Assembly: GCA_020629415.1 (NCBI GenBank)
Contig: JAHDDL010000006.1
Span: forward strand, 22,780-86,779
DNA length: 64,000 nucleotides
Direction: 5' to 3'
From: Maribacter sp.
GTDB lineage: Bacteria > Bacteroidota > Bacteroidia > Flavobacteriales > Flavobacteriaceae
Shown: positions 1-64,000 of the stretch, one piece after another
Numbering within the stretch: the first letter of the stretch is position 1
Layout: each line of letters starts with the position of its first letter
The notes under the pieces: model-generated
Database searches by the model: none
Seen by the model: only the letters and a program-made list of their open reading frames with translations
Told to the model about the DNA's origin: nothing
Program-made: the position numbers and the translations under genes

Positions 1-950
1 CCGGTTCTACTATTTCCATCCCACTTAATAGTTTTGTTTCCAGCGAATTTAAAAGTTGCTTCCATTGTGTCATACATTTCCCATCCATCATCTTTATAAT
101 GATACTTGCCAGCATCTACAGATACTTGTTCGGGATAGGTAACACCCAATGCCCACCTTGCAATGTCAAGTTCATGGGTGGCATTGTTGCCCATTTCTGC
201 GGTACCATAATCCCATCCGTACCAATGCCAATTATAATCCCAAGTGTTGTCCGTGTACGCTCTTCTTGGAGCCGGTCCTTGAAAAAGTTCCCAATCTAAA
301 CCTTCTGGCGGGTTTGCCTTGGTTTGGTGGGGTACACGACCTCTTGCACTAATATAGAATGCGGTTGCCTTATAAACATCACCAATTACGCCGTTGTGTA
401 TATCTCTTATAACTTCTTGAGATTCTAGGGCAGATCTTTGCTGGTTGCCCATTTGCACTACTTTATCAAATTTTTTTTGATAGGCAACCACCAACTCACC
501 TTCGCGCGGGTTATGGCTACAAGGTTTTTCTAAATAAACGTGTTTGCCGGCTTGCATTGCCATACAGGCACCTGGTGCATGCCAATGATCTGGTGTGGAC
601 ATAAATATGGCATCAACATTTTTATCATCTAATATTTTTCTGATGTCGTTCTCCAATTTTGGTTTGCTGCTAATTTTAGATGAAACTTCTGTGGCAGCTT
701 TGTCTCGCTGACTTTTCATTACATCACATAAATAGGTAAGCTCAACATTATTTTTTTTGTGTGCTATAGCAGGTATATAGGCACCATACCTTCTACCTAA
801 ACCTTGAATAGCTACATGAATTCTATCGTTTGCACCTATTATTTTAGAATAGCTCTTTGCTGTCATCGCATTTGCGGTACTACTGGCTATTGTAGCCCCA
901 ACTGCACCCAAAGCTGTTTTCTTAATAAAATTTCTTCTGTTTGAACTCAT
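1..950 (-). CDS. Gfo/Idh/MocA-family oxidoreductase, Tat-exported (partial, C-terminus beyond left edge)
   Basis: Reading leftwards from an ATG at 950 the frame stays open to the edge, about 316 residues. The N-terminus has a twin-arginine type signal (NRRNFIKK, then an Ala/Gly-rich stretch), so it is probably exported or membrane-attached. It then shows the Rossmann-type dehydrogenase core of the Gfo/Idh/MocA family: GANDRIHVAIQGLGRR near residue 40, a STPDHWHAP motif and the YLEKP lysine motif near residues 135-140. Such proteins oxidise or reduce sugars or inositols with NAD(P). It starts 5 bp after the stop of the DUF1080 gene, so the two form an operon. That pairing is common where 3-keto-glycosides are made or cleaved. 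The substrate is unknown. It carries no sign of belonging to the ulvan regulon. Confidence 0.85.
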   Translation of the reverse strand, partial: MSSNRRNFIKKTALGAVGATIASSTANAMTAKSYSKIIGANDRIHVAIQGLGRRYGAYIPAIAHKKNNVELTYLCDVMKSQRDKAATEVSSKISSKPKLENDIRKILDDKNVDAIFMSTPDHWHAPGACMAMQAGKHVYLEKPCSHNPREGELVVAYQKKFDKVVQMGNQQRSALESQEVIRDIHNGVIGDVYKATAFYISARGRVPHQTKANPPEGLDWELFQGPAPRRAYTDNTWDYNWHWYGWDYGTAEMGNNATHELDIARWALGVTYPEQVSVDAGKYHYKDDGWEMYDTMEATFKFAGNKTIKWDGNSRT

Positions 951-955
951 CGTAT

Positions 956-2344
956 TTATTCTTTTGTATTATTTATAGCTCGGATTTTTACATTTTTGAA
1001 CGATACCAAATCTCCATGGTCCTGTAGTAGTATTTGACCTTGATCCAATTCCCCGAAATTGGGCCACTTGGCATATTTACTTTCAGAAACCAATGTTCTA
1101 TATGCATCACTTTTTCTTTCATATTCAAGAACTTTGGTCCCGTTTAGCCAATGTTCTACATGGTTGTCTTTAGATATGATATAAGCTGTATTCCATTCAC
1201 CTATAGGTTTAATGGGTTTGTTTACATCTGCTTGAATTAAATCGTAAAGAGAGCTAACAGTTCTGCTGCCTTCATGGTTTCCTTTTTTTGAATCGGGGTG
1301 AAGATTGTCATCCAATATTTGATATTCCAGGCCAATAGAAGAGCCTTCACCTTTATTGATCTCAGTGTCAACATAATATTTAATGCCACTGTTGGCTCCT
1401 GGGGTTAATTTAAAATCAACTTTCAATTCAAAATCTCCATAAAGTTCTTTGGTTACAATATCACCACCTGCGGCAGACTCTTCCCCTCCAGAAGAAAGTA
1501 CGCTTAGAACGCCATCTTCAATTTTCCATCCTTTCTCAGGGAATTCTTCTAACTTGGCACCTCTCCAACCATCAGTAGTTTTTCCGTCCCAGAGAAGTTT
1601 CCAGCCGTCTTTCTTTTCATCTATGGTCAGTTGATTTTTGGTAATAATTGGTGTTAAAGGAGAATTTCTTGAGTATTTGGAAACACTATCGGTTATGATT
1701 CTTACATTTTTCCAAATAATATCTGTTCCTGCTTTTTGATCCTTATGTATGCTATGCACCTGTAGGCATATAAAACCTTTTGCGGTTTTATCATCTATAA
1801 GATATGCGGCTGGTACGTCATTTACCCAAGTTTTAATCGTATCACCTATAGCTTCAATTCTATAATGGTTCCAATCGTTTTGCTTAAAGGCTTTTTGTGC
1901 AGCGGGATTATCGGTCATAGGGTTTAGCCAACCACGCCTTGACTCATCATAAATACCGCCGCTCCATGCTCTTTCAGAAGGGTCTATTTCAACTTGATAT
2001 CCATGTACCCTGCCATCTCTATATGTTGGTATACTATTACTTCTAATTTGAATTCCCGAATTCATGGTAGAATCTACCTTATAGTCTAATTCTAATATGA
2101 AATCGCTATACATTTCATCGGTAGTTAAAAATGTATTAGGAGTGTTGTGTGTTGTGGTTCCTACTATGGTACCTTCTTTAACGGCATAGGTTGCATCTCC
2201 TCCTAATTTATGCCATCCGTTTAAAGTTTCTCCATCAAAAAGATCCACCCAAGGGGCATTGTCTTTAGGAGTTTCAGCGCAACTAATAAGAAATGTAGCT
2301 GTTGTCGCAAGTAATAATTTGGTCTTTAATAGGTGATTTTTCAT
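956..2344 (-). CDS. Lipoprotein with two DUF1080 (3-keto-disaccharide hydrolase) domains
   Basis: The 462-residue protein opens with a lipoprotein signal ending in a lipobox (LISC, Cys near residue 22), so it is expected in the periplasm or at the outer membrane. Two DUF1080 beta-sandwich domains follow, about residues 32-215 and 245-455; each starts with a W-x-x-L-[FW]-[DN]-G-x-T-x-x-G-W type motif (WVDLFDGETLNGWH and WKLLWDGKTTDGWR). Members of this fold bind or hydrolyse sugars, including 3-keto-glycosides. It sits directly upstream of the exported Gfo/Idh/MocA gene, and a pathway in which a sugar is oxidised at C3 and the 3-keto-glycoside then cleaved is plausible but inferred. A near-perfect palindrome lies about 34 bp upstream of the start. 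Family confident, substrate not. Confidence 0.85.
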   Translation of the reverse strand: MKNHLLKTKLLLATTATFLISCAETPKDNAPWVDLFDGETLNGWHKLGGDATYAVKEGTIVGTTTHNTPNTFLTTDEMYSDFILELDYKVDSTMNSGIQIRSNSIPTYRDGRVHGYQVEIDPSERAWSGGIYDESRRGWLNPMTDNPAAQKAFKQNDWNHYRIEAIGDTIKTWVNDVPAAYLIDDKTAKGFICLQVHSIHKDQKAGTDIIWKNVRIITDSVSKYSRNSPLTPIITKNQLTIDEKKDGWKLLWDGKTTDGWRGAKLEEFPEKGWKIEDGVLSVLSSGGEESAAGGDIVTKELYGDFELKVDFKLTPGANSGIKYYVDTEINKGEGSSIGLEYQILDDNLHPDSKKGNHEGSRTVSSLYDLIQADVNKPIKPIGEWNTAYIISKDNHVEHWLNGTKVLEYERKSDAYRTLVSESKYAKWPNFGELDQGQILLQDHGDLVSFKNVKIRAINNTKE

Positions 2345-2377
2345 TTTTGGTATAATTGTGCGATTTAATGCGAAATA

Positions 2378-2405
2378 TATATAATGTAATGGATTACATT
2401 ATATA
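2378..2405. promoter_or_regulatory. 13-bp-arm palindrome, LacI-like operator
   Basis: Arms 2378-2390 and 2393-2405 are perfectly complementary around a central GG. The core TGTAATGGATTACA resembles the A/T-rich palindromic operators of LacI-family repressors. It lies 34 bp upstream of the DUF1080 start codon, a position suited to repression of that operon. No LacI-type gene is in the window. Confidence 0.55.
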
Positions 2406-2949
2406 AAAATATTGATTTATGTTGCATTTATTGTGTAATTAATAATTTTATTCATTAATTATTTAAAAATTATGAAAAGCTGAGGATTGTTGTGGATAAT
2501 AAATGTTAAATGTCAAGCAATTGACAATCGATAATGCTCGTAGGTAGATTGTCGCAATTTTTCTCTAAGAGTTAGTAGTCAATGAAGGATGATACTACTA
2601 TAATGTAGGCAATAGAAATACCAATATATCGGTTATTTTTTAGTTATAAGTTTATAGGAAATAATTATTCCATTTTGTAACTGCTAGGTATTAAGTGTTC
2701 TTAGGAAGGTTTCTGTTATATTTTCAAAATAAGTAATGTTTAATGGTGATCGCTCTTTACAGATTAATTTATAGCTATTACAATTTACACTATAATGCAA
2801 ATAATAGAGCCAATAGCAATACATGTTACTTTTATTCCATTATTTTTAGTGAAAGGTAGATTAAAACAGGTTGGGTTTAGATTTCTTAATTAACTAAACT
2901 AACTATGAAAGTATTTGTGTAAATGGTTGTCATTATTTAAACCAATAAA

Positions 2950-2977
2950 AAAAAGCTCCATAAAAATGGAGCTTTTT
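2950..2977 (-). terminator. Rho-independent terminator hairpin next to tRNA relic
   Basis: Arms 2950-2960 and 2967-2977 (core AGCTCCA/TGGAGCT) around an A-rich 6-nt loop. Runs of T follow on both strands, longer on the minus strand. Directly after a tRNA 3' end on the minus strand this looks like the original terminator of a tRNA gene. It could work in both directions. Confidence 0.6.
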
Positions 2978-2978
2978 G

Positions 2979-3006
2979 TAGTGATATCGACAGGATTCAA
3001 ACCTAT
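2979..3006 (-). pseudogene. tRNA 3'-end relic (T-arm and acceptor strand only)
   Basis: On the minus strand, ATAGG and CCTGT form a 5-bp T-stem with one G-U pair (3002-3006 and 2990-2994) around the loop TTTGAAT, which differs from the canonical TTCGAAT by one base. A 7-nt acceptor 3' strand (CGATATC), a discriminator A and a CTA in place of CCA follow. The matching acceptor 5' strand GATATCG and an anticodon arm are missing upstream, so it is not a working tRNA. Such 3' ends are typical att-site scars left by integrating elements. Confidence 0.4.
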
Positions 3007-3193
3007 TGTTGAAAATGCTTAAATCCTGGAGAATCTGCGAAATTTTATTTTTACTGTTGTCTATTTGTTATCTACTTATCTTAAGGTAGTATTTTAAATT
3101 ACTTCGTCTTTAAATTAAAGATAGAAAAATGTTAGTGTCGTTTTTTGTTAAATAGTCAAATTATCATTGGCACTTAACCCCACCACTAAAAAT

Positions 3194-3234
3194 AAAAACC
3201 CTTCTCGTAGTGCTCAATTACGTAAAGGGTTTTT
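3194..3234 (-). terminator. Terminator of the SusC-SusD-FAS1 operon
   Basis: Arms 3194-3203 and 3225-3234 (AAAAACCCTT against AAGGGTTTTT). On the minus strand the hairpin is followed by a T-rich run. It lies about 27 bp after the stop of the FAS1-like gene, closing the operon that starts at 8699. Confidence 0.7.
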
Positions 3235-3260
3235 TAAACTAACTCAACACGAACTTAACT

Positions 3261-3974
3261 TTAATTATTTGGCTTTGGATATGGTTTATTTCTCACCGGA
3301 TCGCTTAAGCTATGACCTATGCCGTTATTAAAAACATAATTATAATTTCTAAGCCTTTCATTATTGCCTCCTCCAGTTGCCGTGCTAGGCAAAGGTGCAG
3401 GTGACCTATTAACATCAATTCTTAGTTGGCTATCTCTTCTAAGAACAATTTTACCATCTTCACCTGGTATTAATGTTTGAAACTCGTAGTTAACGTCACG
3501 AACCAATAATGGGTCGTTCTGGGTTATATACGTGGTAATGATATGGTATTGAAGTATTAAGCGTAATACATCAACATCTGCCCTTGCCATAACTTCCGTA
3601 GGTGTTTCACCTTCTTCTATATCTGCTGATCCTGTCACTAAGGCGATGATATCACCATTACCTTCAAAAGCATTATTGTTCAGCATTAGAAATGTTCTGC
3701 CATTGTTTGCTGTGTTGTATTCGGCTACCATATCAGCGGCCTCTATAGCAGCTTTAAAATAGTTCAGGCCGTCACCGTTCAGAGTGCCATCTTCGTTCAG
3801 TTTTAGTACTTGTGGAGTATTAAGGAATTGCCAAGCTGTCATTTCACCATATGGGTCTGTAAGATCAACTTCCGGTTCAAAGACGAAACGCTCTTGTAAA
3901 TCAATGTCGCATCCTATTAATGCAAACATCAGTAGAAACGTTCCACAAAATTTTAGTGCTTTTATTCTTTTCAT
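3261..3974 (-). CDS. FAS1 (fasciclin)-like lipoprotein of a SusC/SusD operon
   Basis: This 237-residue protein has a lipoprotein signal (ALIGC, Cys22) and is probably surface-exposed like the neighbouring SusD. Segments such as AAIEAADMVAEYN, RTFLMLNNNAF and LILQYHIITTYI resemble the N-terminal, H-box and following helices of FAS1 domains as found in SusCD-linked fasciclin lipoproteins. The C-terminal part has a Gly/Asn-rich loop and ends NKPYPKPNN. It follows SusD by 29 bp and is the last gene of the operon, before a terminator. Accessory FAS1-like lipoproteins of this kind are thought to help glycan capture or contacts at the surface, but no activity is established; its role in ulvan uptake is inferred from position. 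Confidence 0.65.
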   Translation of the reverse strand: MKRIKALKFCGTFLLMFALIGCDIDLQERFVFEPEVDLTDPYGEMTAWQFLNTPQVLKLNEDGTLNGDGLNYFKAAIEAADMVAEYNTANNGRTFLMLNNNAFEGNGDIIALVTGSADIEEGETPTEVMARADVDVLRLILQYHIITTYITQNDPLLVRDVNYEFQTLIPGEDGKIVLRRDSQLRIDVNRSPAPLPSTATGGGNNERLRNYNYVFNNGIGHSLSDPVRNKPYPKPNN

Positions 3975-4003
3975 TTTGGTGTGTATTTTTTAAGATTTAT
4001 TTT

Positions 4004-5581
4004 TTAATACCCTGGTGTTTGTTCCAATAATGGGTTTTCAACTAAATGCTCATCAAATATTGGAAAAAGCAGTCTCTCGTCCGTTAATGTACGGCCACCT
4101 GTAAGTGTATCTAAAATTGGGTTTAAAATTTCAAGAGCTCTTCCTGTTCTTCTCAAATCCCACCAGCGTTGGCCTTCGCCCAAAAGTTCTAGCTGACGCT
4201 CGTCTAATATAAATAGCTCACGTTCTTGTTGTGTAGCCCCAAATTCAGCCGCGTCTACTAATGGTAGTTGTCTTGCAGTTCTAAATTCATTTATGATTTC
4301 CAGGGCTCTTAGTTCATTACCAAGTCTATTCTCTACCTCTGCTAGATATAATACAATGTTAGAATAACGGTAAAGAACCATATCACTATCATCTAATGTT
4401 TGATTAAAATTTGCCTTATTGTATTTGGCCATTCTAGCATTACCTACTCCCTTTAGTTCAAGATTGGTAATACCTTCTCGTGATAGGTAGTATCTATAAT
4501 CTCCATAAACAAACTCTTCTTCACCTTCTTCGTTAGTAGTGGTAAGCACTGGGTCAGTGTCAGGATATTTAGTTACCCATTCAAGAGAATCTATAGGAAA
4601 TTTTTCACGCCATTTTTGTTCCAGTGCCGGTGATAACGTAAAAGAAGGTATACCTGCAAAGAACAAATTAAAAATACCTGCTCTGTTTCGGTTGCCACTA
4701 CCTGGCTCTTCGTTTAAGCTGAAACCGATTGACATAATCAATTCAGGACCTTGTTGTATCTTTAATGGACCGGAGCTAGATGGATTTGGTGCAAATGGGT
4801 CTATGTTATCGTTTAAAAACAAATTCTGCCAATCTCTAGCACTGGTAACCAAACTGAACTCATTGCTCTCCACAATCTTAAGAAGAGCTTCTTTGGTTTT
4901 TATATCATCACCTAAAAAACCATAGACCTCGGCTTGTAGTGCCCAAATACTGGTTAATGAAAATCTATATGGTCTACTTACTATATCCATATTTTCCTCT
5001 GCGGCAAGCATGTCAGGTATGATAACTTCATTAATTATCGTATTGGCTTCTGTTCTAGGTCTTTGTAAATCTGGACTAGCACCAATAACGGGTTCAGTGA
5101 ACAATGGTACGTCTCCCCATACTCTAACCGCTTGGAAATATGCATAAGCTCTCATGGCTTGTGCTTCTGCCAATAATTCCGCGTCAAAACCACTAATATT
5201 AGGTACGTTGGCAATTACCAGATTAGCTCTGTTGATCAAATCGTAATAATCGTTCCATCTTAAAACACCTGCATTACCAGAAGTAACGTCGTTGGTAGTA
5301 AGCTCAATATTATTTGCGTTGGCACCATCATTTCCATTTATGTAACTATCACCTCTAAACTCTCCCCAATAATAGTGTTTTAACCGAAATGCAGGTTGCA
5401 TACCGTCGTACATTCCTATTACAGTAGCTAAGGCATCATTATTATTTCTGAAAAAATTATCTGGCGAAATTTCACTGATCGGTGATTCATCAACTAAATT
5501 TTCACATGATGATATAGATAGGGCTCCCAACAGAACGGCAACACTACCTATTATATATTTATTTAATTTTCGTAGTTCCAT
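4004..5581 (-). CDS. SusD/RagB-family outer-membrane glycan-binding lipoprotein (first pair)
   Basis: The 525-residue protein has a lipobox (SISSC, Cys near residue 26) followed by the usual SusD opening ESPISEISPDNFF. TPR-like helices (AEAQAMRAYAYFQAVRVWGDVPLF near residues 140-165) and the C-terminal SusD signature (ERELFILDERQLELLGEGQRWWDLRR, then the end LLEQTPGY) are clear. SusD proteins cap the SusC transporter and bind oligosaccharide at the cell surface. It starts 10 bp after the SusC stop, in the operon that ends with the FAS1-like lipoprotein. The operon carries the shared upstream motif found at six other promoters of this locus, so the ligand is probably an ulvan or rhamnose-containing fragment. 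Length is normal for the family. Confidence 0.95.
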   Translation of the reverse strand: MELRKLNKYIIGSVAVLLGALSISSCENLVDESPISEISPDNFFRNNNDALATVIGMYDGMQPAFRLKHYYWGEFRGDSYINGNDGANANNIELTTNDVTSGNAGVLRWNDYYDLINRANLVIANVPNISGFDAELLAEAQAMRAYAYFQAVRVWGDVPLFTEPVIGASPDLQRPRTEANTIINEVIIPDMLAAEENMDIVSRPYRFSLTSIWALQAEVYGFLGDDIKTKEALLKIVESNEFSLVTSARDWQNLFLNDNIDPFAPNPSSSGPLKIQQGPELIMSIGFSLNEEPGSGNRNRAGIFNLFFAGIPSFTLSPALEQKWREKFPIDSLEWVTKYPDTDPVLTTTNEEGEEEFVYGDYRYYLSREGITNLELKGVGNARMAKYNKANFNQTLDDSDMVLYRYSNIVLYLAEVENRLGNELRALEIINEFRTARQLPLVDAAEFGATQQERELFILDERQLELLGEGQRWWDLRRTGRALEILNPILDTLTGGRTLTDERLLFPIFDEHLVENPLLEQTPGY

Positions 5582-5591
5582 TTTAGTTTAT

Positions 5592-8500
5592 TTAAAATTT
5601 AAGATTAAGACCTAGGATTACTTCACGGTCATTTGGAAACCTTAGGTTGTCCACCCCTGGTTGTAACGGATTACCTCTTGTTCCTAATTCTGGATTAAAG
5701 CCTGGATAATTGGTCCAAGTAAGCAAGTTGTTACCAGATATATAAAAAGAACACTTTTTAACAAAACCAAACTGCTCTAAAGCTTTTTTAGGCAAGTCAT
5801 AACCCAGTCTAACAAAACGTAGTTTTATAAAGCTACCGTCAGTTACATAGAAACTATTAGGTCTGTCCCTGTTTTGTGGAACCCTGGTTAATCTTGGATA
5901 AACCGTAATGTCTCCAGGATTTTGCCAAGCACCCTCTATACGGTCTGGACCCGGTGTCTCACCTCCTGAGTTTAAATCATTTCTAGCTTCGTCCCAACGT
6001 CTCCACGTATCGTTTCCTAAAGTAAAGTCAAACAAAAAGCTAAGGCTTATATCTTTATATTTAAAATCGTTTGAGAATCCACCAAATGATTTTGGTAAAC
6101 CATTTCCTATGGTCTGTCTGTCTTCGTTTGTTATGACGAAATCACCATCAACATCATCCCAAAAGATATCACCACCTTGGGCAACACGACCGTCATTTCT
6201 TATTTGGTTCACATCTCCGGTAAACTCTGATCCGTTAAGGGTATAATTCACAAACTCTCCAGAATTGTCAAAATTAGGTGTCAGCTGAACGCCATCATTT
6301 GTAAATGCGTTAGATTCATCATATTGAAAAACCCCTAAGTTTTTAAAACCGTAAATATTACCAATTGGTTGACCTTCTTCAATTAAGTAGTCACCTGATT
6401 GAAATGATGTACCACCGAAGAGTTGAGTAACCTCATTTTCTTGAAAACTAATGTTGAAATTACTATTCCAACTAAAATTTTTGGATTGTATGATGCTTCC
6501 ACCAATATTTAGGTCAATACCTTGATTTCTTACTGCTCCAACATTCTGTCTTATGCCAGAGAAACCAGACTCCTCCGGTAGAGGTACATTGGCCAATAAA
6601 TCTTTGGTATCTTTTCTCCAAACATCAAAATTTATAGTAAATCTATTCTTGAACATTCCTAAATCAAAACCTAGGTTAGTGGCAACCGTACTTTCCCAAC
6701 TTAATTCTGGATTTCCTAATCTGGTAGGTGATACTCCGCTAATACCATCGTAAACTGCACCAGGTGTAAAAGCAGATGTAAATTCATAATCCCCAATTCG
6801 ATCATTTCCGGTTTCACCATAACTGGCTCTTAACAAAAGGTTGTTGATTTTACTATTACTGTTCTTGAAGAACGGTTCATTGCTTACTCTCCACCCAATT
6901 GAACCTGAGGGGAAATAACCAAATTCATTGTTATCTCCAAATCTTGATGAACCATCTCGTCTTAACGTTGCACTTATAAGATAGCGGTTATCAAAGTCGT
7001 AGTTGAAACCTCCAAAGAGTGAGTAAAGGTTACTTTTTGTGTTAAAAGTTTGTCCTCCGTTAATACCTATACCATTTGGATCAACATTGTTAAATGTCTG
7101 TACGTCTTCTGAAACGAAAAGAGCATTTGAAATTCCAAAATTTTCTTCACTTCTACGAAGTATTTGCATACCGGCAAAAGAGGAGACACTATGTTTACCG
7201 AAATCTTTATTATAGTTTATAAAATTTTCTTGTTGTATATCATAGTCGATTCTATCTCTAAGGCTACCTAAAGGATTTGTGTTTCTAGGGTTTAAAACCA
7301 ATAAAGGTTGAAAATCATTATTACGTCTCAATCTAAAGTTGATACCTAATGTAGATTTTATAGAGAAGGACGGAGTAAATTTATATTGAACAGAATTAAA
7401 GCTTTGTGCCCTCCACGTTCTTAACTTTAATTGTCTAAGTTGCGCTTCGGCAACCGGATTTTGTCTACCACCAAATTCTGGGGTAAAACTACCGTCCGGT
7501 TCAAATACAGGATAGTAGGCAATACGTTCAACAAGTTGCTGAAAAACCTGATTTTCATTTAATCCACTAAATTCTTCAAATGATGCGTTAAAGCTTGTAC
7601 TTAACGTTAGTTTTGTAGATGGGGTGAAATCTAATTTAAATCGGCTATTGATTCTTTTAAAACTACTATTGATAACTATACCTTCTTCATTTAAAAAACC
7701 GTTGTTCCAGTAAGCTTTTAGTTTTTCGCCACCTCCACTTACTGCTACGTTTACCTGATTTCTTATACCAGCCTTGGTAATCAATTCTTGAAGATCAAAT
7801 GAATTACGGTTTCTAAGACTTAATGAATCTCGTTGCAGTCCTGTGGGATTTTCACGTTGTGCCGCAGTACGTCTTACATCTTCGTAAAATAAGCGTTGTC
7901 TGGTATTGGCAACCGGTATAGCTCCGTTTAATGTGTTTATTCCACTTACTACGTTTACATCTATGGTAACATCACCTCTCTTACCAGATTTTGTGGTAAT
8001 CAAAACAACACCGTTTGCACCACGTGTACCGTAAATTGCAGTGGTGGCACCATCTTTTAAAACCTCAAGGGAAGCTATATCATTTGGGTCTATATTGTCT
8101 ATATTGTCCAGTTGTTGACCGTCTACTACATATAAAGGTCCCGTACCACCGGCACTAAAGGTTGATGTACCTCTTACTCTAATATCAAAACCAGCACCTG
8201 GACCTCCGTTACTTGCAATTTGTACCCCGGCCAATCTACCTTGTACACCTTCAAAAGCATTTGAAGGAGTTACCTCGGCAATTTTTTCTGATTTTACAGA
8301 ACTTAATGAACCTAATACCTTCTCCCTAGAAACGGATGAATAACCTATTACGACAACTTCATCCAGGGCTTCGGTATCTTCTTCTAATGTCACATTTATG
8401 CTAGAGGAATTAACCGTTACATCCTTGGTATTAAAACCAATATAGGAAAAGGTCAATACTCTAGAACCTGGTACTAAATTAATAGTATAATTACCATCAA

Positions 8501-8699
8501 AATCACTGGACATACCGTTATTTGTCCCTTTTTGTACTACGTTAACGCCGGGCAAAGGTTCTCCGTTAACGTCGGTAACTGTACCTTTTACGGTACTTAC
8601 CTGTGCAAAAGCTGATGTACTGGTTATCATGAACATGATCACGGTAGCCAATACAGAGAAGGTAGCAATACGCGAGCGTTTGTTACACTTTTTTTTCAT
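5592..8699 (-). CDS. SusC/RagA-family TonB-dependent transporter (first pair)
   Basis: At 1035 residues this is a full-length SusC-type porin. Residues 1-33 are a signal peptide ending AFAQ; residues 35-110 form the carboxypeptidase-regulatory-like domain that marks the SusC class; DEVVVIGY at 113-120 is the typical TonB-box-like stretch before the plug (about 125-235, with GLNGVVLITTKSGK-like sequence GANGVVLITTKSGK). The rest is the beta-barrel, ending in the aromatic LNLKF. It would import ulvan oligosaccharides, driven by TonB. Partner SusD follows 10 bp downstream. Its promoter region carries the shared motif at 8830-8847 with a -7 box at 8803-8810. Confidence 0.96.
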   Translation of the reverse strand: MKKKCNKRSRIATFSVLATVIMFMITSTSAFAQVSTVKGTVTDVNGEPLPGVNVVQKGTNNGMSSDFDGNYTINLVPGSRVLTFSYIGFNTKDVTVNSSSINVTLEEDTEALDEVVVIGYSSVSREKVLGSLSSVKSEKIAEVTPSNAFEGVQGRLAGVQIASNGGPGAGFDIRVRGTSTFSAGGTGPLYVVDGQQLDNIDNIDPNDIASLEVLKDGATTAIYGTRGANGVVLITTKSGKRGDVTIDVNVVSGINTLNGAIPVANTRQRLFYEDVRRTAAQRENPTGLQRDSLSLRNRNSFDLQELITKAGIRNQVNVAVSGGGEKLKAYWNNGFLNEEGIVINSSFKRINSRFKLDFTPSTKLTLSTSFNASFEEFSGLNENQVFQQLVERIAYYPVFEPDGSFTPEFGGRQNPVAEAQLRQLKLRTWRAQSFNSVQYKFTPSFSIKSTLGINFRLRRNNDFQPLLVLNPRNTNPLGSLRDRIDYDIQQENFINYNKDFGKHSVSSFAGMQILRRSEENFGISNALFVSEDVQTFNNVDPNGIGINGGQTFNTKSNLYSLFGGFNYDFDNRYLISATLRRDGSSRFGDNNEFGYFPSGSIGWRVSNEPFFKNSNSKINNLLLRASYGETGNDRIGDYEFTSAFTPGAVYDGISGVSPTRLGNPELSWESTVATNLGFDLGMFKNRFTINFDVWRKDTKDLLANVPLPEESGFSGIRQNVGAVRNQGIDLNIGGSIIQSKNFSWNSNFNISFQENEVTQLFGGTSFQSGDYLIEEGQPIGNIYGFKNLGVFQYDESNAFTNDGVQLTPNFDNSGEFVNYTLNGSEFTGDVNQIRNDGRVAQGGDIFWDDVDGDFVITNEDRQTIGNGLPKSFGGFSNDFKYKDISLSFLFDFTLGNDTWRRWDEARNDLNSGGETPGPDRIEGAWQNPGDITVYPRLTRVPQNRDRPNSFYVTDGSFIKLRFVRLGYDLPKKALEQFGFVKKCSFYISGNNLLTWTNYPGFNPELGTRGNPLQPGVDNLRFPNDREVILGLNLKF

Positions 8700-9006
8700 T
8701 TTGAGTTGAGTTTTGTTAATATTAAATTGACTTAATCTAATTTTTAAGGATTTTTATTAATTATTAACCAATAAAACGACCTAAAAATTATTAGATTCTC
8801 AACAATTATATTAACAAGAAGTTGTGAAGGCATCCTGTACTGTACTGTAGGGATGGTGGTAAGAGGCGTCAAAAAAAATAGGGTTAAATCGTTAAATATC
8901 TGAAAGTCAAATTTTTAATAATTGTTTTTATAGTCTTGCTGCAAAAAAAATTATTATAGAAGAAAGCTTTAAAATAAGGATATGTTATTTAGGTGTAAAA
9001 ATTTGT
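8700..9006. other. Intergenic region upstream of the first SusC gene
   Basis: About 307 bases between the SusC start and the stop of the GntR-type regulator. It contains the shared motif and -7 box (8803-8847). The SusC leader is about 100 nt. No clear terminator for the regulator gene and no small ORF stood out. Confidence 0.6.
8803..8847 (-). promoter_or_regulatory. Shared regulon motif plus -7 box, SusC-SusD-FAS1 promoter
   Basis: The motif GCATCCTGTACTGTACTG occupies 8830-8847 (plus-strand reading) and contains the perfect GTA-N3-TAC core CTGTACTGTACTG at 8835-8847. In gene orientation the -7 box TATAATTG begins at 8810, exactly 20 bp past the motif edge. This is the copy closest to full symmetry in the set of seven. 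Confidence 0.75.
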
Positions 9007-10053
9007 TTAAACAGAGTGTCTGTCAATAAAATTAAAATCATTTTTTATTTCTACTCTTTTGTTTTCAACGATCATTTTAGCCGCTTCTTCACCCATTTTT
9101 TTAAAGTCTGTACTAATTACGGTTATACCCAATAATTCTTTTAAAGGTGTGTCATTGTACGATATAATGCCAATATCCTCACCTAGTTTATAATGTCTAT
9201 CTCTACTTTGTTTTACCAAATTGACTAAATCCGATTCTTCTATTATAATATATAAATCCCCCAATTGTAATTCCATGCTGTCATAAATTTCATCAAGTAT
9301 TTCGTAGTCCATATCATGTTGAATACAAAATCTCTTAAAACCTGTTACAATACCTTTAGGGTATGGATAAACACCTTTGCTAGGGTATACCAATATGACT
9401 TTTTTATATTTTGATAATTTTTCTAATCCGGCGGTAAGGGCATTATAAATATCTTCCGTAAAGTCTTGATATACTCTGCCTGCCTCTTTTGATAAACTCT
9501 TTAAATTCCGGTCCATAATGATCAGCTTTCCATTTGGTATGGAATGAATTGCTTTTAAAATATCATCGGTACAACCCATATGCTGAAGATTTTCATTTTT
9601 AAAATGAGGCATTATAACATAGTAATCGTATAAGTTTTTTTTATTTTCAATTATGTTGCTAAATACTAAAGGTTCACAGTGGTAAATATCTAAATCTACA
9701 TGGGTATTCGCATCTAGACTATTTACAAATGAATTGAAAATTCTCATTTTGTAAGTACTTAACTTATTAATAAGAAAAAGCACTTTTGCTTTTATGGTTA
9801 GATCTGTCTTTGATATGTAATACCCTTTGCCTTTTACCGATATAATTATATTTTGTTCTTTTAATAGACCGTAGGCTTTTTCTACCGTATCTCTAGAGAG
9901 TAGGTATTCTTCGCTTACCTCGTTAATTGAAGGGATTTTTTCTCCCATACTCAATACACCTTTATGGATGCTATTGATTATAGAGTCCATAACTTGTTTG
10001 TATTTAGGAATACGGGATTCAGTGTCTACATAAATATATTCAAGTTTTTTCAA
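9007..10053 (-). CDS. GntR-family regulator with sugar-binding C-terminal domain (AraR/RhaR-like)
   Basis: The protein has 348 residues. About residues 10-82 form a GntR winged helix (IPKYKQVMDSI at the start, SINEVSEEYLLSRDTVEKAY as recognition helices, VKGKGYYIS as the wing). Residues 85-348 look like a periplasmic-binding-protein fold of the LacI/AraR kind (GIVTGFKRFC, DIGIISYNDTPLKELLGITVIS). This combination senses a sugar and binds DNA as a dimer. It is divergent from the rhamnose operon and one shared motif lies in the gap between them. GntR proteins prefer GT(N)xAC operators, which matches the motif core, so it is the best candidate regulator for all seven sites; this is inference. 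No in-frame ATG precedes the winged helix, and the start is taken as TTG at 10053. Confidence 0.85.
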   Translation of the reverse strand: MKKLEYIYVDTESRIPKYKQVMDSIINSIHKGVLSMGEKIPSINEVSEEYLLSRDTVEKAYGLLKEQNIIISVKGKGYYISKTDLTIKAKVLFLINKLSTYKMRIFNSFVNSLDANTHVDLDIYHCEPLVFSNIIENKKNLYDYYVIMPHFKNENLQHMGCTDDILKAIHSIPNGKLIIMDRNLKSLSKEAGRVYQDFTEDIYNALTAGLEKLSKYKKVILVYPSKGVYPYPKGIVTGFKRFCIQHDMDYEILDEIYDSMELQLGDLYIIIEESDLVNLVKQSRDRHYKLGEDIGIISYNDTPLKELLGITVISTDFKKMGEEAAKMIVENKRVEIKNDFNFIDRHSV

Positions 10054-10162
10054 GTTGTGCGGTTTTAGTTTTATGACCTAAATTAGGGTATATACAGAAT
10101 TAATCAAATTCAAACTTATGTAATCTTTTTGGCTTTTTATTTTTTTTATCGAATTTAACTAA

Positions 10163-10207
10163 CAGTATAGTACAGGATGCGTTGTTTTTATTCATGCTCT
10201 ATTTTCG
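10163..10207 (+). promoter_or_regulatory. Shared regulon motif plus -7 box, rhamnose operon promoter
   Basis: Motif at 10163-10180 reads CAGTATAGTACAGGATGC on the plus strand, the reverse complement of the consensus. The GTA-N3-TAC core spans 10163-10175. The -7 box TATTTTCG starts at 10200, 20 bp past the motif edge. Lying between two divergent genes, the site could also autoregulate the GntR-type gene. Confidence 0.75.
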
Positions 10208-10236
10208 TTGACAACCATAATTAAAAAAACAGATTA

Positions 10237-12336
10237 ATGCAGGTCAAAACATATAAACACGTAGATTATCTTTGGGACGAATCAAAAGCGTCAGAGCTAG
10301 GGGACAACCAGGTAGAGTTGTTTCTTTACAGGTCAAATATTTTAGGAGCAGACCTTCGTATAACAAACTTCGGTGGTGGTAATACTAGCTGTAAAACTAT
10401 TGAAAAAGATCCTCTTACAAATGAAGAGGTTGAAGTAATGTGGATCAAAGGTTCAGGTGGTGATATTGGCACTCTTACAAAAGCTGGTATAGCGGGCCTG
10501 TATACAGAGCGACTTAGAAATTTGAAGAATGTTTATGGTGGTCTAGAAGATGAAGACCGTATGGTAGGGCTGTTTAATCATTGTATTTATGATTTGGACA
10601 GCAAAGCTCCTTCAATTGACACCCCTTTACACGGTTTACTTCCTTTTAAACATATAGATCATTTACATCCTGATGCATTAATAGCGGTAGCTGCGGCAAA
10701 AAACAGCGAGAAGGTTACCAAAGAAATTTGGGGAGATACCATGGGGTGGGTGCCATGGCAAAGACCAGGTTTCGATTTAGGTCTGCAACTTGAAAAATGT
10801 TTAAATGACAACCCTGGTATTAGAGGTATTGTATTAGGTAGCCATGGTCTTTTTACTTGGGGAGATACATCATACGAGTGTTACCTTAATAGTTTAGAGG
10901 TTATTGAAATGGCCTCTGAATACATTGAGAAAAAAATTAAAGAGAACGGTAGTGTATTTGGTGGGCAAAAAGTAGAAAGTCTTCCTGAAGAAGAGCGCAA
11001 GGAAAAAGCAGCTAAACTTATGCCGTTACTTAGAGGACTTTGTTCTTCAGAAAATCAAATGATCGGTCATTTTACCGATACGGATGTAGTATTGGAGTAT
11101 ATTAATAGTAATGATTTGGAGAGATTGGCACCTATGGGGACTTCTTGTCCGGATCATTTTTTAAGAACCAAGATTCAACCATTGGTTCTTACCTTAAGTA
11201 CAGATGAGGATCTTTCCAATAGTGAAAAGGTATTGGAAAAACTTACTCCTGCATTTGAAAATTATAGAAAAGAATACGCTGAATATTACGAAAATTGTAA
11301 AAGGGATAATAGCCCTGGAATGAGGGATCCTAACCCGGTAATTATTATTTATCCTGGGGTAGGTATGTTCAGTTTTGCAAAGAATAAGCAGACTACAAGG
11401 GTGGCAAGCGAGTTTTATATTAATGCCATAAACGTAATGCGTGGTGCCGAGGCTATAACCGAGTATACATCTTTGCCAAGACAAGAGGCATTTGATATTG
11501 AATATTGGTTGTTGGAAGAAGCTAAATTACAGCGTATGCCAAAAGAAAAACCATTGTCTAGGAAAGTAGCTCTGGTTACCGGCGCCGGTGGCGGTATTGG
11601 TAAAGCTATAGCAGATAAACTTGCTGAAGAGGGCGCCAATATAGTGCTTACCGATATTGTTGAAGATCGGTTGGTTGAAGGTGTGGCAACCTACAAAAGG
11701 GATGTAGCCAGCTATGCTGTTTGTGATGTTACCAATACTGATTCTATAGCCAATGCCTTTAAAAAAGCATGTTTAGAATTCGGCGGTGTAGATATCATAG
11801 TTCACAGTGCTGGTTTGGCCATTTCCAAACCATTAGAGGAAACTACCGACAAAGATTGGAATTTGTTACAGAACGTGCTAGTTAAAGGTCAGTTTGACCT
11901 GGCTAAGCAAGGTGTTGCCGTAATGAGAGATCAGGGCTTAGGAGGTAATTTTATTAGTATAGCCAGTAAAAACGGATTAGTTTCTGGACCTAACAATGTT
12001 GGGTATGGTACCTCTAAAGCAGCGCAACAACATATGAGCCGTTTATTGGCAGCGGAACTAGGCAAAGATAAAATTAGGGTTAACGTTGTAAATCCTGATG
12101 GGGTAATTGTTGGTAGTAAGATCTGGGAAGGTGACTGGGCTGAAGGTCGTGCCAAAGCGTATGGAATAACTGTAGATGAGTTGCCTGCACATTACGCTAA
12201 AAGAAATTTATTGAACGAGATCATTTATCCAGAAGACATTGCTAACGGTGTTTTTGCCTGTGTAGGAATTTTAGACAAATCAACAGGTAATATTATTAAT
12301 GTCGATGGCGGTATGGCCAATGCATTTGTAAGGTAG
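10237..12336 (+). CDS. rhaEW: Bifunctional L-rhamnulose-1-phosphate aldolase / L-lactaldehyde dehydrogenase
   Basis: This 699-residue fusion has an N-terminal class II aldolase/adducin-like domain (about residues 25-400) with the metal-binding His pair in HIDHLHPDALIAVAA (His142, His144) and GSHGLFTWGD. The C-terminal domain from about residue 440 is a short-chain dehydrogenase with the nucleotide motif TGAGGGIG and the catalytic YGTSK. The length and order match the known fused RhaE-RhaW enzymes. The aldolase splits L-rhamnulose-1-phosphate into dihydroxyacetone phosphate and L-lactaldehyde; the dehydrogenase half is thought to oxidise lactaldehyde to L-lactate with NAD. It is cytoplasmic and the first gene of the rhamnose operon, followed by isomerase, kinase and lactate dehydrogenase. 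A strong hairpin follows its stop codon. Confidence 0.93.
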   Translation: MQVKTYKHVDYLWDESKASELGDNQVELFLYRSNILGADLRITNFGGGNTSCKTIEKDPLTNEEVEVMWIKGSGGDIGTLTKAGIAGLYTERLRNLKNVYGGLEDEDRMVGLFNHCIYDLDSKAPSIDTPLHGLLPFKHIDHLHPDALIAVAAAKNSEKVTKEIWGDTMGWVPWQRPGFDLGLQLEKCLNDNPGIRGIVLGSHGLFTWGDTSYECYLNSLEVIEMASEYIEKKIKENGSVFGGQKVESLPEEERKEKAAKLMPLLRGLCSSENQMIGHFTDTDVVLEYINSNDLERLAPMGTSCPDHFLRTKIQPLVLTLSTDEDLSNSEKVLEKLTPAFENYRKEYAEYYENCKRDNSPGMRDPNPVIIIYPGVGMFSFAKNKQTTRVASEFYINAINVMRGAEAITEYTSLPRQEAFDIEYWLLEEAKLQRMPKEKPLSRKVALVTGAGGGIGKAIADKLAEEGANIVLTDIVEDRLVEGVATYKRDVASYAVCDVTNTDSIANAFKKACLEFGGVDIIVHSAGLAISKPLEETTDKDWNLLQNVLVKGQFDLAKQGVAVMRDQGLGGNFISIASKNGLVSGPNNVGYGTSKAAQQHMSRLLAAELGKDKIRVNVVNPDGVIVGSKIWEGDWAEGRAKAYGITVDELPAHYAKRNLLNEIIYPEDIANGVFACVGILDKSTGNIINVDGGMANAFVR

Positions 12337-12355
12337 TTGTTTGTAGTTTTTTTAA

Positions 12356-12387
12356 AAGCTTTTATAGATGAAAATCTATAGAAGCTT
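12356..12387 (+). other. Intercistronic hairpin with GAAA tetraloop between rhaEW and rhaI
   Basis: Arms 12356-12369 and 12374-12387 form a 14-bp stem (one G-U pair) closed by GAAA, followed by ATTTTTAA. It lies between the first two genes of the rhamnose operon. It could be a leaky terminator, an attenuator or an mRNA-stabilising structure that sets the ratio of the first gene to the rest. Only the structure itself is seen. Confidence 0.6.
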
Positions 12388-12411
12388 ATTTTTAATGGGA
12401 AATTAATACTT

Positions 12412-13692
12412 ATGAGAGTAGACGAAAATCAATTAGACGAAATAAATAAAAAACATCTGTCCTTACATGATGAGAAATATAATTTTTTGGGCAACATATT
12501 GTCAAAACAAGGAAAAGATGTTGATGGCATCCTTAAAATGCTTGGAGATTTTCAGGTAGCCATTCCTAGTTGGGCATTAGGAGCTGGTGGAACCAGATTT
12601 GGACGCTTTGGCTTTCAGGGAGAACCTAGTACATTGGAGCAAAAAATAGATGATGTAGGTATCATTCATAAATTAACCCAAACGGCCGGGGCGATCTCTT
12701 TACATATTCCTTGGGATGTACCAAGTGATTATAAAGCTATCAAAGAAGTAGCTGCCGCTCATAATATTGTTTTTGATGCTGTCAATAGTAATACTTTTCA
12801 AGATCAAAAAAATGCTAAAGAGAGCTATAAGTTTGGGTCATTGTCAAATATTAACAAAGCTTCTCGCGATCAAGCAATAGCACATAATATAGATGTTATT
12901 AATATAGGTAATAAATTAGGCTCTAAAAGTTTAACAATTTGGTTGGCAGATGGATCTAATTTTCCTGGTCAAAGCAATTTTCAGCATGTACTTCAAAATA
13001 CAGAGGATAGTGTTAAGGAAATATATAAAGCATTGCCGGAAGATTGGAAAATGTTTATAGAATACAAACCCTATGAACCAAATTTTTATAGTACTGTAAT
13101 TCAAGATTGGGGAACGTCATTTATGCTGGCGAATGCTTGTGGCGAAAAAGCATATAGCTTGGTGGATTTAGGACATCATTTACCCAATACGAATATCGAG
13201 CAGATCGTATCAACATTGATGATGAAAGGTAAATTAGGTGGTTTTCACTTTAATGATAGTAAGTATGGAGATGATGATGTTACCGTTGGTAGTATTAAAC
13301 CTTATTCTTTGTTCTTGATCTTTAACTCTTTGGTTTACGGAATGGAAAACAATCCTCAAAATCCATATCCGGCTTGGATGATAGATGCTAGTCATAATAT
13401 TAAAGATCCTTTAGAAGATTTGATACAATCTTTAGAGGCAATTCAAGAAGCGTATGCCAAGGCATTGTTAATTGATCAAAACGAACTTGCTGCTGCACAA
13501 AAGAATAATGATGTTGTAAAATGTCAAGAAATTCTTCAGAATGCTTATCGTACAGATGTGAGACCTTTAATAGAAAAAGCAAGAGTTGGTAGAGGAGGAG
13601 CAATCAACCCTATAGAAACTTATAGAGCATTAAAAGTAAGAGAAGGTTTAATAAAAGAAAGAGGAGTGAACTCGGTAGCATCGGGATTATAA
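12412..13692 (+). CDS. rhaI: L-rhamnose isomerase, RhaI (TIM-barrel) type
   Basis: The 426-residue protein matches the RhaI type of L-rhamnose isomerase (the kind described in Pseudomonas stutzeri, rhizobia and Streptomyces), not the E. coli RhaA type. Recognisable segments are WALGAGGTRFGRFGFQGEP, ISLHIPWD, IEYKPYEPNF and GGFHFNDSKYGDDDVTVGS; acidic and His residues in the last two belong to the metal site of the barrel. It converts L-rhamnose to L-rhamnulose in the cytoplasm. It is second in the rhamnose operon; its stop codon (13690-13692) directly abuts the ATG of the kinase gene, so translation of the two is likely coupled. Confidence 0.92.
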   Translation: MRVDENQLDEINKKHLSLHDEKYNFLGNILSKQGKDVDGILKMLGDFQVAIPSWALGAGGTRFGRFGFQGEPSTLEQKIDDVGIIHKLTQTAGAISLHIPWDVPSDYKAIKEVAAAHNIVFDAVNSNTFQDQKNAKESYKFGSLSNINKASRDQAIAHNIDVINIGNKLGSKSLTIWLADGSNFPGQSNFQHVLQNTEDSVKEIYKALPEDWKMFIEYKPYEPNFYSTVIQDWGTSFMLANACGEKAYSLVDLGHHLPNTNIEQIVSTLMMKGKLGGFHFNDSKYGDDDVTVGSIKPYSLFLIFNSLVYGMENNPQNPYPAWMIDASHNIKDPLEDLIQSLEAIQEAYAKALLIDQNELAAAQKNNDVVKCQEILQNAYRTDVRPLIEKARVGRGGAINPIETYRALKVREGLIKERGVNSVASGL

Positions 13693-15075
13693 ATGAAGAG
13701 TATGAAAACCAACGTAACCGCAGTATTTGATATAGGAAAGACCAATAAAAAGTTTTTTCTATTTGACGAAGATTATCAGGAAATCTATCGAGAATATACT
13801 CGATTTGAGCCTATTGAAGATGAAGATGGTCATCCGACGGAAGATTTACATTCGTTACAGATATGGTTAAAAGAGGTTTTTGATAGAATTCTTAATGCTA
13901 AGGAACATAATATAACGGCCATAAATTTTTCTACTTACGGTGCCAGTTTTGTACATCTAGATGAAAACGGAAAAGTACTTACCCCTTTGTATAATTATAC
14001 AAAACCAATGGATGAAAAGGTTTTGAATGATTTTTATGAAAAGTATGGTCCTAAAAATGAATTTGTAAAAGCTACAGGTTCTTCTGATTCGGGTATGTTA
14101 AATTCAGGCATGCAGTTGTTTTGGATAAAACACACGAAACCGGAAATCTATGAGAAAATTGCATTTTCATTACATTTACCCCAATACCTAAGTTATGTTT
14201 TTACGGGTATTCCGTTAAGTGAATACACTAGTATTGGTTGTCATACAGGCTTGTGGAACTATGCAGATAAAGATTACCATTCTTGGGTTTACAAAGAAGG
14301 TATAGATCGTATACTGCCCCCAATTGTTTCTACTGAGACAAGTATTAATATGAACTATAATGGTAAACGCATTAAAATAGGTGTAGGTATTCATGATAGT
14401 TCTGCGGCATTGCTACCCTATGTAAGAAGTATTAAGCAAAAATTTATCTTGGTTTCTACCGGAACATGGAGTATTGCCTTAAACCCTTTTTCTCAAAAGC
14501 ACTTAACGGAAAAAGATATAGAAAAGAATTGTATTAATTACATGAGAATTAACGGCAAACCAGCGAAAGCAAGCCGTATATTTTTGGGTAATGAATATAG
14601 TTTGCAAGTAAAAAAATTGACCCAGTATTTTAATGTGCCCAATGATTATCATAAATCGGTCGCTTTTAGTTATGATACGTTTTTTGCAATAATGAAAGAT
14701 TTTAATTATTGCTTTAAATGGGAAAGTATTGCTGATAAAAATATGCCGGCAGAAACAAAATTCAATTTTGATCAATTTGAGCATGCCTACCATCAACTAA
14801 TGGTTGAGTTGGTTTTATTACAGGTAGATAGCATAAAAACTGCGGCTGGTAATGATGATATAGAGAAATTATACATAGATGGCGGTTTTAGTGATAATGA
14901 TGTCTATATAAAGCTGGTATCCCATTACCTAAGAAACATGGAATTACGTACCACAGATTCATCATTAGGTTCGGCTTTGGGTGCCGCCATTGCTATATCT
15001 GACACGAAGCTTAATTCAAAATTCTTAAAAAAGAACTACGCGTTGAAAAAACACGTTCCCTTTATTATCAAATAA
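13693..15075 (+). CDS. rhaB: FGGY-family carbohydrate kinase, probable L-rhamnulokinase
   Basis: The 460-residue protein has the two-domain FGGY sugar kinase fold: the N-terminal phosphate loop TAVFDIGKTNKKFFLF, the second phosphate region FILVSTGTWSIALNP, and C-terminal LYIDGGFSDNDVYIKL followed by SSLGSALGAAIA. FGGY kinases phosphorylate open-chain sugars with ATP. Substrate assignment to L-rhamnulose rests on position between rhamnose isomerase and lactate dehydrogenase, and on the aldolase two genes upstream that needs rhamnulose-1-phosphate. It starts directly after the rhaI stop; a second in-frame ATG three codons later (13702) is an alternative. Sequence alone would also allow fuculokinase. 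Confidence 0.85.
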   Translation: MKSMKTNVTAVFDIGKTNKKFFLFDEDYQEIYREYTRFEPIEDEDGHPTEDLHSLQIWLKEVFDRILNAKEHNITAINFSTYGASFVHLDENGKVLTPLYNYTKPMDEKVLNDFYEKYGPKNEFVKATGSSDSGMLNSGMQLFWIKHTKPEIYEKIAFSLHLPQYLSYVFTGIPLSEYTSIGCHTGLWNYADKDYHSWVYKEGIDRILPPIVSTETSINMNYNGKRIKIGVGIHDSSAALLPYVRSIKQKFILVSTGTWSIALNPFSQKHLTEKDIEKNCINYMRINGKPAKASRIFLGNEYSLQVKKLTQYFNVPNDYHKSVAFSYDTFFAIMKDFNYCFKWESIADKNMPAETKFNFDQFEHAYHQLMVELVLLQVDSIKTAAGNDDIEKLYIDGGFSDNDVYIKLVSHYLRNMELRTTDSSLGSALGAAIAISDTKLNSKFLKKNYALKKHVPFIIK

Positions 15076-15085
15076 GTAGAATTAT

Positions 15086-16234
15086 ATGTCAAAGGAATTC
15101 AATTCAGATTATCCATCTGTAGACGATTTACGAAATAAAGCAATGAGGAGAATTCCAAAGTTCGCTTTTGAGTATTTGGATGGTGGTTGTAACGAAGATG
15201 TTAGTATATCCAGAAATACTTCAGAAATACGAGAGGTTCAACTACAGCCCCGTTATCTAAGAAATCATGGTACAAGCTCCATTAAAACTAAAGTTATGGG
15301 AATGGAGTTCGATGCTCCTTTTGGCATAGCACCGGTAGGTTTACAGGGGTTAATGTGGCCAAATACACCTGCAATTTTGGCAAAGTCCGCTTTTAAGCAT
15401 AATATACCTTTTATACTTAGTACGGTAACTACTATGGATATTGAAAAGGCAAGTGAACTTACAGAAGGTAATGCTTGGTTTCAATTATATAATCCTGTAG
15501 ATGATGCTATTCGCGATGATATTATTGACAGGGCCGAAGCAGCAGGTTGTCCTGTATTGGTGTTACTTTGTGATGTTCCCACCTTTGGTTACCGACCTAG
15601 GGATTTCAAAAATGGACTGGCACTACCACCTAAAATGACCGCAGCGAACATTATGCAGATTTTGGGCAACCCTACATGGGCATTGAATACACTTAAGTAT
15701 GGCCAACCCTCTTTTGAAACTTTAAAACCTTATACTCCAGAAGGACTTAATTTAAAACAATTGGGTGCCTTTATGGACAAAACATTTTCCGGTAGGCTAA
15801 ATGAAGAGAAAATAAAGCCGATAAGGGATAAATGGAAGGGTAAATTGGTATTGAAGGGAGTAGCTTCGGAACAAGATACACAAGATGCAATACGCATGGG
15901 TTTTGATGGCGTTATCGTTTCCAACCACGGTGGAAGACAATTAGATGCGGCTCAATCAACTATAAACTCGCTGCAGGAAATTGCTGTAAAATACAGTGAT
16001 CAAATTGAAGTTATGATGGATAGTGGTCTACGGTCAGGTCCTGATATTGCTAGAGCCATGGCAAGTGGTGCAAAATTTACTTTCATGGGACGTTCCTTCA
16101 TTTATGGAACTGGAGCCCTTGGGAATAAAGGAGGCGATCACACTATTAGTATGTTGAAAACACAGTTTAAGCAGGTAATGGATCAGCTTTGTTGCGATCG
16201 TGTCGAAGATTTGCCAAACCACCTAATTAAATAA
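15086..16234 (+). CDS. lldD: FMN-dependent alpha-hydroxy-acid (L-lactate) dehydrogenase
   Basis: At 382 residues this is a standard member of the FMN-dependent alpha-hydroxy-acid oxidising family. The N-terminus (AMRRIPKFAFEYLDGGCNED), the catalytic His281 in SNHGGRQLDAA, and the FMN phosphate site (MDSGLRSGPDIARAMASGA, then FTFMGRSFIYG) are all present. It oxidises L-lactate to pyruvate and passes electrons to the respiratory chain, usually at the inner membrane face. In this operon it makes metabolic sense: the RhaEW enzyme releases lactate from the deoxy half of rhamnose. It starts 10 bp after the kinase stop. Other alpha-hydroxy acids are possible substrates. Confidence 0.9.
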   Translation: MSKEFNSDYPSVDDLRNKAMRRIPKFAFEYLDGGCNEDVSISRNTSEIREVQLQPRYLRNHGTSSIKTKVMGMEFDAPFGIAPVGLQGLMWPNTPAILAKSAFKHNIPFILSTVTTMDIEKASELTEGNAWFQLYNPVDDAIRDDIIDRAEAAGCPVLVLLCDVPTFGYRPRDFKNGLALPPKMTAANIMQILGNPTWALNTLKYGQPSFETLKPYTPEGLNLKQLGAFMDKTFSGRLNEEKIKPIRDKWKGKLVLKGVASEQDTQDAIRMGFDGVIVSNHGGRQLDAAQSTINSLQEIAVKYSDQIEVMMDSGLRSGPDIARAMASGAKFTFMGRSFIYGTGALGNKGGDHTISMLKTQFKQVMDQLCCDRVEDLPNHLIK

Positions 16235-16248
16235 AAACAACCAAAATT

Positions 16249-17661
16249 ATGAGCCAAAACCATCACGAAGAAGATATTGTTGAAGAAATTGCTGGCGGTG
16301 AATTTGAAAGAGAACCGGTTCCCCAATCTAAATTAAAAAGCTGGAAAAGCTTTCTTGGCATGTACGCGGGCGAACATGCTGCAGGTACAGAATTTGTTAT
16401 TGGTCCCCTGTTTTTAACAACGGGCGTTAGTGCTTTTGATTTGATTGTAGGGTTATTATTGGGCAATTTAATGGCAGTATTAAGCTGGCGTTTTCTAACA
16501 TCGGAAATCGCGGTTAAAAGAAGACTTACCCTTTATTATCAATTGGAAAAAATTTGCGGTAAAAAACTGGTCATCGGTTATAATTTGGCCAACGGTATTT
16601 TGTTCTGTTTTTTGGCGGGTGCAATGATTACCGTTTCGGCAACTGCCGTAGGTATACCTTTTAATATGGAGATGCCAAAATTGACAGATACTTTGCCTAA
16701 TGGTCCTACTTGGATAATTATAGTACTGGTTATCGGTGCCGTTATTTCATTAATAGCATCTAAGGGTTATGATACCGTTTCCAAAGCGGCTAACTGGATG
16801 TCTCCAATTATCGTTCTGGCATTTGTAGCTTGCGGTATTGTTGCATTACAACAATTGGGTGTTGGTAGTTTTGAAGATTTTTGGAATATTTGGGGTGATG
16901 GTGGTGAGCCATTTCCGGGTCAAGTTAAGTATACTTTTTGGCATGTTTTCTTTTGGTCCTGGTTTGCAAATGGGGCCATGCATATAGGTATGTCAGATCT
17001 TTCCGTTTTTCGTTTTGCAAAAAAAGCAAGCTCTGGGTGGACAACTGCCGCAGGTATGTATGTGGGGCATTATATGGCTTGGATAGCAGCGGCTTTGTTA
17101 TATGCCGTTTACGTACAATCGCCTGAAGCTCAAGCATTATTGAGTCAAGGTCAGGCTCCTAATGTTGCTCCGGGTCCTTTGGCTTACAACGCAATCGGGG
17201 TATTCGGTATCCTTGCTGTAGTATTGGCAGGTTGGACAACCGCTAATCCTACAATATATAGAGCTGGTCTTGCATTTCAAGCGATCATGCCTAAGACGTC
17301 TACATTCTGGGTAACCATTTTGGCAGGTTCTATTGCTACGGTTGCTGGTCTTTTTCCGGCATTTGCCATGAAATTACTGGATTTTGTAGCACTGTATGGT
17401 TTTATTTTAGCTCCTGTAGGTGCGGTAATCGTATTTGAACATTTCTTTCATAAACAAGTAGGTATCGTAAAGAATTACGCAGAAGTATCCGGAGAAAAGT
17501 TTAGCAAATCGGTACTATTGGCATGGGGTATAAGTTTTGGTCTTTTTTATTTTATATCTATTCAATTTGAAGTTTTCTTGTCCTTTGTTACCTTACCTGC
17601 ATGGTTACTGTGCGGCGTATTGTTTTTAATGTTCAGTAAAAAGTTTCAAAAGAAATTTTAA
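16249..17661 (+). CDS. NCS1-type (cytosine/purine permease-like) transporter, candidate L-rhamnose importer
   Basis: The 470-residue protein is strongly hydrophobic with about 12 membrane segments and resembles the nucleobase:cation symporter-1 family (CodB-like). The N-terminal region with GTEFVIGPLF and GLLLGNLMAVLSWRFLTSEIAV fits the first helices of that family. NCS1 members usually carry nucleobases, hydantoins or vitamins with Na+ or H+. This gene, however, is embedded in the rhamnose operon, 14 bp after lldD, and no known rhamnose permease type (RhaT or an ABC system) is present. The simplest reading is a cytoplasmic-membrane rhamnose or rhamnose-derivative symporter. Family moderately sure, substrate inferred from context only. 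Confidence 0.75.
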   Translation: MSQNHHEEDIVEEIAGGEFEREPVPQSKLKSWKSFLGMYAGEHAAGTEFVIGPLFLTTGVSAFDLIVGLLLGNLMAVLSWRFLTSEIAVKRRLTLYYQLEKICGKKLVIGYNLANGILFCFLAGAMITVSATAVGIPFNMEMPKLTDTLPNGPTWIIIVLVIGAVISLIASKGYDTVSKAANWMSPIIVLAFVACGIVALQQLGVGSFEDFWNIWGDGGEPFPGQVKYTFWHVFFWSWFANGAMHIGMSDLSVFRFAKKASSGWTTAAGMYVGHYMAWIAAALLYAVYVQSPEAQALLSQGQAPNVAPGPLAYNAIGVFGILAVVLAGWTTANPTIYRAGLAFQAIMPKTSTFWVTILAGSIATVAGLFPAFAMKLLDFVALYGFILAPVGAVIVFEHFFHKQVGIVKNYAEVSGEKFSKSVLLAWGISFGLFYFISIQFEVFLSFVTLPAWLLCGVLFLMFSKKFQKKF

Positions 17662-17762
17662 CTATATAGCGTATACTACTTTATTAAATACTATTGCTAT
17701 CGTAAAGCCAGACCAAATCTAGTACATTTTATTAGTTTTATTATTTAAACGTATATGGCGTT

Positions 17763-18737
17763 ATGAAGGTTATTAGGTGGGGTATTATTGGTTGTGGAGA
17801 TGTTGCTGAGGTAAAAAGCGGACCAGCTTTTAATAGAATTGAAAATTCAGAATTAATTGGTGTCATGCGACGTAACCGGGCAAAAGTGGAAGATTTTGCC
17901 AAAAGGCATAATGTTCCTTATTGGACAGATAATGCCGATGATTTATTAAACCATAAGGATATTAATTCTATATATGTTGCAACTCCGCCCTCAACTCATT
18001 TAAGGTACGCTTTAAAAGCTTTGTCCCTAGATAAAAATGTATATCTAGAGAAACCAATGACTTTGACTTCTGTGGAAGCTGAGATGATCGGTGAGGCGGT
18101 AAAACAATCAAAAGGAAAACTAAGTGTAGCGCATTATAGAAGAAAATTACCGGCTTTTGTAAAGGTGAAAGAATTAATTGATGCTAACAGTATTGGTGAA
18201 ATTTTAGTTGTAGATATACAAATTCTTCAGCCTAAAAAATCTAAAATAGTTGCCCAATCAGAAGAAAATTGGCGTTTGGATCCCAAGGTTTCTGGTGGCG
18301 GATTATTTTATGACTTAGCACCGCACCAAATTGATTTAATGTATCATTATTTTGGTGCTTTTAAAAGCATAGCAGGGTTCTCTACTTCAGTTACAAATGA
18401 GATGATAGAAGATACGGTAAACGGCATAATAGCGTTTAATAACGGTGTTCAATTTAGAGGGGTTTGGAATTTTAACGGATCTGAAGTTAACAATAAAGAA
18501 GAATGTATAATATATGGTACAAACGGTAATATAAATTTTTCTTTCTATGGTGAATGTGTGGTTTTAAAAACTAAAACCAGAAATGATGTTTTAAAATTTA
18601 GCAACCCTAAACATATTCAAGAACCTATGATTGCATCTGTGGTATCTTATTTTAATGGGGAATCTGAAAATCCTTGTTCTGTAAAGGAGGGGATTATAGT
18701 AATGAAAGCTTTAGAGAAATTAAGTGGGCGCCAGTAA
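17763..18737 (+). CDS. Gfo/Idh/MocA-family oxidoreductase (cytoplasmic)
   Basis: The 324-residue protein has no signal peptide. It starts with the NAD(P)-binding motif IRWGIIGCGDVAEVKSGP and contains the EKP lysine motif in VYLEKPMTL near residues 93-101 and the second conserved region GGGLFYDLAPHQIDLMYHYFG. These enzymes act on sugars or sugar alcohols. It lies about 100 bp after the permease on the same strand and may be the last gene of the rhamnose operon or have its own promoter; no terminator was seen in the gap. Convergent with the GMC gene, 43 bp apart. A role in side-chain or epimer oxidation of an ulvan sugar is possible but not shown. Confidence 0.8.
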   Translation: MKVIRWGIIGCGDVAEVKSGPAFNRIENSELIGVMRRNRAKVEDFAKRHNVPYWTDNADDLLNHKDINSIYVATPPSTHLRYALKALSLDKNVYLEKPMTLTSVEAEMIGEAVKQSKGKLSVAHYRRKLPAFVKVKELIDANSIGEILVVDIQILQPKKSKIVAQSEENWRLDPKVSGGGLFYDLAPHQIDLMYHYFGAFKSIAGFSTSVTNEMIEDTVNGIIAFNNGVQFRGVWNFNGSEVNNKEECIIYGTNGNINFSFYGECVVLKTKTRNDVLKFSNPKHIQEPMIASVVSYFNGESENPCSVKEGIIVMKALEKLSGRQ

Positions 18738-18780
18738 ATGATTTACCGATCACTTACCGACTTTGCCCAAAACTTAGCTA

Positions 18781-20481
18781 TTAAATATTACGTTTTTTCA
18801 ATTCTTCCACAGCATGGTTTGCGGCTCTCGCTGTAAGGGCCATATATGTTAATGACGGATTTTGATTTGCAGATGAGGTCATACAAGCACCATCTGTAAC
18901 ATAAACGTTAGAAACCTCGTGTAGTTGATTATGTTTGTTCAAAACCGATGTTTTAGGGTTATGTCCCATTCTAGCAGTTCCCATTTCGTGAATGCCACCG
19001 CCCATGTGAGATTTTCTTTTGTTGGCCCTTACATCTTTAAAACCAGATTTTTCCAGCATTTCTTGAGCTTGAATGATCCAATCTTTTTTCATTAGCCTTT
19101 CATTTTCCTTAAACTCGGCATCGAATACAATAGTGGGTAAACCATATTGATCTAGTTTGTCATAGTTTAGCCACATGTGATTTTCATGGTAGGGCAGTAC
19201 TTCTCCAAACCCACCTAGATTTATTCTCCATCCGCCAGGTTTTAACATCTCTGCTTTATATTCTGCTCCGTATTGGTACTCCGGTATTACCGTACTATAA
19301 TCACTACGGCCGGCACTACCTTGATATCCATAACCTCTAATGAAGTCTTTTGTACTTGATTTTGAATCTATATTTCTAAATCTGGGTATATAAAAACCAT
19401 TAGGTCTTCTTCCTTTGTAATATTTGTCATCATAACCATCAATTTTTGCCGATGCGCCACCGCCTAACTGATGATCCATAATATTGTGGCCAAGTTCGCC
19501 ACTTGCATTACCCATACCGTTTGGGAAAGCGTCTGATTTAGACTGCATTAATATTGCTGTAGATGCCATTGATGAAGCACAAAGAAAAATGACTTTTGCC
19601 TTGAATTCTATAACTTCTTTGGTCATTCTATCTATTACACGAACACCGGTTGCTTTCTTTTTATTTTTATCGTACAAAACTTCCGTTACGATAGAATTTG
19701 GTCTCAAGGTCATATTTCCAGTGGCTTCGGCCATTGGTATGGTTGAAGAATTGGAACTAAAATATGCACCATAAGGGCAACCACGTTTACACCTATTTCT
19801 GTTTTGGCAGGTTCCTCTACCGCCACCGGGTTTTGAACCTTCGGTTATATGGGCCACCCTACCAATGGTAAGCACTCTATTGTCATAATTTTTTTCAATA
19901 CCATTTTTAAAATGCTCTTCAACACAATTCAATTCCATTGGTTTCAAAAAAACACTATCTGGTAAATGAGGTAGACCCAGTGATTCTCCACTTACACCAA
20001 CGTGTTTTTCTACGTAGGTATACCATGGCTCAATATCTTTATAGCGAATAGGCCAATCAACACCTACGCCATCTTTGGCATTTGCTTCAAAATCTAGATC
20101 TGACCAACGATATGTTTGTTTGCCCCATATTAAAGAACGCCCACCAACTTGAGTACCTCTAATCCAATCAAAACGTTTGGCTTCGTCATAATCATACTCT
20201 GAGTCATCATTAAAAAAATGCCTCGTGAACTCGTCTATTTTCCAACGTGACTGTTTTGGGTATTTTGCTTTTACTTCAGAAGAAAGTGTGCCCGCATTTG
20301 GTACATCCCACGGGTCTAGGTGCATATGCGGGTAGTCAATTACATGATTGACCATTCTACCACGTTCAAGCACAAGTGTCTTTAGACCTTTTTCACATAA
20401 TTCTTTTGCTGCCCAACCGCCACTAATACCAGTACCTACAACTATAGCATCATAGGTTTCGTCCATTATATTTTTTGACAT
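18781..20481 (-). CDS. GMC-family FAD oxidoreductase
   Basis: The 566-residue protein carries the FAD motif GTGISGG at residues 16-22, preceded by YDAIVV and followed by LVLERG. A Cys-rich segment, CQNRNRCKRGCPYG, lies near residues 225-240, and the C-terminal GMC region includes MGGGIHEMGTARMGHNP and SANQNPSLTYMALTARAANH. GMC enzymes oxidise sugars and alcohols; in Bacteroidota this subgroup is often paired with a small gluconate-2-dehydrogenase-like subunit, which is absent here. No signal peptide is evident. It is a single gene with its own copy of the shared motif 50 bp upstream, so it is co-regulated with rhamnose and ulvan genes. A second ATG at codon 6 (20466) is an alternative start. 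Substrate unknown. Confidence 0.88.
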   Translation of the reverse strand: MSKNIMDETYDAIVVGTGISGGWAAKELCEKGLKTLVLERGRMVNHVIDYPHMHLDPWDVPNAGTLSSEVKAKYPKQSRWKIDEFTRHFFNDDSEYDYDEAKRFDWIRGTQVGGRSLIWGKQTYRWSDLDFEANAKDGVGVDWPIRYKDIEPWYTYVEKHVGVSGESLGLPHLPDSVFLKPMELNCVEEHFKNGIEKNYDNRVLTIGRVAHITEGSKPGGGRGTCQNRNRCKRGCPYGAYFSSNSSTIPMAEATGNMTLRPNSIVTEVLYDKNKKKATGVRVIDRMTKEVIEFKAKVIFLCASSMASTAILMQSKSDAFPNGMGNASGELGHNIMDHQLGGGASAKIDGYDDKYYKGRRPNGFYIPRFRNIDSKSSTKDFIRGYGYQGSAGRSDYSTVIPEYQYGAEYKAEMLKPGGWRINLGGFGEVLPYHENHMWLNYDKLDQYGLPTIVFDAEFKENERLMKKDWIIQAQEMLEKSGFKDVRANKRKSHMGGGIHEMGTARMGHNPKTSVLNKHNQLHEVSNVYVTDGACMTSSANQNPSLTYMALTARAANHAVEELKKRNI

Positions 20482-20503
20482 TATAAATTTTTAGGGTTTA
20501 TTC

Positions 20504-20548
20504 TAAAATTACAGTTTTGTAGTAAAGGTAGTGTCCTGTACTATACCG
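20504..20548 (-). promoter_or_regulatory. Shared regulon motif plus -7 box, GMC oxidoreductase promoter
   Basis: Motif GTGTCCTGTACTATACCG at 20531-20548 with core GTA-N3-TAC at 20536-20548. The -7 box TAATTTTA begins at 20511 in gene orientation, exactly 20 bp from the motif edge. The start codon follows within 25 bp. Confidence 0.7.
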
Positions 20549-20583
20549 CAAACCTTAAAAGTAGAGGTAAATTGGTTTTAGAA

Positions 20584-21765
20584 TTATTGTTGAACGGTTA
20601 CTTTTAATGGGTTTTTTAGTCTTTCCGCAAACATGTTCAAATATCCGTTCCATTCTTTCTGCGACTTAAATTGATTACTTTTTTTCCAGCCAAAACCTGC
20701 ATAGTATAAAGCCGTAATTTCAGTTACCTTAATATTTGCAAATAGATTACTTTCATCTTTTTTATCGGTAATATAATGGTCATAACCGGTCATTTTATAA
20801 TCAGGCACTACAATTGCCGTACCTAACTCAGAATCATCATGTGGTTCCCAATAGCTTACCCAACCATTTTGGTCGTTTACCGCAATTTCTCCATCCTTGT
20901 CATGAAGCGTAAGTCCTGCGGATATAGTATCTGTACCCTTTATCGTAATCTCAAATTTTGACAGATTACTGCCATAATCCAGTGAGATTTTCTTTTCCTC
21001 GGAAATCATATTTCCATTTGCGTCCCAGTTTTCATAAGTTAATACAAAACTTGTTCTTATGGGTCCTGTAGTAATGGTTTTCCACGTGGTGAAGTTTTTA
21101 GAGTAATAATAAGTTGAATCTACTTTCTTTGCTATACCGCCAACACCTCGGCTAACACCAACATGAAAATTATCTAAACCCTCACCATCATCTTTATGGT
21201 AACTACCTTCGGTATTTAGTTCTTTATGATACCATTTATTGATGATTGGGTAGTCTACCCTTTTTAACCAAGCGTCTATACCGCTAGATAGTGTGCCGCC
21301 TTTAACACCATCTTCTTTCATTTTTTGAGCAACAGGGCCATATGTCCTAAAAGCTACCCTATTGTTCTCCCAAGCATAATCATCGGTACGCTCAGGTACA
21401 AATCTTGAATAACAAGCAGGTATAGTATCTGGTACTTTAATTTTTTCTTTAAAAATAACTTCAAAAGTCCTTTTGCTAAGCGGGGGCATTTTGGGCTGAA
21501 ACAGAAGAATATCCATCCTATTATCACCATCTTTATCTACAACTTGCGATATTAATTCCTCCTTCGAATCTAAATCTCTGATTACTATGGTCTGATCTGA
21601 ATCTTCAATTTTAAAATTATCCAAATCAACAGAAACAGTTTCAAAAGAACGATTTGTTCCCGAGGTATTTTCAATAACTATTTGTGGGTTGGACAAACCT
21701 TCTTCTTTACAGGAAAAAAGACAAATTAGTAAAGAGGAACTTAGTAATAGGATGGATTTTCTCAT
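20584..21765 (-). CDS. DUF4861-like lipoprotein of the uronate operon
   Basis: The 393-residue protein begins with a lipoprotein signal (CLFSC, Cys19) and should be periplasmic or outer-membrane attached. The remainder resembles the DUF4861 family: SRFVPERTDDYAWENNRVAFRTYGP, an EGLDNFHVGVSRGVGG stretch, repeated beta strands, and WVSYWEPHDDSELGTAIVV. Several His, Asp and Glu residues are suited to a catalytic or sugar-binding site. DUF4861 genes occur beside GH88/GH105 and uronate genes in pectin and ulvan loci; the function is not established to my knowledge. It is the last gene of a five-gene operon (starting at 25470), 12 bp after kduD. An extracytoplasmic enzyme on uronate-containing oligosaccharides is a reasonable guess. 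Confidence 0.7.
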   Translation of the reverse strand: MRKSILLLSSSLLICLFSCKEEGLSNPQIVIENTSGTNRSFETVSVDLDNFKIEDSDQTIVIRDLDSKEELISQVVDKDGDNRMDILLFQPKMPPLSKRTFEVIFKEKIKVPDTIPACYSRFVPERTDDYAWENNRVAFRTYGPVAQKMKEDGVKGGTLSSGIDAWLKRVDYPIINKWYHKELNTEGSYHKDDGEGLDNFHVGVSRGVGGIAKKVDSTYYYSKNFTTWKTITTGPIRTSFVLTYENWDANGNMISEEKKISLDYGSNLSKFEITIKGTDTISAGLTLHDKDGEIAVNDQNGWVSYWEPHDDSELGTAIVVPDYKMTGYDHYITDKKDESNLFANIKVTEITALYYAGFGWKKSNQFKSQKEWNGYLNMFAERLKNPLKVTVQQ

Positions 21766-21777
21766 AAAACTCTATAT

Positions 21778-22572
21778 TTAATTTTCATTACTTGGTTTAC
21801 CAATAGTGGCTAAAATTCCGCCATCAACATAAACTATATGACCATTAACGAAATCACTAGCTTTTGATGCCAGGAATATAGCCGCTCCAGCCAAATCATC
21901 AGGGTCTCCCCATTTTGCGGCAGGTGTTCTATTAATTATAAACTCGTTAAAAGGGTGCCCATCTACCCGTATGGGCGCAGTTTGTGAAGTGGCAAAATAT
22001 CCGGGACCAATACCATTGGTTTGGATGTTGTGCTTGGCCCATTCCGTAGCCATATTTTGGGTAAGCATTTTTAGGCCTCCTTTTGCGGCTGCATAAGCTC
22101 CAACAGTATTACGACCAAGCTCGCTCATCATAGAACAGATGTTTATTATTTTACCTTGTTTTCTCAATATCATACTTTTTACAACATGTTTAGATACTAT
22201 GAAAGGACTTACCAAATCAATATCAATTACTTGTTTAAAATCTGCTACCTCCATTTCTTCTAAAGGAGTACGTTTTATTATACCGGCATTGTTTACTAAA
22301 ATGTCAATAGGTCCTACCTGAGTTTGAATATCACTTATTGCGTTAATGACTTGAGATTCATCTGCTACATTGAATTTGTAGCCAACCGCATGAATACCTT
22401 CACTTTTATAAAGGGCAACGGCATCATCAATTTTTTGTTGAGATGAATTTCCGTTGACTACAATGATTGCGCCGGCTTTACCTAAACCTTTGGCCATGGC
22501 CATTCCTAGTCCGTGGGTGCTACCGGTTACCAAGGCAATTTTTCCTTTTAAATTAAACAGTTCTATACTCAT
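21778..22572 (-). CDS. kduD: SDR dehydrogenase, probable 2-dehydro-3-deoxy-D-gluconate 5-dehydrogenase (KduD)
   Basis: The 264-residue cytoplasmic protein is a classical short-chain dehydrogenase: TGSTHGLG nucleotide motif near residue 16, NNAG near residue 93, and the catalytic YAAAKGG near residue 160. KduD converts the KduI product (2,5-diketo-3-deoxygluconate) to 2-keto-3-deoxygluconate with NAD(P)H. The direct partner kduI lies 11 bp upstream in the same operon, which supports KduD over gluconate 5-dehydrogenase, a close relative that cannot be excluded from sequence alone. The next gene (DUF4861) follows by 12 bp. Confidence 0.85.
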   Translation of the reverse strand: MSIELFNLKGKIALVTGSTHGLGMAMAKGLGKAGAIIVVNGNSSQQKIDDAVALYKSEGIHAVGYKFNVADESQVINAISDIQTQVGPIDILVNNAGIIKRTPLEEMEVADFKQVIDIDLVSPFIVSKHVVKSMILRKQGKIINICSMMSELGRNTVGAYAAAKGGLKMLTQNMATEWAKHNIQTNGIGPGYFATSQTAPIRVDGHPFNEFIINRTPAAKWGDPDDLAGAAIFLASKASDFVNGHIVYVDGGILATIGKPSNEN

Positions 22573-22583
22573 ATTTCTATTTT

Positions 22584-23423
22584 CTATCTTAACTCAGTTA
22601 TTTTAGCAACGTCCATATCGTTATAATCTAAATTTTCTCCTGCCATACCCCAGATAAAAGTATAGTTGGATGTGCCTGAACCGCAGTGAATTGACCAAGG
22701 TGGTGAAATGACTGCTTCGTGGTTTTGCATCCAGATATGGCGAGTCTCTTGTGGTTGCCCCATAAAATGACAAACAGATTGTCCTTCTGGTACATCTAAG
22801 TAGAAATAAACTTCCATTCTTCTATCATGAACATGAGCGGGCATGGTATTCCATACACTACCGGTCTTTAACTCTGTCATTCCCATTTGTAGTTGACAAG
22901 TGGTTACTACGCCGCCAATAATCATTTGGCTAACCGTTCTGTGGTTAGCGGTTTCTAAAGAACCAAGTTCAAGTTTATTTGCATCGGCAAGACTAACTTT
23001 TTTGGTTGGGTATGTAGTATGTGCAGGTGCTGAGTTCAGATAGAATTTAGCTACATTTTTTTTGTCATCGCTCTTAAATGTAACTTCTTTGGCCCCCATA
23101 CCAATGTAAAGTGCGTCTTTATGACCCAAACTGTAAACTGTACCATCTACCTCTACTTTACCCGAACTACCTACATTTATGATACCTAGCTCTCTGCGGT
23201 CTAAAAAGTATTTTGATTTTAGCGGATCAATGGCCTCAAGCTTTAGCGGTTCTACAGGTACTGCAGATCCAGCAATATACCTATCGTAGTGGGTATAGGT
23301 AAGATTGATTTTGCCTTCTTGCATTAAATTGTTGATTAAAAACTCTTCGCGTAATTCAGTAGTGTCATATTGTTTTACAGCTTCAGGACTGGAAGCATAT
23401 CTAGTTTCGTATGATATTGACAT
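22584..23423 (-). CDS. kduI: 5-dehydro-4-deoxy-D-glucuronate isomerase
   Basis: At 279 residues, it matches KduI in length and motifs. The cupin metal site is visible in MPAHVHDRRMEVYFYLDVPEG (His197, His199, Glu204) with a further His in WSIHCGSG near residue 246. The N-terminal RYASSPEAVKQYDT is also typical. The enzyme isomerises 4-deoxy-L-threo-5-hexosulose uronate, formed spontaneously after GH88 or GH105 release unsaturated uronate, to 2,5-diketo-3-deoxygluconate. Its presence shows that the locus handles lyase products. It is third in the operon, 16 bp after uxuA and 11 bp before kduD. Confidence 0.96.
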   Translation of the reverse strand: MSISYETRYASSPEAVKQYDTTELREEFLINNLMQEGKINLTYTHYDRYIAGSAVPVEPLKLEAIDPLKSKYFLDRRELGIINVGSSGKVEVDGTVYSLGHKDALYIGMGAKEVTFKSDDKKNVAKFYLNSAPAHTTYPTKKVSLADANKLELGSLETANHRTVSQMIIGGVVTTCQLQMGMTELKTGSVWNTMPAHVHDRRMEVYFYLDVPEGQSVCHFMGQPQETRHIWMQNHEAVISPPWSIHCGSGTSNYTFIWGMAGENLDYNDMDVAKITELR

Positions 23424-23439
23424 TTTTATTGTTTTAATA

Positions 23440-24624
23440 TTAGTTAAGTATTGATTTTCTAATTCCTAATTCAAGACCGCGTAGTTCCGCTAATCCTCTT
23501 AATCTACCGATGCCAGAGTAGCCTGGGTTGGTTTTTTTTGTAAGGTCATCTAACATTTTATGACCGTGATCTGGTCTCATGGGCATTCTTATATCTTTTC
23601 TGCCTACTTTTTTTCTTTTTTCCTGTTCTAGAATCAACGCTTTCATTACAGCGTACATATTTACATCACCTTCAAGATGGTTAGCTTCATGAAAATTTCC
23701 TTCGCTATCTCGTTTGGTACTTCTTAAGTGAATAAAATGTATTCTATCAGCTAAACGTTTAACCATTTCAGGAAGATCGTTATTCTCTAATACACCAAAA
23801 GAGCCTGTGCAAAATGTGAGACCACAGTTGGGGCTGTCTATAGCCCTATACAATTCAAGTATATCTTGTTGAGTACTTACTACTCTAGGCAATCCAAGTA
23901 TTGGGTAAGGGGGGTCATCTGGATGAATGCACATTAAAATCTTGGCCTTCTCTGCAGTAGGCATGATATGTCCTAGAAAATCATACAAGTGCTTTTTTAG
24001 GTCTAAAGGCGTAATGTCTTTATAGTTAGCTAAAATACTATTGAACTCTGCTAAAGTGTAGCCTTCTTCGGCACCAGGTAGACCCGCAATAATATTATTG
24101 GTCAGTTTTTCTTTTTCACTTTTGGTTAAAGAATCAAAATAGGTTTTAGCTGAAGATATTTCTTCTTCTGTATAACTTTTTTCTGCGTTTGGTCTTTTTA
24201 ACAAAAAAAGTTCAAACGCAGCAAAGGCCTTGGCTTCAAAACGTAGTGCAGTAGATCCATCTTCCATTTGATACTCTAAATCTGTACGTGTCCAATCTAA
24301 CACGGGCATAAAATTATAACAGACAATATCTATATTGCATGACCCTAAATTGGCTAAAGTTAATTTGTAGTTTTCTACATAGTGCATATAGCCATCTGCC
24401 TGGGTTTTTATAGATTCATGTATAGGTACACTTTCTACAACAGACCACGTAAGACCTGCTTCTTCTATATAATCTTTTCTTTTCTGTATTTCTGATATAG
24501 ACCATACCTCGCCATTTGGTATATGGTGCAATGCAGAAACTATACCTGTGGCCCCTGCCTGTTTAATATCAGAAAGAGATACTGGATCTTCTGGTCCGTA
24601 CCACCTCCAAGTTTGTTCTAACAT
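23440..24624 (-). CDS. uxuA: D-mannonate dehydratase
   Basis: The 394-residue protein is a full-length UxuA: the start [25 protein letters not shown], the active-site regions [11 protein letters not shown]-like ([13 protein letters not shown]) and [20 protein letters not shown], and [27 protein letters not shown] are family signatures. The metal-binding Cys/His/Asp residues are present ([18 protein letters not shown]). It dehydrates D-mannonate to 2-keto-3-deoxygluconate in the cytoplasm. Together with the upstream SDR it forms the saturated glucuronate branch, complementary to KduI/KduD for unsaturated uronate. A glucuronate isomerase (UxaC) is not in the window. Confidence 0.96.
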
Positions 24625-24639
24625 ATTTTTATAATTGTT

Positions 24640-25470
24640 TTATACTCCACTAAATGCGCTAAATCCTCCATCTATTGGTACCACAACGCCGGTAACAAAG
24701 GCAGCGTAATCTCCGCACAACCATAATGTAGTGCCCACTAAATCTTCTGGTTCTCCAAAACGCCCCATAGGAGTTTGTTCTATTATTGTATTGCCCCTGG
24801 CAGTCAAAGAGCCGTCTTCTTGCGTTAATAATGCTCTGTTTTGGTCGGTTAGAAAAAAACCGGGCGCCAAAGCATTTACTCGAATACCAACTTTAGAAAA
24901 ATGAACGGCCAGCCATTGTGTAAAATTAGAAACAGCTGCTTTTGCGCCACTATAAGCTGGTATTTTCGTTAATGGCGTAAAAGCGTTCATGGACGATATG
25001 TTCAAAATGCTACAGCCTTTACGGCCGATCATGTCTTTTGCAAATACCTGTGTAGGTAAGAGTGTACCAATAAAATTAAGATTAAAAGTAAACTCAATAC
25101 CTGTAGTTTCTAGATTAAAGAAGGTCTTAAAGCCTTCTGTAGTATTTATCAAATCTTCTTCTTCTAAATATGGCTTACTGGTAGTACCCAATGGATGGTT
25201 ACCTCCAGCTCCATTGATCAAAATATCACAAGGACCTAAATTGTCATTGACTTCTTTTTTTGCTTTCTCCAATGAACTTTTGTCAAGAACATTGGCTACA
25301 ACCCCAATAGCTTCGCCGCCAGTTGTATTAATTTCATCTGCTACTCTTTGCGCTGCGTCTTTGCTAAGATCTAATACGGCAATTTTATAACTTTCTTTAG
25401 AAAGTGCTTTTGCCAAAGTGCTACAAAGTACACCACCAGCACCAGTTAATACTACTACTTTTTTTATCAT
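24640..25470 (-). CDS. SDR-family oxidoreductase, probable D-mannonate oxidoreductase (fructuronate reductase)
   Basis: The 276-residue short-chain dehydrogenase has TGAGGVL at residues 9-15, INGAGGNHP near residue 88 and YSGAKAAV near residue 180. The N-terminal glycine motif and the NHPLGTTSKPYL insertion match the SDR proteins that replace the unrelated UxuB of E. coli in many Bacteroidota, where they stand next to uxuA and interconvert D-fructuronate and D-mannonate. It is the first gene of the five-gene uronate operon (15 bp before uxuA), downstream of a copy of the shared motif. Substrate assignment is from context; family is certain. Confidence 0.85.
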   Translation of the reverse strand: MIKKVVVLTGAGGVLCSTLAKALSKESYKIAVLDLSKDAAQRVADEINTTGGEAIGVVANVLDKSSLEKAKKEVNDNLGPCDILINGAGGNHPLGTTSKPYLEEEDLINTTEGFKTFFNLETTGIEFTFNLNFIGTLLPTQVFAKDMIGRKGCSILNISSMNAFTPLTKIPAYSGAKAAVSNFTQWLAVHFSKVGIRVNALAPGFFLTDQNRALLTQEDGSLTARGNTIIEQTPMGRFGEPEDLVGTTLWLCGDYAAFVTGVVVPIDGGFSAFSGV

Positions 25471-25892
25471 TATGCTTTATTGTTTTGTTTTGTCAGCGTT
25501 GTTTTAAGTATCGTTTGACACTATTCTCAAATTTTAAAATTTTAATTTAAACGAACTAAGGACTTACTTGAACAATAGTACATTTTAAGGGGTCAATTCG
25601 TTCATTTTAAATATTACAAGTCTACTTTTTACTTTTCTTTTATGCATCCTGTAGTATCTTGTTTAATACAGATGATTTGAATGATTTTACCTTTAAAAAC
25701 TATATCCTGAAGATTTTATTTGTGAAGAAATTTGAGTAAAATTATAGATGAAATTTTTGACAAAAAGGTCAGGGGTTAATAAGGTTATTAATTTCGTGTG
25801 CTAATTTTTTTAATATAACTAGTGTGTTTAAGTTTATCTAAAATTGCTTTTATTACTACCCTATTTCTAAAGAAGTTTACATTTTTAATAGT
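25471..25892. other. Divergent intergenic region between uronate operon and hybrid sensor gene
   Basis: About 422 bases. The left half carries the shared motif and -7 box driving the uronate operon (25617-25661), giving that transcript a leader of about 140 nt. The right half is AT-rich and should hold the sensor promoter, but no convincing TAnnTTTG element could be chosen. No small gene seen. Confidence 0.55.
25617..25661 (-). promoter_or_regulatory. Shared regulon motif plus -7 box, uronate operon promoter
   Basis: Motif GCATCCTGTAGTATCTTG at 25644-25661. The left half of the core is conserved (CTGTA); the right half is degenerate (TCTTG for TACTG). The -7 box TAGACTTG starts at 25624 in gene orientation, 20 bp from the motif edge as in the other copies. 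Confidence 0.68.
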
Positions 25893-28800
25893 ATGATAAA
25901 TAGATTATACAAGTTGTGTTTTTTGCTATTGCCTTGGTTATGCTTTGCTCAAATTGAAAAAAACACTTATCAGTTTAAACACTTAAGTACTTCTGATGGT
26001 TTATCGCAAAGTTCCGTAATAACTATTGAGCAAGATGATTTAGGGCGTATGTGGTTGGGTACAAGAGATGGTCTTAACTTATATGACGGTAATGATTTTA
26101 AAGTTTACAGAAATGTTGCTTTTGATAGTACCTCTATTAGCAATAGTGATATACTTGCAATAAAAGAAGATAGTGATGGCTACATATGGGTAGGTACTTA
26201 TAACGGTTTAAATAGATATGATCCTGTTAAAGATTCATTTAAACGATTTTATCATTTCAATGATAAAACATCACTTAGTAATAATACTATATGGGACATA
26301 GAAGAACTTTCTGATGGTAAAATTTGGATAGGCACATCAAATGGAGTTTCTATTTATGACAAAATCAATGATAGATTTACTAATATTTATACAGAAAATC
26401 CCAAGAGTAGTAGTGGGTTGCCTTCTAATTATGTTCTAAGTATAATAGAGGCGAAGAACGGAACCGTATGGCTAGGTACCTCAAAAGGATTATGTAAAGT
26501 AAGAGCATCAAAAGACCATAAATTTGATTTTACCGTTTTTAGACCATCTGGTAATGAAAAAGATCCTTTTGTTCAAGACATTTCCGCTTGCGATGAAAAT
26601 ACTATGTGCATTGCCACTAAGAATATGGGGCTGTTAAAATTTGATTTAATATCGGAACGTTTTTTACCAAATAAAACAATCAAGGAAAATGAAGATGTGA
26701 GAGCCGTAAGGGCTGGGGATAATGGAATGTTATGGGTTGGCAGTTCTAACGGAATTACTGTATTCGATAAAGATGATAATGCTAAGTCTATTACATATGA
26801 ACCATCTGATGAAAATAGTTTAAGCCATAATTATATTAAATCCATTTATAAAGATAGAAAGGGTTCTATTTGGGTAGGTTCTTATTATGGCGGTGTAGAT
26901 ATTTGGGATATTTCTAATGCCAATTTTATCAATTATACTGAAAATTTTGGAAAAAAACGACTAGGACATAAAGTTGTAAGCTCTATAGTAAATGACGATA
27001 ATGGAAATATATATTTTGGTACTGAAGGTGGTGGTCTAACTATTTTCAATAAAAAACAAAACCAAACAGATTATATAAATACTGTAAATTCAAATATGTT
27101 GCAGAGTGATAATATAAAATCACTAATGCTAAATAAAACAAATTTGTGGATAGGAACCTTTAATAAAGGAGTAAAAACCTATAATATAAAAACCAAAAGA
27201 TTTAAGAACAATTTGGTGTCAGACCAGCTGAATCAATTACTTGATCAAGCAGGTGTATACGCTATTAAAACAGGTATAAATAATGATGTTTGGTTAGGTA
27301 CATTTGGGCAGGGTGTAATCAAGTACAATACCAAAAGTAAATCTATAGATGAATTTGTACATTTTTCTGGTGAAAAAAATAGTTTATCCAGTGATCGGGT
27401 CAGAAGTTTATTGGTAGATAAAAATTCAAATATTTGGATTGGTACCCAAAGCGGTCTTAATCTTTTACCTCTTTCTGAACAAGGTTATTCCAATGCCAAT
27501 GTTACTAGGTTTTTTTACGATCCAGAAACCGATTCGGGCGATGATATTCTTTTTGTTTTTCAAGATAGTAATGGTGTTATATGGGTTGGTATCAGGGCCA
27601 AGGGACTTTACCGATATGATGGTAGAAAATTTAAAAATATAAAGCTAAATTCCAATAATCAAATAACTTCAATTTATTCTATTCTAGAAGGTACCGATAA
27701 TACCTTATTAATGAGTAGTAACCAAGGAATATTAAAGTATAATGTGCCAGAAGATACTTTTGTGGTCTACACTAAGAAGGATGGCCTTGTTGGTAATGAG
27801 TTTAGTAGTGGTGCTGCTTTAAAAATTGATAAAACAAAATTTTATTTTGGAGGGGCAGAAGGTGTATCTTATTTTGATGCAAGTAAATTAGCCAGAAATA
27901 ATTACGCTCCTCAAGTTATTTTGACAGATTTAAAGGTTAAAAATAATTCTATTTCTGTAGATGGGGAAAATAGTATTTTAACGCAAAGTATGCCATTTAC
28001 CAAAGAAATAGTTCTAGAATATGACAAAGCGAATTTTTCAATAGATTATTCTATACCCAATTTTATAAATCCAGATAGTAATCAATACCAATACCGTTTG
28101 GTAGGCTTAGACGATAATTGGATAATTACCGATCGTACCAGGGCTAACTATACCATACAAAAACCGGGTAAATATATTTTTGAGGTAAAAGGCGCTAATA
28201 ATGACAGACTATGGAATGTTACGCCAACATCATTGGTTATTTTGGTAAAACCGGAGCCATGGTTAAGTAGTTGGGCGCTTTTTCTTTATACCTTATTTAT
28301 AGTTATGGGGCTGTTTGGGCTCTATAATATTATTAGATCAAAAACCAAGCTTAAGCATAAATTACAATTAGAGCATTTAGAAAACGAAAGAAACCAAGAG
28401 GTCAACGCTGCCAAACTGCGTTTTTTTACAAATATATCGCATGAATTTAGAACTCCTTTAACCCTAATTACAGGTCCATTACAGCAGTTGCTAGAAAATT
28501 ATAAGGGTAGTAGAGTTGTTTACAAAAAACTTCTGGTCATTGAAAGTAATGCGAATCATTTATTACAGTTGATCAATAGATTAATGGATTTTAGAAAGCT
28601 TGAACATAAAAATTTTACGCTTGAAGCGGCAGAAGGTAATTTAGTAAAATTCTTAAGGGAAATATACTTGTCATTCTCAGAATTCGCAAAAGTTAATAAT
28701 TACCAATATTCTTTTGAAACAAGTAATGATGAGATATTGGTTTATTATGATAGATCTAAGCTAGAGCAGGTATTTTATAATCTTATTTCAAATGCATTTA

Positions 28801-30005
28801 AATACACTCCGGTCAATGGTACTATAGAAATTGTTGTTAAAAAAGAAAAACAGTCGGTAATAATTAAGGTAATTGATTCGGGTCCGGGTATACCTCATAA
28901 GTATAAAAGTAAAGTTTTTGAACGCTTTTTTGAAGTCCCAGAATATGTTTCTGCCGATTCTGTTCAAGGCACAGGTACCGGTATAGGGCTATCCATTGCA
29001 AAAAGTATTGTTGAACTTCATAAGGGTTATATTTCTGTCCAAAATGGAAAAAATAGCGGTAGTGTTTTTGTTGTAGAACTTAAATTAGGAAGTGCACATA
29101 TTCTTGATGAAGAAATAATTCAAGATTTTAAGTTTAGTGATGACCTAGGTTTATATACTTCGCAATTAACAGATACTTTATTGGAGAAGTCTTTTCTTAA
29201 TACAGAAACAATAGTCCTTGATAAGGAGCGTGATGTTGTACTCTTGGTAGAAGACAATGTACCCCTTAGAAGGTTTATTAAAGACTTATTGAAAGATTCT
29301 TATAACATTCTTGAAGCAAATAATGGTAAAGAAGCTATGGTCACCGCATTAAAATATATACCCTCATTAATCATTTCAGACGTGATCATGCCGGAAATGG
29401 TAGGTACAGAACTTTGTGCTAAAATTAAGGAAAACATAAAGACCAGTCATATACCTGTAGTGTTATTAACCTCTAGAACCTCTTTGTTATATAAATATGA
29501 AGGTCTGGAAAGTGGGGCAGATGATTACATAAGTAAACCTTTTAACGTAAAAGAGTTTAAATTAAGAGTAAAAAATTTGATAGATTCTTCAAGTAGAATG
29601 AGATCTAAATTTGCTGCAGATCAGAATTTTGCACCCAATGATATAGCCATTTCTTCATTAGATGAGCAATTACTTAAAAAAGCACTCTCTATTGTAGAGG
29701 AGAATATTTCAAACGATCAATTTGATATCATAACCTTTAGTACCGAACTTGGTATTAGTAGAACCTTATTATTTACAAAAATAAAAGCTTGGACTAATTT
29801 TACCCCCAATGAATTCATTCAAGAAATTAGAATGAAACGTGCTGCTCAGTTATTGGAGAAAGGAAGTTTAAATATATCTGAAATAAGTTATATGGTCGGA
29901 TATAAAAATCCGAAATACTTTAGCAAGTGCTTCCAAAAAAAATACGGTTTAAGTCCTTCTGCATATATTGATAAATTCTCAGAAAATCTATATGATATAG
30001 ATTAA
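25893..30005 (+). CDS. Hybrid two-component system sensor/regulator (HTCS)
   Basis: The 1370-residue single-protein signalling system has a signal peptide (ending CFAQ, residue 20), then about 14 two-bladed-propeller repeats of the DxxGxxWxGT type to about residue 690, a Y_Y_Y domain to about 785, a membrane helix near 790-812, a histidine kinase with His850 in NISHEFRTPLT, an ATPase domain with GTGTGIGLSIAKS, a receiver with Asp1163 in LIISDVIMPEM, and an AraC-type DNA-binding domain at the C-terminus (ISRTLLFTKIKAWTNFTPNEF, then YFSKCFQKKYGLSPSAY). Such HTCS proteins bind a specific oligosaccharide in the periplasm and activate an adjacent SusC/SusD operon, here the one starting at 30204. 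The ligand is presumably an ulvan fragment. All catalytic motifs look intact. Confidence 0.95.
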   Translation: MINRLYKLCFLLLPWLCFAQIEKNTYQFKHLSTSDGLSQSSVITIEQDDLGRMWLGTRDGLNLYDGNDFKVYRNVAFDSTSISNSDILAIKEDSDGYIWVGTYNGLNRYDPVKDSFKRFYHFNDKTSLSNNTIWDIEELSDGKIWIGTSNGVSIYDKINDRFTNIYTENPKSSSGLPSNYVLSIIEAKNGTVWLGTSKGLCKVRASKDHKFDFTVFRPSGNEKDPFVQDISACDENTMCIATKNMGLLKFDLISERFLPNKTIKENEDVRAVRAGDNGMLWVGSSNGITVFDKDDNAKSITYEPSDENSLSHNYIKSIYKDRKGSIWVGSYYGGVDIWDISNANFINYTENFGKKRLGHKVVSSIVNDDNGNIYFGTEGGGLTIFNKKQNQTDYINTVNSNMLQSDNIKSLMLNKTNLWIGTFNKGVKTYNIKTKRFKNNLVSDQLNQLLDQAGVYAIKTGINNDVWLGTFGQGVIKYNTKSKSIDEFVHFSGEKNSLSSDRVRSLLVDKNSNIWIGTQSGLNLLPLSEQGYSNANVTRFFYDPETDSGDDILFVFQDSNGVIWVGIRAKGLYRYDGRKFKNIKLNSNNQITSIYSILEGTDNTLLMSSNQGILKYNVPEDTFVVYTKKDGLVGNEFSSGAALKIDKTKFYFGGAEGVSYFDASKLARNNYAPQVILTDLKVKNNSISVDGENSILTQSMPFTKEIVLEYDKANFSIDYSIPNFINPDSNQYQYRLVGLDDNWIITDRTRANYTIQKPGKYIFEVKGANNDRLWNVTPTSLVILVKPEPWLSSWALFLYTLFIVMGLFGLYNIIRSKTKLKHKLQLEHLENERNQEVNAAKLRFFTNISHEFRTPLTLITGPLQQLLENYKGSRVVYKKLLVIESNANHLLQLINRLMDFRKLEHKNFTLEAAEGNLVKFLREIYLSFSEFAKVNNYQYSFETSNDEILVYYDRSKLEQVFYNLISNAFKYTPVNGTIEIVVKKEKQSVIIKVIDSGPGIPHKYKSKVFERFFEVPEYVSADSVQGTGTGIGLSIAKSIVELHKGYISVQNGKNSGSVFVVELKLGSAHILDEEIIQDFKFSDDLGLYTSQLTDTLLEKSFLNTETIVLDKERDVVLLVEDNVPLRRFIKDLLKDSYNILEANNGKEAMVTALKYIPSLIISDVIMPEMVGTELCAKIKENIKTSHIPVVLLTSRTSLLYKYEGLESGADDYISKPFNVKEFKLRVKNLIDSSSRMRSKFAADQNFAPNDIAISSLDEQLLKKALSIVEENISNDQFDIITFSTELGISRTLLFTKIKAWTNFTPNEFIQEIRMKRAAQLLEKGSLNISEISYMVGYKNPKYFSKCFQKKYGLSPSAYIDKFSENLYDID

Positions 30006-30059
30006 ATACTAGTATTTACAAGGTTTTTTTAGGTGAATATGTATTTTTGACCCCCTATT

Positions 30060-30095
30060 TTTGGATTATTATTATCAGATATATACATAGTTTTG
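30060..30095 (+). promoter_or_regulatory. Candidate promoter of the second SusC/SusD operon
   Basis: TAGTTTTG at 30088-30095 fits the Bacteroidota -7 consensus TAnnTTTG, with a TTTG at 30060-30063 as a possible -33 element (spacing longer than ideal). A short imperfect direct repeat (TATTTTTGA at 30042-30050, TATTTTTGG at 30056-30064) lies just upstream and may be an HTCS target. The shared motif of the other promoters is absent here. Confidence 0.4.
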
Positions 30096-30203
30096 AAAAC
30101 AAGGAGATATTCTAATTCAATAATTAGTATTCCATTTTATCTATGTTGTTGAAACAAGAAATCTGATGTATTAATAATCAACAAAACTCAAAAAATCAAA
30201 CTT

Positions 30204-33200
30204 ATGTTAACACATGAAAAAACAAAATGGATCAAAATGCTACTTTTTAGTTGTTTTTTGATCATAACTGGCTTAGGTTTCGCCCAAGAGAGTTATAATT
30301 TATCTGGTACGGTAACAGATGAGCAAAATTTTCCTGTACCTGGAGCCAGCATTGTCATTAAAAATACAACTACCGGAACTTCTACTGATTTTGACGGTAA
30401 TTATTCAATATCCGCTAAGAAGGGCGATGTTTTAGAGTTCTCATCTATAGGTTATGCCAAAAAATCAATAACATTAAATGGTGAAAAGGTATTAAATGTA
30501 ATTCTTGTTGAAGATGCCAGTCAACTGGAAGAAGTGGTAGTGGTTGGTTATGGATCACAAAAGAAAAGTGATATTACCGGTTCGGTTTCTTCGGTTAAGG
30601 CAGAAGAACTTGCAGCTTTCCCCGTATTAAATGCAGAACAAGCGCTACAAGGGAGGGCTGCCGGTGTAGCGGTTCAGTCAAACAATGGTGGTGAACCAGG
30701 TGCTCCCATTAATGTAAGTATTAGAGGTAATACCTCAATTGGTGCAAGTAGTGCGGCGCTTGTGGTTGTAGATGGTTTTGTAGGAGGTTCTTTACCGCAA
30801 CCTACTGATATAGAATCTATAGAGGTTCTAAAAGATGCTTCAGCAACGGCTATTTATGGATCTAGGGGTGCTAACGGAGTTATATTGGTAACAACTAAGA
30901 AGGGGCGTAGCGGTAAAATGCAGATAGAACTTAATAGTAGTTACTCATCACAAAACGTTTCCAACCGATTAGACTTGTTAAATGCAACGCAATTCGGTGC
31001 TTATCGTCAAGTAATTAATCCTGCATATGTACAAGGTAATGCCGAAACAGATTGGCAAGATTTAATATATAGAACTGGTACAGTTGAAAATCATCAACTT
31101 TCGTTCTCTGGTGGCTCTGAAAAAATAAATTATTATGTATCCGGTAATTATTTCAATCAAAAGGGGGTTGTAATCAATTCTGGATTCGAACGATTTTCAT
31201 TTTTAAGTAATATAGATGTTCAGGCTACCGATAAGTTAAAACTTGGTTTTAACGCTTATGCCAATAGAGGTACAAAAGATGGCGTTCAAAGCCAGGCAGG
31301 TAGCGGCGGCAGTGGGGGAGGAGATGTGATTTCTACAGCCTATCGTTTTGCACCAGATACACCAGTGCAAGATGAAAACGGTGTTAATACTACAAATCCT
31401 GTTGGTGATCAGTTCGATAACCCTTTTGCGATAGCTACAGAATCCATTGATGAAACTAAAACCGATGATTACAGGGCTAATTTCTATGCTGATTATACAA
31501 TTTTAGATGGTCTTTCCTTTAAAACGACTTTTGGATTTAGTTCTGAGAATAGAACAAGAGGTAGATTTTTACCTTCTACCTTAATAGGGCAGGCAAGTGT
31601 TCAAGGTGGTATTGGTAGTGTAGAGTCTTTAAAAGGTACCAATATTCTTTCAGAAAACTACCTAACGTATACCAAAGAGATCGGTAAAGGTAATTTAACG
31701 GCATTGTTAGGGTATTCATATCAAAAGTCTAGAAATGAATCTTATGGGGCAGCGGCACAAAACTTCATTAGTAACAGTTTAAGCTATTTTAATTTAGGTG
31801 CTGGCTCAGATATACAAACTCCGTTTTCTTCTTTGACAGAACAAGAGATCATTTCTCAGTTTGGTAGGTTTAATTATGAATATGATGATCGTTATTTAGT
31901 GACTTTTACAGCTAGACGAGACGGTGCTTCTAATTTTTCAAAAAATAATAAATATGCTTTCTTTCCTTCAGGAGCTCTTGGTTGGAGAATTTCTAACGAG
32001 CAGTTTTTAAAGGATAGTGAAACAATTTCTAATTTAAAGTTACGTGCTAGTTATGGTGTAACCGGTAACCCGGCTATTTCACCTTACCAATCTTTAGCAA
32101 ATTTTGAAAGTATTTACTCTAATGTTGGCGATCAGGTCGTAAATGCTGTGGTTCCTGAGCAATTGGCGAATCCTAATTTAAAATGGGAAACATCATATCA
32201 AACTAACTTGGGGTTAGATTTAGGTCTAATTAACGATAGAATTGGGCTAACGTTAGATTTCTATACGATAGATACAAAAGATTTGATATTGGGGGATTCC
32301 TCTGCTCCAGAATATATAGGTTTTGCAAATTTAACCTCTTTACGCAATATTGGTGAAATCAATAACAAAGGTTTTGAAATTACTTTGAATACCAAAAATA
32401 TCGTAAAAGAGAATTTTTCTTGGTCTACAGATTTTAATTGGTCGCGCAATAGAAACGAAGTTGTGGCTTTAGTTGATGGTCAAGATATATTTTTAGATTC
32501 TTCACCAGGATCATTCTTGCAAGATGAAACGCACCTGTTAAGAGAAGGTGAGCCTGTAGGCGTATTTTGGGGCTATGAATATAGAGGAGTAAATCAAGGT
32601 ACACCTGAACCTGGTACGGCTGGTTATCCAAACGCAGTTGCCGGTGACGAATTATTTTCAGATTTAAATGATGATGGTGTAATTGATGGTGATGATCGTA
32701 AAATTATTGGTGACCCCAACCCAGACTGGCAGGCAGGTCTTAACAATAGCTTTAGGTATAAAGATTTTGATTTAAATGTTTTCTTTCAAGCTTCGGTAGG
32801 CGGTGACATTTTTAGTTATACTTTCTTGGAGTTGGCTTCTGGCGAGTCTAATGCAACCACAGATGTTTTAAATGCATGGACCCCGTCTAATACCAATACC
32901 AATATTCCTTCGGCGGCAGTTCGTGAAAAACGTATCACAGATCGTTTTGTATATGACGGTAGTTATGTACGATTAAAAAACCTGTCACTTGGATATAATA
33001 TTCCGTTTGATGTCGCTAATAAAATTGGAATGAACGGCATTAGGCTGAGTCTTAGTGGACAAAATTTGCTAACGTTTACAGACTTTCCGGGTACAGATCC
33101 CGAAGCTAGTTATAGAAGTAGCGGTAACCAAAATAGTAATACCAATAGAGGTTTCGATTATGGTAGTTACCCTAATATTAGATCTTATACAATATCAGTA

Positions 33201-33215
33201 AACTTAAAATTCTAA
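30204..33215 (+). CDS. SusC/RagA-family TonB-dependent transporter (second pair)
   Basis: The 1003-residue protein has a signal peptide ending GFAQ (residue 28), a carboxypeptidase-regulatory-like domain (about 32-105), the motif EEVVVVGYG at 109-117, a plug with GANGVILVTTKKGRSGK and a beta-barrel ending TISVNLKF. It imports oligosaccharide through the outer membrane with TonB energy. It is clearly distinct from the first SusC of this window, so the locus has two non-redundant uptake pairs. It lies 198 bp after the HTCS gene and heads an operon with SusD, GH88 and GH2, most likely HTCS-activated. Confidence 0.96.
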   Translation: MLTHEKTKWIKMLLFSCFLIITGLGFAQESYNLSGTVTDEQNFPVPGASIVIKNTTTGTSTDFDGNYSISAKKGDVLEFSSIGYAKKSITLNGEKVLNVILVEDASQLEEVVVVGYGSQKKSDITGSVSSVKAEELAAFPVLNAEQALQGRAAGVAVQSNNGGEPGAPINVSIRGNTSIGASSAALVVVDGFVGGSLPQPTDIESIEVLKDASATAIYGSRGANGVILVTTKKGRSGKMQIELNSSYSSQNVSNRLDLLNATQFGAYRQVINPAYVQGNAETDWQDLIYRTGTVENHQLSFSGGSEKINYYVSGNYFNQKGVVINSGFERFSFLSNIDVQATDKLKLGFNAYANRGTKDGVQSQAGSGGSGGGDVISTAYRFAPDTPVQDENGVNTTNPVGDQFDNPFAIATESIDETKTDDYRANFYADYTILDGLSFKTTFGFSSENRTRGRFLPSTLIGQASVQGGIGSVESLKGTNILSENYLTYTKEIGKGNLTALLGYSYQKSRNESYGAAAQNFISNSLSYFNLGAGSDIQTPFSSLTEQEIISQFGRFNYEYDDRYLVTFTARRDGASNFSKNNKYAFFPSGALGWRISNEQFLKDSETISNLKLRASYGVTGNPAISPYQSLANFESIYSNVGDQVVNAVVPEQLANPNLKWETSYQTNLGLDLGLINDRIGLTLDFYTIDTKDLILGDSSAPEYIGFANLTSLRNIGEINNKGFEITLNTKNIVKENFSWSTDFNWSRNRNEVVALVDGQDIFLDSSPGSFLQDETHLLREGEPVGVFWGYEYRGVNQGTPEPGTAGYPNAVAGDELFSDLNDDGVIDGDDRKIIGDPNPDWQAGLNNSFRYKDFDLNVFFQASVGGDIFSYTFLELASGESNATTDVLNAWTPSNTNTNIPSAAVREKRITDRFVYDGSYVRLKNLSLGYNIPFDVANKIGMNGIRLSLSGQNLLTFTDFPGTDPEASYRSSGNQNSNTNRGFDYGSYPNIRSYTISVNLKF

Positions 33216-33226
33216 AGAAAAAAATT

Positions 33227-34741
33227 ATGAAAAATATTAAATATTTAGGACTACTCTTGGTTGCCATATTTATAAGTTGTTCAGATTTGGAAGAAGTACC
33301 TGTAGGTAGGCTTTCACCAGACGGTCTCGTAAATTCTCCACAAGATATACAGACATTAATAAACGGTGCTATTGGCAACATGGCTACAGAGGCATATTGG
33401 GGAAGAAAATTGTCATTACCTATCATGTTAAGAAGTGATATGGCCACAATAGGCGACGCTGGTACCCCTGGCCGCAGACAAGAAGTGGATAACTTTTCTA
33501 TGGGACCTGATAACGGTATGGTAACAGCCCTTTGGCCAAAGGCATATCAAGTAATTGCAGGTACGAACGAAGCTATTGCCGGTGCAGCTTTAATTGACGC
33601 TGAACCTGATCAAATAGACCCAATAACCGGTCAAGCATATTTTTTTAGAGCTTATACATATTATCATTTAGTAAGATTGTTTGGGGCAATACCTTATTTG
33701 GACACACCTGTCAATGATATTGAAGAAGCGAAACAACTAACTAAATCTTCTGTTGATGAGGTGTATGCAAACATTATTAAAGATTTAGAGCAAGCATTAT
33801 CAACGCTACCGGAAACGCAGCCTTCATCTGCGTACCCTACAAAGGCAACTGCAGCTGGTTTTTTGGCATCAGTTTATCTAACATTGGGTGAATATCAAAA
33901 ATCGTATGATCAAGCAAAATTTGTAATAGATAATGAAGCGAAGTTTCAAATAGGTTTAGCCGCAGATTTTCAAGATCTTTTTGATTATAGCAAGCAATCA
34001 AGTACTAATGAATTTTTATTGAGTTTAGATTTTAATGGATTTAGTAATGGAGATACAGGTAGAGATTACGCTCCTGCGTTAACAGGCATTAGGGGTAATG
34101 AAAGAGGTGATATTGGTGGTGGTTGGTCTGTGGCCGTACCTTCTATAGAAGTATACAATACTTGGGATGGCAGAGATTACCGTAAAGCCGTTAGTTTAGA
34201 TACAACAGGTATTTTTGGAGGTGTAATTGAACCTTTTACAAAATTTCCTGAATTTGATTCCAGAAATATACCAAGCGCTTACATTGCTAAGTATACACGG
34301 GCTATAGGTCCTACAGGAACAGGTAATGGTAGAGCTTCTAGCTTAAATTATGGTCTAATGCGTTATGCAGAGATACTTTTAATAGCTGCAGAGGCTTTAA
34401 ATGAAGTTAGCCCAGGTTCAGCGGAAGCTGCGGGCTATGTAAATCGCGTACGTGAAAGAGCAAGGTCTGGTAATGGCTCTGAATATCCCGAGAATATTAC
34501 AGGAGGTATTTCACAAACAGATTTTAGGGATATGGTACTTGAAGAAAGAAAATGGGAGCTTGCTTTTGAGTTCAAAAGATGGTACGATATTAAAAGAAGA
34601 CAAATTGGACCTGAGGTTTTTGGAGCAAGCGGTTTAGAGCCTCAACCTAACTTTGACCCCAATAGAGATTACCTGTTTCCACTGCCTTTTGATGAGTTGG
34701 ACAGAAATCCAAATTTAGCACCTAATAATCCAGGATATTAA
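33227..34741 (+). CDS. SusD/RagB-family outer-membrane glycan-binding lipoprotein (second pair)
   Basis: The 504-residue protein has a lipobox (FISC, Cys18) followed by SDLEEVPVGRLSPDGL. Helical TPR-like SusD regions (AYFFRAYTYYHLVRLFGAIPYLDTP) and the C-terminal SusD region (FRDMVLEERKWELAFEFKRWYDIKRR, then the end DRNPNLAPNNPGY) are all present. It starts 11 bp after the SusC stop and acts with it. Substrate is inferred to be an ulvan-derived oligosaccharide from the neighbouring GH88 and GH2. Confidence 0.95.
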   Translation: MKNIKYLGLLLVAIFISCSDLEEVPVGRLSPDGLVNSPQDIQTLINGAIGNMATEAYWGRKLSLPIMLRSDMATIGDAGTPGRRQEVDNFSMGPDNGMVTALWPKAYQVIAGTNEAIAGAALIDAEPDQIDPITGQAYFFRAYTYYHLVRLFGAIPYLDTPVNDIEEAKQLTKSSVDEVYANIIKDLEQALSTLPETQPSSAYPTKATAAGFLASVYLTLGEYQKSYDQAKFVIDNEAKFQIGLAADFQDLFDYSKQSSTNEFLLSLDFNGFSNGDTGRDYAPALTGIRGNERGDIGGGWSVAVPSIEVYNTWDGRDYRKAVSLDTTGIFGGVIEPFTKFPEFDSRNIPSAYIAKYTRAIGPTGTGNGRASSLNYGLMRYAEILLIAAEALNEVSPGSAEAAGYVNRVRERARSGNGSEYPENITGGISQTDFRDMVLEERKWELAFEFKRWYDIKRRQIGPEVFGASGLEPQPNFDPNRDYLFPLPFDELDRNPNLAPNNPGY

Positions 34742-34752
34742 ATTCAATCAAA

Positions 34753-34798
34753 ACTCCTTTGAGGTTCATTTTTAATTAATTGAGGTTTTCAAAGGAGT
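34753..34798 (+). other. Intercistronic hairpin between SusD and GH88 genes
   Basis: ACTCCTTTGA (34753-34762) is perfectly complementary to TCAAAGGAGT (34789-34798) with a 26-nt AT-rich loop. No T-run follows on the plus strand, so simple termination is unlikely. It may stabilise the upstream SusCD message or reduce readthrough into the enzyme genes. Structure seen, role unknown. Confidence 0.4.
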
Positions 34799-34816
34799 AT
34801 GTTTAAAAAGAGATAA

Positions 34817-36010
34817 ATGAATAGAATTAGTTATATTATCTTAATTTTTGGTTTCTTTTTCCTCGTCAGCGCATGTAAATCAAATAAAAGAGAACAAAAG
34901 GAAACTACTACGGTGTCAATTGACTCCTTATTGCAGCTACGCTACACCAAATTGTTAGCGTATCCTTTAGATTCTGTAGGTTTTCCTAGAAACTATAATT
35001 TAAAGACTAAAAAGGTTCGCAAAGTGCCATCTAAAGATTGGACTAGTGGGTTTTTTCCAGGTAATTTATGGCATTTATATCAACTTACCAATAATTCAGA
35101 ATACAAGAAAAAGGCAAAAGCTTGGACGGTATTTATGGAAAAAGAGAAATTAAATGGGGGTACACATGACATGGGTTTCAAAATTTTTTCAAGTTTTGGC
35201 GAAGGTCTCAAAGTAGCACCTAATGCACATTATGAGCAAGTAATCATTGACGCTGCAAACACTTTAAGTTCTAGATTCAATAAAAATGTTGGTAGTCTAC
35301 GTTCTTGGGATTTTAACCGGGATATATGGGAATTTCCAGTAATTATAGACAATATGATGAATTTGGAGTTGATGTTTGAAGCTACTAAAATTTCTGGCGA
35401 TAGTACCTATCATAAAATTGCGGTTTCCCATGCAAATACCACATTGAAAAACCATTTTAGAGAAGATAATAGTAGTTTTCATGTTGTGGTGTATGATACC
35501 ATTACAGGGAAATCAAAGGATAAGGTTACACATCAAGGTTATAATGCAAATTCTGCATGGGCAAGGGGTCAGGCCTGGGCTATTTATGGCTACACTATGT
35601 GTTACAGATATACCAAAGATGTAAAATATTTAGAGCGGGCAAAGGCTAGTGCTAAGTTCTATTTAAATCATCCTAATTTAAGAAAAGATGGTATACCTTA
35701 TTGGGATTTTAATGATCCGGAAATACCAAATGCGGTAAGAGATGTATCTGCTGCTACAATTGTTTCGTCTGCATTTTATGAATTGACCAAGTATGATAAT
35801 AATCCAAAATATGTAGCATATGCAGATAAAGTCTTAAAAAATCTGCAGACAACAGAATATATACTCGACACAAATAATGATGCGCCTTTTATCCTAAAGC
35901 ATAGTACTGGTAATTGGCCCAAAAATGACGAAATGGACGAGCCTATAGTATATGGTGATTATTATTTTTTAGAGGCCTTGTTAAGGAAACGGAACTTAAA
36001 AAAAATATGA
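34817..36010 (+). CDS. GH88 family unsaturated glucuronyl hydrolase, lipoprotein
   Basis: The 397-residue protein has a lipoprotein signal (LVSAC, Cys20). The (alpha/alpha)6 barrel of GH88 shows KDWTSGFFPGNLWHLYQLT, GGTHDMGFKIFSSFGEG, an Asp in FPVIIDNMMNLELMF, and SAWARGQAWAIYGYTMCY. The two Asp residues (in THDMGF and VIIDNMM) match the catalytic positions of unsaturated glucuronyl hydrolases, which hydrate the double bond of 4,5-unsaturated uronate at the non-reducing end and release it as 4-deoxy-5-keto-uronate for KduI. It follows SusD by about 75 bp, after a hairpin. Probably periplasmic-facing; it likely removes unsaturated GlcA from ulvan lyase products. Confidence 0.92.
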   Translation: MNRISYIILIFGFFFLVSACKSNKREQKETTTVSIDSLLQLRYTKLLAYPLDSVGFPRNYNLKTKKVRKVPSKDWTSGFFPGNLWHLYQLTNNSEYKKKAKAWTVFMEKEKLNGGTHDMGFKIFSSFGEGLKVAPNAHYEQVIIDAANTLSSRFNKNVGSLRSWDFNRDIWEFPVIIDNMMNLELMFEATKISGDSTYHKIAVSHANTTLKNHFREDNSSFHVVVYDTITGKSKDKVTHQGYNANSAWARGQAWAIYGYTMCYRYTKDVKYLERAKASAKFYLNHPNLRKDGIPYWDFNDPEIPNAVRDVSAATIVSSAFYELTKYDNNPKYVAYADKVLKNLQTTEYILDTNNDAPFILKHSTGNWPKNDEMDEPIVYGDYYFLEALLRKRNLKKI

Positions 36011-36128
36011 ATAACTGACTCTATGTTTCTTTGAAGTCAATGCACCAATTGCTCAGTCAAAAATAATATATGTTTAAGAGTCCACTAGTTTTTAGGACCT
36101 AGTGTTCCTTAAGGTTAAAAGCTTGAAA

Positions 36129-38537
36129 ATGAAATTTTATTATAACCTTTTTTTATGCGTAGTTCTATTTATAAGCTGTACTCAAAAAGAGGATAATATC
36201 AGTTTAAGAACAAAACAGAACATTAATGAAAATTGGTCTTACTTGGAATATTCCACGGAGGAAATTAATATTGCCAATGCTCAATTAGATTGGAAGTCAA
36301 TAGATTTACCACATACTTGGAACAGTGAAGATGTGCTAGATAGCGAACCCGGTTACCGGCGAGCAATAAGTTGGTATAAGAAAGACATTGTTCTAGATAA
36401 TGTAATTGAAAATAATACATATCTACTTTATTTTGAAGGTTCAAATATTAGTACAACAGTTTACGTAAACGGTGAGGAAGCCGGTGCCCATATAGGTGGT
36501 TATCTAGGTTTTGAAATTGATATTACACCTTATGTTCAAATAGGAAAAAATGAATTAATGGTAAAGGTCGATAATGGCTATGACCCAAATATTATTCCTT
36601 CTCAAAAAAGCGATTTTTTTATTTACGGCGGTATTACAAGAGATGTTTGGTTAATAACTAGACCAGAGCAATCTATTGGTAAAATAAAATTAACCACACC
36701 TACGGTTTCTAGAGAATCGGCAAAATTAGTTGTCGATGTACCTTTAATTGTAAATGAAGATTTATCTGATTTAATGTTACATGTTTTTTTGAGAAACCCT
36801 GAAGGTAAAATAATAAGTTCAGAATTAGAGAAAGTTATGGGCAACTCTATGAGAGTCAGCTTTAACACCATTCAAAAACCCAAACTTTGGGACATTGATT
36901 CACCATATTTATATACTGTTGATGTTCATTTAAAGAGCGGTGATGAAGAATTGGATAAAGTTTCTGAAAGAGTAGGTTTTAGATGGTTTGAATTTGAGGA
37001 GAATGGTCCCTTTTACTTAAACGGCAAAAGGGTTCTGTTACGTGGTACGCATAGACATGAAGAACATGCAGGTGTTGGGGCAGCAATGTCTAATGAGCTT
37101 CATAGAAAAGATATGGAGCTCATAAAGGAAATGGGTGCAAATTTTGTTCGCTTGGCACATTACCCTCAAGATCCAGAAATATATAAAGCTTGTGATGAGC
37201 TAGGTCTGTTGGTTTGGGATGAGTTGCCGTGGTGTCGTGGCGGTTTAGGTGGAGAGGTTTGGCAAAAGAACACTAAAAATATGTTACAAGAAATGATTCA
37301 TCAAAATTTTAACCATCCAAGTGTTATTATATGGTCTTTGGGTAATGAAATGTACTGGTTGCCCGATTTTGAAAATGGCGATAATACTGAAAACATGAAT
37401 ACGTTTTTAACTGAGCTCAATACCATTGCGCATAATATGGACCCAAGTCGAAAAACTGCCATACGCAAGTACTATGAAGGCGCAAATATTGTAGATATAT
37501 TTTCTCCTTCTATTTGGTCTGGGTGGTATTCGGGTAGCTATAAAAGTTATCAAAAGGCTATAGATACTTACAAACCTCAGTATAAAAGTTTTTTACATGC
37601 AGAATATGGTGGTTCAAGTCATGTTGGTCGGCATACAGAAAACCCTATTTCCGGCGAAGGCGTTATAAATTCAGACGGATGGGAAGAGGCCATAGTGCAG
37701 ACCAAAGCGGCTAATATTGCCCAAATAGGCGACTGGAGCGAGAATTATATTGTAGATCTTTTTGATTGGCATTTACGAATTTCTGAGACAGATTCTACTT
37801 TTGTAGGTAACGTGCAATGGGCTTTTAAAGATTTTGGCACACCATTACGACCAGAGAATGATATTCCGTACATGAACCAAAAAGGTTTAGTTGACCGTTC
37901 AGGTAACCCTAAAGATGCATTTTATGTATTTAAAAGTTATTGGGCAAAAGAACCATTTGCATATATAGAATCGCATAGTTGGACAGATAGGCAGGGTCTA
38001 AAAGGTAAAAAAAGAGAAATAAGCGTTTTTAGCAATTGTAAAGAAGTCACCCTGTTTCATAATGGAAATTCTCTTGGTACAAGAGTAAAGGATATCAATA
38101 AATTTCCTGCATCAGGTTTAACCTGGAATGTAGAATTTTTAGAAGGAGATAATAGACTCATGGCAGTAGCCAAGCATGAAAATGGAAATGTTGTGGAAGA
38201 TGCCGTTGAGGTAAACTATAGATATATCAAAAACGACGTGGCCGTAGGATTAAATTTAACGGCAGAAAAACTAGATGATGGTAATTACATGATCACCGCA
38301 ATTGCCGTTGATGAAAACGGTTTAAGATGTTTAGATTATGAAGAGAAGGTTTATTTTCAAACTTTAGAAGGTGGTTGCAGCATAAAAAATCAGGGTACGC
38401 CCACAGGAAGTGAAGTAATCGGTATGGCCAATGGTAAAGCGTCTTTAGAAATAAAACCTGATGATACAGATACTACTTTAAAAGTAATGGTAATGAATCA
38501 GAATTTCAAAGGAACTTATTTAAGTATTGAAAAATAA
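36129..38537 (+). CDS. GH2 family glycoside hydrolase (beta-glucuronidase/galactosidase-like), lipoprotein
   Basis: An in-frame GTG exists at 36102, but the ATG at 36129 gives a clean lipoprotein signal (MKFYYNLFLCVVLFISC), so it is taken as the start, for 802 residues. The order is a jelly-roll sugar-binding domain with YRRAISWYKKDI, an Ig-like domain, then the TIM barrel with RGTHRHEEHAGVGAAM, acid/base Glu407 in WSLGNEMYW and nucleophile Glu492 in LHAEYGG, followed by C-terminal beta domains. GH2 covers beta-galactosidase, beta-glucuronidase and beta-mannosidase. In an ulvan locus, removal of saturated glucuronate is a fair guess and would feed the UxuA branch. Last gene of the HTCS-linked operon; a strong terminator follows. 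Confidence 0.92.
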   Translation: MKFYYNLFLCVVLFISCTQKEDNISLRTKQNINENWSYLEYSTEEINIANAQLDWKSIDLPHTWNSEDVLDSEPGYRRAISWYKKDIVLDNVIENNTYLLYFEGSNISTTVYVNGEEAGAHIGGYLGFEIDITPYVQIGKNELMVKVDNGYDPNIIPSQKSDFFIYGGITRDVWLITRPEQSIGKIKLTTPTVSRESAKLVVDVPLIVNEDLSDLMLHVFLRNPEGKIISSELEKVMGNSMRVSFNTIQKPKLWDIDSPYLYTVDVHLKSGDEELDKVSERVGFRWFEFEENGPFYLNGKRVLLRGTHRHEEHAGVGAAMSNELHRKDMELIKEMGANFVRLAHYPQDPEIYKACDELGLLVWDELPWCRGGLGGEVWQKNTKNMLQEMIHQNFNHPSVIIWSLGNEMYWLPDFENGDNTENMNTFLTELNTIAHNMDPSRKTAIRKYYEGANIVDIFSPSIWSGWYSGSYKSYQKAIDTYKPQYKSFLHAEYGGSSHVGRHTENPISGEGVINSDGWEEAIVQTKAANIAQIGDWSENYIVDLFDWHLRISETDSTFVGNVQWAFKDFGTPLRPENDIPYMNQKGLVDRSGNPKDAFYVFKSYWAKEPFAYIESHSWTDRQGLKGKKREISVFSNCKEVTLFHNGNSLGTRVKDINKFPASGLTWNVEFLEGDNRLMAVAKHENGNVVEDAVEVNYRYIKNDVAVGLNLTAEKLDDGNYMITAIAVDENGLRCLDYEEKVYFQTLEGGCSIKNQGTPTGSEVIGMANGKASLEIKPDDTDTTLKVMVMNQNFKGTYLSIEK

Positions 38538-38561
38538 TGATTATTTGTGTAGTTAGTTAAA

Positions 38562-38594
38562 TGCTGTGTTCTACTAATGGAACACGGCATTTTT
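38562..38594 (+). terminator. Terminator of the second SusC/SusD-GH88-GH2 operon
   Basis: Arms 38562-38571 (TGCTGTGTTC) and 38580-38589 (GAACACGGCA), with one G-U pair and an 8-nt loop, followed by TTTTTAT. It lies 25 bp after the GH2 stop codon on the same strand. Confidence 0.8.
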
Positions 38595-38693
38595 ATACTT
38601 TAAAAACTAAATATTTCTTTCTTTTCGTTTGTACATGTCAATGCCTTTAAAGAAATTTAAAATAGATACAATATTTAGCCCACTATTAAATTT

Positions 38694-39830
38694 ATGAAAT
38701 ATATAAAGTATTTAATATTCTTATTAATTCTAGGTAATTCTTGTACAAAAGGTTCAACTAAGACCTTATTGTTCGTTGGTAGTTTTACAGAAGGTATAGC
38801 AAGTACTGGTATTTATATTTATGAATTGGATACTGAAACAGGAGGTTTAAGTTTATTGAACTCAGAACAAAATCTCATCAACCCTTCTTTTTTAAAAATT
38901 GCGCCAAACGGTAAGTATTTGTACTCCGTTTTAGAAAGTCAATTACCTTATAACGGTAGGATAGCGGCTTTTGCCGTAGACTCTTTAAGTGGTAAATTAC
39001 GGTTAATAAACACTCAAGATTCCGGAGGACGAAATCCGGCTCATTTATCAATAAATGAAAATGAGAAATTTTTAGTAAATTCTAATTATACTGATGCTAG
39101 TTTCTCTGTTTTCAATATAAAGAGGGGTGGAGGTTTGGCGCCATTAGATCAAATTTTTACATTCAAAGACAGCAGTATCATAGAGGGAAGACAAGATGAA
39201 GCCCATATACACTCTACTAATTTTTCTCCAGATGGGAAGTATTTATTTGCCCAAGATTTAGGATCGGATAAAATTTGGAAATTCAAAATTCAGAAAGAAA
39301 ATGATAGTAAATTAAACTTAGTGTCCAATGGTTTTGTAAAGGTAAGACCAGGCAGCGGTCCCAGACATTTTACCTTTCATCCTAACGGTTCTTTTGCTTA
39401 CGGTATAGCAGAATTAAGTGGTAGCGTTACCGCATACTCTTATGAAAATGGGAATTTAAATTTTATAGAAAATTATTTAACATATAGGAGTGATCAAGAA
39501 ATTTACAGGGCTGCCGATATACATATTTCACCAGACGGTAAGTTTTTGTATGCTTCTAATAGAGGTCCAAATGAAGATTCTATAGTTATTTATTCCATTG
39601 ATGAAAAAACAGGTAAATTAGGGTTAGAAGGTCATCAAGATACTCATGGCGAGCACCCAAGAAATTTTGCCATTGATCCTTCAGGGAAAATTCTTTTAGT
39701 GGCCAATCAATTCACAGATAATGTTGTTATTTTTCGTCGCGATATTGAAACAGGAAAACTTACAAAACTACCTCATGAGTTGACCGTTCCAAATGCATCA
39801 AGTTTACAGCTTAGAACTTACCATCGTTAG
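38694..39830 (+). CDS. Lactonase-like seven-bladed beta-propeller lipoprotein
   Basis: The 378-residue protein has a short lipoprotein signal (GNSC, Cys18). The remainder resembles the 6-phosphogluconolactonase-like propeller family: LLFVGSFTEGIASTGIYIYELDTETGGL, NPSFLKIAPNGKYLYSV, GSGPRHFTFHPNGSFAY, DIHISPDGKFLYASNRGPNEDSIVIY and GEHPRNFAIDPSGKILLVANQFTDNVVIF are repeated blade motifs. Members hydrolyse sugar lactones or bind ligands; exported versions are poorly characterised. It comes after the GH2 terminator, so it probably has its own promoter, and it is convergent with rhaM 20 bp away. A role on aldonolactones, for example products of the GMC or Gfo/Idh/MocA enzymes, is speculative. Confidence 0.8.
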   Translation: MKYIKYLIFLLILGNSCTKGSTKTLLFVGSFTEGIASTGIYIYELDTETGGLSLLNSEQNLINPSFLKIAPNGKYLYSVLESQLPYNGRIAAFAVDSLSGKLRLINTQDSGGRNPAHLSINENEKFLVNSNYTDASFSVFNIKRGGGLAPLDQIFTFKDSSIIEGRQDEAHIHSTNFSPDGKYLFAQDLGSDKIWKFKIQKENDSKLNLVSNGFVKVRPGSGPRHFTFHPNGSFAYGIAELSGSVTAYSYENGNLNFIENYLTYRSDQEIYRAADIHISPDGKFLYASNRGPNEDSIVIYSIDEKTGKLGLEGHQDTHGEHPRNFAIDPSGKILLVANQFTDNVVIFRRDIETGKLTKLPHELTVPNASSLQLRTYHR

Positions 39831-39849
39831 TCGTTTTCAACCTATTATA

Positions 39850-40167
39850 CTACTCCATATAAAATATCTCGTCCAAAGGTTTTGAAATAGGGGAGTTGTC
39901 ATCATTGGTTTCCATAATGTCAGCCATAAATGCCCACCATTTCTTTACAATCTGGTTCTGGCTTAAATCTTGTGAACCACCATTGCCTGACACTTTTTGA
40001 AATGCAAAAAGTGTGTTTGTTTCTTCATCTAAAAAGATGGAGTATTCACTTACGCCAGCCTTCTTTAGCAGTTCTTTTAGTTCTGGCCATATTTCATTGT
40101 GCCTTTTTGTATATTCTTCTTTAGCACCGGCTTTTAGTTTCATTTTAAATGACAATCGTTTCATCAT
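39850..40167 (-). CDS. rhaM: L-rhamnose mutarotase
   Basis: At 105 residues with the RhaM pattern (FKMKLKAGAKEEYTKRHNEIWPEL, His23; SEYSIFLDEETNTLFAFQKV; VKKWWAFMADIMETNDDNSP), it matches L-rhamnose mutarotase in length and motifs. It interconverts alpha- and beta-L-rhamnose so that the anomer released by GH78 suits the transporter and isomerase. It is the last gene of the long minus-strand operon starting at 51211, 28 bp after the alginate-lyase-fold gene. The second ATG one codon in (40164) is an equally good start. Confidence 0.95.
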   Translation of the reverse strand: MMKRLSFKMKLKAGAKEEYTKRHNEIWPELKELLKKAGVSEYSIFLDEETNTLFAFQKVSGNGGSQDLSQNQIVKKWWAFMADIMETNDDNSPISKPLDEIFYME

Positions 40168-40195
40168 AATAATTGTTTTGGTTCATAGTAATGTA

Positions 40196-41488
40196 TTACC
40201 GGTTACATGGGTATAGTAAAATATCTAAATGGTCTACTTTCTTTGTATTATGACCTAGTTTACAATACTCTTTTATGCTTAACATGCTACCTGTGTTTCT
40301 AAACATTCTTCTTAGTTTTTCCACTGCGTTTTCCATACTGCCCAGCTGCTTAAAGGGCCATTGATCTGGAGTTTTTAAAAAGGGTAAGAGGTAGTCGTAA
40401 GCTTTTTGTAAATCGCCTGTATTTGACCGGTAATTCCATATATCTATTTGAACACCATCTTTCCTGCCAAAAAATGCAAGTTTTGATAATCCTGTTAAAT
40501 TTAAAATACTGTACGTTAATGATTTTGTTCGTTGAAGTTCATGGGGTTGTTTACCATCTGCTTCAATTTGGGTTTCAACTAGTTTCTCAACTACTGATGA
40601 CAGAATATTTTTTGCTTCTTCTATTCTATTTAGGAATAGGAGTAAAGCTACCACTTGCACTTCATAAAGCGTAGCATGATTATTTTTTCTCGATTTTTCC
40701 AATTGCCCCAGTTCACTTGTTTGTAACCAATTTAGATAGCTTTTTAACCAGGCTTTAAGTTCATTTCTTAAATTTGGTTCTAATGAATTGTTTAATTCTA
40801 AAATTTCAATGGCGGTAATGATATGTGTAATTCCTGAAAACTCTATTATGCCAAAACATCTTCCGGTACTGGAACCTGGTACTCCTTGGGCATAATTCAG
40901 GTTAGGATTCATTCTAGTCTCCTTGTCTACGAACCATACTTTAAGTAGCTCTTTGGTTTTTTTAGCATATGTATTATCTCCAGAAAAAAAGTACGCCAAA
41001 GAAAGCATTTTGACGTTATTTATCATTTTATCCTTTACGGGCTCATCAACGTTTTGACCCCTTGTTAGGGGATTAATTTTACCATCTTTTCTGACCCAAG
41101 GTAAACCATCATCTTTACTAGGGTCTGGCCACCAATAGGGCGCTAGACTTAAATAATCATGCTTATTATTGCTAACGGCAACCTGCTTTTTGGTCATCAC
41201 CGAAAAACTACCTTCTTTTAGCGCTTTATCTGCCGCTTTGATGAGCGATTTATAGGCAGGTAGAAAATTGTCATCTTTTTCTTTAATTGCTAGTTTTACT
41301 TGAGAGAGCAGTTTGTAGTCGTAAACCGTCAGCTTATTATCAACAATATAAGAATTGGGCGTAGTGGAGTAAATAGTAGGTACATCGTCTTTATATGTAC
41401 CTACCGTTTTTTCTTTTTTTTGACCACTAGCATTAATGATGATGAACACTACTAAAAGTAAAGTAGCTTTTAAAGTGTTTTTGTTCAT
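40196..41488 (-). CDS. Alginate-lyase-fold (PF05426-like) secreted protein, candidate ulvan oligosaccharide lyase or dehydratase
   Basis: The 430-residue protein has a signal peptide ending ASGQ (residue 23). The motif SLAPYWWPDPSKDDGLPWVRKDG, followed by NPLTRGQNVDEPVKDKMINNVKMLSLAYFFSG, and later LNYAQGVPGSSTGRCFGIIE and KSRKNNHATLYEVQVVALLLFL (near residue 265, with an NNH triad), mark the alginate_lyase family with an (alpha/alpha) toroid. Alginate itself is unlikely to be the target here. In other ulvan loci a protein of uronate-active toroid type removes water from the terminal saturated glucuronate to make the unsaturated end that GH105 needs; this protein could be such a dehydratase or an exo-lyase. 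It sits between GH105 and rhaM, with gaps of 11 and 28 bp. Fold fairly sure, activity inferred. Confidence 0.75.
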   Translation of the reverse strand: MNKNTLKATLLLVVFIIINASGQKKEKTVGTYKDDVPTIYSTTPNSYIVDNKLTVYDYKLLSQVKLAIKEKDDNFLPAYKSLIKAADKALKEGSFSVMTKKQVAVSNNKHDYLSLAPYWWPDPSKDDGLPWVRKDGKINPLTRGQNVDEPVKDKMINNVKMLSLAYFFSGDNTYAKKTKELLKVWFVDKETRMNPNLNYAQGVPGSSTGRCFGIIEFSGITHIITAIEILELNNSLEPNLRNELKAWLKSYLNWLQTSELGQLEKSRKNNHATLYEVQVVALLLFLNRIEEAKNILSSVVEKLVETQIEADGKQPHELQRTKSLTYSILNLTGLSKLAFFGRKDGVQIDIWNYRSNTGDLQKAYDYLLPFLKTPDQWPFKQLGSMENAVEKLRRMFRNTGSMLSIKEYCKLGHNTKKVDHLDILLYPCNR

Positions 41489-41499
41489 CTAAAAATAAC

Positions 41500-42627
41500 T
41501 TATTTAAGTTTTAAGATTTCACTACCAGCTAATAAAAATGCCCCAGTACCATAATTTTGCCAGCTATCTGCAGATGCTGGTTGAGGATCTGCACCTATAT
41601 CTTGTACCCAGCCTACCATACCATTTTCATGTTGGCAAGCAGCCAATGCTTGCCATGCTTTTTTTACTGCAGGCGTATATTCTGCTTTATTCAAAAGTCC
41701 GTTGTTTATTCCCCAGGCTAGCGCAAAAGTGTAAAAACCGCTTGCACTAACTTCACCATGATTAAAAGATTCTGGTGAAAGTAAACTTGTACGCCATAGC
41801 CCATCTTCTTGTTGTAGTCCTTTAATTCTAGCAGCCATTTTTTTATATAGGTTTACATAAAAATCACGATGTTCATAATCTTCAGGCATATCAGATAGTA
41901 TTAAAGCAAGTCCGCCAAGTACCCAGCCATTACCTCTGGCCCAGAAAATTTTCTTTCCATTAGGTTCTTTTAAATCTTTTTTATTCACACCCCATTGATA
42001 GCGTGTATCCCTTGCAAATAATTGTTCTTCGTGATCAAAGAGTTTATCATAGGTTTCTTTATAATACTTGTGCATGGCATCTAAATATTTTTGTTCACCT
42101 GTTTGTTTTGCATATAGCGTAATTACGGGAGGTGCCATAAATAAAGCATCACACCACCACCATAGTATTTTTTTTTCGGCATGTTTATCTGTTCCGTCTT
42201 TCCATGCATTTGGTTCATAGAGGTGTATGTCTAAAAATTCTTTGGTGGGAGATAAGTCTACAAGATTTTTTCTAGTGGAGTTTGCATATAGGTAAGCATA
42301 TGAAATAGCGACATCATCTGCATGATGGGTACGGTACAATGGTTTCCAGTCATTAGTATATCCCATAGTTTTTAACGCTGCTAAAAATATAGGGTTGTCC
42401 GTGGCTTGGTGTGCACGTGTAACACCAATGTAATAAGCACCATTGGTCCAATCGGTCGGTGCTAAAGCAAAAATAGGGTGGGCTTCTTGCCATTCCATGG
42501 CCTTCACCATAGCGTTTTCTATATCTGATTTTTCAATTTTCTTTTGCGCATTGGTATTTACTATGTGCAAGAATGAAAGAAATACTATAGTAGTATTTAG
42601 TATTTTTCTAATTTGTTTACTTTTCAT
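41500..42627 (-). CDS. GH105 family unsaturated uronyl (ulvan/rhamnogalacturonyl) hydrolase
   Basis: A TTG at 42633 is in frame, but the ATG at 42627 is the more likely start (375 residues). Residues 1-26 are a signal peptide ending NAQ. The GH105 toroid is clear: [85 protein letters not shown] and [17 protein letters not shown]. The catalytic Asp is in [10 protein letters not shown]105 enzymes hydrate unsaturated uronate linked to rhamnose, exactly the terminal disaccharide made by ulvan lyases. Periplasmic. It is in the GH78 operon, 14 bp after the heparinase-fold lyase. With GH88 in the other operon the locus has two distinct unsaturated-uronate hydrolases. Confidence 0.93.
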
Positions 42628-42647
42628 TATCAATTGTTTAAATAGAA

Positions 42648-45278
42648 TTAATAGTTTTTTGAGTTGTAAATCTTTACATCTGTACTACGTTTAAGTGTAA
42701 TACCTTCTTTGGTTTTAACTTTTGGTCCATTGTTCTTAAAATCAATAAATAGCGCCGTTGGTTGTCCTGAGTTTGACTTTATAATGGTATTTCTAAATTT
42801 TAAGTATGACCCTTCACCTACATAAATTGTTTGTAAATTTTCGTTTTCATTTAAAGTAATTACTGCATAACTGCCAGTAAATACAATTTCTTTATGATGA
42901 TCGGTAAAAGTGGCGTCTTTTGAATCTTGAACCAGAATTAATTGCTTTATGTTTTTTTTATCAATGCAGCTTATTACCTCAAAACCTTTAAAAATTTTGT
43001 CTTGTTTAATTTCTGTAACCGAAACTATACTCCCATTTTCTCCTTTAACAGGTTCAAATAGCAAAGCGAAAGGGTTTTGCCAAGCTTCATTCTTTTTACG
43101 AATAACCAATGTTGGAGTTTTTTCTGATCTGTAAGATTTGGGTCCCTCGGTGCTTGGTGGTGCCATAACAGAAGTATATTCTCTATCTTCTGCTCCAAGA
43201 ATAAAAGCTTTCATTTTTATGGGTTCTGGGTTAAGTTTATTGGCCGTAAAAATTGCAGTTACATTTTCTGATGTCTGTTTAGATGTTTTTACCGATTCAA
43301 AGTAATGCCACCCAGGATGCTTCGCTTTTTTGTTGTTTGTCCATGGCTTATTTTTTGAATTCGAATACCTCTTTTGGTCAGGAAATAGCGGTAGTGGCGC
43401 TTCGTTACCTATAATATTTAAAGAATCTCCAATATTGTGATATATATAGTCATGATATTGGTTTGGAAGCGCAGATTTAGACCTGAATACATCAACATAA
43501 TAACCAGTGGTTGGTGAAGTTCTTATTATACCCAAAGTTCTTTCTTGTGTTGCTTCTGTAAAATCTCCCTTATCATCTTTAAAGCTTGTTCTAGAAAATG
43601 AATTATAAGGAGAAATAGCTTCTGTTCTTGGTTCTGGTTCCACCACAATTTTTTCCACCCTATTTATTTCTAGACCGGCCCAACCGCCTTTACCTTCAGA
43701 TGATCCATTTACAATTACAGTGTTGTTAGATGCAAATAACCTATAGTAATTTTCATGAATTTCTGTACGGTATCTACTTCTGCCAGATTTGCCTCCTAAA
43801 ACAAAACCTTTACCATATAATTCCATAAACATTCCTGTAGCATGCCCATGTACATAATGCCCGCCACCTACAAAAGTCATAAGGTCATCTTCGGCATTTT
43901 CATTTTTGTTTAAATTACGTTGTAGAATAATGCCGGCAAAAGGTAGTTCATCTGTAACAGGCAATGGGTAATCTTTGACACTACCTTCAATATTGGTTTC
44001 GAACCAAAGTAATTTGGTAGGTTCATTGTAAAAACTAGCTCCATAGTTACGCCCGCTTAACTGAAATCTTCTATAATTTCCGTTGGCGATATTACTTTTT
44101 AAAACAGATCCAAATATGGTTGCGAACTTTTCTTGATTTTCTAATTTTGCCAGGTAATATGCCGTTTCGTAAGCGTGATAATTTGGGTTGTATTCACGAT
44201 GACCGTCTCCAAATAATATAGTTTCCTTTTTGTTTGGATAAGTTAAGTAATACGGTTTGGGTAACGCTTCTAGAATTTGAGGATACTTTTGACCTAAATG
44301 TAAAGATGGATCATACTTGGTCAGTAAGGTCATTAAATAGGTTAGAAAAGTATTTACCCCATTAGCATAGTTTATACTCTCTGGCCAGTCACCATTGTAT
44401 TCTAGATAGTGATCAGCAATCTTTTGCAAGGCATCTTGATGTTTAGTGTTTAGGGTCAAAAAATAGGGGAGCAGTCTTTTACGTTCACCTTCATCATCCA
44501 ATGCCAATATATTGCCTACTAGGCTTGGTGATTCTAAAATAGGCCAATTACAGTTAATTATACCACGCTCAAGAGCCAGTTTTACATAAGTACGAAACAC
44601 TTTTTGACCATCCTCAAAATTGTAGGTAACCATAGAACTCTTACCTAGGTCATATACTTTGCCGTTATTTTTTAAATAATGATAAACAAAATCATAAATA
44701 ATAGGTAATTGAGCACCAATTTCACGGGCTTCCCTTAAATGATCCTGTGTATACAACCATCCGGCATTATGGCTTGCTTCTGGTTGGGGCAGTGCTAATA
44801 ATCCATTTGAGATATTGTATAATGCCGATCCGGCATATTCGGCATATTGTTCATCATCGGTTAAAAAATAAAGAACTCCACAATCGATAGCGGTCTGTAA
44901 ATAATGTATTAGCATGCTTTGCTGATCTCTTGCATGACTGTCAAAACTAACGTAGGTATGTAATGGCGGAAATTCTTTAGCTTTTATGCCGGTATAGTTC
45001 CAGGGCAATTTTTTTAGATAGTTCTCTTTATCGTTGTGGTATGCTTCCAAATCATTTTTCACCCTATCTGTAAACCTTTTGTAATAAGTGCCTATCTCTT
45101 TATTGGTATGTATTTTATTGAGAATATTTGACTTATCGGCTTGCTTTACCCAAATAGAAGGCCGTTCAGTTGCTTGAGGGAATACGCTAATATTATAGCA
45201 CAATAAAGCTATTAACATTAGTTGTTTAAGGCAACCCTGCTTTTTTAATAACCAATTAAACATATCCCTTCTGTACAT
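42648..45278 (-). CDS. Heparinase II/III-fold polysaccharide lyase (possible PL40-like ulvan lyase)
   Basis: The 876-residue protein has a signal peptide (hydrophobic 17-35, ending FPQA). Residues about 60-430 form an (alpha/alpha) toroid with [16 protein letters not shown] at 241-256 and [12 protein letters not shown]; residues about 440-870 form the heparinase II/III-like beta-sandwich, with [19 protein letters not shown] (His474, His477, His479), GKSGRSRYR and [17 protein letters not shown]. Conserved Asn, Tyr and His residues fit a lyase active site. Lyases of this architecture acting on ulvan are known from other marine flavobacteria (PL40), so an ulvan lyase working on imported oligosaccharide is likely, but heparin/alginate-type relatives exist. 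It is 2 bp after the GH3 gene. Second ATG at 45263 is a possible start. Confidence 0.8.
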
Positions 45279-45280
45279 AG

Positions 45281-47545
45281 CTATTTTTCTAGTCTAAATT
45301 TAGCTGATACTACATCTTGTGAAGAAGAACCGATCATTACCTTGTAATCACCGGTCTCTAATATTTTATCCATTTTCAAACCTGTAAATTCAAGCATCTT
45401 TGGGGTTATTTTGAAGCTAATATTTTTAGATTCTCCTGGAGCAACTTCAATTTTTTGAAAACCTTTTAATTCTTTATCTGGGCGTGTAACGGTACCTATT
45501 TCATCTTTAACATACATTTGTACCACTTCTTTAGCCTTCATTTTACCGGTATTGGTAATTGTTGTGCTTACTGTAATTTCTGAATTTGGTGTTATTACGC
45601 TGTTGGATATTTTCAAATCTTCATAAGTAAACTGAGCGTAGCTTAAACCATGGCCAAAAGGATATATAGGACCATCTTCAAGAAATAAATATCCTTTTTT
45701 ATTATTTATTTCCTTCATGCTGTAGTGAAAGGGAATTTGTCCAATGGATCTTGGTACGGTTACCGGAGATTTACCTGATGGTGAAACTTCGCCAAATATT
45801 ATTTTTGCTAAGGAGGAATCGCCCAATTCGCTTAAATCCCATCCGTCTAAAATTGCATCTGCTTTATCAGCTATAGTATTTATAGAAAGAGTTCTTCTAT
45901 GTTTTAGTACCACTATTACGGGTTTGCCTAGTTCTTTTACTTTTTCTACTAGTTGATCTTGGGCCCCAACAGGATCAATGGTTGCGCGATCTCCTAGCGC
46001 ATTGTTGAAAAAGGCTTCTTTTGAAGTAAATTCATCCCCTCCCAAAAACAGAATAGTTACTTCTGCTTCTTTGGCCATGCCTACCATTTTATCAATGGTA
46101 CTATCGCTTGTTTCTAATAGTTGAGGTACGCCCTTATTTTGGTCAGTTAGTTCAAAACCTTTATCTGCAATGAAGTTTACATTGCTACCTGCTACAGACT
46201 CAAAAGCTGCTTTTGTACTTTCGTTCAATAGAGGTCCAAGCAAGGCAATTTTTTTGGTGGTTTTTTTCAGTGGCAACGTGTTTGCTTCATTTTTTAGGAG
46301 TATTATGGATTCTAGATCTGCTTCTTGCGCCAATGCCAATGAGGCTTGTGAGCGAACTTCTTTCTTAACCTTTTTTATATCCACATAAGGATTATCAAAA
46401 AGACCTAAGATCATTTTAGTTCTAAGTACCCTTTTTACAGAACGATCGATCATTTTTTCGATGCTAGGGTCTTTTTTTACCATTTCTGGTAAGTATGCAT
46501 ACGAGTCCTCTGCGTAAAGGTCAATGTCTATGCCAGCTGTTAATCCCAATAATGCTGCTGCTTCAGGAGATTCTGCTACTTTCATAAAATAGTATAGACG
46601 AGCTATATCATTAGAGTCTGAAACCACATAGCCATCAAAACCCCATTGGTCTCTAAGTACTCCTGTAAGTAGTTCTGGATTACCATGACTTGCAATTCCG
46701 TTTAGATCTCCATGCGATGCCATTATACCCAATGTTCTAGCTTCTTTTACCGCTGCTTCAAATGGAGGGTAGATTTCGTCTATTAATGTACGTGGAGATA
46801 TTTCTATTGCCGCAAAATTAGAACCACCAAGAACTTGGCCATATCCGGCAAAGTGTTTTGCAACGGCACCAATGTGAGTTCCGTTTCCTAAACCTTCATA
46901 ATTACCTTGTACACCTTTAATAGCATTGACGACCATTTGTGTGGTCAAATAAGTATCCTCACCAAATGCTTCGGACATTCTGCCAAAACGAGGATCTCTA
47001 ACAATATCTGCCTCTGGTGAATGGCACATGTGCATACCTCTTAGTCTTGCCTCTTTTCCAACAACGTCCCAAACGCGGCGTACCAAATCTGGGTTAAATG
47101 ATGCGGCCGAAGTAATAGGTCTTCCAAATTTTGTACAGCCTTCTGCATCAACACCATTATATGATTCTGTGACAAACAATGCTGGTATGCCCCAACGATT
47201 ACTTTCTATTATATACTTTTGAAGTTCATTGTTTAGTTTTGCCGCAGCCAAAGGAGATATATGTTCTCCTGGATTTTTTATTCCCGCAATACCAAGCTTT
47301 AATTTTTCTATTACCCGTTCAGATAGCTCCATATTTCCTTTCTCATCTGATTTAACGCCGATATTGGCATGAAAAATTCTCATTTGGGCTACTTTTTCTT
47401 CCAATGACATTCTTGGTAAAAGATCATTTACCCTTTCTTCAATAGAAAGAGATGCATCTTTGTATGGCATTTTGTTTTTTTGTGCCGATATACCGATCGT
47501 TACTAGGAAAAGAAAATATAAGATTTGATATTTCATTGGTTTCAT
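45281..47545 (-). CDS. GH3 family beta-glycosidase (probable beta-xylosidase or beta-glucosidase)
   Basis: The 754-residue secreted protein has a signal peptide ending SAQ. The GH3 N-terminal barrel shows SLEEKVAQM, DPRFGRMSEAFGEDTYLT, AVAKHFAGYGQVLGG and the nucleophile Asp310 in FDGYVVSDSNDIARLY. The C-terminal alpha/beta sandwich has SIILLKNEANTLPL and KIALLGPL, and the final fibronectin-III-like domain has YPFGHGLSYAQFTYEDLK. GH3 enzymes release terminal beta-linked glucose or xylose. Ulvan contains beta-xylose in place of some uronate, so beta-xylosidase is the best guess. It lies in the GH78 operon between the binding lipoprotein and the lyase. Confidence 0.92.
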   Translation of the reverse strand: MKPMKYQILYFLFLVTIGISAQKNKMPYKDASLSIEERVNDLLPRMSLEEKVAQMRIFHANIGVKSDEKGNMELSERVIEKLKLGIAGIKNPGEHISPLAAAKLNNELQKYIIESNRWGIPALFVTESYNGVDAEGCTKFGRPITSAASFNPDLVRRVWDVVGKEARLRGMHMCHSPEADIVRDPRFGRMSEAFGEDTYLTTQMVVNAIKGVQGNYEGLGNGTHIGAVAKHFAGYGQVLGGSNFAAIEISPRTLIDEIYPPFEAAVKEARTLGIMASHGDLNGIASHGNPELLTGVLRDQWGFDGYVVSDSNDIARLYYFMKVAESPEAAALLGLTAGIDIDLYAEDSYAYLPEMVKKDPSIEKMIDRSVKRVLRTKMILGLFDNPYVDIKKVKKEVRSQASLALAQEADLESIILLKNEANTLPLKKTTKKIALLGPLLNESTKAAFESVAGSNVNFIADKGFELTDQNKGVPQLLETSDSTIDKMVGMAKEAEVTILFLGGDEFTSKEAFFNNALGDRATIDPVGAQDQLVEKVKELGKPVIVVLKHRRTLSINTIADKADAILDGWDLSELGDSSLAKIIFGEVSPSGKSPVTVPRSIGQIPFHYSMKEINNKKGYLFLEDGPIYPFGHGLSYAQFTYEDLKISNSVITPNSEITVSTTITNTGKMKAKEVVQMYVKDEIGTVTRPDKELKGFQKIEVAPGESKNISFKITPKMLEFTGLKMDKILETGDYKVMIGSSSQDVVSAKFRLEK

Positions 47546-47594
47546 TATTGTTGATTTCTATTAACTAAATTACTTTAAGGTATTATGTAATTTC

Positions 47595-48368
47595 TTATGG
47601 TTGTACAATGGTACTTCTGTCTGCATTTTGTGCTTCTGTCAATGTTTTTCCTTCTATGAATAAAACAAAACGGTCTAAAGCATGAAATTTAGAACGACCT
47701 GAAACTTCCATGGTGTATAGGCCCGGATTATCGAATTTTACGAAAATATTGTGTGGGTCATTATCACTGGTATTGGAGCGCCATAACCATTCGCCTACAC
47801 GGTTCATATAAATTTTTAGCCAACCGTTTGAGCTGCTGCCCTCAACAACTGGTGTTTTCTCAACTCCTTTAGGGTATACTATACTACTTTCGCGTTGTCC
47901 AAAAAAGTCAGTGGCATCTGGAAAGCGAAGCCAAGAATCATTTCCTTCAGATTGAACATCTCCCTCAGAAATTCTTGAACGCCAAACGAACTGATAGGTT
48001 CCTGGTGTTGCAATATTTAATTTGTAGACCAAAGTGCCTATGCCTGGCGTATTAAAATTATCTTCTTTAATCCAGCGTAAATAGCCGTTACCTTCAAAAT
48101 CATCTAATGTATTTCCGCGTTCCCATTCCAAATCTCCCTCAGCTGATTCAAATTCAACGCTAATAATTCCATTATTTTCGGTATAGCTAATGACATTTGC
48201 ATTGCTGTTAGGTGTGCTAGGGTCACTCATATCACCTTCTTCTGTATTAACATTATCCTCTGTTATTTGTTCCATAGGTTCATCTGTAATAGCATCTGAA
48301 CTACAAGAGAAATTTAATGTCAAAAAAACGGATAGCAACATTGTTCTAATAAAGGAGGTCTTTATCAT
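47595..48368 (-). CDS. Lipoprotein with carbohydrate-binding-like beta-sandwich domain
   Basis: The 257-residue protein has a lipoprotein signal (NFSC, Cys22) and an acidic linker to about residue 55. The remaining 200 residues look like a jelly-roll carbohydrate-binding module: VISYTENNGIISVEFESAEG, GTLVYKLNIATPGTYQFVWRS, WLRFPDATDFFGQRES, HNIFVKFDNPGLYTMEVSGRS and KFHALDRFVLFIEGK. Comparable modules occur in secreted glycan-active proteins of marine bacteria. No catalytic motif is seen. Its start overlaps the GH78 stop by 4 bp (ATGA), so it is translationally coupled to the rhamnosidase. A surface glycan-binding protein for ulvan is likely; family name not assigned. Confidence 0.65.
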   Translation of the reverse strand: MIKTSFIRTMLLSVFLTLNFSCSSDAITDEPMEQITEDNVNTEEGDMSDPSTPNSNANVISYTENNGIISVEFESAEGDLEWERGNTLDDFEGNGYLRWIKEDNFNTPGIGTLVYKLNIATPGTYQFVWRSRISEGDVQSEGNDSWLRFPDATDFFGQRESSIVYPKGVEKTPVVEGSSSNGWLKIYMNRVGEWLWRSNTSDNDPHNIFVKFDNPGLYTMEVSGRSKFHALDRFVLFIEGKTLTEAQNADRSTIVQP

Positions 48369-51211
48369 TTCTTGTAGCTTATTTTATAAGTTCCAGAGCC
48401 TAATCTAACCTCATTATTACTTATTGGTTCTTGTTGAAAAGTTTGCCAATCCGTACCATTGATCTTTAAACTGTTCTTCTCATTTTCGTTTAATGGTAAA
48501 AGTGCGGTGGTATTGAATGGAACAGTTAATTCCATTTTGAAAATAGTATCATCTAAAGACCATTTAGAATCAATATTTCCATAGGGTGTAGGTACACATA
48601 CTTCTGTATAGTTTACTTGCTTTGGAAATTTTGGGTCTACAATGAATTCTTTATATCCCGGTTTGGACTTTGATGATTTTATACCTCCTAAAGATTCGTA
48701 AAAGTATGCCGCAAAACCACTGTGCATTGGGTGATTCAGGGAATTTGTAGGTCCTTCCATTTTCTCCCATTCAAATTGACGCTCCGGCCATGTTGTAAAG
48801 CCAGAATTCATTACATAGGTTTGACTCGGAAAATCTGGTGTTGTTAATATTTCATGGGCTAAGTTTTCTTTTCCGTATTTGGTCAGTACCGTATAAATAT
48901 ATCTATTGCCATGAATGCCAGTGGCGTGATGACCTCCCTTTACCTTGGTGATGTTGTGTTCTAAACCGTTCACAACATTTTGCAGCTCTTTTTCGGGAAC
49001 TATTCCAAATTGTAAGGCTTGTACCGTAGCCGTTTGACTCTGGTACCATTTATGTTCAGTATTAGGTATACCAACAAGAAACTCTTTGTTGAACGCAAGC
49101 TTTAATGATTCTTTTTCATTTTTCATCTTGCTTTCAAAAGCTGTATCATTATTCATTTTTGCATAAATTTCCATTATGCCCAATACATCATAAAAATATG
49201 CATTGGCAGAAATGATAGGATCTGTTTCCATGGCACTCGGATTTAACCTTCTGTCCCATAACGGCGGACACCAATCGCCCATACCGTCTTGCATGATGCC
49301 GTTTTCACCTTTGAACGAGAGATAGAAATTGGTTAATTCTTTCATTTCATTATAGTATTCTTGAACTATGGTTTCGTCCCCATAATAATTGTAGCTATAC
49401 CAAGGCAAATACATAGTGGCAACACCCCAATCAATCTTAGCATAGGTAGATGTGCGCTTACCAGGAGCTATCATAGTAGGTACTTGAAATTTGATATCCG
49501 GATTATTGTGCCCTTTTGTTGGTCGCATTTGGGTACGTATATCTTCCATATATTTTTGGTAGAAATCATACATATCATAATTATAAAGTGCATATTCCGC
49601 AAAAGCATGGGAATCTCCCAGCCAACCACATTTTTCTCTATGTGGACAATCTTCTGGTATACCATGTAAATTATCTACAATGGTCCATTTGCTTACCTTA
49701 TGCATTTTATTATATAGTTCTTCTGATGAGGTGAAACTTCCAGTTTCATTTATATCCGTAGCGACCAAAACAGCTTTTATCATATTTGCATCTGGTTCTT
49801 TTGAAACGCCTGTAATTTTTGCATATCTAAAACCATGGTAGCTGAATTTTGGCTCCCAAGATTCAGGTTTACTACTTTTACAGATATATTCATAAATCTG
49901 CGGCATACCATTGGCACCACCACCGGTAGCACCTTGGAAAATGTCTGATTTATCTGTTTTAAGAGCTTCGGTGGTAGTAATCTGTATTAATTGTCCGTCT
50001 TTTTCCTGAACATTAATTTTGACCCAACCCGCTATATTTTGCCCAAAATCTACAATCCACTCTCCATCTACACTTTTAAAAACTTTTTTAGGTTCTAATT
50101 CTTTAAGTTTTTTAATGGCAGGTATTTGTTGTGCACTGACTTTTTTAATTTTTGGGTTGGCTACTTTTGGGTGGTTCCAATCTTTATCGTTATACCCTAC
50201 CGTGTTCCAACCATTTATTTCGTACCTGGCATCATAGGTGTCTCCACCATAAATGTTGTTGAATACAATTGGTCCTGTAGATTCTCTCCAAGTATCATCG
50301 GTATAAAAGTCATCTTCTTGACCATTTGTATAGGTTACCTTTATTAAAAGCCTAACTGCAGGTTGACCATATGATAAGTCTTTTTCAGATTCGGGGTCAT
50401 TTTTCCAAGAGATGTTTTGACCATAAAATCCGTTTCCTAAAATAATACCTAAGGCGTTGGTACCTGGTTCTAGAATTTCTGTAAGGTCGTAATCTACATA
50501 ATAGGCTTGCTTATCGTAATTTGATGGTGCCGGGTCCAAGACGTGGTCTCCAATTTTATTTCCATTCAAGTATAGTTCATAATAACCTAAGCCACAGATA
50601 TACGCTTTAGCACTTTCTATCTCTTTTGTTACATCAATTTCATTTCTAAAATAACTGGCAGCGAAACCTTTTACGGCAGTAGGTTTATCCATTTTACCGG
50701 TTTTATAATCTCGGTATTGGTATGGCGATCTTCTTTTGTCTTCGTTTAATGTGATCCAAGAAGAGGCACCCCATTCTTTTTCGGTTTCAACACCTGTTTC
50801 AAATTTTTGTATTTCAGACCAATTGGACTCTTGTTCTTTTTCATCCCATATTTTAACCTTCCAGTAATAGGTTTGCATAGGTTTTAAAGGCTCGCCAGTA
50901 TAGGTGATAAAAGTTGATTTAGCCGAAGCTGTTTTGTTAGTGTTCCAAATATCTGCTTTGTCTTTATTTAATAAGTTTTTTTTACTTGCAACTAGAAGGT
51001 GGTATGCAGATTGCGATTTGTTAAACCCTTCTGAAGTTACAACCCATGAAAAAACAGGTGTACTTTTTTTTCTGTTTTGTAAATTATTAGCAGTTAGTTT
51101 ATTAAAAGATAAGCTTAATGTTTCAGTAGTTTGATTACATGAACTCAACAATAAATAAATCAATATGAAGCCAAGTTTTTTTAATAGATAAAATATTTTT
51201 GACAATTCCAT
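48365..51211 (-). CDS. GH78 family alpha-L-rhamnosidase, lipoprotein
   Basis: The 948-residue protein has a lipobox (LLSSC, Cys near residue 25), an Ig-like N-terminal domain (TPVFSWVVTSEGFNKSQSAY), two jelly-roll domains (AYICGLGYYELYLNGNKIGDHVLDPAPS; WIVDFGQNIAGWVKI), and the (alpha/alpha)6 catalytic domain with GIPEDCPHREKCGWLGD at residues 517-533, which carries the acidic catalytic residues of GH78, plus MEGPTNSLNHPMHSGFAAYFYESLGGI near the end. It removes terminal alpha-L-rhamnose from oligosaccharides. It is the first gene of a seven-gene operon ending in rhaM and has the shared motif about 70 bp upstream. Some ulvan-locus GH78 enzymes are fused to sulfatases; this one is not. Confidence 0.95.
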   Translation of the reverse strand: MELSKIFYLLKKLGFILIYLLLSSCNQTTETLSLSFNKLTANNLQNRKKSTPVFSWVVTSEGFNKSQSAYHLLVASKKNLLNKDKADIWNTNKTASAKSTFITYTGEPLKPMQTYYWKVKIWDEKEQESNWSEIQKFETGVETEKEWGASSWITLNEDKRRSPYQYRDYKTGKMDKPTAVKGFAASYFRNEIDVTKEIESAKAYICGLGYYELYLNGNKIGDHVLDPAPSNYDKQAYYVDYDLTEILEPGTNALGIILGNGFYGQNISWKNDPESEKDLSYGQPAVRLLIKVTYTNGQEDDFYTDDTWRESTGPIVFNNIYGGDTYDARYEINGWNTVGYNDKDWNHPKVANPKIKKVSAQQIPAIKKLKELEPKKVFKSVDGEWIVDFGQNIAGWVKINVQEKDGQLIQITTTEALKTDKSDIFQGATGGGANGMPQIYEYICKSSKPESWEPKFSYHGFRYAKITGVSKEPDANMIKAVLVATDINETGSFTSSEELYNKMHKVSKWTIVDNLHGIPEDCPHREKCGWLGDSHAFAEYALYNYDMYDFYQKYMEDIRTQMRPTKGHNNPDIKFQVPTMIAPGKRTSTYAKIDWGVATMYLPWYSYNYYGDETIVQEYYNEMKELTNFYLSFKGENGIMQDGMGDWCPPLWDRRLNPSAMETDPIISANAYFYDVLGIMEIYAKMNNDTAFESKMKNEKESLKLAFNKEFLVGIPNTEHKWYQSQTATVQALQFGIVPEKELQNVVNGLEHNITKVKGGHHATGIHGNRYIYTVLTKYGKENLAHEILTTPDFPSQTYVMNSGFTTWPERQFEWEKMEGPTNSLNHPMHSGFAAYFYESLGGIKSSKSKPGYKEFIVDPKFPKQVNYTEVCVPTPYGNIDSKWSLDDTIFKMELTVPFNTTALLPLNENEKNSLKINGTDWQTFQQEPISNNEVRLGSGTYKISYKK

Positions 51212-51253
51212 AATTAATATATGCTAGTTCTTGTTTATTAGATAGTAATTATG

Positions 51254-51298
51254 GCAATGTACTTTTTTTGTACTGTTAGGGTATCCTGTACTATATGG
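51254..51298 (-). promoter_or_regulatory. Shared regulon motif plus -7 box, GH78 operon promoter
   Basis: Motif GTATCCTGTACTATATGG at 51281-51298; the right half of the core is TATGG rather than TACTG. The -7 box TACATTGC begins at 51261 in gene orientation, again 20 bp from the motif edge. It would drive the seven-gene operon to rhaM. Confidence 0.7.
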
Positions 51299-51501
51299 TT
51301 AAATTGTAGGTGAGCTTAATAAATTAATTTTTACATCTAGATTCCTAGCAAAGCATAAATGTGAATAAAACTATTGGTATTTTGAATCAAAATTGGTCTA
51401 AGTGATGTAGAGTTTAAAAAAAGCGTTTTGTTGAGAAATGTTTTGTTTGTTAGTTAAAAATTATGATAATTAATAAATAGGTTGTTGTTTTTTTACGACA
51501 T

Positions 51502-51547
51502 CAGTACAGTGCAGGATGCTTTTAAGAAAACATTAAGATAATTTTCG
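51502..51547 (+). promoter_or_regulatory. Shared regulon motif plus -7 box, PL28 lyase promoter
   Basis: Motif CAGTACAGTGCAGGATGC at 51502-51519 (reverse of the consensus, one change in the core). The -7 box TAATTTTC begins at 51539, 20 bp past the motif edge, and the start codon follows at 51563. Confidence 0.72.
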
Positions 51548-51562
51548 TGAAAACCTCACATT

Positions 51563-54500
51563 ATGAAAAAAATTACTCTTAATTCATTATTAATTTACTG
51601 TTTTACGCTTATTACACTTGTAGTTACAGCACAAAACGCACCACCCTCTGATGGGATTTTTAAATTACAAAATGTTGCTACAGGGCAATTCTTAACAGAT
51701 GCTGGAGCAAGCACATCCCCAGTTACTATGTCAGATTCAGGTGACGACCCAATCACACATTTTACATTTGTAGAAAGTGGAGACTATTATAATATAGACA
51801 GTGAAATTTCAGGGATTTTACGTGCGCCTGGCGCTGGTGGACCAGGAGGTCCCTATGTAGTTGTAAGTACCCTAAAAAATCCGCCAGCAGCGGATACCGA
51901 TAAAACGTGGTCAATACAGTATAGTGCAGCTACTGACAGCTATAGATTTGAATCTAGAACCGCGGGTAGATATTTGTATCAAAATGAAGATGGAACCGTA
52001 ACGCATTCTGAAGTTGAAGCTACAGATGATCGAAGTAATTGGAAACTTATTGCTGTTTCGGAAATTCCTGTTATACAAATTCCTGTAGGAACAACTCTTC
52101 TGTTTCAAAATGTAGAGACAGAAGAGTACTTATCCACTGCATCAGTGAGCAATCAGCCCGTAACCATGTCTGCTTCAGGAGAAGCTGAAAATACACGTTG
52201 GACGCTTGTAGAAAGTGGAGACTATTATAATATTGATAGTAAAAGTGAATCTGGTGCTACAGGAATACTGCGCGCACCAGGTGCTGGTAGTTCAGAAGGT
52301 CCTTACGTAGTTTTAGGTACGTTAAAAGCTCCGCCAGCAGCGGATACCGATAAAACGTGGTCAATAGAATATAACGGTTCCACTGATAGCTATAGATTTG
52401 GCTCTAGAACCACTGGTAGATATTTGTATCAAAATGAAGATGGAACCGTAACTCATTCTATAGTCGATGCTACTGATGATCGTAGTAATTGGAAACTTAT
52501 TCCATTTGTAGAAATACCAGAAGGGGCAGCTCCAGATGAAGATACGAATCCAGATTTATCCTGTTCAGGTGAATTTGACAATAACAGTACTAGAAATTTT
52601 GATATTCCAAACCCTGAAAATGTAGGAACTATAGATGACAGAACATGTTATTCAGATTACAGTGAAGTTTCTGTCAATGGCAAAACTTGGGGTGTATATA
52701 ATATTACCGATGGATCTAATCATATTGATGCGCCTAATACGTTACAACCCAGAATGGAGCGTTCTTTAAACAGATCTCAAGAAACTGGTGTTGGAAGTTT
52801 TGCAAGGTTCAAAGGAATTGTAAGAATATTAGAAGTAGGTGATGCTGGTTCTTTTAACCAAGACGGGAGTTACTTAATACAAGCCAAAGGTAAACATACA
52901 GGTGGCGGAGGCTCAGTAGACCCTGCAATCTGTTTGTATTTGGCAAAGCCCGTTTATGGTACGGGTGAAGATGCAGATAAGCAAATAGCCTTTGATATTT
53001 ATGCAGAACGTATTTTAGAACGAGGAGGATCAGGTAGCGGTAGAGAAGTTGTATTCTTAAAACAAGTAGCTAAAAATGCGGAAATTGATTTTGAATTAGA
53101 GATTGGGTTTAGAGCTGATCCAAACGATGCTTCAAAAAAAATACATTATTGCGATGCGGTTATTGGTGGCGAAGCCTTTAAATGGAATATTCCTGACCCA
53201 GAAAGAGGACTGCAATCTGGTATTAGATATGGTGCCTATCGTGTAAAAGGTGGACGAGCTCAAATAAGGTGGGCAGAAACTACCTATGAAAAAGCAGAAG
53301 TAGTAGATGAAAATCCTAATCCAGGTCCAGAACCAACAGTTGATGTTGTTGCATTAAGAAATGTAGAAACAGGAGAATTCTTAACCGCTGGAGCAGGAAG
53401 CACTCAACCTGTTACCATGTCAGTTTCAGGTGGAGCGGAAAATACAAAATGGACGTTTGTCAAAAATGGAGCTTTTTACAATATAGATAGTGAAAGCGAA
53501 AATGGAGGAACCGGAATTTTAAGAGCACCTGGTGCTGGTGGTCCTGGAGGGCCTTATGTAGTTGTAAGTACTACAAAAGCCCCACCAGCAGGTGATACCG
53601 ATAAAACCTGGATTATATATTATGACGAAACTAAAGATACATATCGATTTGAATCTAGAACGTCTGGCAGATATCTATATCAAAATGAAGATGGAACGGT
53701 AACACATAGTAAAGTACCTGCAACAGATAATAGAAGTGTATGGGAAGCTATACCACCAGGAGAACCTTTACTATTAGAATTAGTTTCCACAAATGTTAGC
53801 TGCGCCGGAGCAGATGATGGTACGGTCAGTGTTTCGGTTACTGGAGGAATAGCACCATATAATTATTTATGGAGTTCTGGTGAAACAACGGAAACCTTAA
53901 ACAATCTTGCAGCAGACACCTATTCCGTATCGGTTACTGATGCTTTAAATGCTACCATAACGGCAAGTACAGAAATAACCGCACCTAGTAATATCGTCGT
54001 GACGGTATCAGATAATGCAGTATTGTACGCAGGATATGATGGAGCAGAACACTGTGCTACCATTGGAATAACAACCGTTACAAGTGGAGAAGGGCCATAT
54101 AATTTTGCATGGAGTACGGGGAAAACAACTGAAATGATTGATGTTTGCCCAGATAGTACACAAACCTATACGGTAATTGTAACAGACGCTAATGGCTGCG
54201 AAGCAACCGCGGAAATTACGGTTGAAGTAATTGATGTAAGTTGTGGAACAGATAACAACCCAAAGATACTTATTTGCCATAAGGGTAAAACAATTTGCGT
54301 TGCACAAACGGCAGTAAAAGCACATTTAGAACATGGGGATACACTGGGAGCATGCACTGGAGATTCAAATAATGCAGAATTGAGTATACGTACTTATCCA
54401 AACCCATTTACGACTTCTATAAAAGCCATCATTGATACCAAAAAAAATAGTACGGTTAAATTACTTCTGTTAGACAATAGCGGTAATAGCATTGCTGAAA

Positions 54501-54631
54501 AAACACAGCGCATTAAGAAAGGTATCGAAACAATTGAGTTATCAATAAATACCTTGCCAATAGGTACCTATTATTTGCAGGTTTATATAAACAATGAACT
54601 TTATAGTTCGGAAATTTTTATTAAAAATTAA
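51563..54631 (+). CDS. Secreted PL28-like ulvan lyase with three beta-trefoil-like modules and T9SS sorting domain
   Basis: This 1022-residue protein starts with a signal peptide (residues 1-24). Two related modules at 31-163 and 176-313 contain [31 protein letters not shown] and look like RICIN-type beta-trefoils. Residues 334-576 resemble the PL28 ulvan lyase jelly roll: [72 protein letters not shown] third trefoil-like module is at 594-731, an SprB-like repeat at 739-808 and a weaker one to 890, a small Cys/His module with [10 protein letters not shown] and [11 protein letters not shown] at 900-931, and a type IX secretion sorting domain (YPNPF) from about 940. It would cleave ulvan outside the cell by beta-elimination. 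It is a single gene with its own copy of the shared motif and a terminator. Confidence 0.85.
51653..52501 (+). repeat. Tandem module repeat inside the lyase gene (copies 1 and 2)
   Basis: Copy 1 covers about 51653-52051 and copy 2 about 52088-52501. They share exact DNA blocks: 36 bases at 51881-51916 and 52331-52366, and nearly 40 bases around 51965-52003 and 52415-52453. A third, more diverged copy lies at about 53342-53755, beyond the catalytic domain. The identical blocks point to recent duplication or gene conversion. Confidence 0.75.
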
Positions 54632-54984
54632 ACTTATTTATTTAAATTATCCTTCAAGAGTTAAAAGAGACTGTCTAAAATAGGCAGTCTTTTTTATTAT
54701 TCAGTACAACTGATATTTGAAAAATATATTTGTTTTGATGTTTATTAATTGAATCATTTTTTAGGTAGATTTAGATAAAGTGCATACAGATTAATAGGGG
54801 GGTATAAATTTATTTGGCAAATACTATATTCAAAAAACAGAATAAATTATTGAAAAAGATATGTGAAATTAATTGCTAAATAAGGGTCGCTTCAAAATAA
54901 TATTAGCGTTTGGTTTTAATTGAAATTTGGTTAAGTATCATCTTATCAGAAATAAAATATTGATATAATTTAGCGGTTACATTC
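54632..54984. other. Convergent intergenic region between lyase and propeller genes
   Basis: About 353 bases. Apart from the lyase terminator at 54668-54696 it is AT-rich and featureless. No terminator for the minus-strand operon, no repeat and no credible small ORF were found. Confidence 0.6.
54668..54696 (+). terminator. Terminator of the lyase gene
   Basis: Arms 54668-54676 (AGACTGTCT) and 54682-54690 (AGGCAGTCT) with one G-U pair and a 5-nt loop, followed by TTTTTT. It lies about 37 bp after the stop codon. Confidence 0.85.
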
Positions 54985-56085
54985 TTAAACCCTTTCTAAT
55001 TTTATAGGATAGCTGTTATTGGCATTCCATTGACATACGTATAAATTTTCATCATTATCAACACAAACATCATGACAGTGTTTAAATATTTGTTCTTTTT
55101 GAACCATTCTTTCTAATTGACCCTTTTTATATTTAGGTTCAACGCCACCAGGATTTGAAACTACTTTTCCGGTTTTATCTAGAATTGTTATGAATCCAGA
55201 ATTTGGACTTGTGCGTGTTGGGTGTGTATCTGCATTTCCCTCAATATAGTCAGTTTCAGAAGACCAACATACACCGGCATAGAGGTTGCTTTTATGAATA
55301 ACAGGTCGGCATACGAATGCACCAGGTAAATCTATTTGTTCAATAAACTTGCCATCAAGTGTAAAACGTTTAAAACAATTGGTAGCTCTAGATGTTATTA
55401 GTAGGGTAGGCTGTCCCTTTCCTCTATAATCTATACAAACACCATGTGCGGTTTGAAATTGGTTTTGACCAGTACCGCGTCCTTCTCCAATTTTACGTAT
55501 AAATTCACCATCTTTAGTAAATTGTAATATATAGTTAGAACCGTAACCATCAGCTATATAAATATCGCCATTAGGGGCAATGGCACTTTCTGTGGGTTTA
55601 AAATTGTCATTGACATTATACGCACCATATTTTGATGGATGGCCTATAATCATTAGTTCTCTACCGTTGATGGTGGTTTTAATTACACTTTCTCCCTTAG
55701 TATCACATATAAACAAAAAGTCTTCTGAACCATCGTTCCATAAAGATAGACCATGACCACCATTATAGCGAATACCCCAAGCATCTAAAAGTTTACCGTA
55801 TTTGTCATATATTAAAACATTGTTATGGGTATCATCACCAACCATGATGAGTCTACCTTGAGAATCCATAACCATTTCATGACAGTTTTTTACAGGCGTA
55901 CGGCTTTTGTCTAAATTCCCCCAATCTTTATGAACTCGGTATTTGAAATCACTGTGGCCAATAATGGTTTCGTATAATTTTGGTTTTGATTTTATAATAT
56001 TAAAATGAGGGGTACAAACTAATCCTAAGCCTGCTTTTGCAGATCTGTTCAAGAAATACCTTCTATTGATTTCTATTTTTGACAT
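54985..56085 (-). CDS. Tat-exported NHL-type beta-propeller protein
   Basis: The 366-residue protein starts with a twin-arginine type signal (INRRYFLNRSAKAGLG), so it is probably folded before export. The remainder has repeated blades of NHL/six-bladed propeller type: SRTPVKNCHEMVMDSQGRLIMVGD, NVLIYDKYGKLLDAWG, SAIAPNGDIYIADGYGSNYILQFTKDGEFIRKIG, QNQFQTAHGVCIDYRG and HCHDVCVDNDENLYVCQW. Conserved His pairs (CHEM, CHDV) could bind metal. Close families include the propellers fused to peptidyl-amidating lyases, but no enzyme activity can be assigned. It is the last gene of a three-gene operon, 5 bp after the DUF1501 gene. Confidence 0.75.
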   Translation of the reverse strand: MSKIEINRRYFLNRSAKAGLGLVCTPHFNIIKSKPKLYETIIGHSDFKYRVHKDWGNLDKSRTPVKNCHEMVMDSQGRLIMVGDDTHNNVLIYDKYGKLLDAWGIRYNGGHGLSLWNDGSEDFLFICDTKGESVIKTTINGRELMIIGHPSKYGAYNVNDNFKPTESAIAPNGDIYIADGYGSNYILQFTKDGEFIRKIGEGRGTGQNQFQTAHGVCIDYRGKGQPTLLITSRATNCFKRFTLDGKFIEQIDLPGAFVCRPVIHKSNLYAGVCWSSETDYIEGNADTHPTRTSPNSGFITILDKTGKVVSNPGGVEPKYKKGQLERMVQKEQIFKHCHDVCVDNDENLYVCQWNANNSYPIKLERV

Positions 56086-56090
56086 GATGA

Positions 56091-57566
56091 TTATACGTTC
56101 TTGGTAATCTGTTCTTTTGTATTTGGCGTTTTGCCGAATAAATCTAAAATAGGTTCTCCCTTACCGTCTGGTGTGGTATAAAAGGGTCTACTTTCTATTT
56201 CATAATGTGTTTGTGAATCTATGCCCAAAGCATGATATATAGATTGGTGTACCTGATCGATCACTACAGGTTTTTCAATAGAAGCGCATGGTCTTTCGTC
56301 TGCAGTTTTGCCATACACTAGTCCTTTTTTGACGCCACCGCCCCACATTAAGATAGAACTACCATCTGTAAAATGACGATGCATTCCGTAATGCTTTTCA
56401 TGTTCAATAACATCTGGTTGATTTACTTGGTTTTTAACAAGTTCTCCTGGTCTACCTTCCATAATGGCATCACGACTAAATTCACTGGCGAGAATTACAA
56501 GTGTTCTATCTAAATGACCCGTTTCGTCTAAATCCTTTATTAGTTGTGCTATTGGTCTATCTATTAGTGCCTTCATTTTTTTAAGTCGTGTGTGTCCATT
56601 TTCGTGGGTGTCCCAACCTAAGAAAGGTTCATATTCTGTAGATACACTAATGAATCTTCCGCCATTCATGGCTAATCGTTTTGCTAAAAGGCAACCCAAT
56701 CCAAAACGACCTGTATTGTAGGTATCATAAACCTCTTTTGGCTCTTCCGATAAATCAAATATTTTAGCTTCGGGTGAGTTTAGCAGGCGATAGGATTGCT
56801 CCATAGACCGCATTAAGGATTCTCGCTGATAATCGCTGCCCTGTTCCATTATTTTACTTTTATCGGTCAACTCCTTATAAAGTTTGTAACGTGCCTCGAA
56901 CCTTTTAAGAGACATACCTTTAGGAGGTCTAACACTATCAAGACCACTTGAAGGGTCCGGTATTAAAAAAGGACCATATTCCGCACCTAAAAAACCTGCG
57001 GAATGAAAAGCCTTCAACTCTTCTGATTCTCCCATTGTAAAACGTTGTCCCATAGCTATGAAAGGTGGTACTACGGGATTGGAAGGACCTAATTCTTTAG
57101 CTATCCATGCGCCTATGTGTGGTGCTTGTACCGATTGTGGCGGCTCATAGCACGTATGCCAATGATATTGGTGGCGAGTGTGTAAAATATGACCTAAATC
57201 TGCTGATTTATATGATCGTATAATGGCACCTTTGTCCATAACATTACCAATTGATTGTAGACCTTCTGAAAAATCCAATCCGTCTACAACGGTAGGTGCT
57301 TTAGGAAAAGTACTCAACACCCTTTTACTTTCTACCCCTTTTTCATATGGTACATAAGCCTTAGGGTCAAATGTTTCTGTATGGGCCATGCCACCTGCCA
57401 TCCAAAGTAATATAACGGTATCTGCACTAGATGCTATTTTCTGTACTTCTGGAGAACATGAACTTAAAAAACTGGTCACGGGAATAGTTGTAGCTGCTGC
57501 CGATAAACTTGCGGCGCTCATTTTTTTTATAAAATCTCTTCGTGAGTTTTGTGAATCCATTTTCAT
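56091..57566 (-). CDS. DUF1501 family protein, Tat-exported (alkaline-phosphatase/sulfatase-like fold)
   Basis: The 491-residue protein has a twin-arginine signal (QNSRRDFIKKMSAASLSAAA) followed by SSCS. Family features are VILLWMAGGMAHTETFDPK near residue 50, GRFISVSTEYEPFLGWDTHENG, TLVILASEFSRD and KHYGMHRHFTDGSSILMWGGG. DUF1501 is distantly related to the alkaline phosphatase/sulfatase superfamily, and the Asp/His residues in WDTHENG, EFSRD and HRHF fit a metal site. The sulfatase-type Cys nucleophile motif is absent. In Planctomycetes these genes pair with DUF1549/DUF1553 cytochrome genes, as here, where it starts 4 bp after the DUF1553 stop. Function unknown; hydrolysis of a sulfate or phosphate ester on ulvan is only a possibility. 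Confidence 0.85.
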   Translation of the reverse strand: MKMDSQNSRRDFIKKMSAASLSAAATTIPVTSFLSSCSPEVQKIASSADTVILLWMAGGMAHTETFDPKAYVPYEKGVESKRVLSTFPKAPTVVDGLDFSEGLQSIGNVMDKGAIIRSYKSADLGHILHTRHQYHWHTCYEPPQSVQAPHIGAWIAKELGPSNPVVPPFIAMGQRFTMGESEELKAFHSAGFLGAEYGPFLIPDPSSGLDSVRPPKGMSLKRFEARYKLYKELTDKSKIMEQGSDYQRESLMRSMEQSYRLLNSPEAKIFDLSEEPKEVYDTYNTGRFGLGCLLAKRLAMNGGRFISVSTEYEPFLGWDTHENGHTRLKKMKALIDRPIAQLIKDLDETGHLDRTLVILASEFSRDAIMEGRPGELVKNQVNQPDVIEHEKHYGMHRHFTDGSSILMWGGGVKKGLVYGKTADERPCASIEKPVVIDQVHQSIYHALGIDSQTHYEIESRPFYTTPDGKGEPILDLFGKTPNTKEQITKNV

Positions 57567-57570
57567 GATT

Positions 57571-60402
57571 TTAATTGATAAATTGAAATTCTGGTGACAT
57601 TAAAACAGCCCAAAAGGTATCTTGTAATTGTTCTGTTTTAGGCGTATTCGTTAACGCACTTAGCATAAGTGATTTTTCTTCATTAGTTGGTGGCCTATTA
57701 AATGCTCTTTTATAAACGTTGTCAATGATTATTGCACTATCGTTGCCATGGTTTTCTAGCCATGATTGTGCTCCTTCTTCTAAAATTGTATTGAAGAATT
57801 CTCCATTTGTAAGCTCTAAAGCTTGCAATAACGTAGCTTGGTCTTCTCTTGATGTAGTTACTATTTCTCTACTTGGCCTACCTAAAGCTTTCATAAAAGG
57901 ATGCTGTTTTACTAAACTTGCACGGGTAAATTTCTCATTATGGGGTTTAAACGTAAAATCAAGTAATTGTCCCCAGTTTTTAAAATTGCCGGTACTATAA
58001 TTCCTAACGTTCATCCATGAGCTATCATCGTAATCTATGGCAACCCAATTTCCTTTTGGTAGCTCACGTGAACTTAACCAGGTTTCGTCAGATTTTATGA
58101 GTACACTTTTGCCAGACTCATAATCTAATTTTAAAGCGAACAATATACCGGCAGGGTTTGCTATGACACCACCGTTTTCCCCTATAATGGCTATCGTATT
58201 TTTACCTGTTATCAAGAATTGGGTTATGTCTATTTTATCTACTGCTTTCCAATTTTTATTTTGAAATATTTTTTCTCCATTAATATACAGTTCATAAGAA
58301 TTATCGACCGAAATTAGTATCGTTCCTTTTTTCAAAGTCTGTTGGGTTACGTTAAACGATTTTCTGAAGTACCTTTTTCCAGGTTCAGGTAGAACCACCC
58401 TTTCCAACTCCTCTTCCAAATGCCAAATTCTTATTGCCTTTATATCATCACCGTTGGGATTAAATGCCGCTTGTGGGTACATTGGTGCAATAATTTGACT
58501 TACGGCATCTGAAAATTGTTCTGCACTAAGCCTGCGTGTTACTGGACCTTTAAACACATATTCTGTCTTTAAATCTTCTTCTTTCTTATAATTGACAATT
58601 GGTAATTGGTATACCTTAGATGTCATTATACGCTTTATTAAGTGTTTTAAATCTGCACCTGAATCAATAAAGTCCGCTGATAGCCAATCAAGCACATTGG
58701 CATCCCATGGTGCATTATCCATTTCGTCCAAAGGTTCTACGATACCACGCCCCATTAATCGATGCCAAAATCTATTGGTTAGAGTACGGTAGAGCCTTCC
58801 ATTGTCTCTTTGTACCATTACCTCTGCTAGCTTCAGTAATCTATCTTTTACTGTCTTACCTTCAACACTTCCTAATTCAGGATATAGGAAATTAGCTTTT
58901 GCCATTTTACCAATAGGTTTGTCACAGCGGTTGAGCTCTAGTATAGAGTCAGAAAAAATTGTTGCAAAACCGTAAGCCTGGTCTAGGGTCAAATTACTTA
59001 CAAAGCTATTATGGCAAGAGGCGCATTTAACATTTACCCCCATCAGAGATTGTCCAATATTTTGAGCTGCCTGCATTTCTGTTCTTTGACTTGCATTGAC
59101 TACACCTCTCCATTTTACGCCGTTAATAAAGCCTTCTGATCCTTTTATGGGGTTCACCAATTCTGTGACGATCTGGTTATAAGAGTTATTGGCCATCAAT
59201 GATTTATACAACCACTCCGTAATGGGTTGTTTTCCACCAACACTATAATAATCATTGCGTAAAAGATCGTTCCAAAAACTTAGCCAATGCTGTGTGTAAT
59301 TTTGATTATCGTTAAGTAAAGAATCTATTAGTTCTTCTCTTTTGTTACTATTGTTGTTCGTTACAAAAGAGTCAACTACTTTAGGTTCGGGTAGTAGACC
59401 AATAGCATCCATATATACTCTTCTAATAAAAGTTCTATCGTCTATAATCTCTTCCCATTCAATATTGTTATTATCAAAATAAACATCTATTAGTTTGTCT
59501 ATGGGGTGTGTAATATCTTGTTGGTTTGGTAAATTGGGTTTTGTCAAAGACAATTCAGCTTCAGGAAATACTTTAAGGGCTTGATCAGACCAATGTGCAC
59601 CTTCATCGATCCAAAGTCTAACAAGTTCTATTTCATCTGCAGTAAGTAGTTTGCCTTTGGTTGGCATAACATCTTTATGACCGGCCGGAAGAATAATTCG
59701 TTTATAGATTTCACTTTCTTTTGCATTACCGGGCACAACTGCCAAACCAGTTTCACCACCTTTAAAGACACCGGCTTTATTTTCAAGAACTAATTCACCT
59801 TTCTTTTTGTTCTCTCCATGACACTGGTAACACTTATGGGCAAAAATACCCCTTACCTCAAGATTTAATTTATCTTTTTGTAAGATAGAAAGTGAATCGG
59901 CAGATTTTAAGTCCTGTAATAATGCAACTGTATTTTCGTTGTCATATTTTGTATTATTACTTGGTAATACAGCTGTTAAATAATCTTCTCCATGTGTAAG
60001 GTTTGCGCCCAAATGACCTGCTACGCTAAGTAAAACAATTGTTATGGTAAAGATGAATCTATAAAGGGTTAGTTTTTTTGATTTACGTAAACTGTAATTT
60101 AAAATTAATGCCGTTGCTAGAGCGAGTACAGCGGTAGCTATACCAGTATATTGATGGTTATCTACTAAATTACCGGCATAATCTTCTTGTGTTTTTAATA
60201 ACCATCCTACTATGGCAGAGAGTATAGCAAAAAAAGCACCAATATATACCATGAACTTAATACCTTCTCTAAGAGAATTTCTTTTGCCTTTAAGGGTAAG
60301 TAGTTCTAAAACAAAAGAAACAACTAATAATCCTATAGGAAAGTGTACCAGCAAAGGGTGCAGCCTGCCTAAAAGTTGAAGTATCCAATTTGAGGTTTCC
60401 AT
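57571..60402 (-). CDS. Membrane-anchored c-type cytochrome / DUF1549-DUF1553 protein with inserted jelly-roll domain
   Basis: The 943-residue protein begins with four membrane helices (about residues 12-36, 47-68, 86-104, 112-132; DUF2231-like, with the start RLHPLLVHFPIGLL). A cytochrome-c-like domain follows with haem motif CYQCH (191-195) and a likely distal Met246 in DVMPTKG. DUF1549 covers about 300-490 with a second CxxCH (CASCH, 460-464). DUF1553 segments lie at about 535-640 and 825-940. Between them (about 655-815) is a jelly-roll domain with ISVDNSYELYINGEKIF and ITGKNTIAIIGEN, as found in the sugar-binding domains of GH2 and GH78. The layout suggests an inner-membrane, periplasm-facing redox protein. 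First gene of the operon with DUF1501 and the propeller; the shared motif lies upstream. Confidence 0.85.
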   Translation of the reverse strand: METSNWILQLLGRLHPLLVHFPIGLLVVSFVLELLTLKGKRNSLREGIKFMVYIGAFFAILSAIVGWLLKTQEDYAGNLVDNHQYTGIATAVLALATALILNYSLRKSKKLTLYRFIFTITIVLLSVAGHLGANLTHGEDYLTAVLPSNNTKYDNENTVALLQDLKSADSLSILQKDKLNLEVRGIFAHKCYQCHGENKKKGELVLENKAGVFKGGETGLAVVPGNAKESEIYKRIILPAGHKDVMPTKGKLLTADEIELVRLWIDEGAHWSDQALKVFPEAELSLTKPNLPNQQDITHPIDKLIDVYFDNNNIEWEEIIDDRTFIRRVYMDAIGLLPEPKVVDSFVTNNNSNKREELIDSLLNDNQNYTQHWLSFWNDLLRNDYYSVGGKQPITEWLYKSLMANNSYNQIVTELVNPIKGSEGFINGVKWRGVVNASQRTEMQAAQNIGQSLMGVNVKCASCHNSFVSNLTLDQAYGFATIFSDSILELNRCDKPIGKMAKANFLYPELGSVEGKTVKDRLLKLAEVMVQRDNGRLYRTLTNRFWHRLMGRGIVEPLDEMDNAPWDANVLDWLSADFIDSGADLKHLIKRIMTSKVYQLPIVNYKKEEDLKTEYVFKGPVTRRLSAEQFSDAVSQIIAPMYPQAAFNPNGDDIKAIRIWHLEEELERVVLPEPGKRYFRKSFNVTQQTLKKGTILISVDNSYELYINGEKIFQNKNWKAVDKIDITQFLITGKNTIAIIGENGGVIANPAGILFALKLDYESGKSVLIKSDETWLSSRELPKGNWVAIDYDDSSWMNVRNYSTGNFKNWGQLLDFTFKPHNEKFTRASLVKQHPFMKALGRPSREIVTTSREDQATLLQALELTNGEFFNTILEEGAQSWLENHGNDSAIIIDNVYKRAFNRPPTNEEKSLMLSALTNTPKTEQLQDTFWAVLMSPEFQFIN

Positions 60403-60434
60403 ATGATAAGTCTTTGTCTTGGTTTGTTGAAAAC

Positions 60435-60479
60435 TAAACTTATCAATATTTTTTTATGGCAGTATCCTGTAGTATCTGT
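60435..60479 (-). promoter_or_regulatory. Shared regulon motif plus -7 box, DUF1553-DUF1501-propeller promoter
   Basis: Motif GTATCCTGTAGTATCTGT at 60462-60479; the left core half CTGTA is intact and the right half degenerate. The -7 box TAAGTTTA begins at 60442 in gene orientation, 20 bp from the motif edge. The start codon at 60402 is about 35 bp on. Confidence 0.68.
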
Positions 60480-60614
60480 ATTGGTTTGTTGTAATTAATG
60501 TTAAATAGTTATTTTATTGGGTGTTTTATTGAAATTGCCTCAAATTTCATATTCATTTTTTTCTTTTGGTAAGTAGTATTATGAAAGATATATTACATGT
60601 AGAATTTATACTAA

Positions 60615-62057
60615 TTAATCAAACCACTCCTTCTCATAAATTGCACGCATTCTAACCAAGTCTTGTTTAAAGTTGGGGTCATTGGTAAAGTGAGTAGTCT
60701 CAAATGGGTCTAGTTCTAAATTTAATAATTGCTCTTCAATGCCATCTGCATCATAGCGAATGTATTTTAACCCATCAGTATCAATAACCATTTTGCCTAT
60801 TTCACTTTCAACACCCAAGGTTTCTCGCCATTTAACATTCTTACCTTCTAACAGTGGCCTTAGGCTTTTACCTCTTACGTCTGAAATACCAGTAATATTT
60901 GCATAATCGCAAACGGTAGGTAATATATCTAAACCGTTTGAAATCAGATTTTGATCATTAATTTGACCTTTTGGAATATGGTTTTTCCACATTGCCAATA
61001 AGGGAATATTAGCTGATTCTTCATAAAGGGTAGATTTATGCTCCATACGGTGACTTGCACTCATTTCGCCATGGTCGCTTGAAAATATTATTAAGGTATT
61101 TTCTTCTTGTCCGCTTGCTTTTATGGCATTTAATAATAATTGAACTTCTTTATCTAATACTTCTGTTAGCCTATGATATGCATACCTATGGTGTTTCCAA
61201 TCATTTTCTGTAAAATTCTCTCTGGCATTTTTTCTGAAGGGTCTGTCATTAATTAATTTTTTGATGGCCCTTGGCTCATCCTTTTGAGGTTCAAAGTTGG
61301 GGGGTAAAGGCGGGCAGTAATCTGTGTAAAATTCAGTTTCACTGATGCCCTCTGGTATTTTCATGGCATTATTCAAGGTAGCTATTTCAACTTCTGCGCG
61401 TTTAAGTAATAAGGCATCATTTGCACTTGTTGCCTTTTCTCTTAAGGCCATGTAGCATATATCATGTGGGTTTATTAATGATACCACCATAAAATAAGGT
61501 TTTTTATGCTCCTCATTAATAATCTCTACCGCTTTATTTACCATTTCGCCCCTTTCATTGTCAGAGAATTTGTTAAAACCTAGTGTATTAGGTGTTAAAG
61601 ATTCGGGTAAATGCTCCTTGCCTCCAAAATACAATTCATAATTCGCCTTTTTAAGAAAAGATGCAATGGTCGTATTTTTTACTTCTGACGATACCTCAGG
61701 TATTTTCATAGAAGCTCTGTTCTCCCTAACTTCATTTCCCTGATTATCTTTAAAATAACTTGGAAATCTACCTGTCATTAAGCTTACCCTTGCCGGAGAG
61801 CAAACCGGGTTGGTCGTATATGCTTTTGTAAACCTAATACCGTTATTGGCTATATAATCTATAGCTGGCGTATTTAAATATGTGTTGCCGGCGCAACTCA
61901 TCATGTTTGTACTCATTTGATCAACATAAATGTAAATTATGTTGGGTTGCCCATTTTTAACCGACTTGTTTTTATCTTGGCATGAGGCAATTAGTGAAAT
62001 AAAAATGGTAAAGAATACTGTTTTTATTTTTTTCGGATATTTAATACAGATCATCAT
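60615..62057 (-). CDS. S1-family sulfatase (formylglycine type), lipoprotein
   Basis: The 480-residue protein has a lipoprotein signal (LIASC, Cys26). The sulfatase core is clear: NIIYIYVDQMSTNMMSCAG near residue 40, the formylglycine motif CSPAR at 86-90 followed by VSLMTGR, PYFMVVSLINPHD, LIIFSSDHGEMSASHRMEHKST and DIAPT-like LDILPTVCDYA. Cys86 is the residue matured to formylglycine. The metal-site segment has Asp-Gln where many members have Asp-Asp, a known variation. It should remove sulfate from ulvan oligosaccharides in the periplasm. It begins 6 bp after the next sulfatase in the same operon. Which position is cleaved (rhamnose-3-sulfate is the main ulvan sulfate) cannot be told. Confidence 0.92.
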   Translation of the reverse strand: MMICIKYPKKIKTVFFTIFISLIASCQDKNKSVKNGQPNIIYIYVDQMSTNMMSCAGNTYLNTPAIDYIANNGIRFTKAYTTNPVCSPARVSLMTGRFPSYFKDNQGNEVRENRASMKIPEVSSEVKNTTIASFLKKANYELYFGGKEHLPESLTPNTLGFNKFSDNERGEMVNKAVEIINEEHKKPYFMVVSLINPHDICYMALREKATSANDALLLKRAEVEIATLNNAMKIPEGISETEFYTDYCPPLPPNFEPQKDEPRAIKKLINDRPFRKNARENFTENDWKHHRYAYHRLTEVLDKEVQLLLNAIKASGQEENTLIIFSSDHGEMSASHRMEHKSTLYEESANIPLLAMWKNHIPKGQINDQNLISNGLDILPTVCDYANITGISDVRGKSLRPLLEGKNVKWRETLGVESEIGKMVIDTDGLKYIRYDADGIEEQLLNLELDPFETTHFTNDPNFKQDLVRMRAIYEKEWFD

Positions 62058-62063
62058 GAAATT

Positions 62064-63497
62064 TTATTTGTTTAAAAAATCTTTGCCCCAATTTTGTCTT
62101 AATTCTTTAGAAAGTAAATTAACTTTTTGATGATATTCAGGTTTCTCCGCCAAATTATCAAGTTCTAAAGAATCTGTTGAATGGTCAAATAACATTCTTG
62201 CGTAGGCAGTACCATCATCTTTGATCCATTCAGTATAAAATAGATCGCCTTTGATATATGTAACGGCATCTTTGAATTTACTTACTGCCCAATCTTTACT
62301 AGATTTTTTACCATTTAAAAGAGGGACAAAACTTTTGCCTTGTACGGTTTTTGGAACATTTTCAATATCAATAAGTTCTGCAATACTTGGGTAAATATCT
62401 ATATATTCTGTTATGGCATCTGTTGTTTGTCCACTGGTTTTCCCTGGAACTTTTAGTAGTAAGGGTGTTCTTAAAGCCGTTTCAAATGTGACATGTTTAC
62501 ACCATAATTTATGATCTCCTAAATTCCAGCCATGATCTCCCCAAAGAACAACTATTGTATCATCTTCTAAATCTAAGCGTTTTAACTCGTCTAATACCAA
62601 ACCAATTTGCGCATCAACATAACTTACGCAAGCATAATAACCATGTATGAGTTCTTTTGCTAAATCATCAGGGATTTCCCCACTTTTAGGAATGTTACCA
62701 TAGTTGCGCAATTCTCCAAAATTATGAAAGGCTTCACTAGGTGTAGTTTCTGGTTGTATATAATTTTGAGGTAATTCTATTTCGTTTCTATCATAAAGGT
62801 CCCAATATTTTTTTGGTGCAGTAAACGGTAGGTGTGGCTTCATAAAACCTAGAGCCAAGAAAAAAGGTTTTTTCTCGTTTTTCAGCAATTTTAGGTCGAC
62901 AATACCTTTTTGGGCAATTTTGCCATCAAAATAAGCGGTGTCATTAACTTCTGCCATTTCAAATGCGGTAGCTCCTGCAACAGCTAGATTGGCATTACCG
63001 TTTTCTTCAATATTTTTTTTAAGTTGATAATTACGAATATTACCGTCAGGAAACCAAATGGCATCCCAAGCTAAACTATCATCATCTATTTGATGATAAA
63101 TTTTACCGTTTGATCGTGTTGCATAACCATTTTGTTTAAGAAACTTAGGTAATGAAGTAGCAAAGGGTACGTCCACATCTGCTCTAGTGCTATAATCAAT
63201 GAAACGATTTCTTGTAGGTCTCATACCAGTAAGTATACTTGCTCTTGATGCACCGCATACCGGTATATTACAATATGCGCGGTTAAAGACTAAACTTTCA
63301 CTGGCCAATTTGTTCAAGTTTGGTGAAATTATGTGTTTGGCACCATAGAAATTTAATTCAGGGCGCAGATCATCAACTGCAATGAACAATATGTTTTTCG
63401 GTTTTTTATCTTGGGTTACAATAGGTTTATTATTTTCATTTTTACATGAAAATATTAAGGTTGCCAAAAATAATATGATATATAAAAATCTATTCAT
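62064..63497 (-). CDS. S1-family sulfatase, iduronate-2-sulfatase-like, lipoprotein
   Basis: The frame opens with a TTG at 63527 inside the preceding gene, but the ATG at 63497 gives a proper lipoprotein signal ([18 protein letters not shown], Cys18) and leaves a 16-bp gap, so it is taken as the start (477 residues). Sulfatase motifs: [18 protein letters not shown] (36-51), formylglycine motif CGASR at 81-85 then [48 protein letters not shown]. The VDDLRPEL and MKPHLPF pattern resembles the iduronate-2-sulfatase group. Ulvan has iduronate, but its sulfate is mostly on rhamnose, so substrate stays open. It lies between two other sulfatase genes. Confidence 0.92.
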
Positions 63498-63513
63498 GTG
63501 AATTCTTTTATGT

Positions 63514-64000
63514 TTACCAATGTTCAATTATGGTATAGTCTTCTTTTTGCAATGTGTTTTTTAGTGAATCGGCAATTTGTCGTGTTGGCGTATCTTGATC
63601 CAACTTAAATCCTTTATTTCCTCTAGGAGTTATAATGGGCATATTACCGGCGATTTTATTAAGAATATCGCCTTGAGAATTCATCCAACTGAACATTTTT
63701 TTTGAAAGGGTGTCTTTTACTGATTTTAATTCTTCAACATTTGCCAAGTTGTGCTGTTCAAATGGGTCGTTCTCAATATCATATAACTCTTCAAATGGTT
63801 CATTTTTAAATTTATTTGCCCCCCTTTTAATAAAGTAATCTACATATGTTTTTCCCGTGAGATTATTCTCTACTACTTCTAGAGAATTAAAGTTTCTAAT
63901 GTATTTGTACTTCTTGTTACGAATCATTCTTGAAGGGAAAATTTCTGAATTCAGTATATTTTGGTTGGTTCTAACACCGTATACATATTCGTTTATTTCA
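63514..64000 (-). CDS. S1-family sulfatase, C-terminal part (5' end beyond right edge)
   Basis: The frame is open from the right edge to a stop at 63514, about 162 residues. It reads [12 protein letters not shown], then [40 protein letters not shown] and a helical C-terminus ending TIIEHW. This is the typical C-terminal subdomain of S1 sulfatases, in which the YDLxxDPxExxNLA-type stretch follows the core. The catalytic Cys lies outside the window. It is upstream of two further sulfatases in the same direction, so at least three form one operon. The internal ATG at 63927 is not the start. Confidence 0.85.

Follow-up and report, generated by a model that had tools for sequence, protein, structure and literature searches.

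For polysaccharide loci of Bacteroidota, the control described so far is mostly by glycan sensors, such as hybrid two-component regulators (HTCS) and SusR, and by ECF sigma factors (PMC3878776). Sugar regulators of the GntR family are also described in this phylum, as in the case of FucR (BT1272) and ManR (BT2103) of Bacteroides, which are concerned with sugars other than rhamnose (PMC3878776). Rhamnose catabolism in Bacteroides is regulated by RhaR (BT3768), an AraC-type activator with a single predicted target operon (PMC3878776, PMC3870299), while the rhamnose regulon of Chloroflexus is governed by a DeoR-family RhaR that represses at tandem TCGAAA repeats and is released from DNA by L-rhamnulose, not by L-rhamnose (PMC3870299). 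In B. subtilis AraR, a GntR domain is combined with a LacI-like sensor in a sugar-responsive one-component regulator of a catabolic operon, which acts as a repressor (PMC4666351). GntR winged helices that act on direct repeats instead of the usual palindromes are found in FarR, NagQ and NanR and in the MocR proteins GabR, TauR and PdxR, the MocR proteins being proposed to bind as head-to-tail dimers (PMC4494728). Meanwhile, the published passages on ulvan PUL H of Formosa agariphila describe enzymes rather than a regulator (PMC8511951), and our search of openly licensed PMC papers, supplements excluded, returned no GntR-type rhamnose regulator of Flavobacteriia, although tables of the RegPrecise type may hold one.

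The window analysed here is a stretch of 64,000 nucleotides from Maribacter sp. By computation, it contains putative regulatory sites that share a constant geometry and a direct repeat, that are confined within the genome to the ulvan contig, and that are tied to one protein family. Counterparts of the GH78-sulfatase hybrid, GH3, GH105 and dehydratase of PUL H (PMC8511951) lie in or beside the window, the correspondence being one of protein family only. The regulator encoded among these genes, for which we propose the name RhaR-type GntR, has an N-terminal GntR winged helix (residues 17-80; PF00392, E 6.9e-13, 48.5 bits against a cut-off of 27) and a C-terminal sensor resembling LacI and periplasmic binding proteins (PF13377, 27.0 bits, just above the cut-off of 26.5). 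Its predicted structure (mean pLDDT 87.9) matches those of RbsR, CcpA, AscG and LacI in a PDB search, and the AraR DNA-binding domain (4egy) ranks third among its PDB sequence matches (E 3.7e-9). The regulator of Maribacter huludaoensis M208 is identical to it in sequence (100%). The protein is unrelated to the AraC-type RhaR of Bacteroides; a search of its 348 residues gave no HTH_18 or HTH_AraC match at E<=0.001. Unlike the MocR proteins, it has no aminotransferase Pfam match, and the MocR-type NCBIfam models (PdxR, EhuR, MocR, YczR, GabR) cover only residues 3-89, far below their cut-offs. The domain pair is that of AraR; the AraR operator is palindromic, whereas the operator predicted here is a direct repeat with a 10-bp step, standing at a fixed distance from the -7 box. 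The effector domains and repeats of FarR, NagQ, NanR, GabR, TauR and PdxR are different ones, and no invariant distance to a -7 box is described for them in the parts of the source that treat these proteins (PMC4494728). The features of the window are as follows, each module being given with its repeat, the distance from motif to -7 box, and the box:

9007..10053 (-), regulator gene, 348 aa, TTG start
8803..8847 (-), module 1, direct repeat CAGTACAGTA-CAGGATGC, 19 nt, -7 box TATAATTG, before SusC/SusD 8699..4004
10163..10207 (+), module 2, CAGTATAGTACAGGATGC, 19 nt, TATTTTCG, in the divergent gap between the regulator gene and the rhamnose operon, before the rhamnose operon from 10237
10237..18737 (+), rhamnose operon: bifunctional rhamnulose-1-P aldolase/short-chain dehydrogenase, L-rhamnose isomerase-like protein and FGGY kinase (these last two by best matches below NCBIfam cut-offs), and further genes for an FMN-dependent dehydrogenase, a 470-aa unknown protein and a GFO/IDH/MocA protein
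20504..20548 (-), module 3, CGGTATAGTACAGGACAC, 19 nt, TAATTTTA, before a GMC oxidoreductase 20481..18781
25617..25661 (-), module 4, CAAGATACTACAGGATGC, 19 nt, TAGACTTG, before uronate genes 25470..20584 (SDR, UxuA, KduI, SDR, DUF4861), with an estimated leader of 142 nt
25893..30005 (+), hybrid two-component regulator (HTCS), adjoining a second SusC/D pair 30204-34741
51254..51298 (-), module 5, CCATATAGTACAGGATAC, 19 nt, TACATTGC, before gene run 51211..39850 (GH78 to GH3, GH88/105-type, alginate-lyase-type protein, RhaM)
51502..51546 (+), module 6, CAGTACAGTGCAGGATGC, 19 nt, TAATTTTC, before PL28 ulvan lyase 51563..54631
60435..60479 (-), module 7, the weakest, ACAGATACTACAGGATAC, 19 nt, TAAGTTTA, before gene run 60402..54985 (PSD1/DUF1549 protein, DUF1501, NHL protein)

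The earlier note had listed seven intergenic sites for the motif GYATCCTGTACTATACTG and placed a GntR/AraR-like gene beside one of them. The gene is of that kind, but it sits between two sites, at 8830 and 10163. Six of the seven sites match the motif with at most three mismatches (0, 1, 2, 2, 2 and 3, where shuffles expect 0.04), whereas the seventh, 60462-60479, lies beyond three. The latter has a leave-one-out score of 14.8 against 19.2-28.1 for the other eight own sites, and its E value of 0.0074 with a 45-column profile is that of a training site. The constant spacing claimed for all seven holds exactly, with 19 nt from motif to box and a TA at +37 from the first base of the motif. A genome-wide pattern search allowing three mismatches returned 17 matches, and a reversed control pattern returned none. 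Eight of these lie on the contig of the window (C40), including two held-out matches beyond the window (C40:119224 and C40:125862) that both have TA at +37; the remaining nine, on other contigs, carry three mismatches each, and TA at +37 is absent from all five that were inspected, one of which (C45) falls inside a long ORF. With the 45-column profile, 11 matches were obtained at E<0.02, namely the nine training sites and two new ones (C40:110932 and C40:103765). All 11 lie on C40, which makes up 127.9 kb of 3.9 Mb, and all have TA at +37 and stand 12-142 nt upstream of an ORF, the ORF starts being estimated. The scan, which had been proposed as a check, thus bears out the motif and its geometry, but the count of seven operons proves too low: seven do share the geometry, within a set of at least 11 promoters. 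The four sites outside the window precede a SusC/D pair, two GH78 gene runs and one sulfatase/GH106 run, and the regulon extends about 39 kb beyond the right edge of the window. The next profile match has an E value of 0.46, and matches at E 0.46-7.7 (C40:117673 and others on C42, C70, C73, C3 and C9) were treated as noise.

The view of one regulon with a fixed promoter geometry also gains support from relatives. Among 202 distinct sites, picked by an 18-bp matrix that carries no -7 information, with no loci left out and with L185 included, a locus almost identical to that of the window, 151 have TA...T at +37 and 51 do not, other offsets averaging 8 with a maximum of 23. The geometry is kept in 19/22 sites of 15 loci titled outside Flavobacteriia or unplaced, a count for which 10 of 80 loci had been excluded beforehand, most of them genomes already used and two (L194, L203) on a guess. 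A first scan of 30 four-kb gntR loci found a geometry-bearing site in 25 and none in L040, L043, L044, L047 and L048; these counts are not independent, as the loci overlap in genus and a few are two records of one genome. Across 66 aligned sites the 19-nt spacer contains neither a conserved column nor a -33 consensus, and the lack of any conserved column indicates that functional constraint, rather than recent copying, maintains the distance. The invariant position overlapping the -35/-33 element that marks class II activators was found in 151/202 of the relatives' sites and in 11/11 own sites.

The predicted operator consists of two head-to-tail half-sites, CAGNAY-n4-CAGGAY, forming a direct repeat with a 10-bp step. 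In the flanks of 53 diverged gntR copies (<=50% identity), period 10 occurs in 34, while none of the other periods between 8 and 23 exceeds 6; with 20 base shuffles the mean is 2.5 and the maximum 5. Diverged relatives show the same repeat and position with other half-site sequences, and the 19 copies that lack the repeat include seven at 45-50% identity (L130-L136). When the repeat is anchored relative to the box, period 10 is found at offset 37 in 16/53 of these copies and other periods at any tried offset in at most 3/53; offsets 35, 36 and 38 give 14, 14 and 13, the frame not being resolved to one base. The anchored test was evaluated on these 53 copies only, since many close copies yield no repeat in it, their two half-sites being unlike at position 3 (CAGT vs CAGG), which also accounts for a smeared offset histogram (34 at 37, 28 at 38, 25 at 39). 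Outside the family the signal is weaker, with period 10 in 11/26 loci and the next best period in 6/26, in a set that includes some family loci. A repeat of period 5 also scores (identity 0.61; 24/95 gntR copies vs 41/95 for period 10, a few copies being counted twice); it was set aside as a by-product of the commonest form, CAGTACAGTACAGGA, as it is absent from other half-sites.

Among 185 distinct relatives, the half-site sequence shifts together with the recognition helix, the site being sought in gntR flanks with TA...T at +36 to +38. With helix classes and half-site patterns set after viewing an earlier table of helices and sites, EKAY helices are accompanied by CAGNAY/CAGGAY in 89/121 cases (none in 31, other in 1), V(R/K)AY helices by CAGAAY twice in 9/9, LxA(F/Y) helices by CTRGTA twice in 24/35 (none in 6, other in 5), and AEKGY helices by CATRAC twice in 3/4; ERAY copies have no module in the flanks of 5/6. 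The protein and the site also occur together. All 79 family genomes with a gntR match at E<1e-100 have a site, and at least 53 of these genomes had no part in the training, compared with 15/318 other family genomes, 14 of these weak (Fisher 1.7e-68, kinship ignored). These 15 exceed the roughly 3 expected by chance at E 0.01; they comprise 9/88 genomes with a diverged homologue, three being training genomes (G064, G357, G222), and 6/230 without any homologue (2.3 expected), where all are single sites at E>0.002. Of 247 genomes across the phylum, some also in the family set, 11 contain a site at E<=1e-3, and each of the 11 encodes the protein (E<=1e-20); three of the 12 genomes with gntR at E<1e-100 (G154, G408, G564) have no site at that threshold, G154 having one at 0.0013 and the gntR gene of G564 lying close to a contig end. 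The co-occurrence in the family and the covariation of helix and half-site support the GntR/AraR-like protein that the earlier note predicted as binder. Its two own paralogues (L057, L058; 31-32% identity) are without the CAGGAY module, L057 having one 7/8 repeat of period 10 with the -7 box not at the right place.

The reading that fits these data best, and that we regard as probable, is that a sensor of the rhamnose pathway acts through the direct repeat as a class II-like activator of the ulvan regulon. Binding itself, activation in preference to repression, the ligand, and use of the promoters in the cell are inferred. The adjacent one-component regulator would bind the seven sites as operators, placing two DNA-binding domains on two head-to-tail half-sites exactly one 10-bp step apart. 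Given the -7 box at a fixed distance, the half-sites would lie at about -49 and -39, the downstream one lying where a -33 element would be, so that the protein would replace this element; transcription is predicted to start about 5 nt beyond each -7 box. In the cytoplasm, the LacI-like sensor domain may bind a product of rhamnose catabolism, most likely L-rhamnose or L-rhamnulose, the latter having its precedent in Chloroflexus RhaR, and the ligand-bound protein would bring RNA polymerase, carrying the primary sigma factor, into position where promoters have no -33 element. In this way the PL28, GH78, GH106 and sulfatase genes could be switched on jointly with two SusC/D pairs and with the catabolism of rhamnose and uronate.

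On the choice between activator and repressor, which the earlier note made for neither side, the evidence leans to an activator, with the invariant spacing and the missing -33 consensus in the spacer speaking for activation. Weak -33 elements are the rule in Bacteroidota, which makes the latter soft evidence. It is rather unlikely, though the most serious of the rivals, that the apo-protein covers the -33 region from the same direct repeat and blocks polymerase until a rhamnose metabolite releases it. LacI-type sensors are mostly repressors, the site overlaps -33, and in some diverged relatives the repeat lies just upstream of gntR itself, which fits negative autoregulation; AraR, the nearest relative in domain make-up that has been characterised, represses (PMC4666351). 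A repressor would, however, tolerate many distances, whereas the spacing is base-exact in most sites of the relatives and of the more distant loci, and there is no -33 element left to hide. The palindrome CTGTA-N3-TACTG, which the earlier note had matched to the GT(N)xAC rule, is not supported. Such operators are typical of GntR proteins (PMC4494728), and the arms around position 6 are 0.62 complementary, near the 0.67 identity of the direct repeat; but of the six palindrome pairs, pair 1/11 is complementary in 0/66 sites, and among 153 ranked couplings the direct-repeat pair 3/13 comes first with no inverted pair in the top 14, a rank that rests on five CAGAAC-kind sites, position 13 being near-constant in the CAGGAY kind. 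In PL28-locus sites both half-sites are kept and the four bases between them vary freely, some of these sites, e.g. CAGGACAAAACAGGATAG, having no palindrome centre, and relatives carry the period-10 repeat without an inverted repeat of fixed spacer (3-22 copies in the 53 diverged flanks, no spacer standing out). The predicted operator therefore departs from NyGTNxACNy, a pattern typical of the family without strictly defining it, and with the helix and half-site table lowering the odds further, a palindromic operator is very improbable.

That the HTCS, which has an AraC-type HTH, binds the sites with GntR as a bystander is hardly credible, although its gene lies in the same locus and direct-repeat HTCS motifs are known from Bacteroides (PMC3878776). 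The sites and half-sites follow gntR and its helix, the HTCS-adjacent second SusC/D pair is without a module in the 45-column profile scan, and HTCS-like genes occur in only 7/105 gntR stretches, a weak test that would miss the window's own HTCS, 16 kb off. We judge the HTCS to be a separate control layer, not the binder. Just as implausible is the view that motif and -7 box are the two elements of promoters used by an alternative sigma factor, the motif being no operator. A fixed box-to-box distance is typical of sigma factors, but the -7 box is the TAnnTTTG of the primary sigma factor (PMC9723704), the upstream half varies with the GntR helix, and strong sites occur almost only in genomes bearing the protein.

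Extending the activator reading to the whole Bacteroidota subfamily is a tentative step, at close to an even chance. GntR/LacI-type proteins would then be promoter-locked activators, each on a direct repeat of 10 bp, whose half-site follows the helix and whose place is fixed before a -33-less TAnnTTTG, forming interchangeable sensor-operator cassettes, and the rhamnose member would have captured the whole ulvan locus (at least 11 promoters) by seeding one module. The ERAY copies and the copies of 45-50% identity without a repeat lower its weight. With operator code and fixed position, such a regulon would become readable from sequence in protein-bearing genomes, and the modules would offer a ready collection on which class II activation could be studied with the unusual sigma factor of Bacteroidota.

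Rhamnose genes stand beside gntR relatives in 90/105 stretches, PL28 and GH78 matches being absent from these stretches, and in the window site 10163 precedes the rhamnose operon; this agrees with the earlier proposal of a regulon keyed to a degradation product and not to the polymer. The control exerted by a monosaccharide sensor in the cytoplasm seems to include the lyase, rhamnosidases, sulfatases and SusC/D importers as well, so that the locus would respond to an intracellular product, and the regulator might serve ulvan biotechnology as a native rhamnose sensor. The same site arrangement recurs in many relatives of this ulvan degrader. Among PL28 loci (one per genome, from 40 listed matches), 14/20 have a geometry-bearing site with a score of at least 12, counted irrespective of whether it faces the PL28 gene, and 6/20 have none in the 2.7-3.8 kb examined. 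A close gntR is present in 19/20 PL28-bearing genomes, and the median number of sites per genome, a lower bound as are all such counts from the profile search, in which a capped number of candidates per genome was scored, is 8 in PL28-bearing genomes with a close gntR vs 4 in the other 60 close-gntR genomes.

An 18-bp motif separated by a 19-nt spacer from a TAnnTTTG-like -7 box recurs along the ulvan locus. The pattern proposed for seven places in an earlier note was recovered at six of them with 0-3 mismatches (0.04 expected); the seventh, at 60462-60479, matches more weakly, yet retains the TA at +37. The constant geometry also held, since in gene orientation 19 nt lie between motif and TA in 7/7 sites, setting the TA at +37 from the motif start. 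Scanning the genome (3.9 Mb, 81 contigs) yielded 17 matches at ≤3 mismatches and 0 for a reversed control pattern. Two of them, C40:119224 and C40:125862 (C40 being the contig that holds the window), lie outside the window and were unused in defining the geometry, and both show the 37-nt distance; it is absent in all five matches inspected out of nine on other contigs. A 45-column profile trained on 58 sites returned 11 matches at E<0.02. Nine had been part of its training set; its E-values are rough and come from training that partly used the sites recovered. All 11 fall on C40, the ulvan contig (127.9 kb), the next-best match having E 0.46, and each has its TA at +37 and an ORF 12-142 nt downstream, counted from an estimated transcription start placed 5 nt past the box.

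Predicted targets of the module (operon extents from gene order only)
8699..4004: SusC/D
10237..18737: rhamnose operon (bifunctional RhaD-type aldolase/dehydrogenase, RhaI-like isomerase, FGGY kinase, FMN dehydrogenase, 470-aa unknown, GFO/IDH/MocA)
Window: GMC oxidoreductase
Window: SDR/UxuA/KduI/SDR/DUF4861 genes
Window: GH78 run as far as RhaM
Window: PL28 ulvan lyase
Window: PSD1-DUF1501-NHL genes
C40:119199, beyond the window: SusC/D and next gene
C40:125835, beyond the window: 640-aa unknown, GH78, sulfatase
C40:110932, beyond the window: sulfatase-GH78 fusion
C40:103765, beyond the window: GH115_C-type protein, ThuA, unknown, four sulfatases and two GH106 in one run

The distance was assessed with an 18-bp matrix built from nine own sites and carrying no -7 information. 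TA...T stood at +37 in 50/59 matches (score ≥15) in 40 relatives' loci (next-best offset 32, with 10). Among further sites from 55 named flavobacterial loci it did so in 60/87, offset 38 following with 14, and among sites from 15 loci whose record titles place them outside Flavobacteriia or name no closer group, in 19/22. Pooling all loci at score ≥14, it occurred in 151/202, other offsets averaging 8 (maximum 23). No spacer column is conserved across 66 aligned sites, so a block copied by common descent fails to explain the distance. The -33 element has the consensus TTG/TTTG, which was not seen in the spacer columns of the 66 aligned module promoters. As the -7 box of F. psychrophilum spans -12 to -5 (PMC9723704, in part), the motif would occupy -49 to -32, with its second half-site on the -33 element.

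The earlier reading of the motif as a GntR palindrome, CTGTA-N3-TACTG, gave way to a 10-bp direct repeat, CAGNAY-n4-CAGGAY. One inverted pair is complementary in 0/66 sites, and identity is 0.67 for positions 10 apart against 0.62 for the inverted pairing. Among 153 pairwise couplings in 151 sites, the strongest (z 15.5) joins positions 3 and 13, in direct-repeat register, and is owed to five CAGAAC-type sites; the 5/15 pair shows coupling too (z 4.4), and the top 14 include no inverted pair. For 34 of 53 diverged gntR copies (≤50% identity, picked without the motif), the flanks contain a direct repeat of period 10 (≥7 of 8); no other period between 8 and 23 exceeds 6, and 20 shuffles average 2.5 (maximum 5). 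For inverted repeats in these flanks the figure is 3-22 copies, with no spacer standing out. At PL28 loci the middle four bases vary (e.g. AAAA or AGTT) while the half-sites are intact. In locus stretch L069 (18353-18390), four consecutive CAGGAY half-sites in 10-bp steps precede one -7 box, a further sign that the direct repeat may be the unit. Near the gntR start in stretch L108, one repeat (TACCAGTACCTACCAGT) is correctly spaced from a -7 box on either strand and possibly serves two divergent promoters.

The candidate binder is encoded between sites 1 (8830) and 2 (10163), at 9007..10053 (-); domain and fold searches show a GntR domain joined to a LacI-like sensor within its 348 aa. Homologues at E≤1e-30 occur in 167/397 family genomes and profile sites at E≤0.01 in 94/397, counts that include related species. 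The predicted role of this protein is supported by co-occurrence: sites are present in 79/79 genomes whose homologue scores E<1e-100 (412 sites, median 4), at least 53 of which contributed no training site, versus 15/318 others (Fisher 1.7e-68, kinship ignored). These 15 exceed chance (~3 expected) and comprise 9/88 genomes with a diverged homologue, three being training genomes, and 6/230 with none; in 14/15 the best E is >1e-3. In a phylum set of 247 genomes, a site at E≤1e-3 occurs in 11, and the protein is present in 11/11 of these. Across 185 distinct relatives, the half-site varies together with the recognition helix.

Recognition helix and half-site (classes and patterns fixed after seeing an earlier helix/half-site table; ≤2 substitutions allowed)
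EKAY: CAGNAY/CAGGAY in 89/121 (none 31, other 1)
V(R/K)AY: CAGAAY twice in 9/9
LxA(F/Y): CTRGTA twice in 24/35 (none 6, other 5)
AEKGY: CATRAC twice in 3/4
ERAY: none in 5/6

Several genomes carry the regulator gene as tandem pairs, side by side (stretches L043, L047, L048 and L054, the same places as in L073, L077 and L082), each 54-59% identical to the query.

Judged from sequence, the predicted direct-repeat regulator is probably a class II type activator at promoters without a -33 element, a reading favoured because the spacing is invariant and the -33 element missing. The main rival, in which the same protein represses from over -33, appears less likely: AraR, the closest characterised domain architecture, is a repressor (PMC4666351, in part), but constant spacing and the absent -33 element speak for an activator.

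Rhamnose genes share a stretch (up to 21 kb) with the regulator in 90/105 loci, some of these being two records of one genome. A close regulator occurs in 19/20 family genomes with PL28 ulvan lyase versus 60/377 others (Fisher 1.2e-13), sites per genome have a median of 8 versus 4 in those 60 (one-sided P 0.00016), and comparison with related ulvan loci found a site with the geometry in 14/20 PL28 loci. Given this linkage and co-occurrence, the protein seems to serve these bacteria as a general rhamnose regulator, with the ulvan locus, where present, added to its targets. L-rhamnose or L-rhamnulose is the likeliest inducer, the latter having this role in Chloroflexus (PMC3870299, in part). That source describes AraC, DeoR and LacI rhamnose regulators, with 0 occurrences of GntR. 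Bacteroides uses an AraC-type RhaR for rhamnose, unlike the GntR protein with LacI-like sensor found here; its fucose and mannose regulators are GntR proteins (PMC3878776, in part). Direct-repeat-bound GntR proteins are known exceptions (PMC4494728, in part); the predicted GntR/LacI-type rhamnose regulator, its 10-bp repeat and its fixed promoter position are apparently new, no account of them appearing in the openly licensed papers searched.

The window's second SusC/D, adjoining a hybrid two-component regulator (25893-34741), lacks the module in the profile search, and the locus therefore seems to be under two control layers, this pair presumably forming a polymer-sensing second one. The 470-aa rhamnose-operon protein (16249-17661, +) has no Pfam or NCBIfam match; its matches adjoin the regulator in 55/105 loci, and it may act as a so far unrecognised transporter or enzyme for rhamnose. 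Five more proteins have no match in either database (L019 and L020 hold C40 genes beyond the window):

42648-45278: 876-aa protein
47595-48368: 257-aa protein
3261-3974: 237-aa protein
L020:17859-19781: 640-aa protein
L019:12225-14708: 827-aa protein

Two 3-keto-disaccharide hydrolase proteins (956-2344 and L019:17935-19311) share the locus with GMC and GFO/IDH/MocA oxidoreductases and ThuA, which suggests an oxidative 3-keto-glycoside route beside ulvan breakdown. At 54985-60402, behind the weakest module, this flavobacterial polysaccharide locus encodes a planctomycete-type PSCyt1/PSD1 cytochrome protein and a DUF1501 protein.
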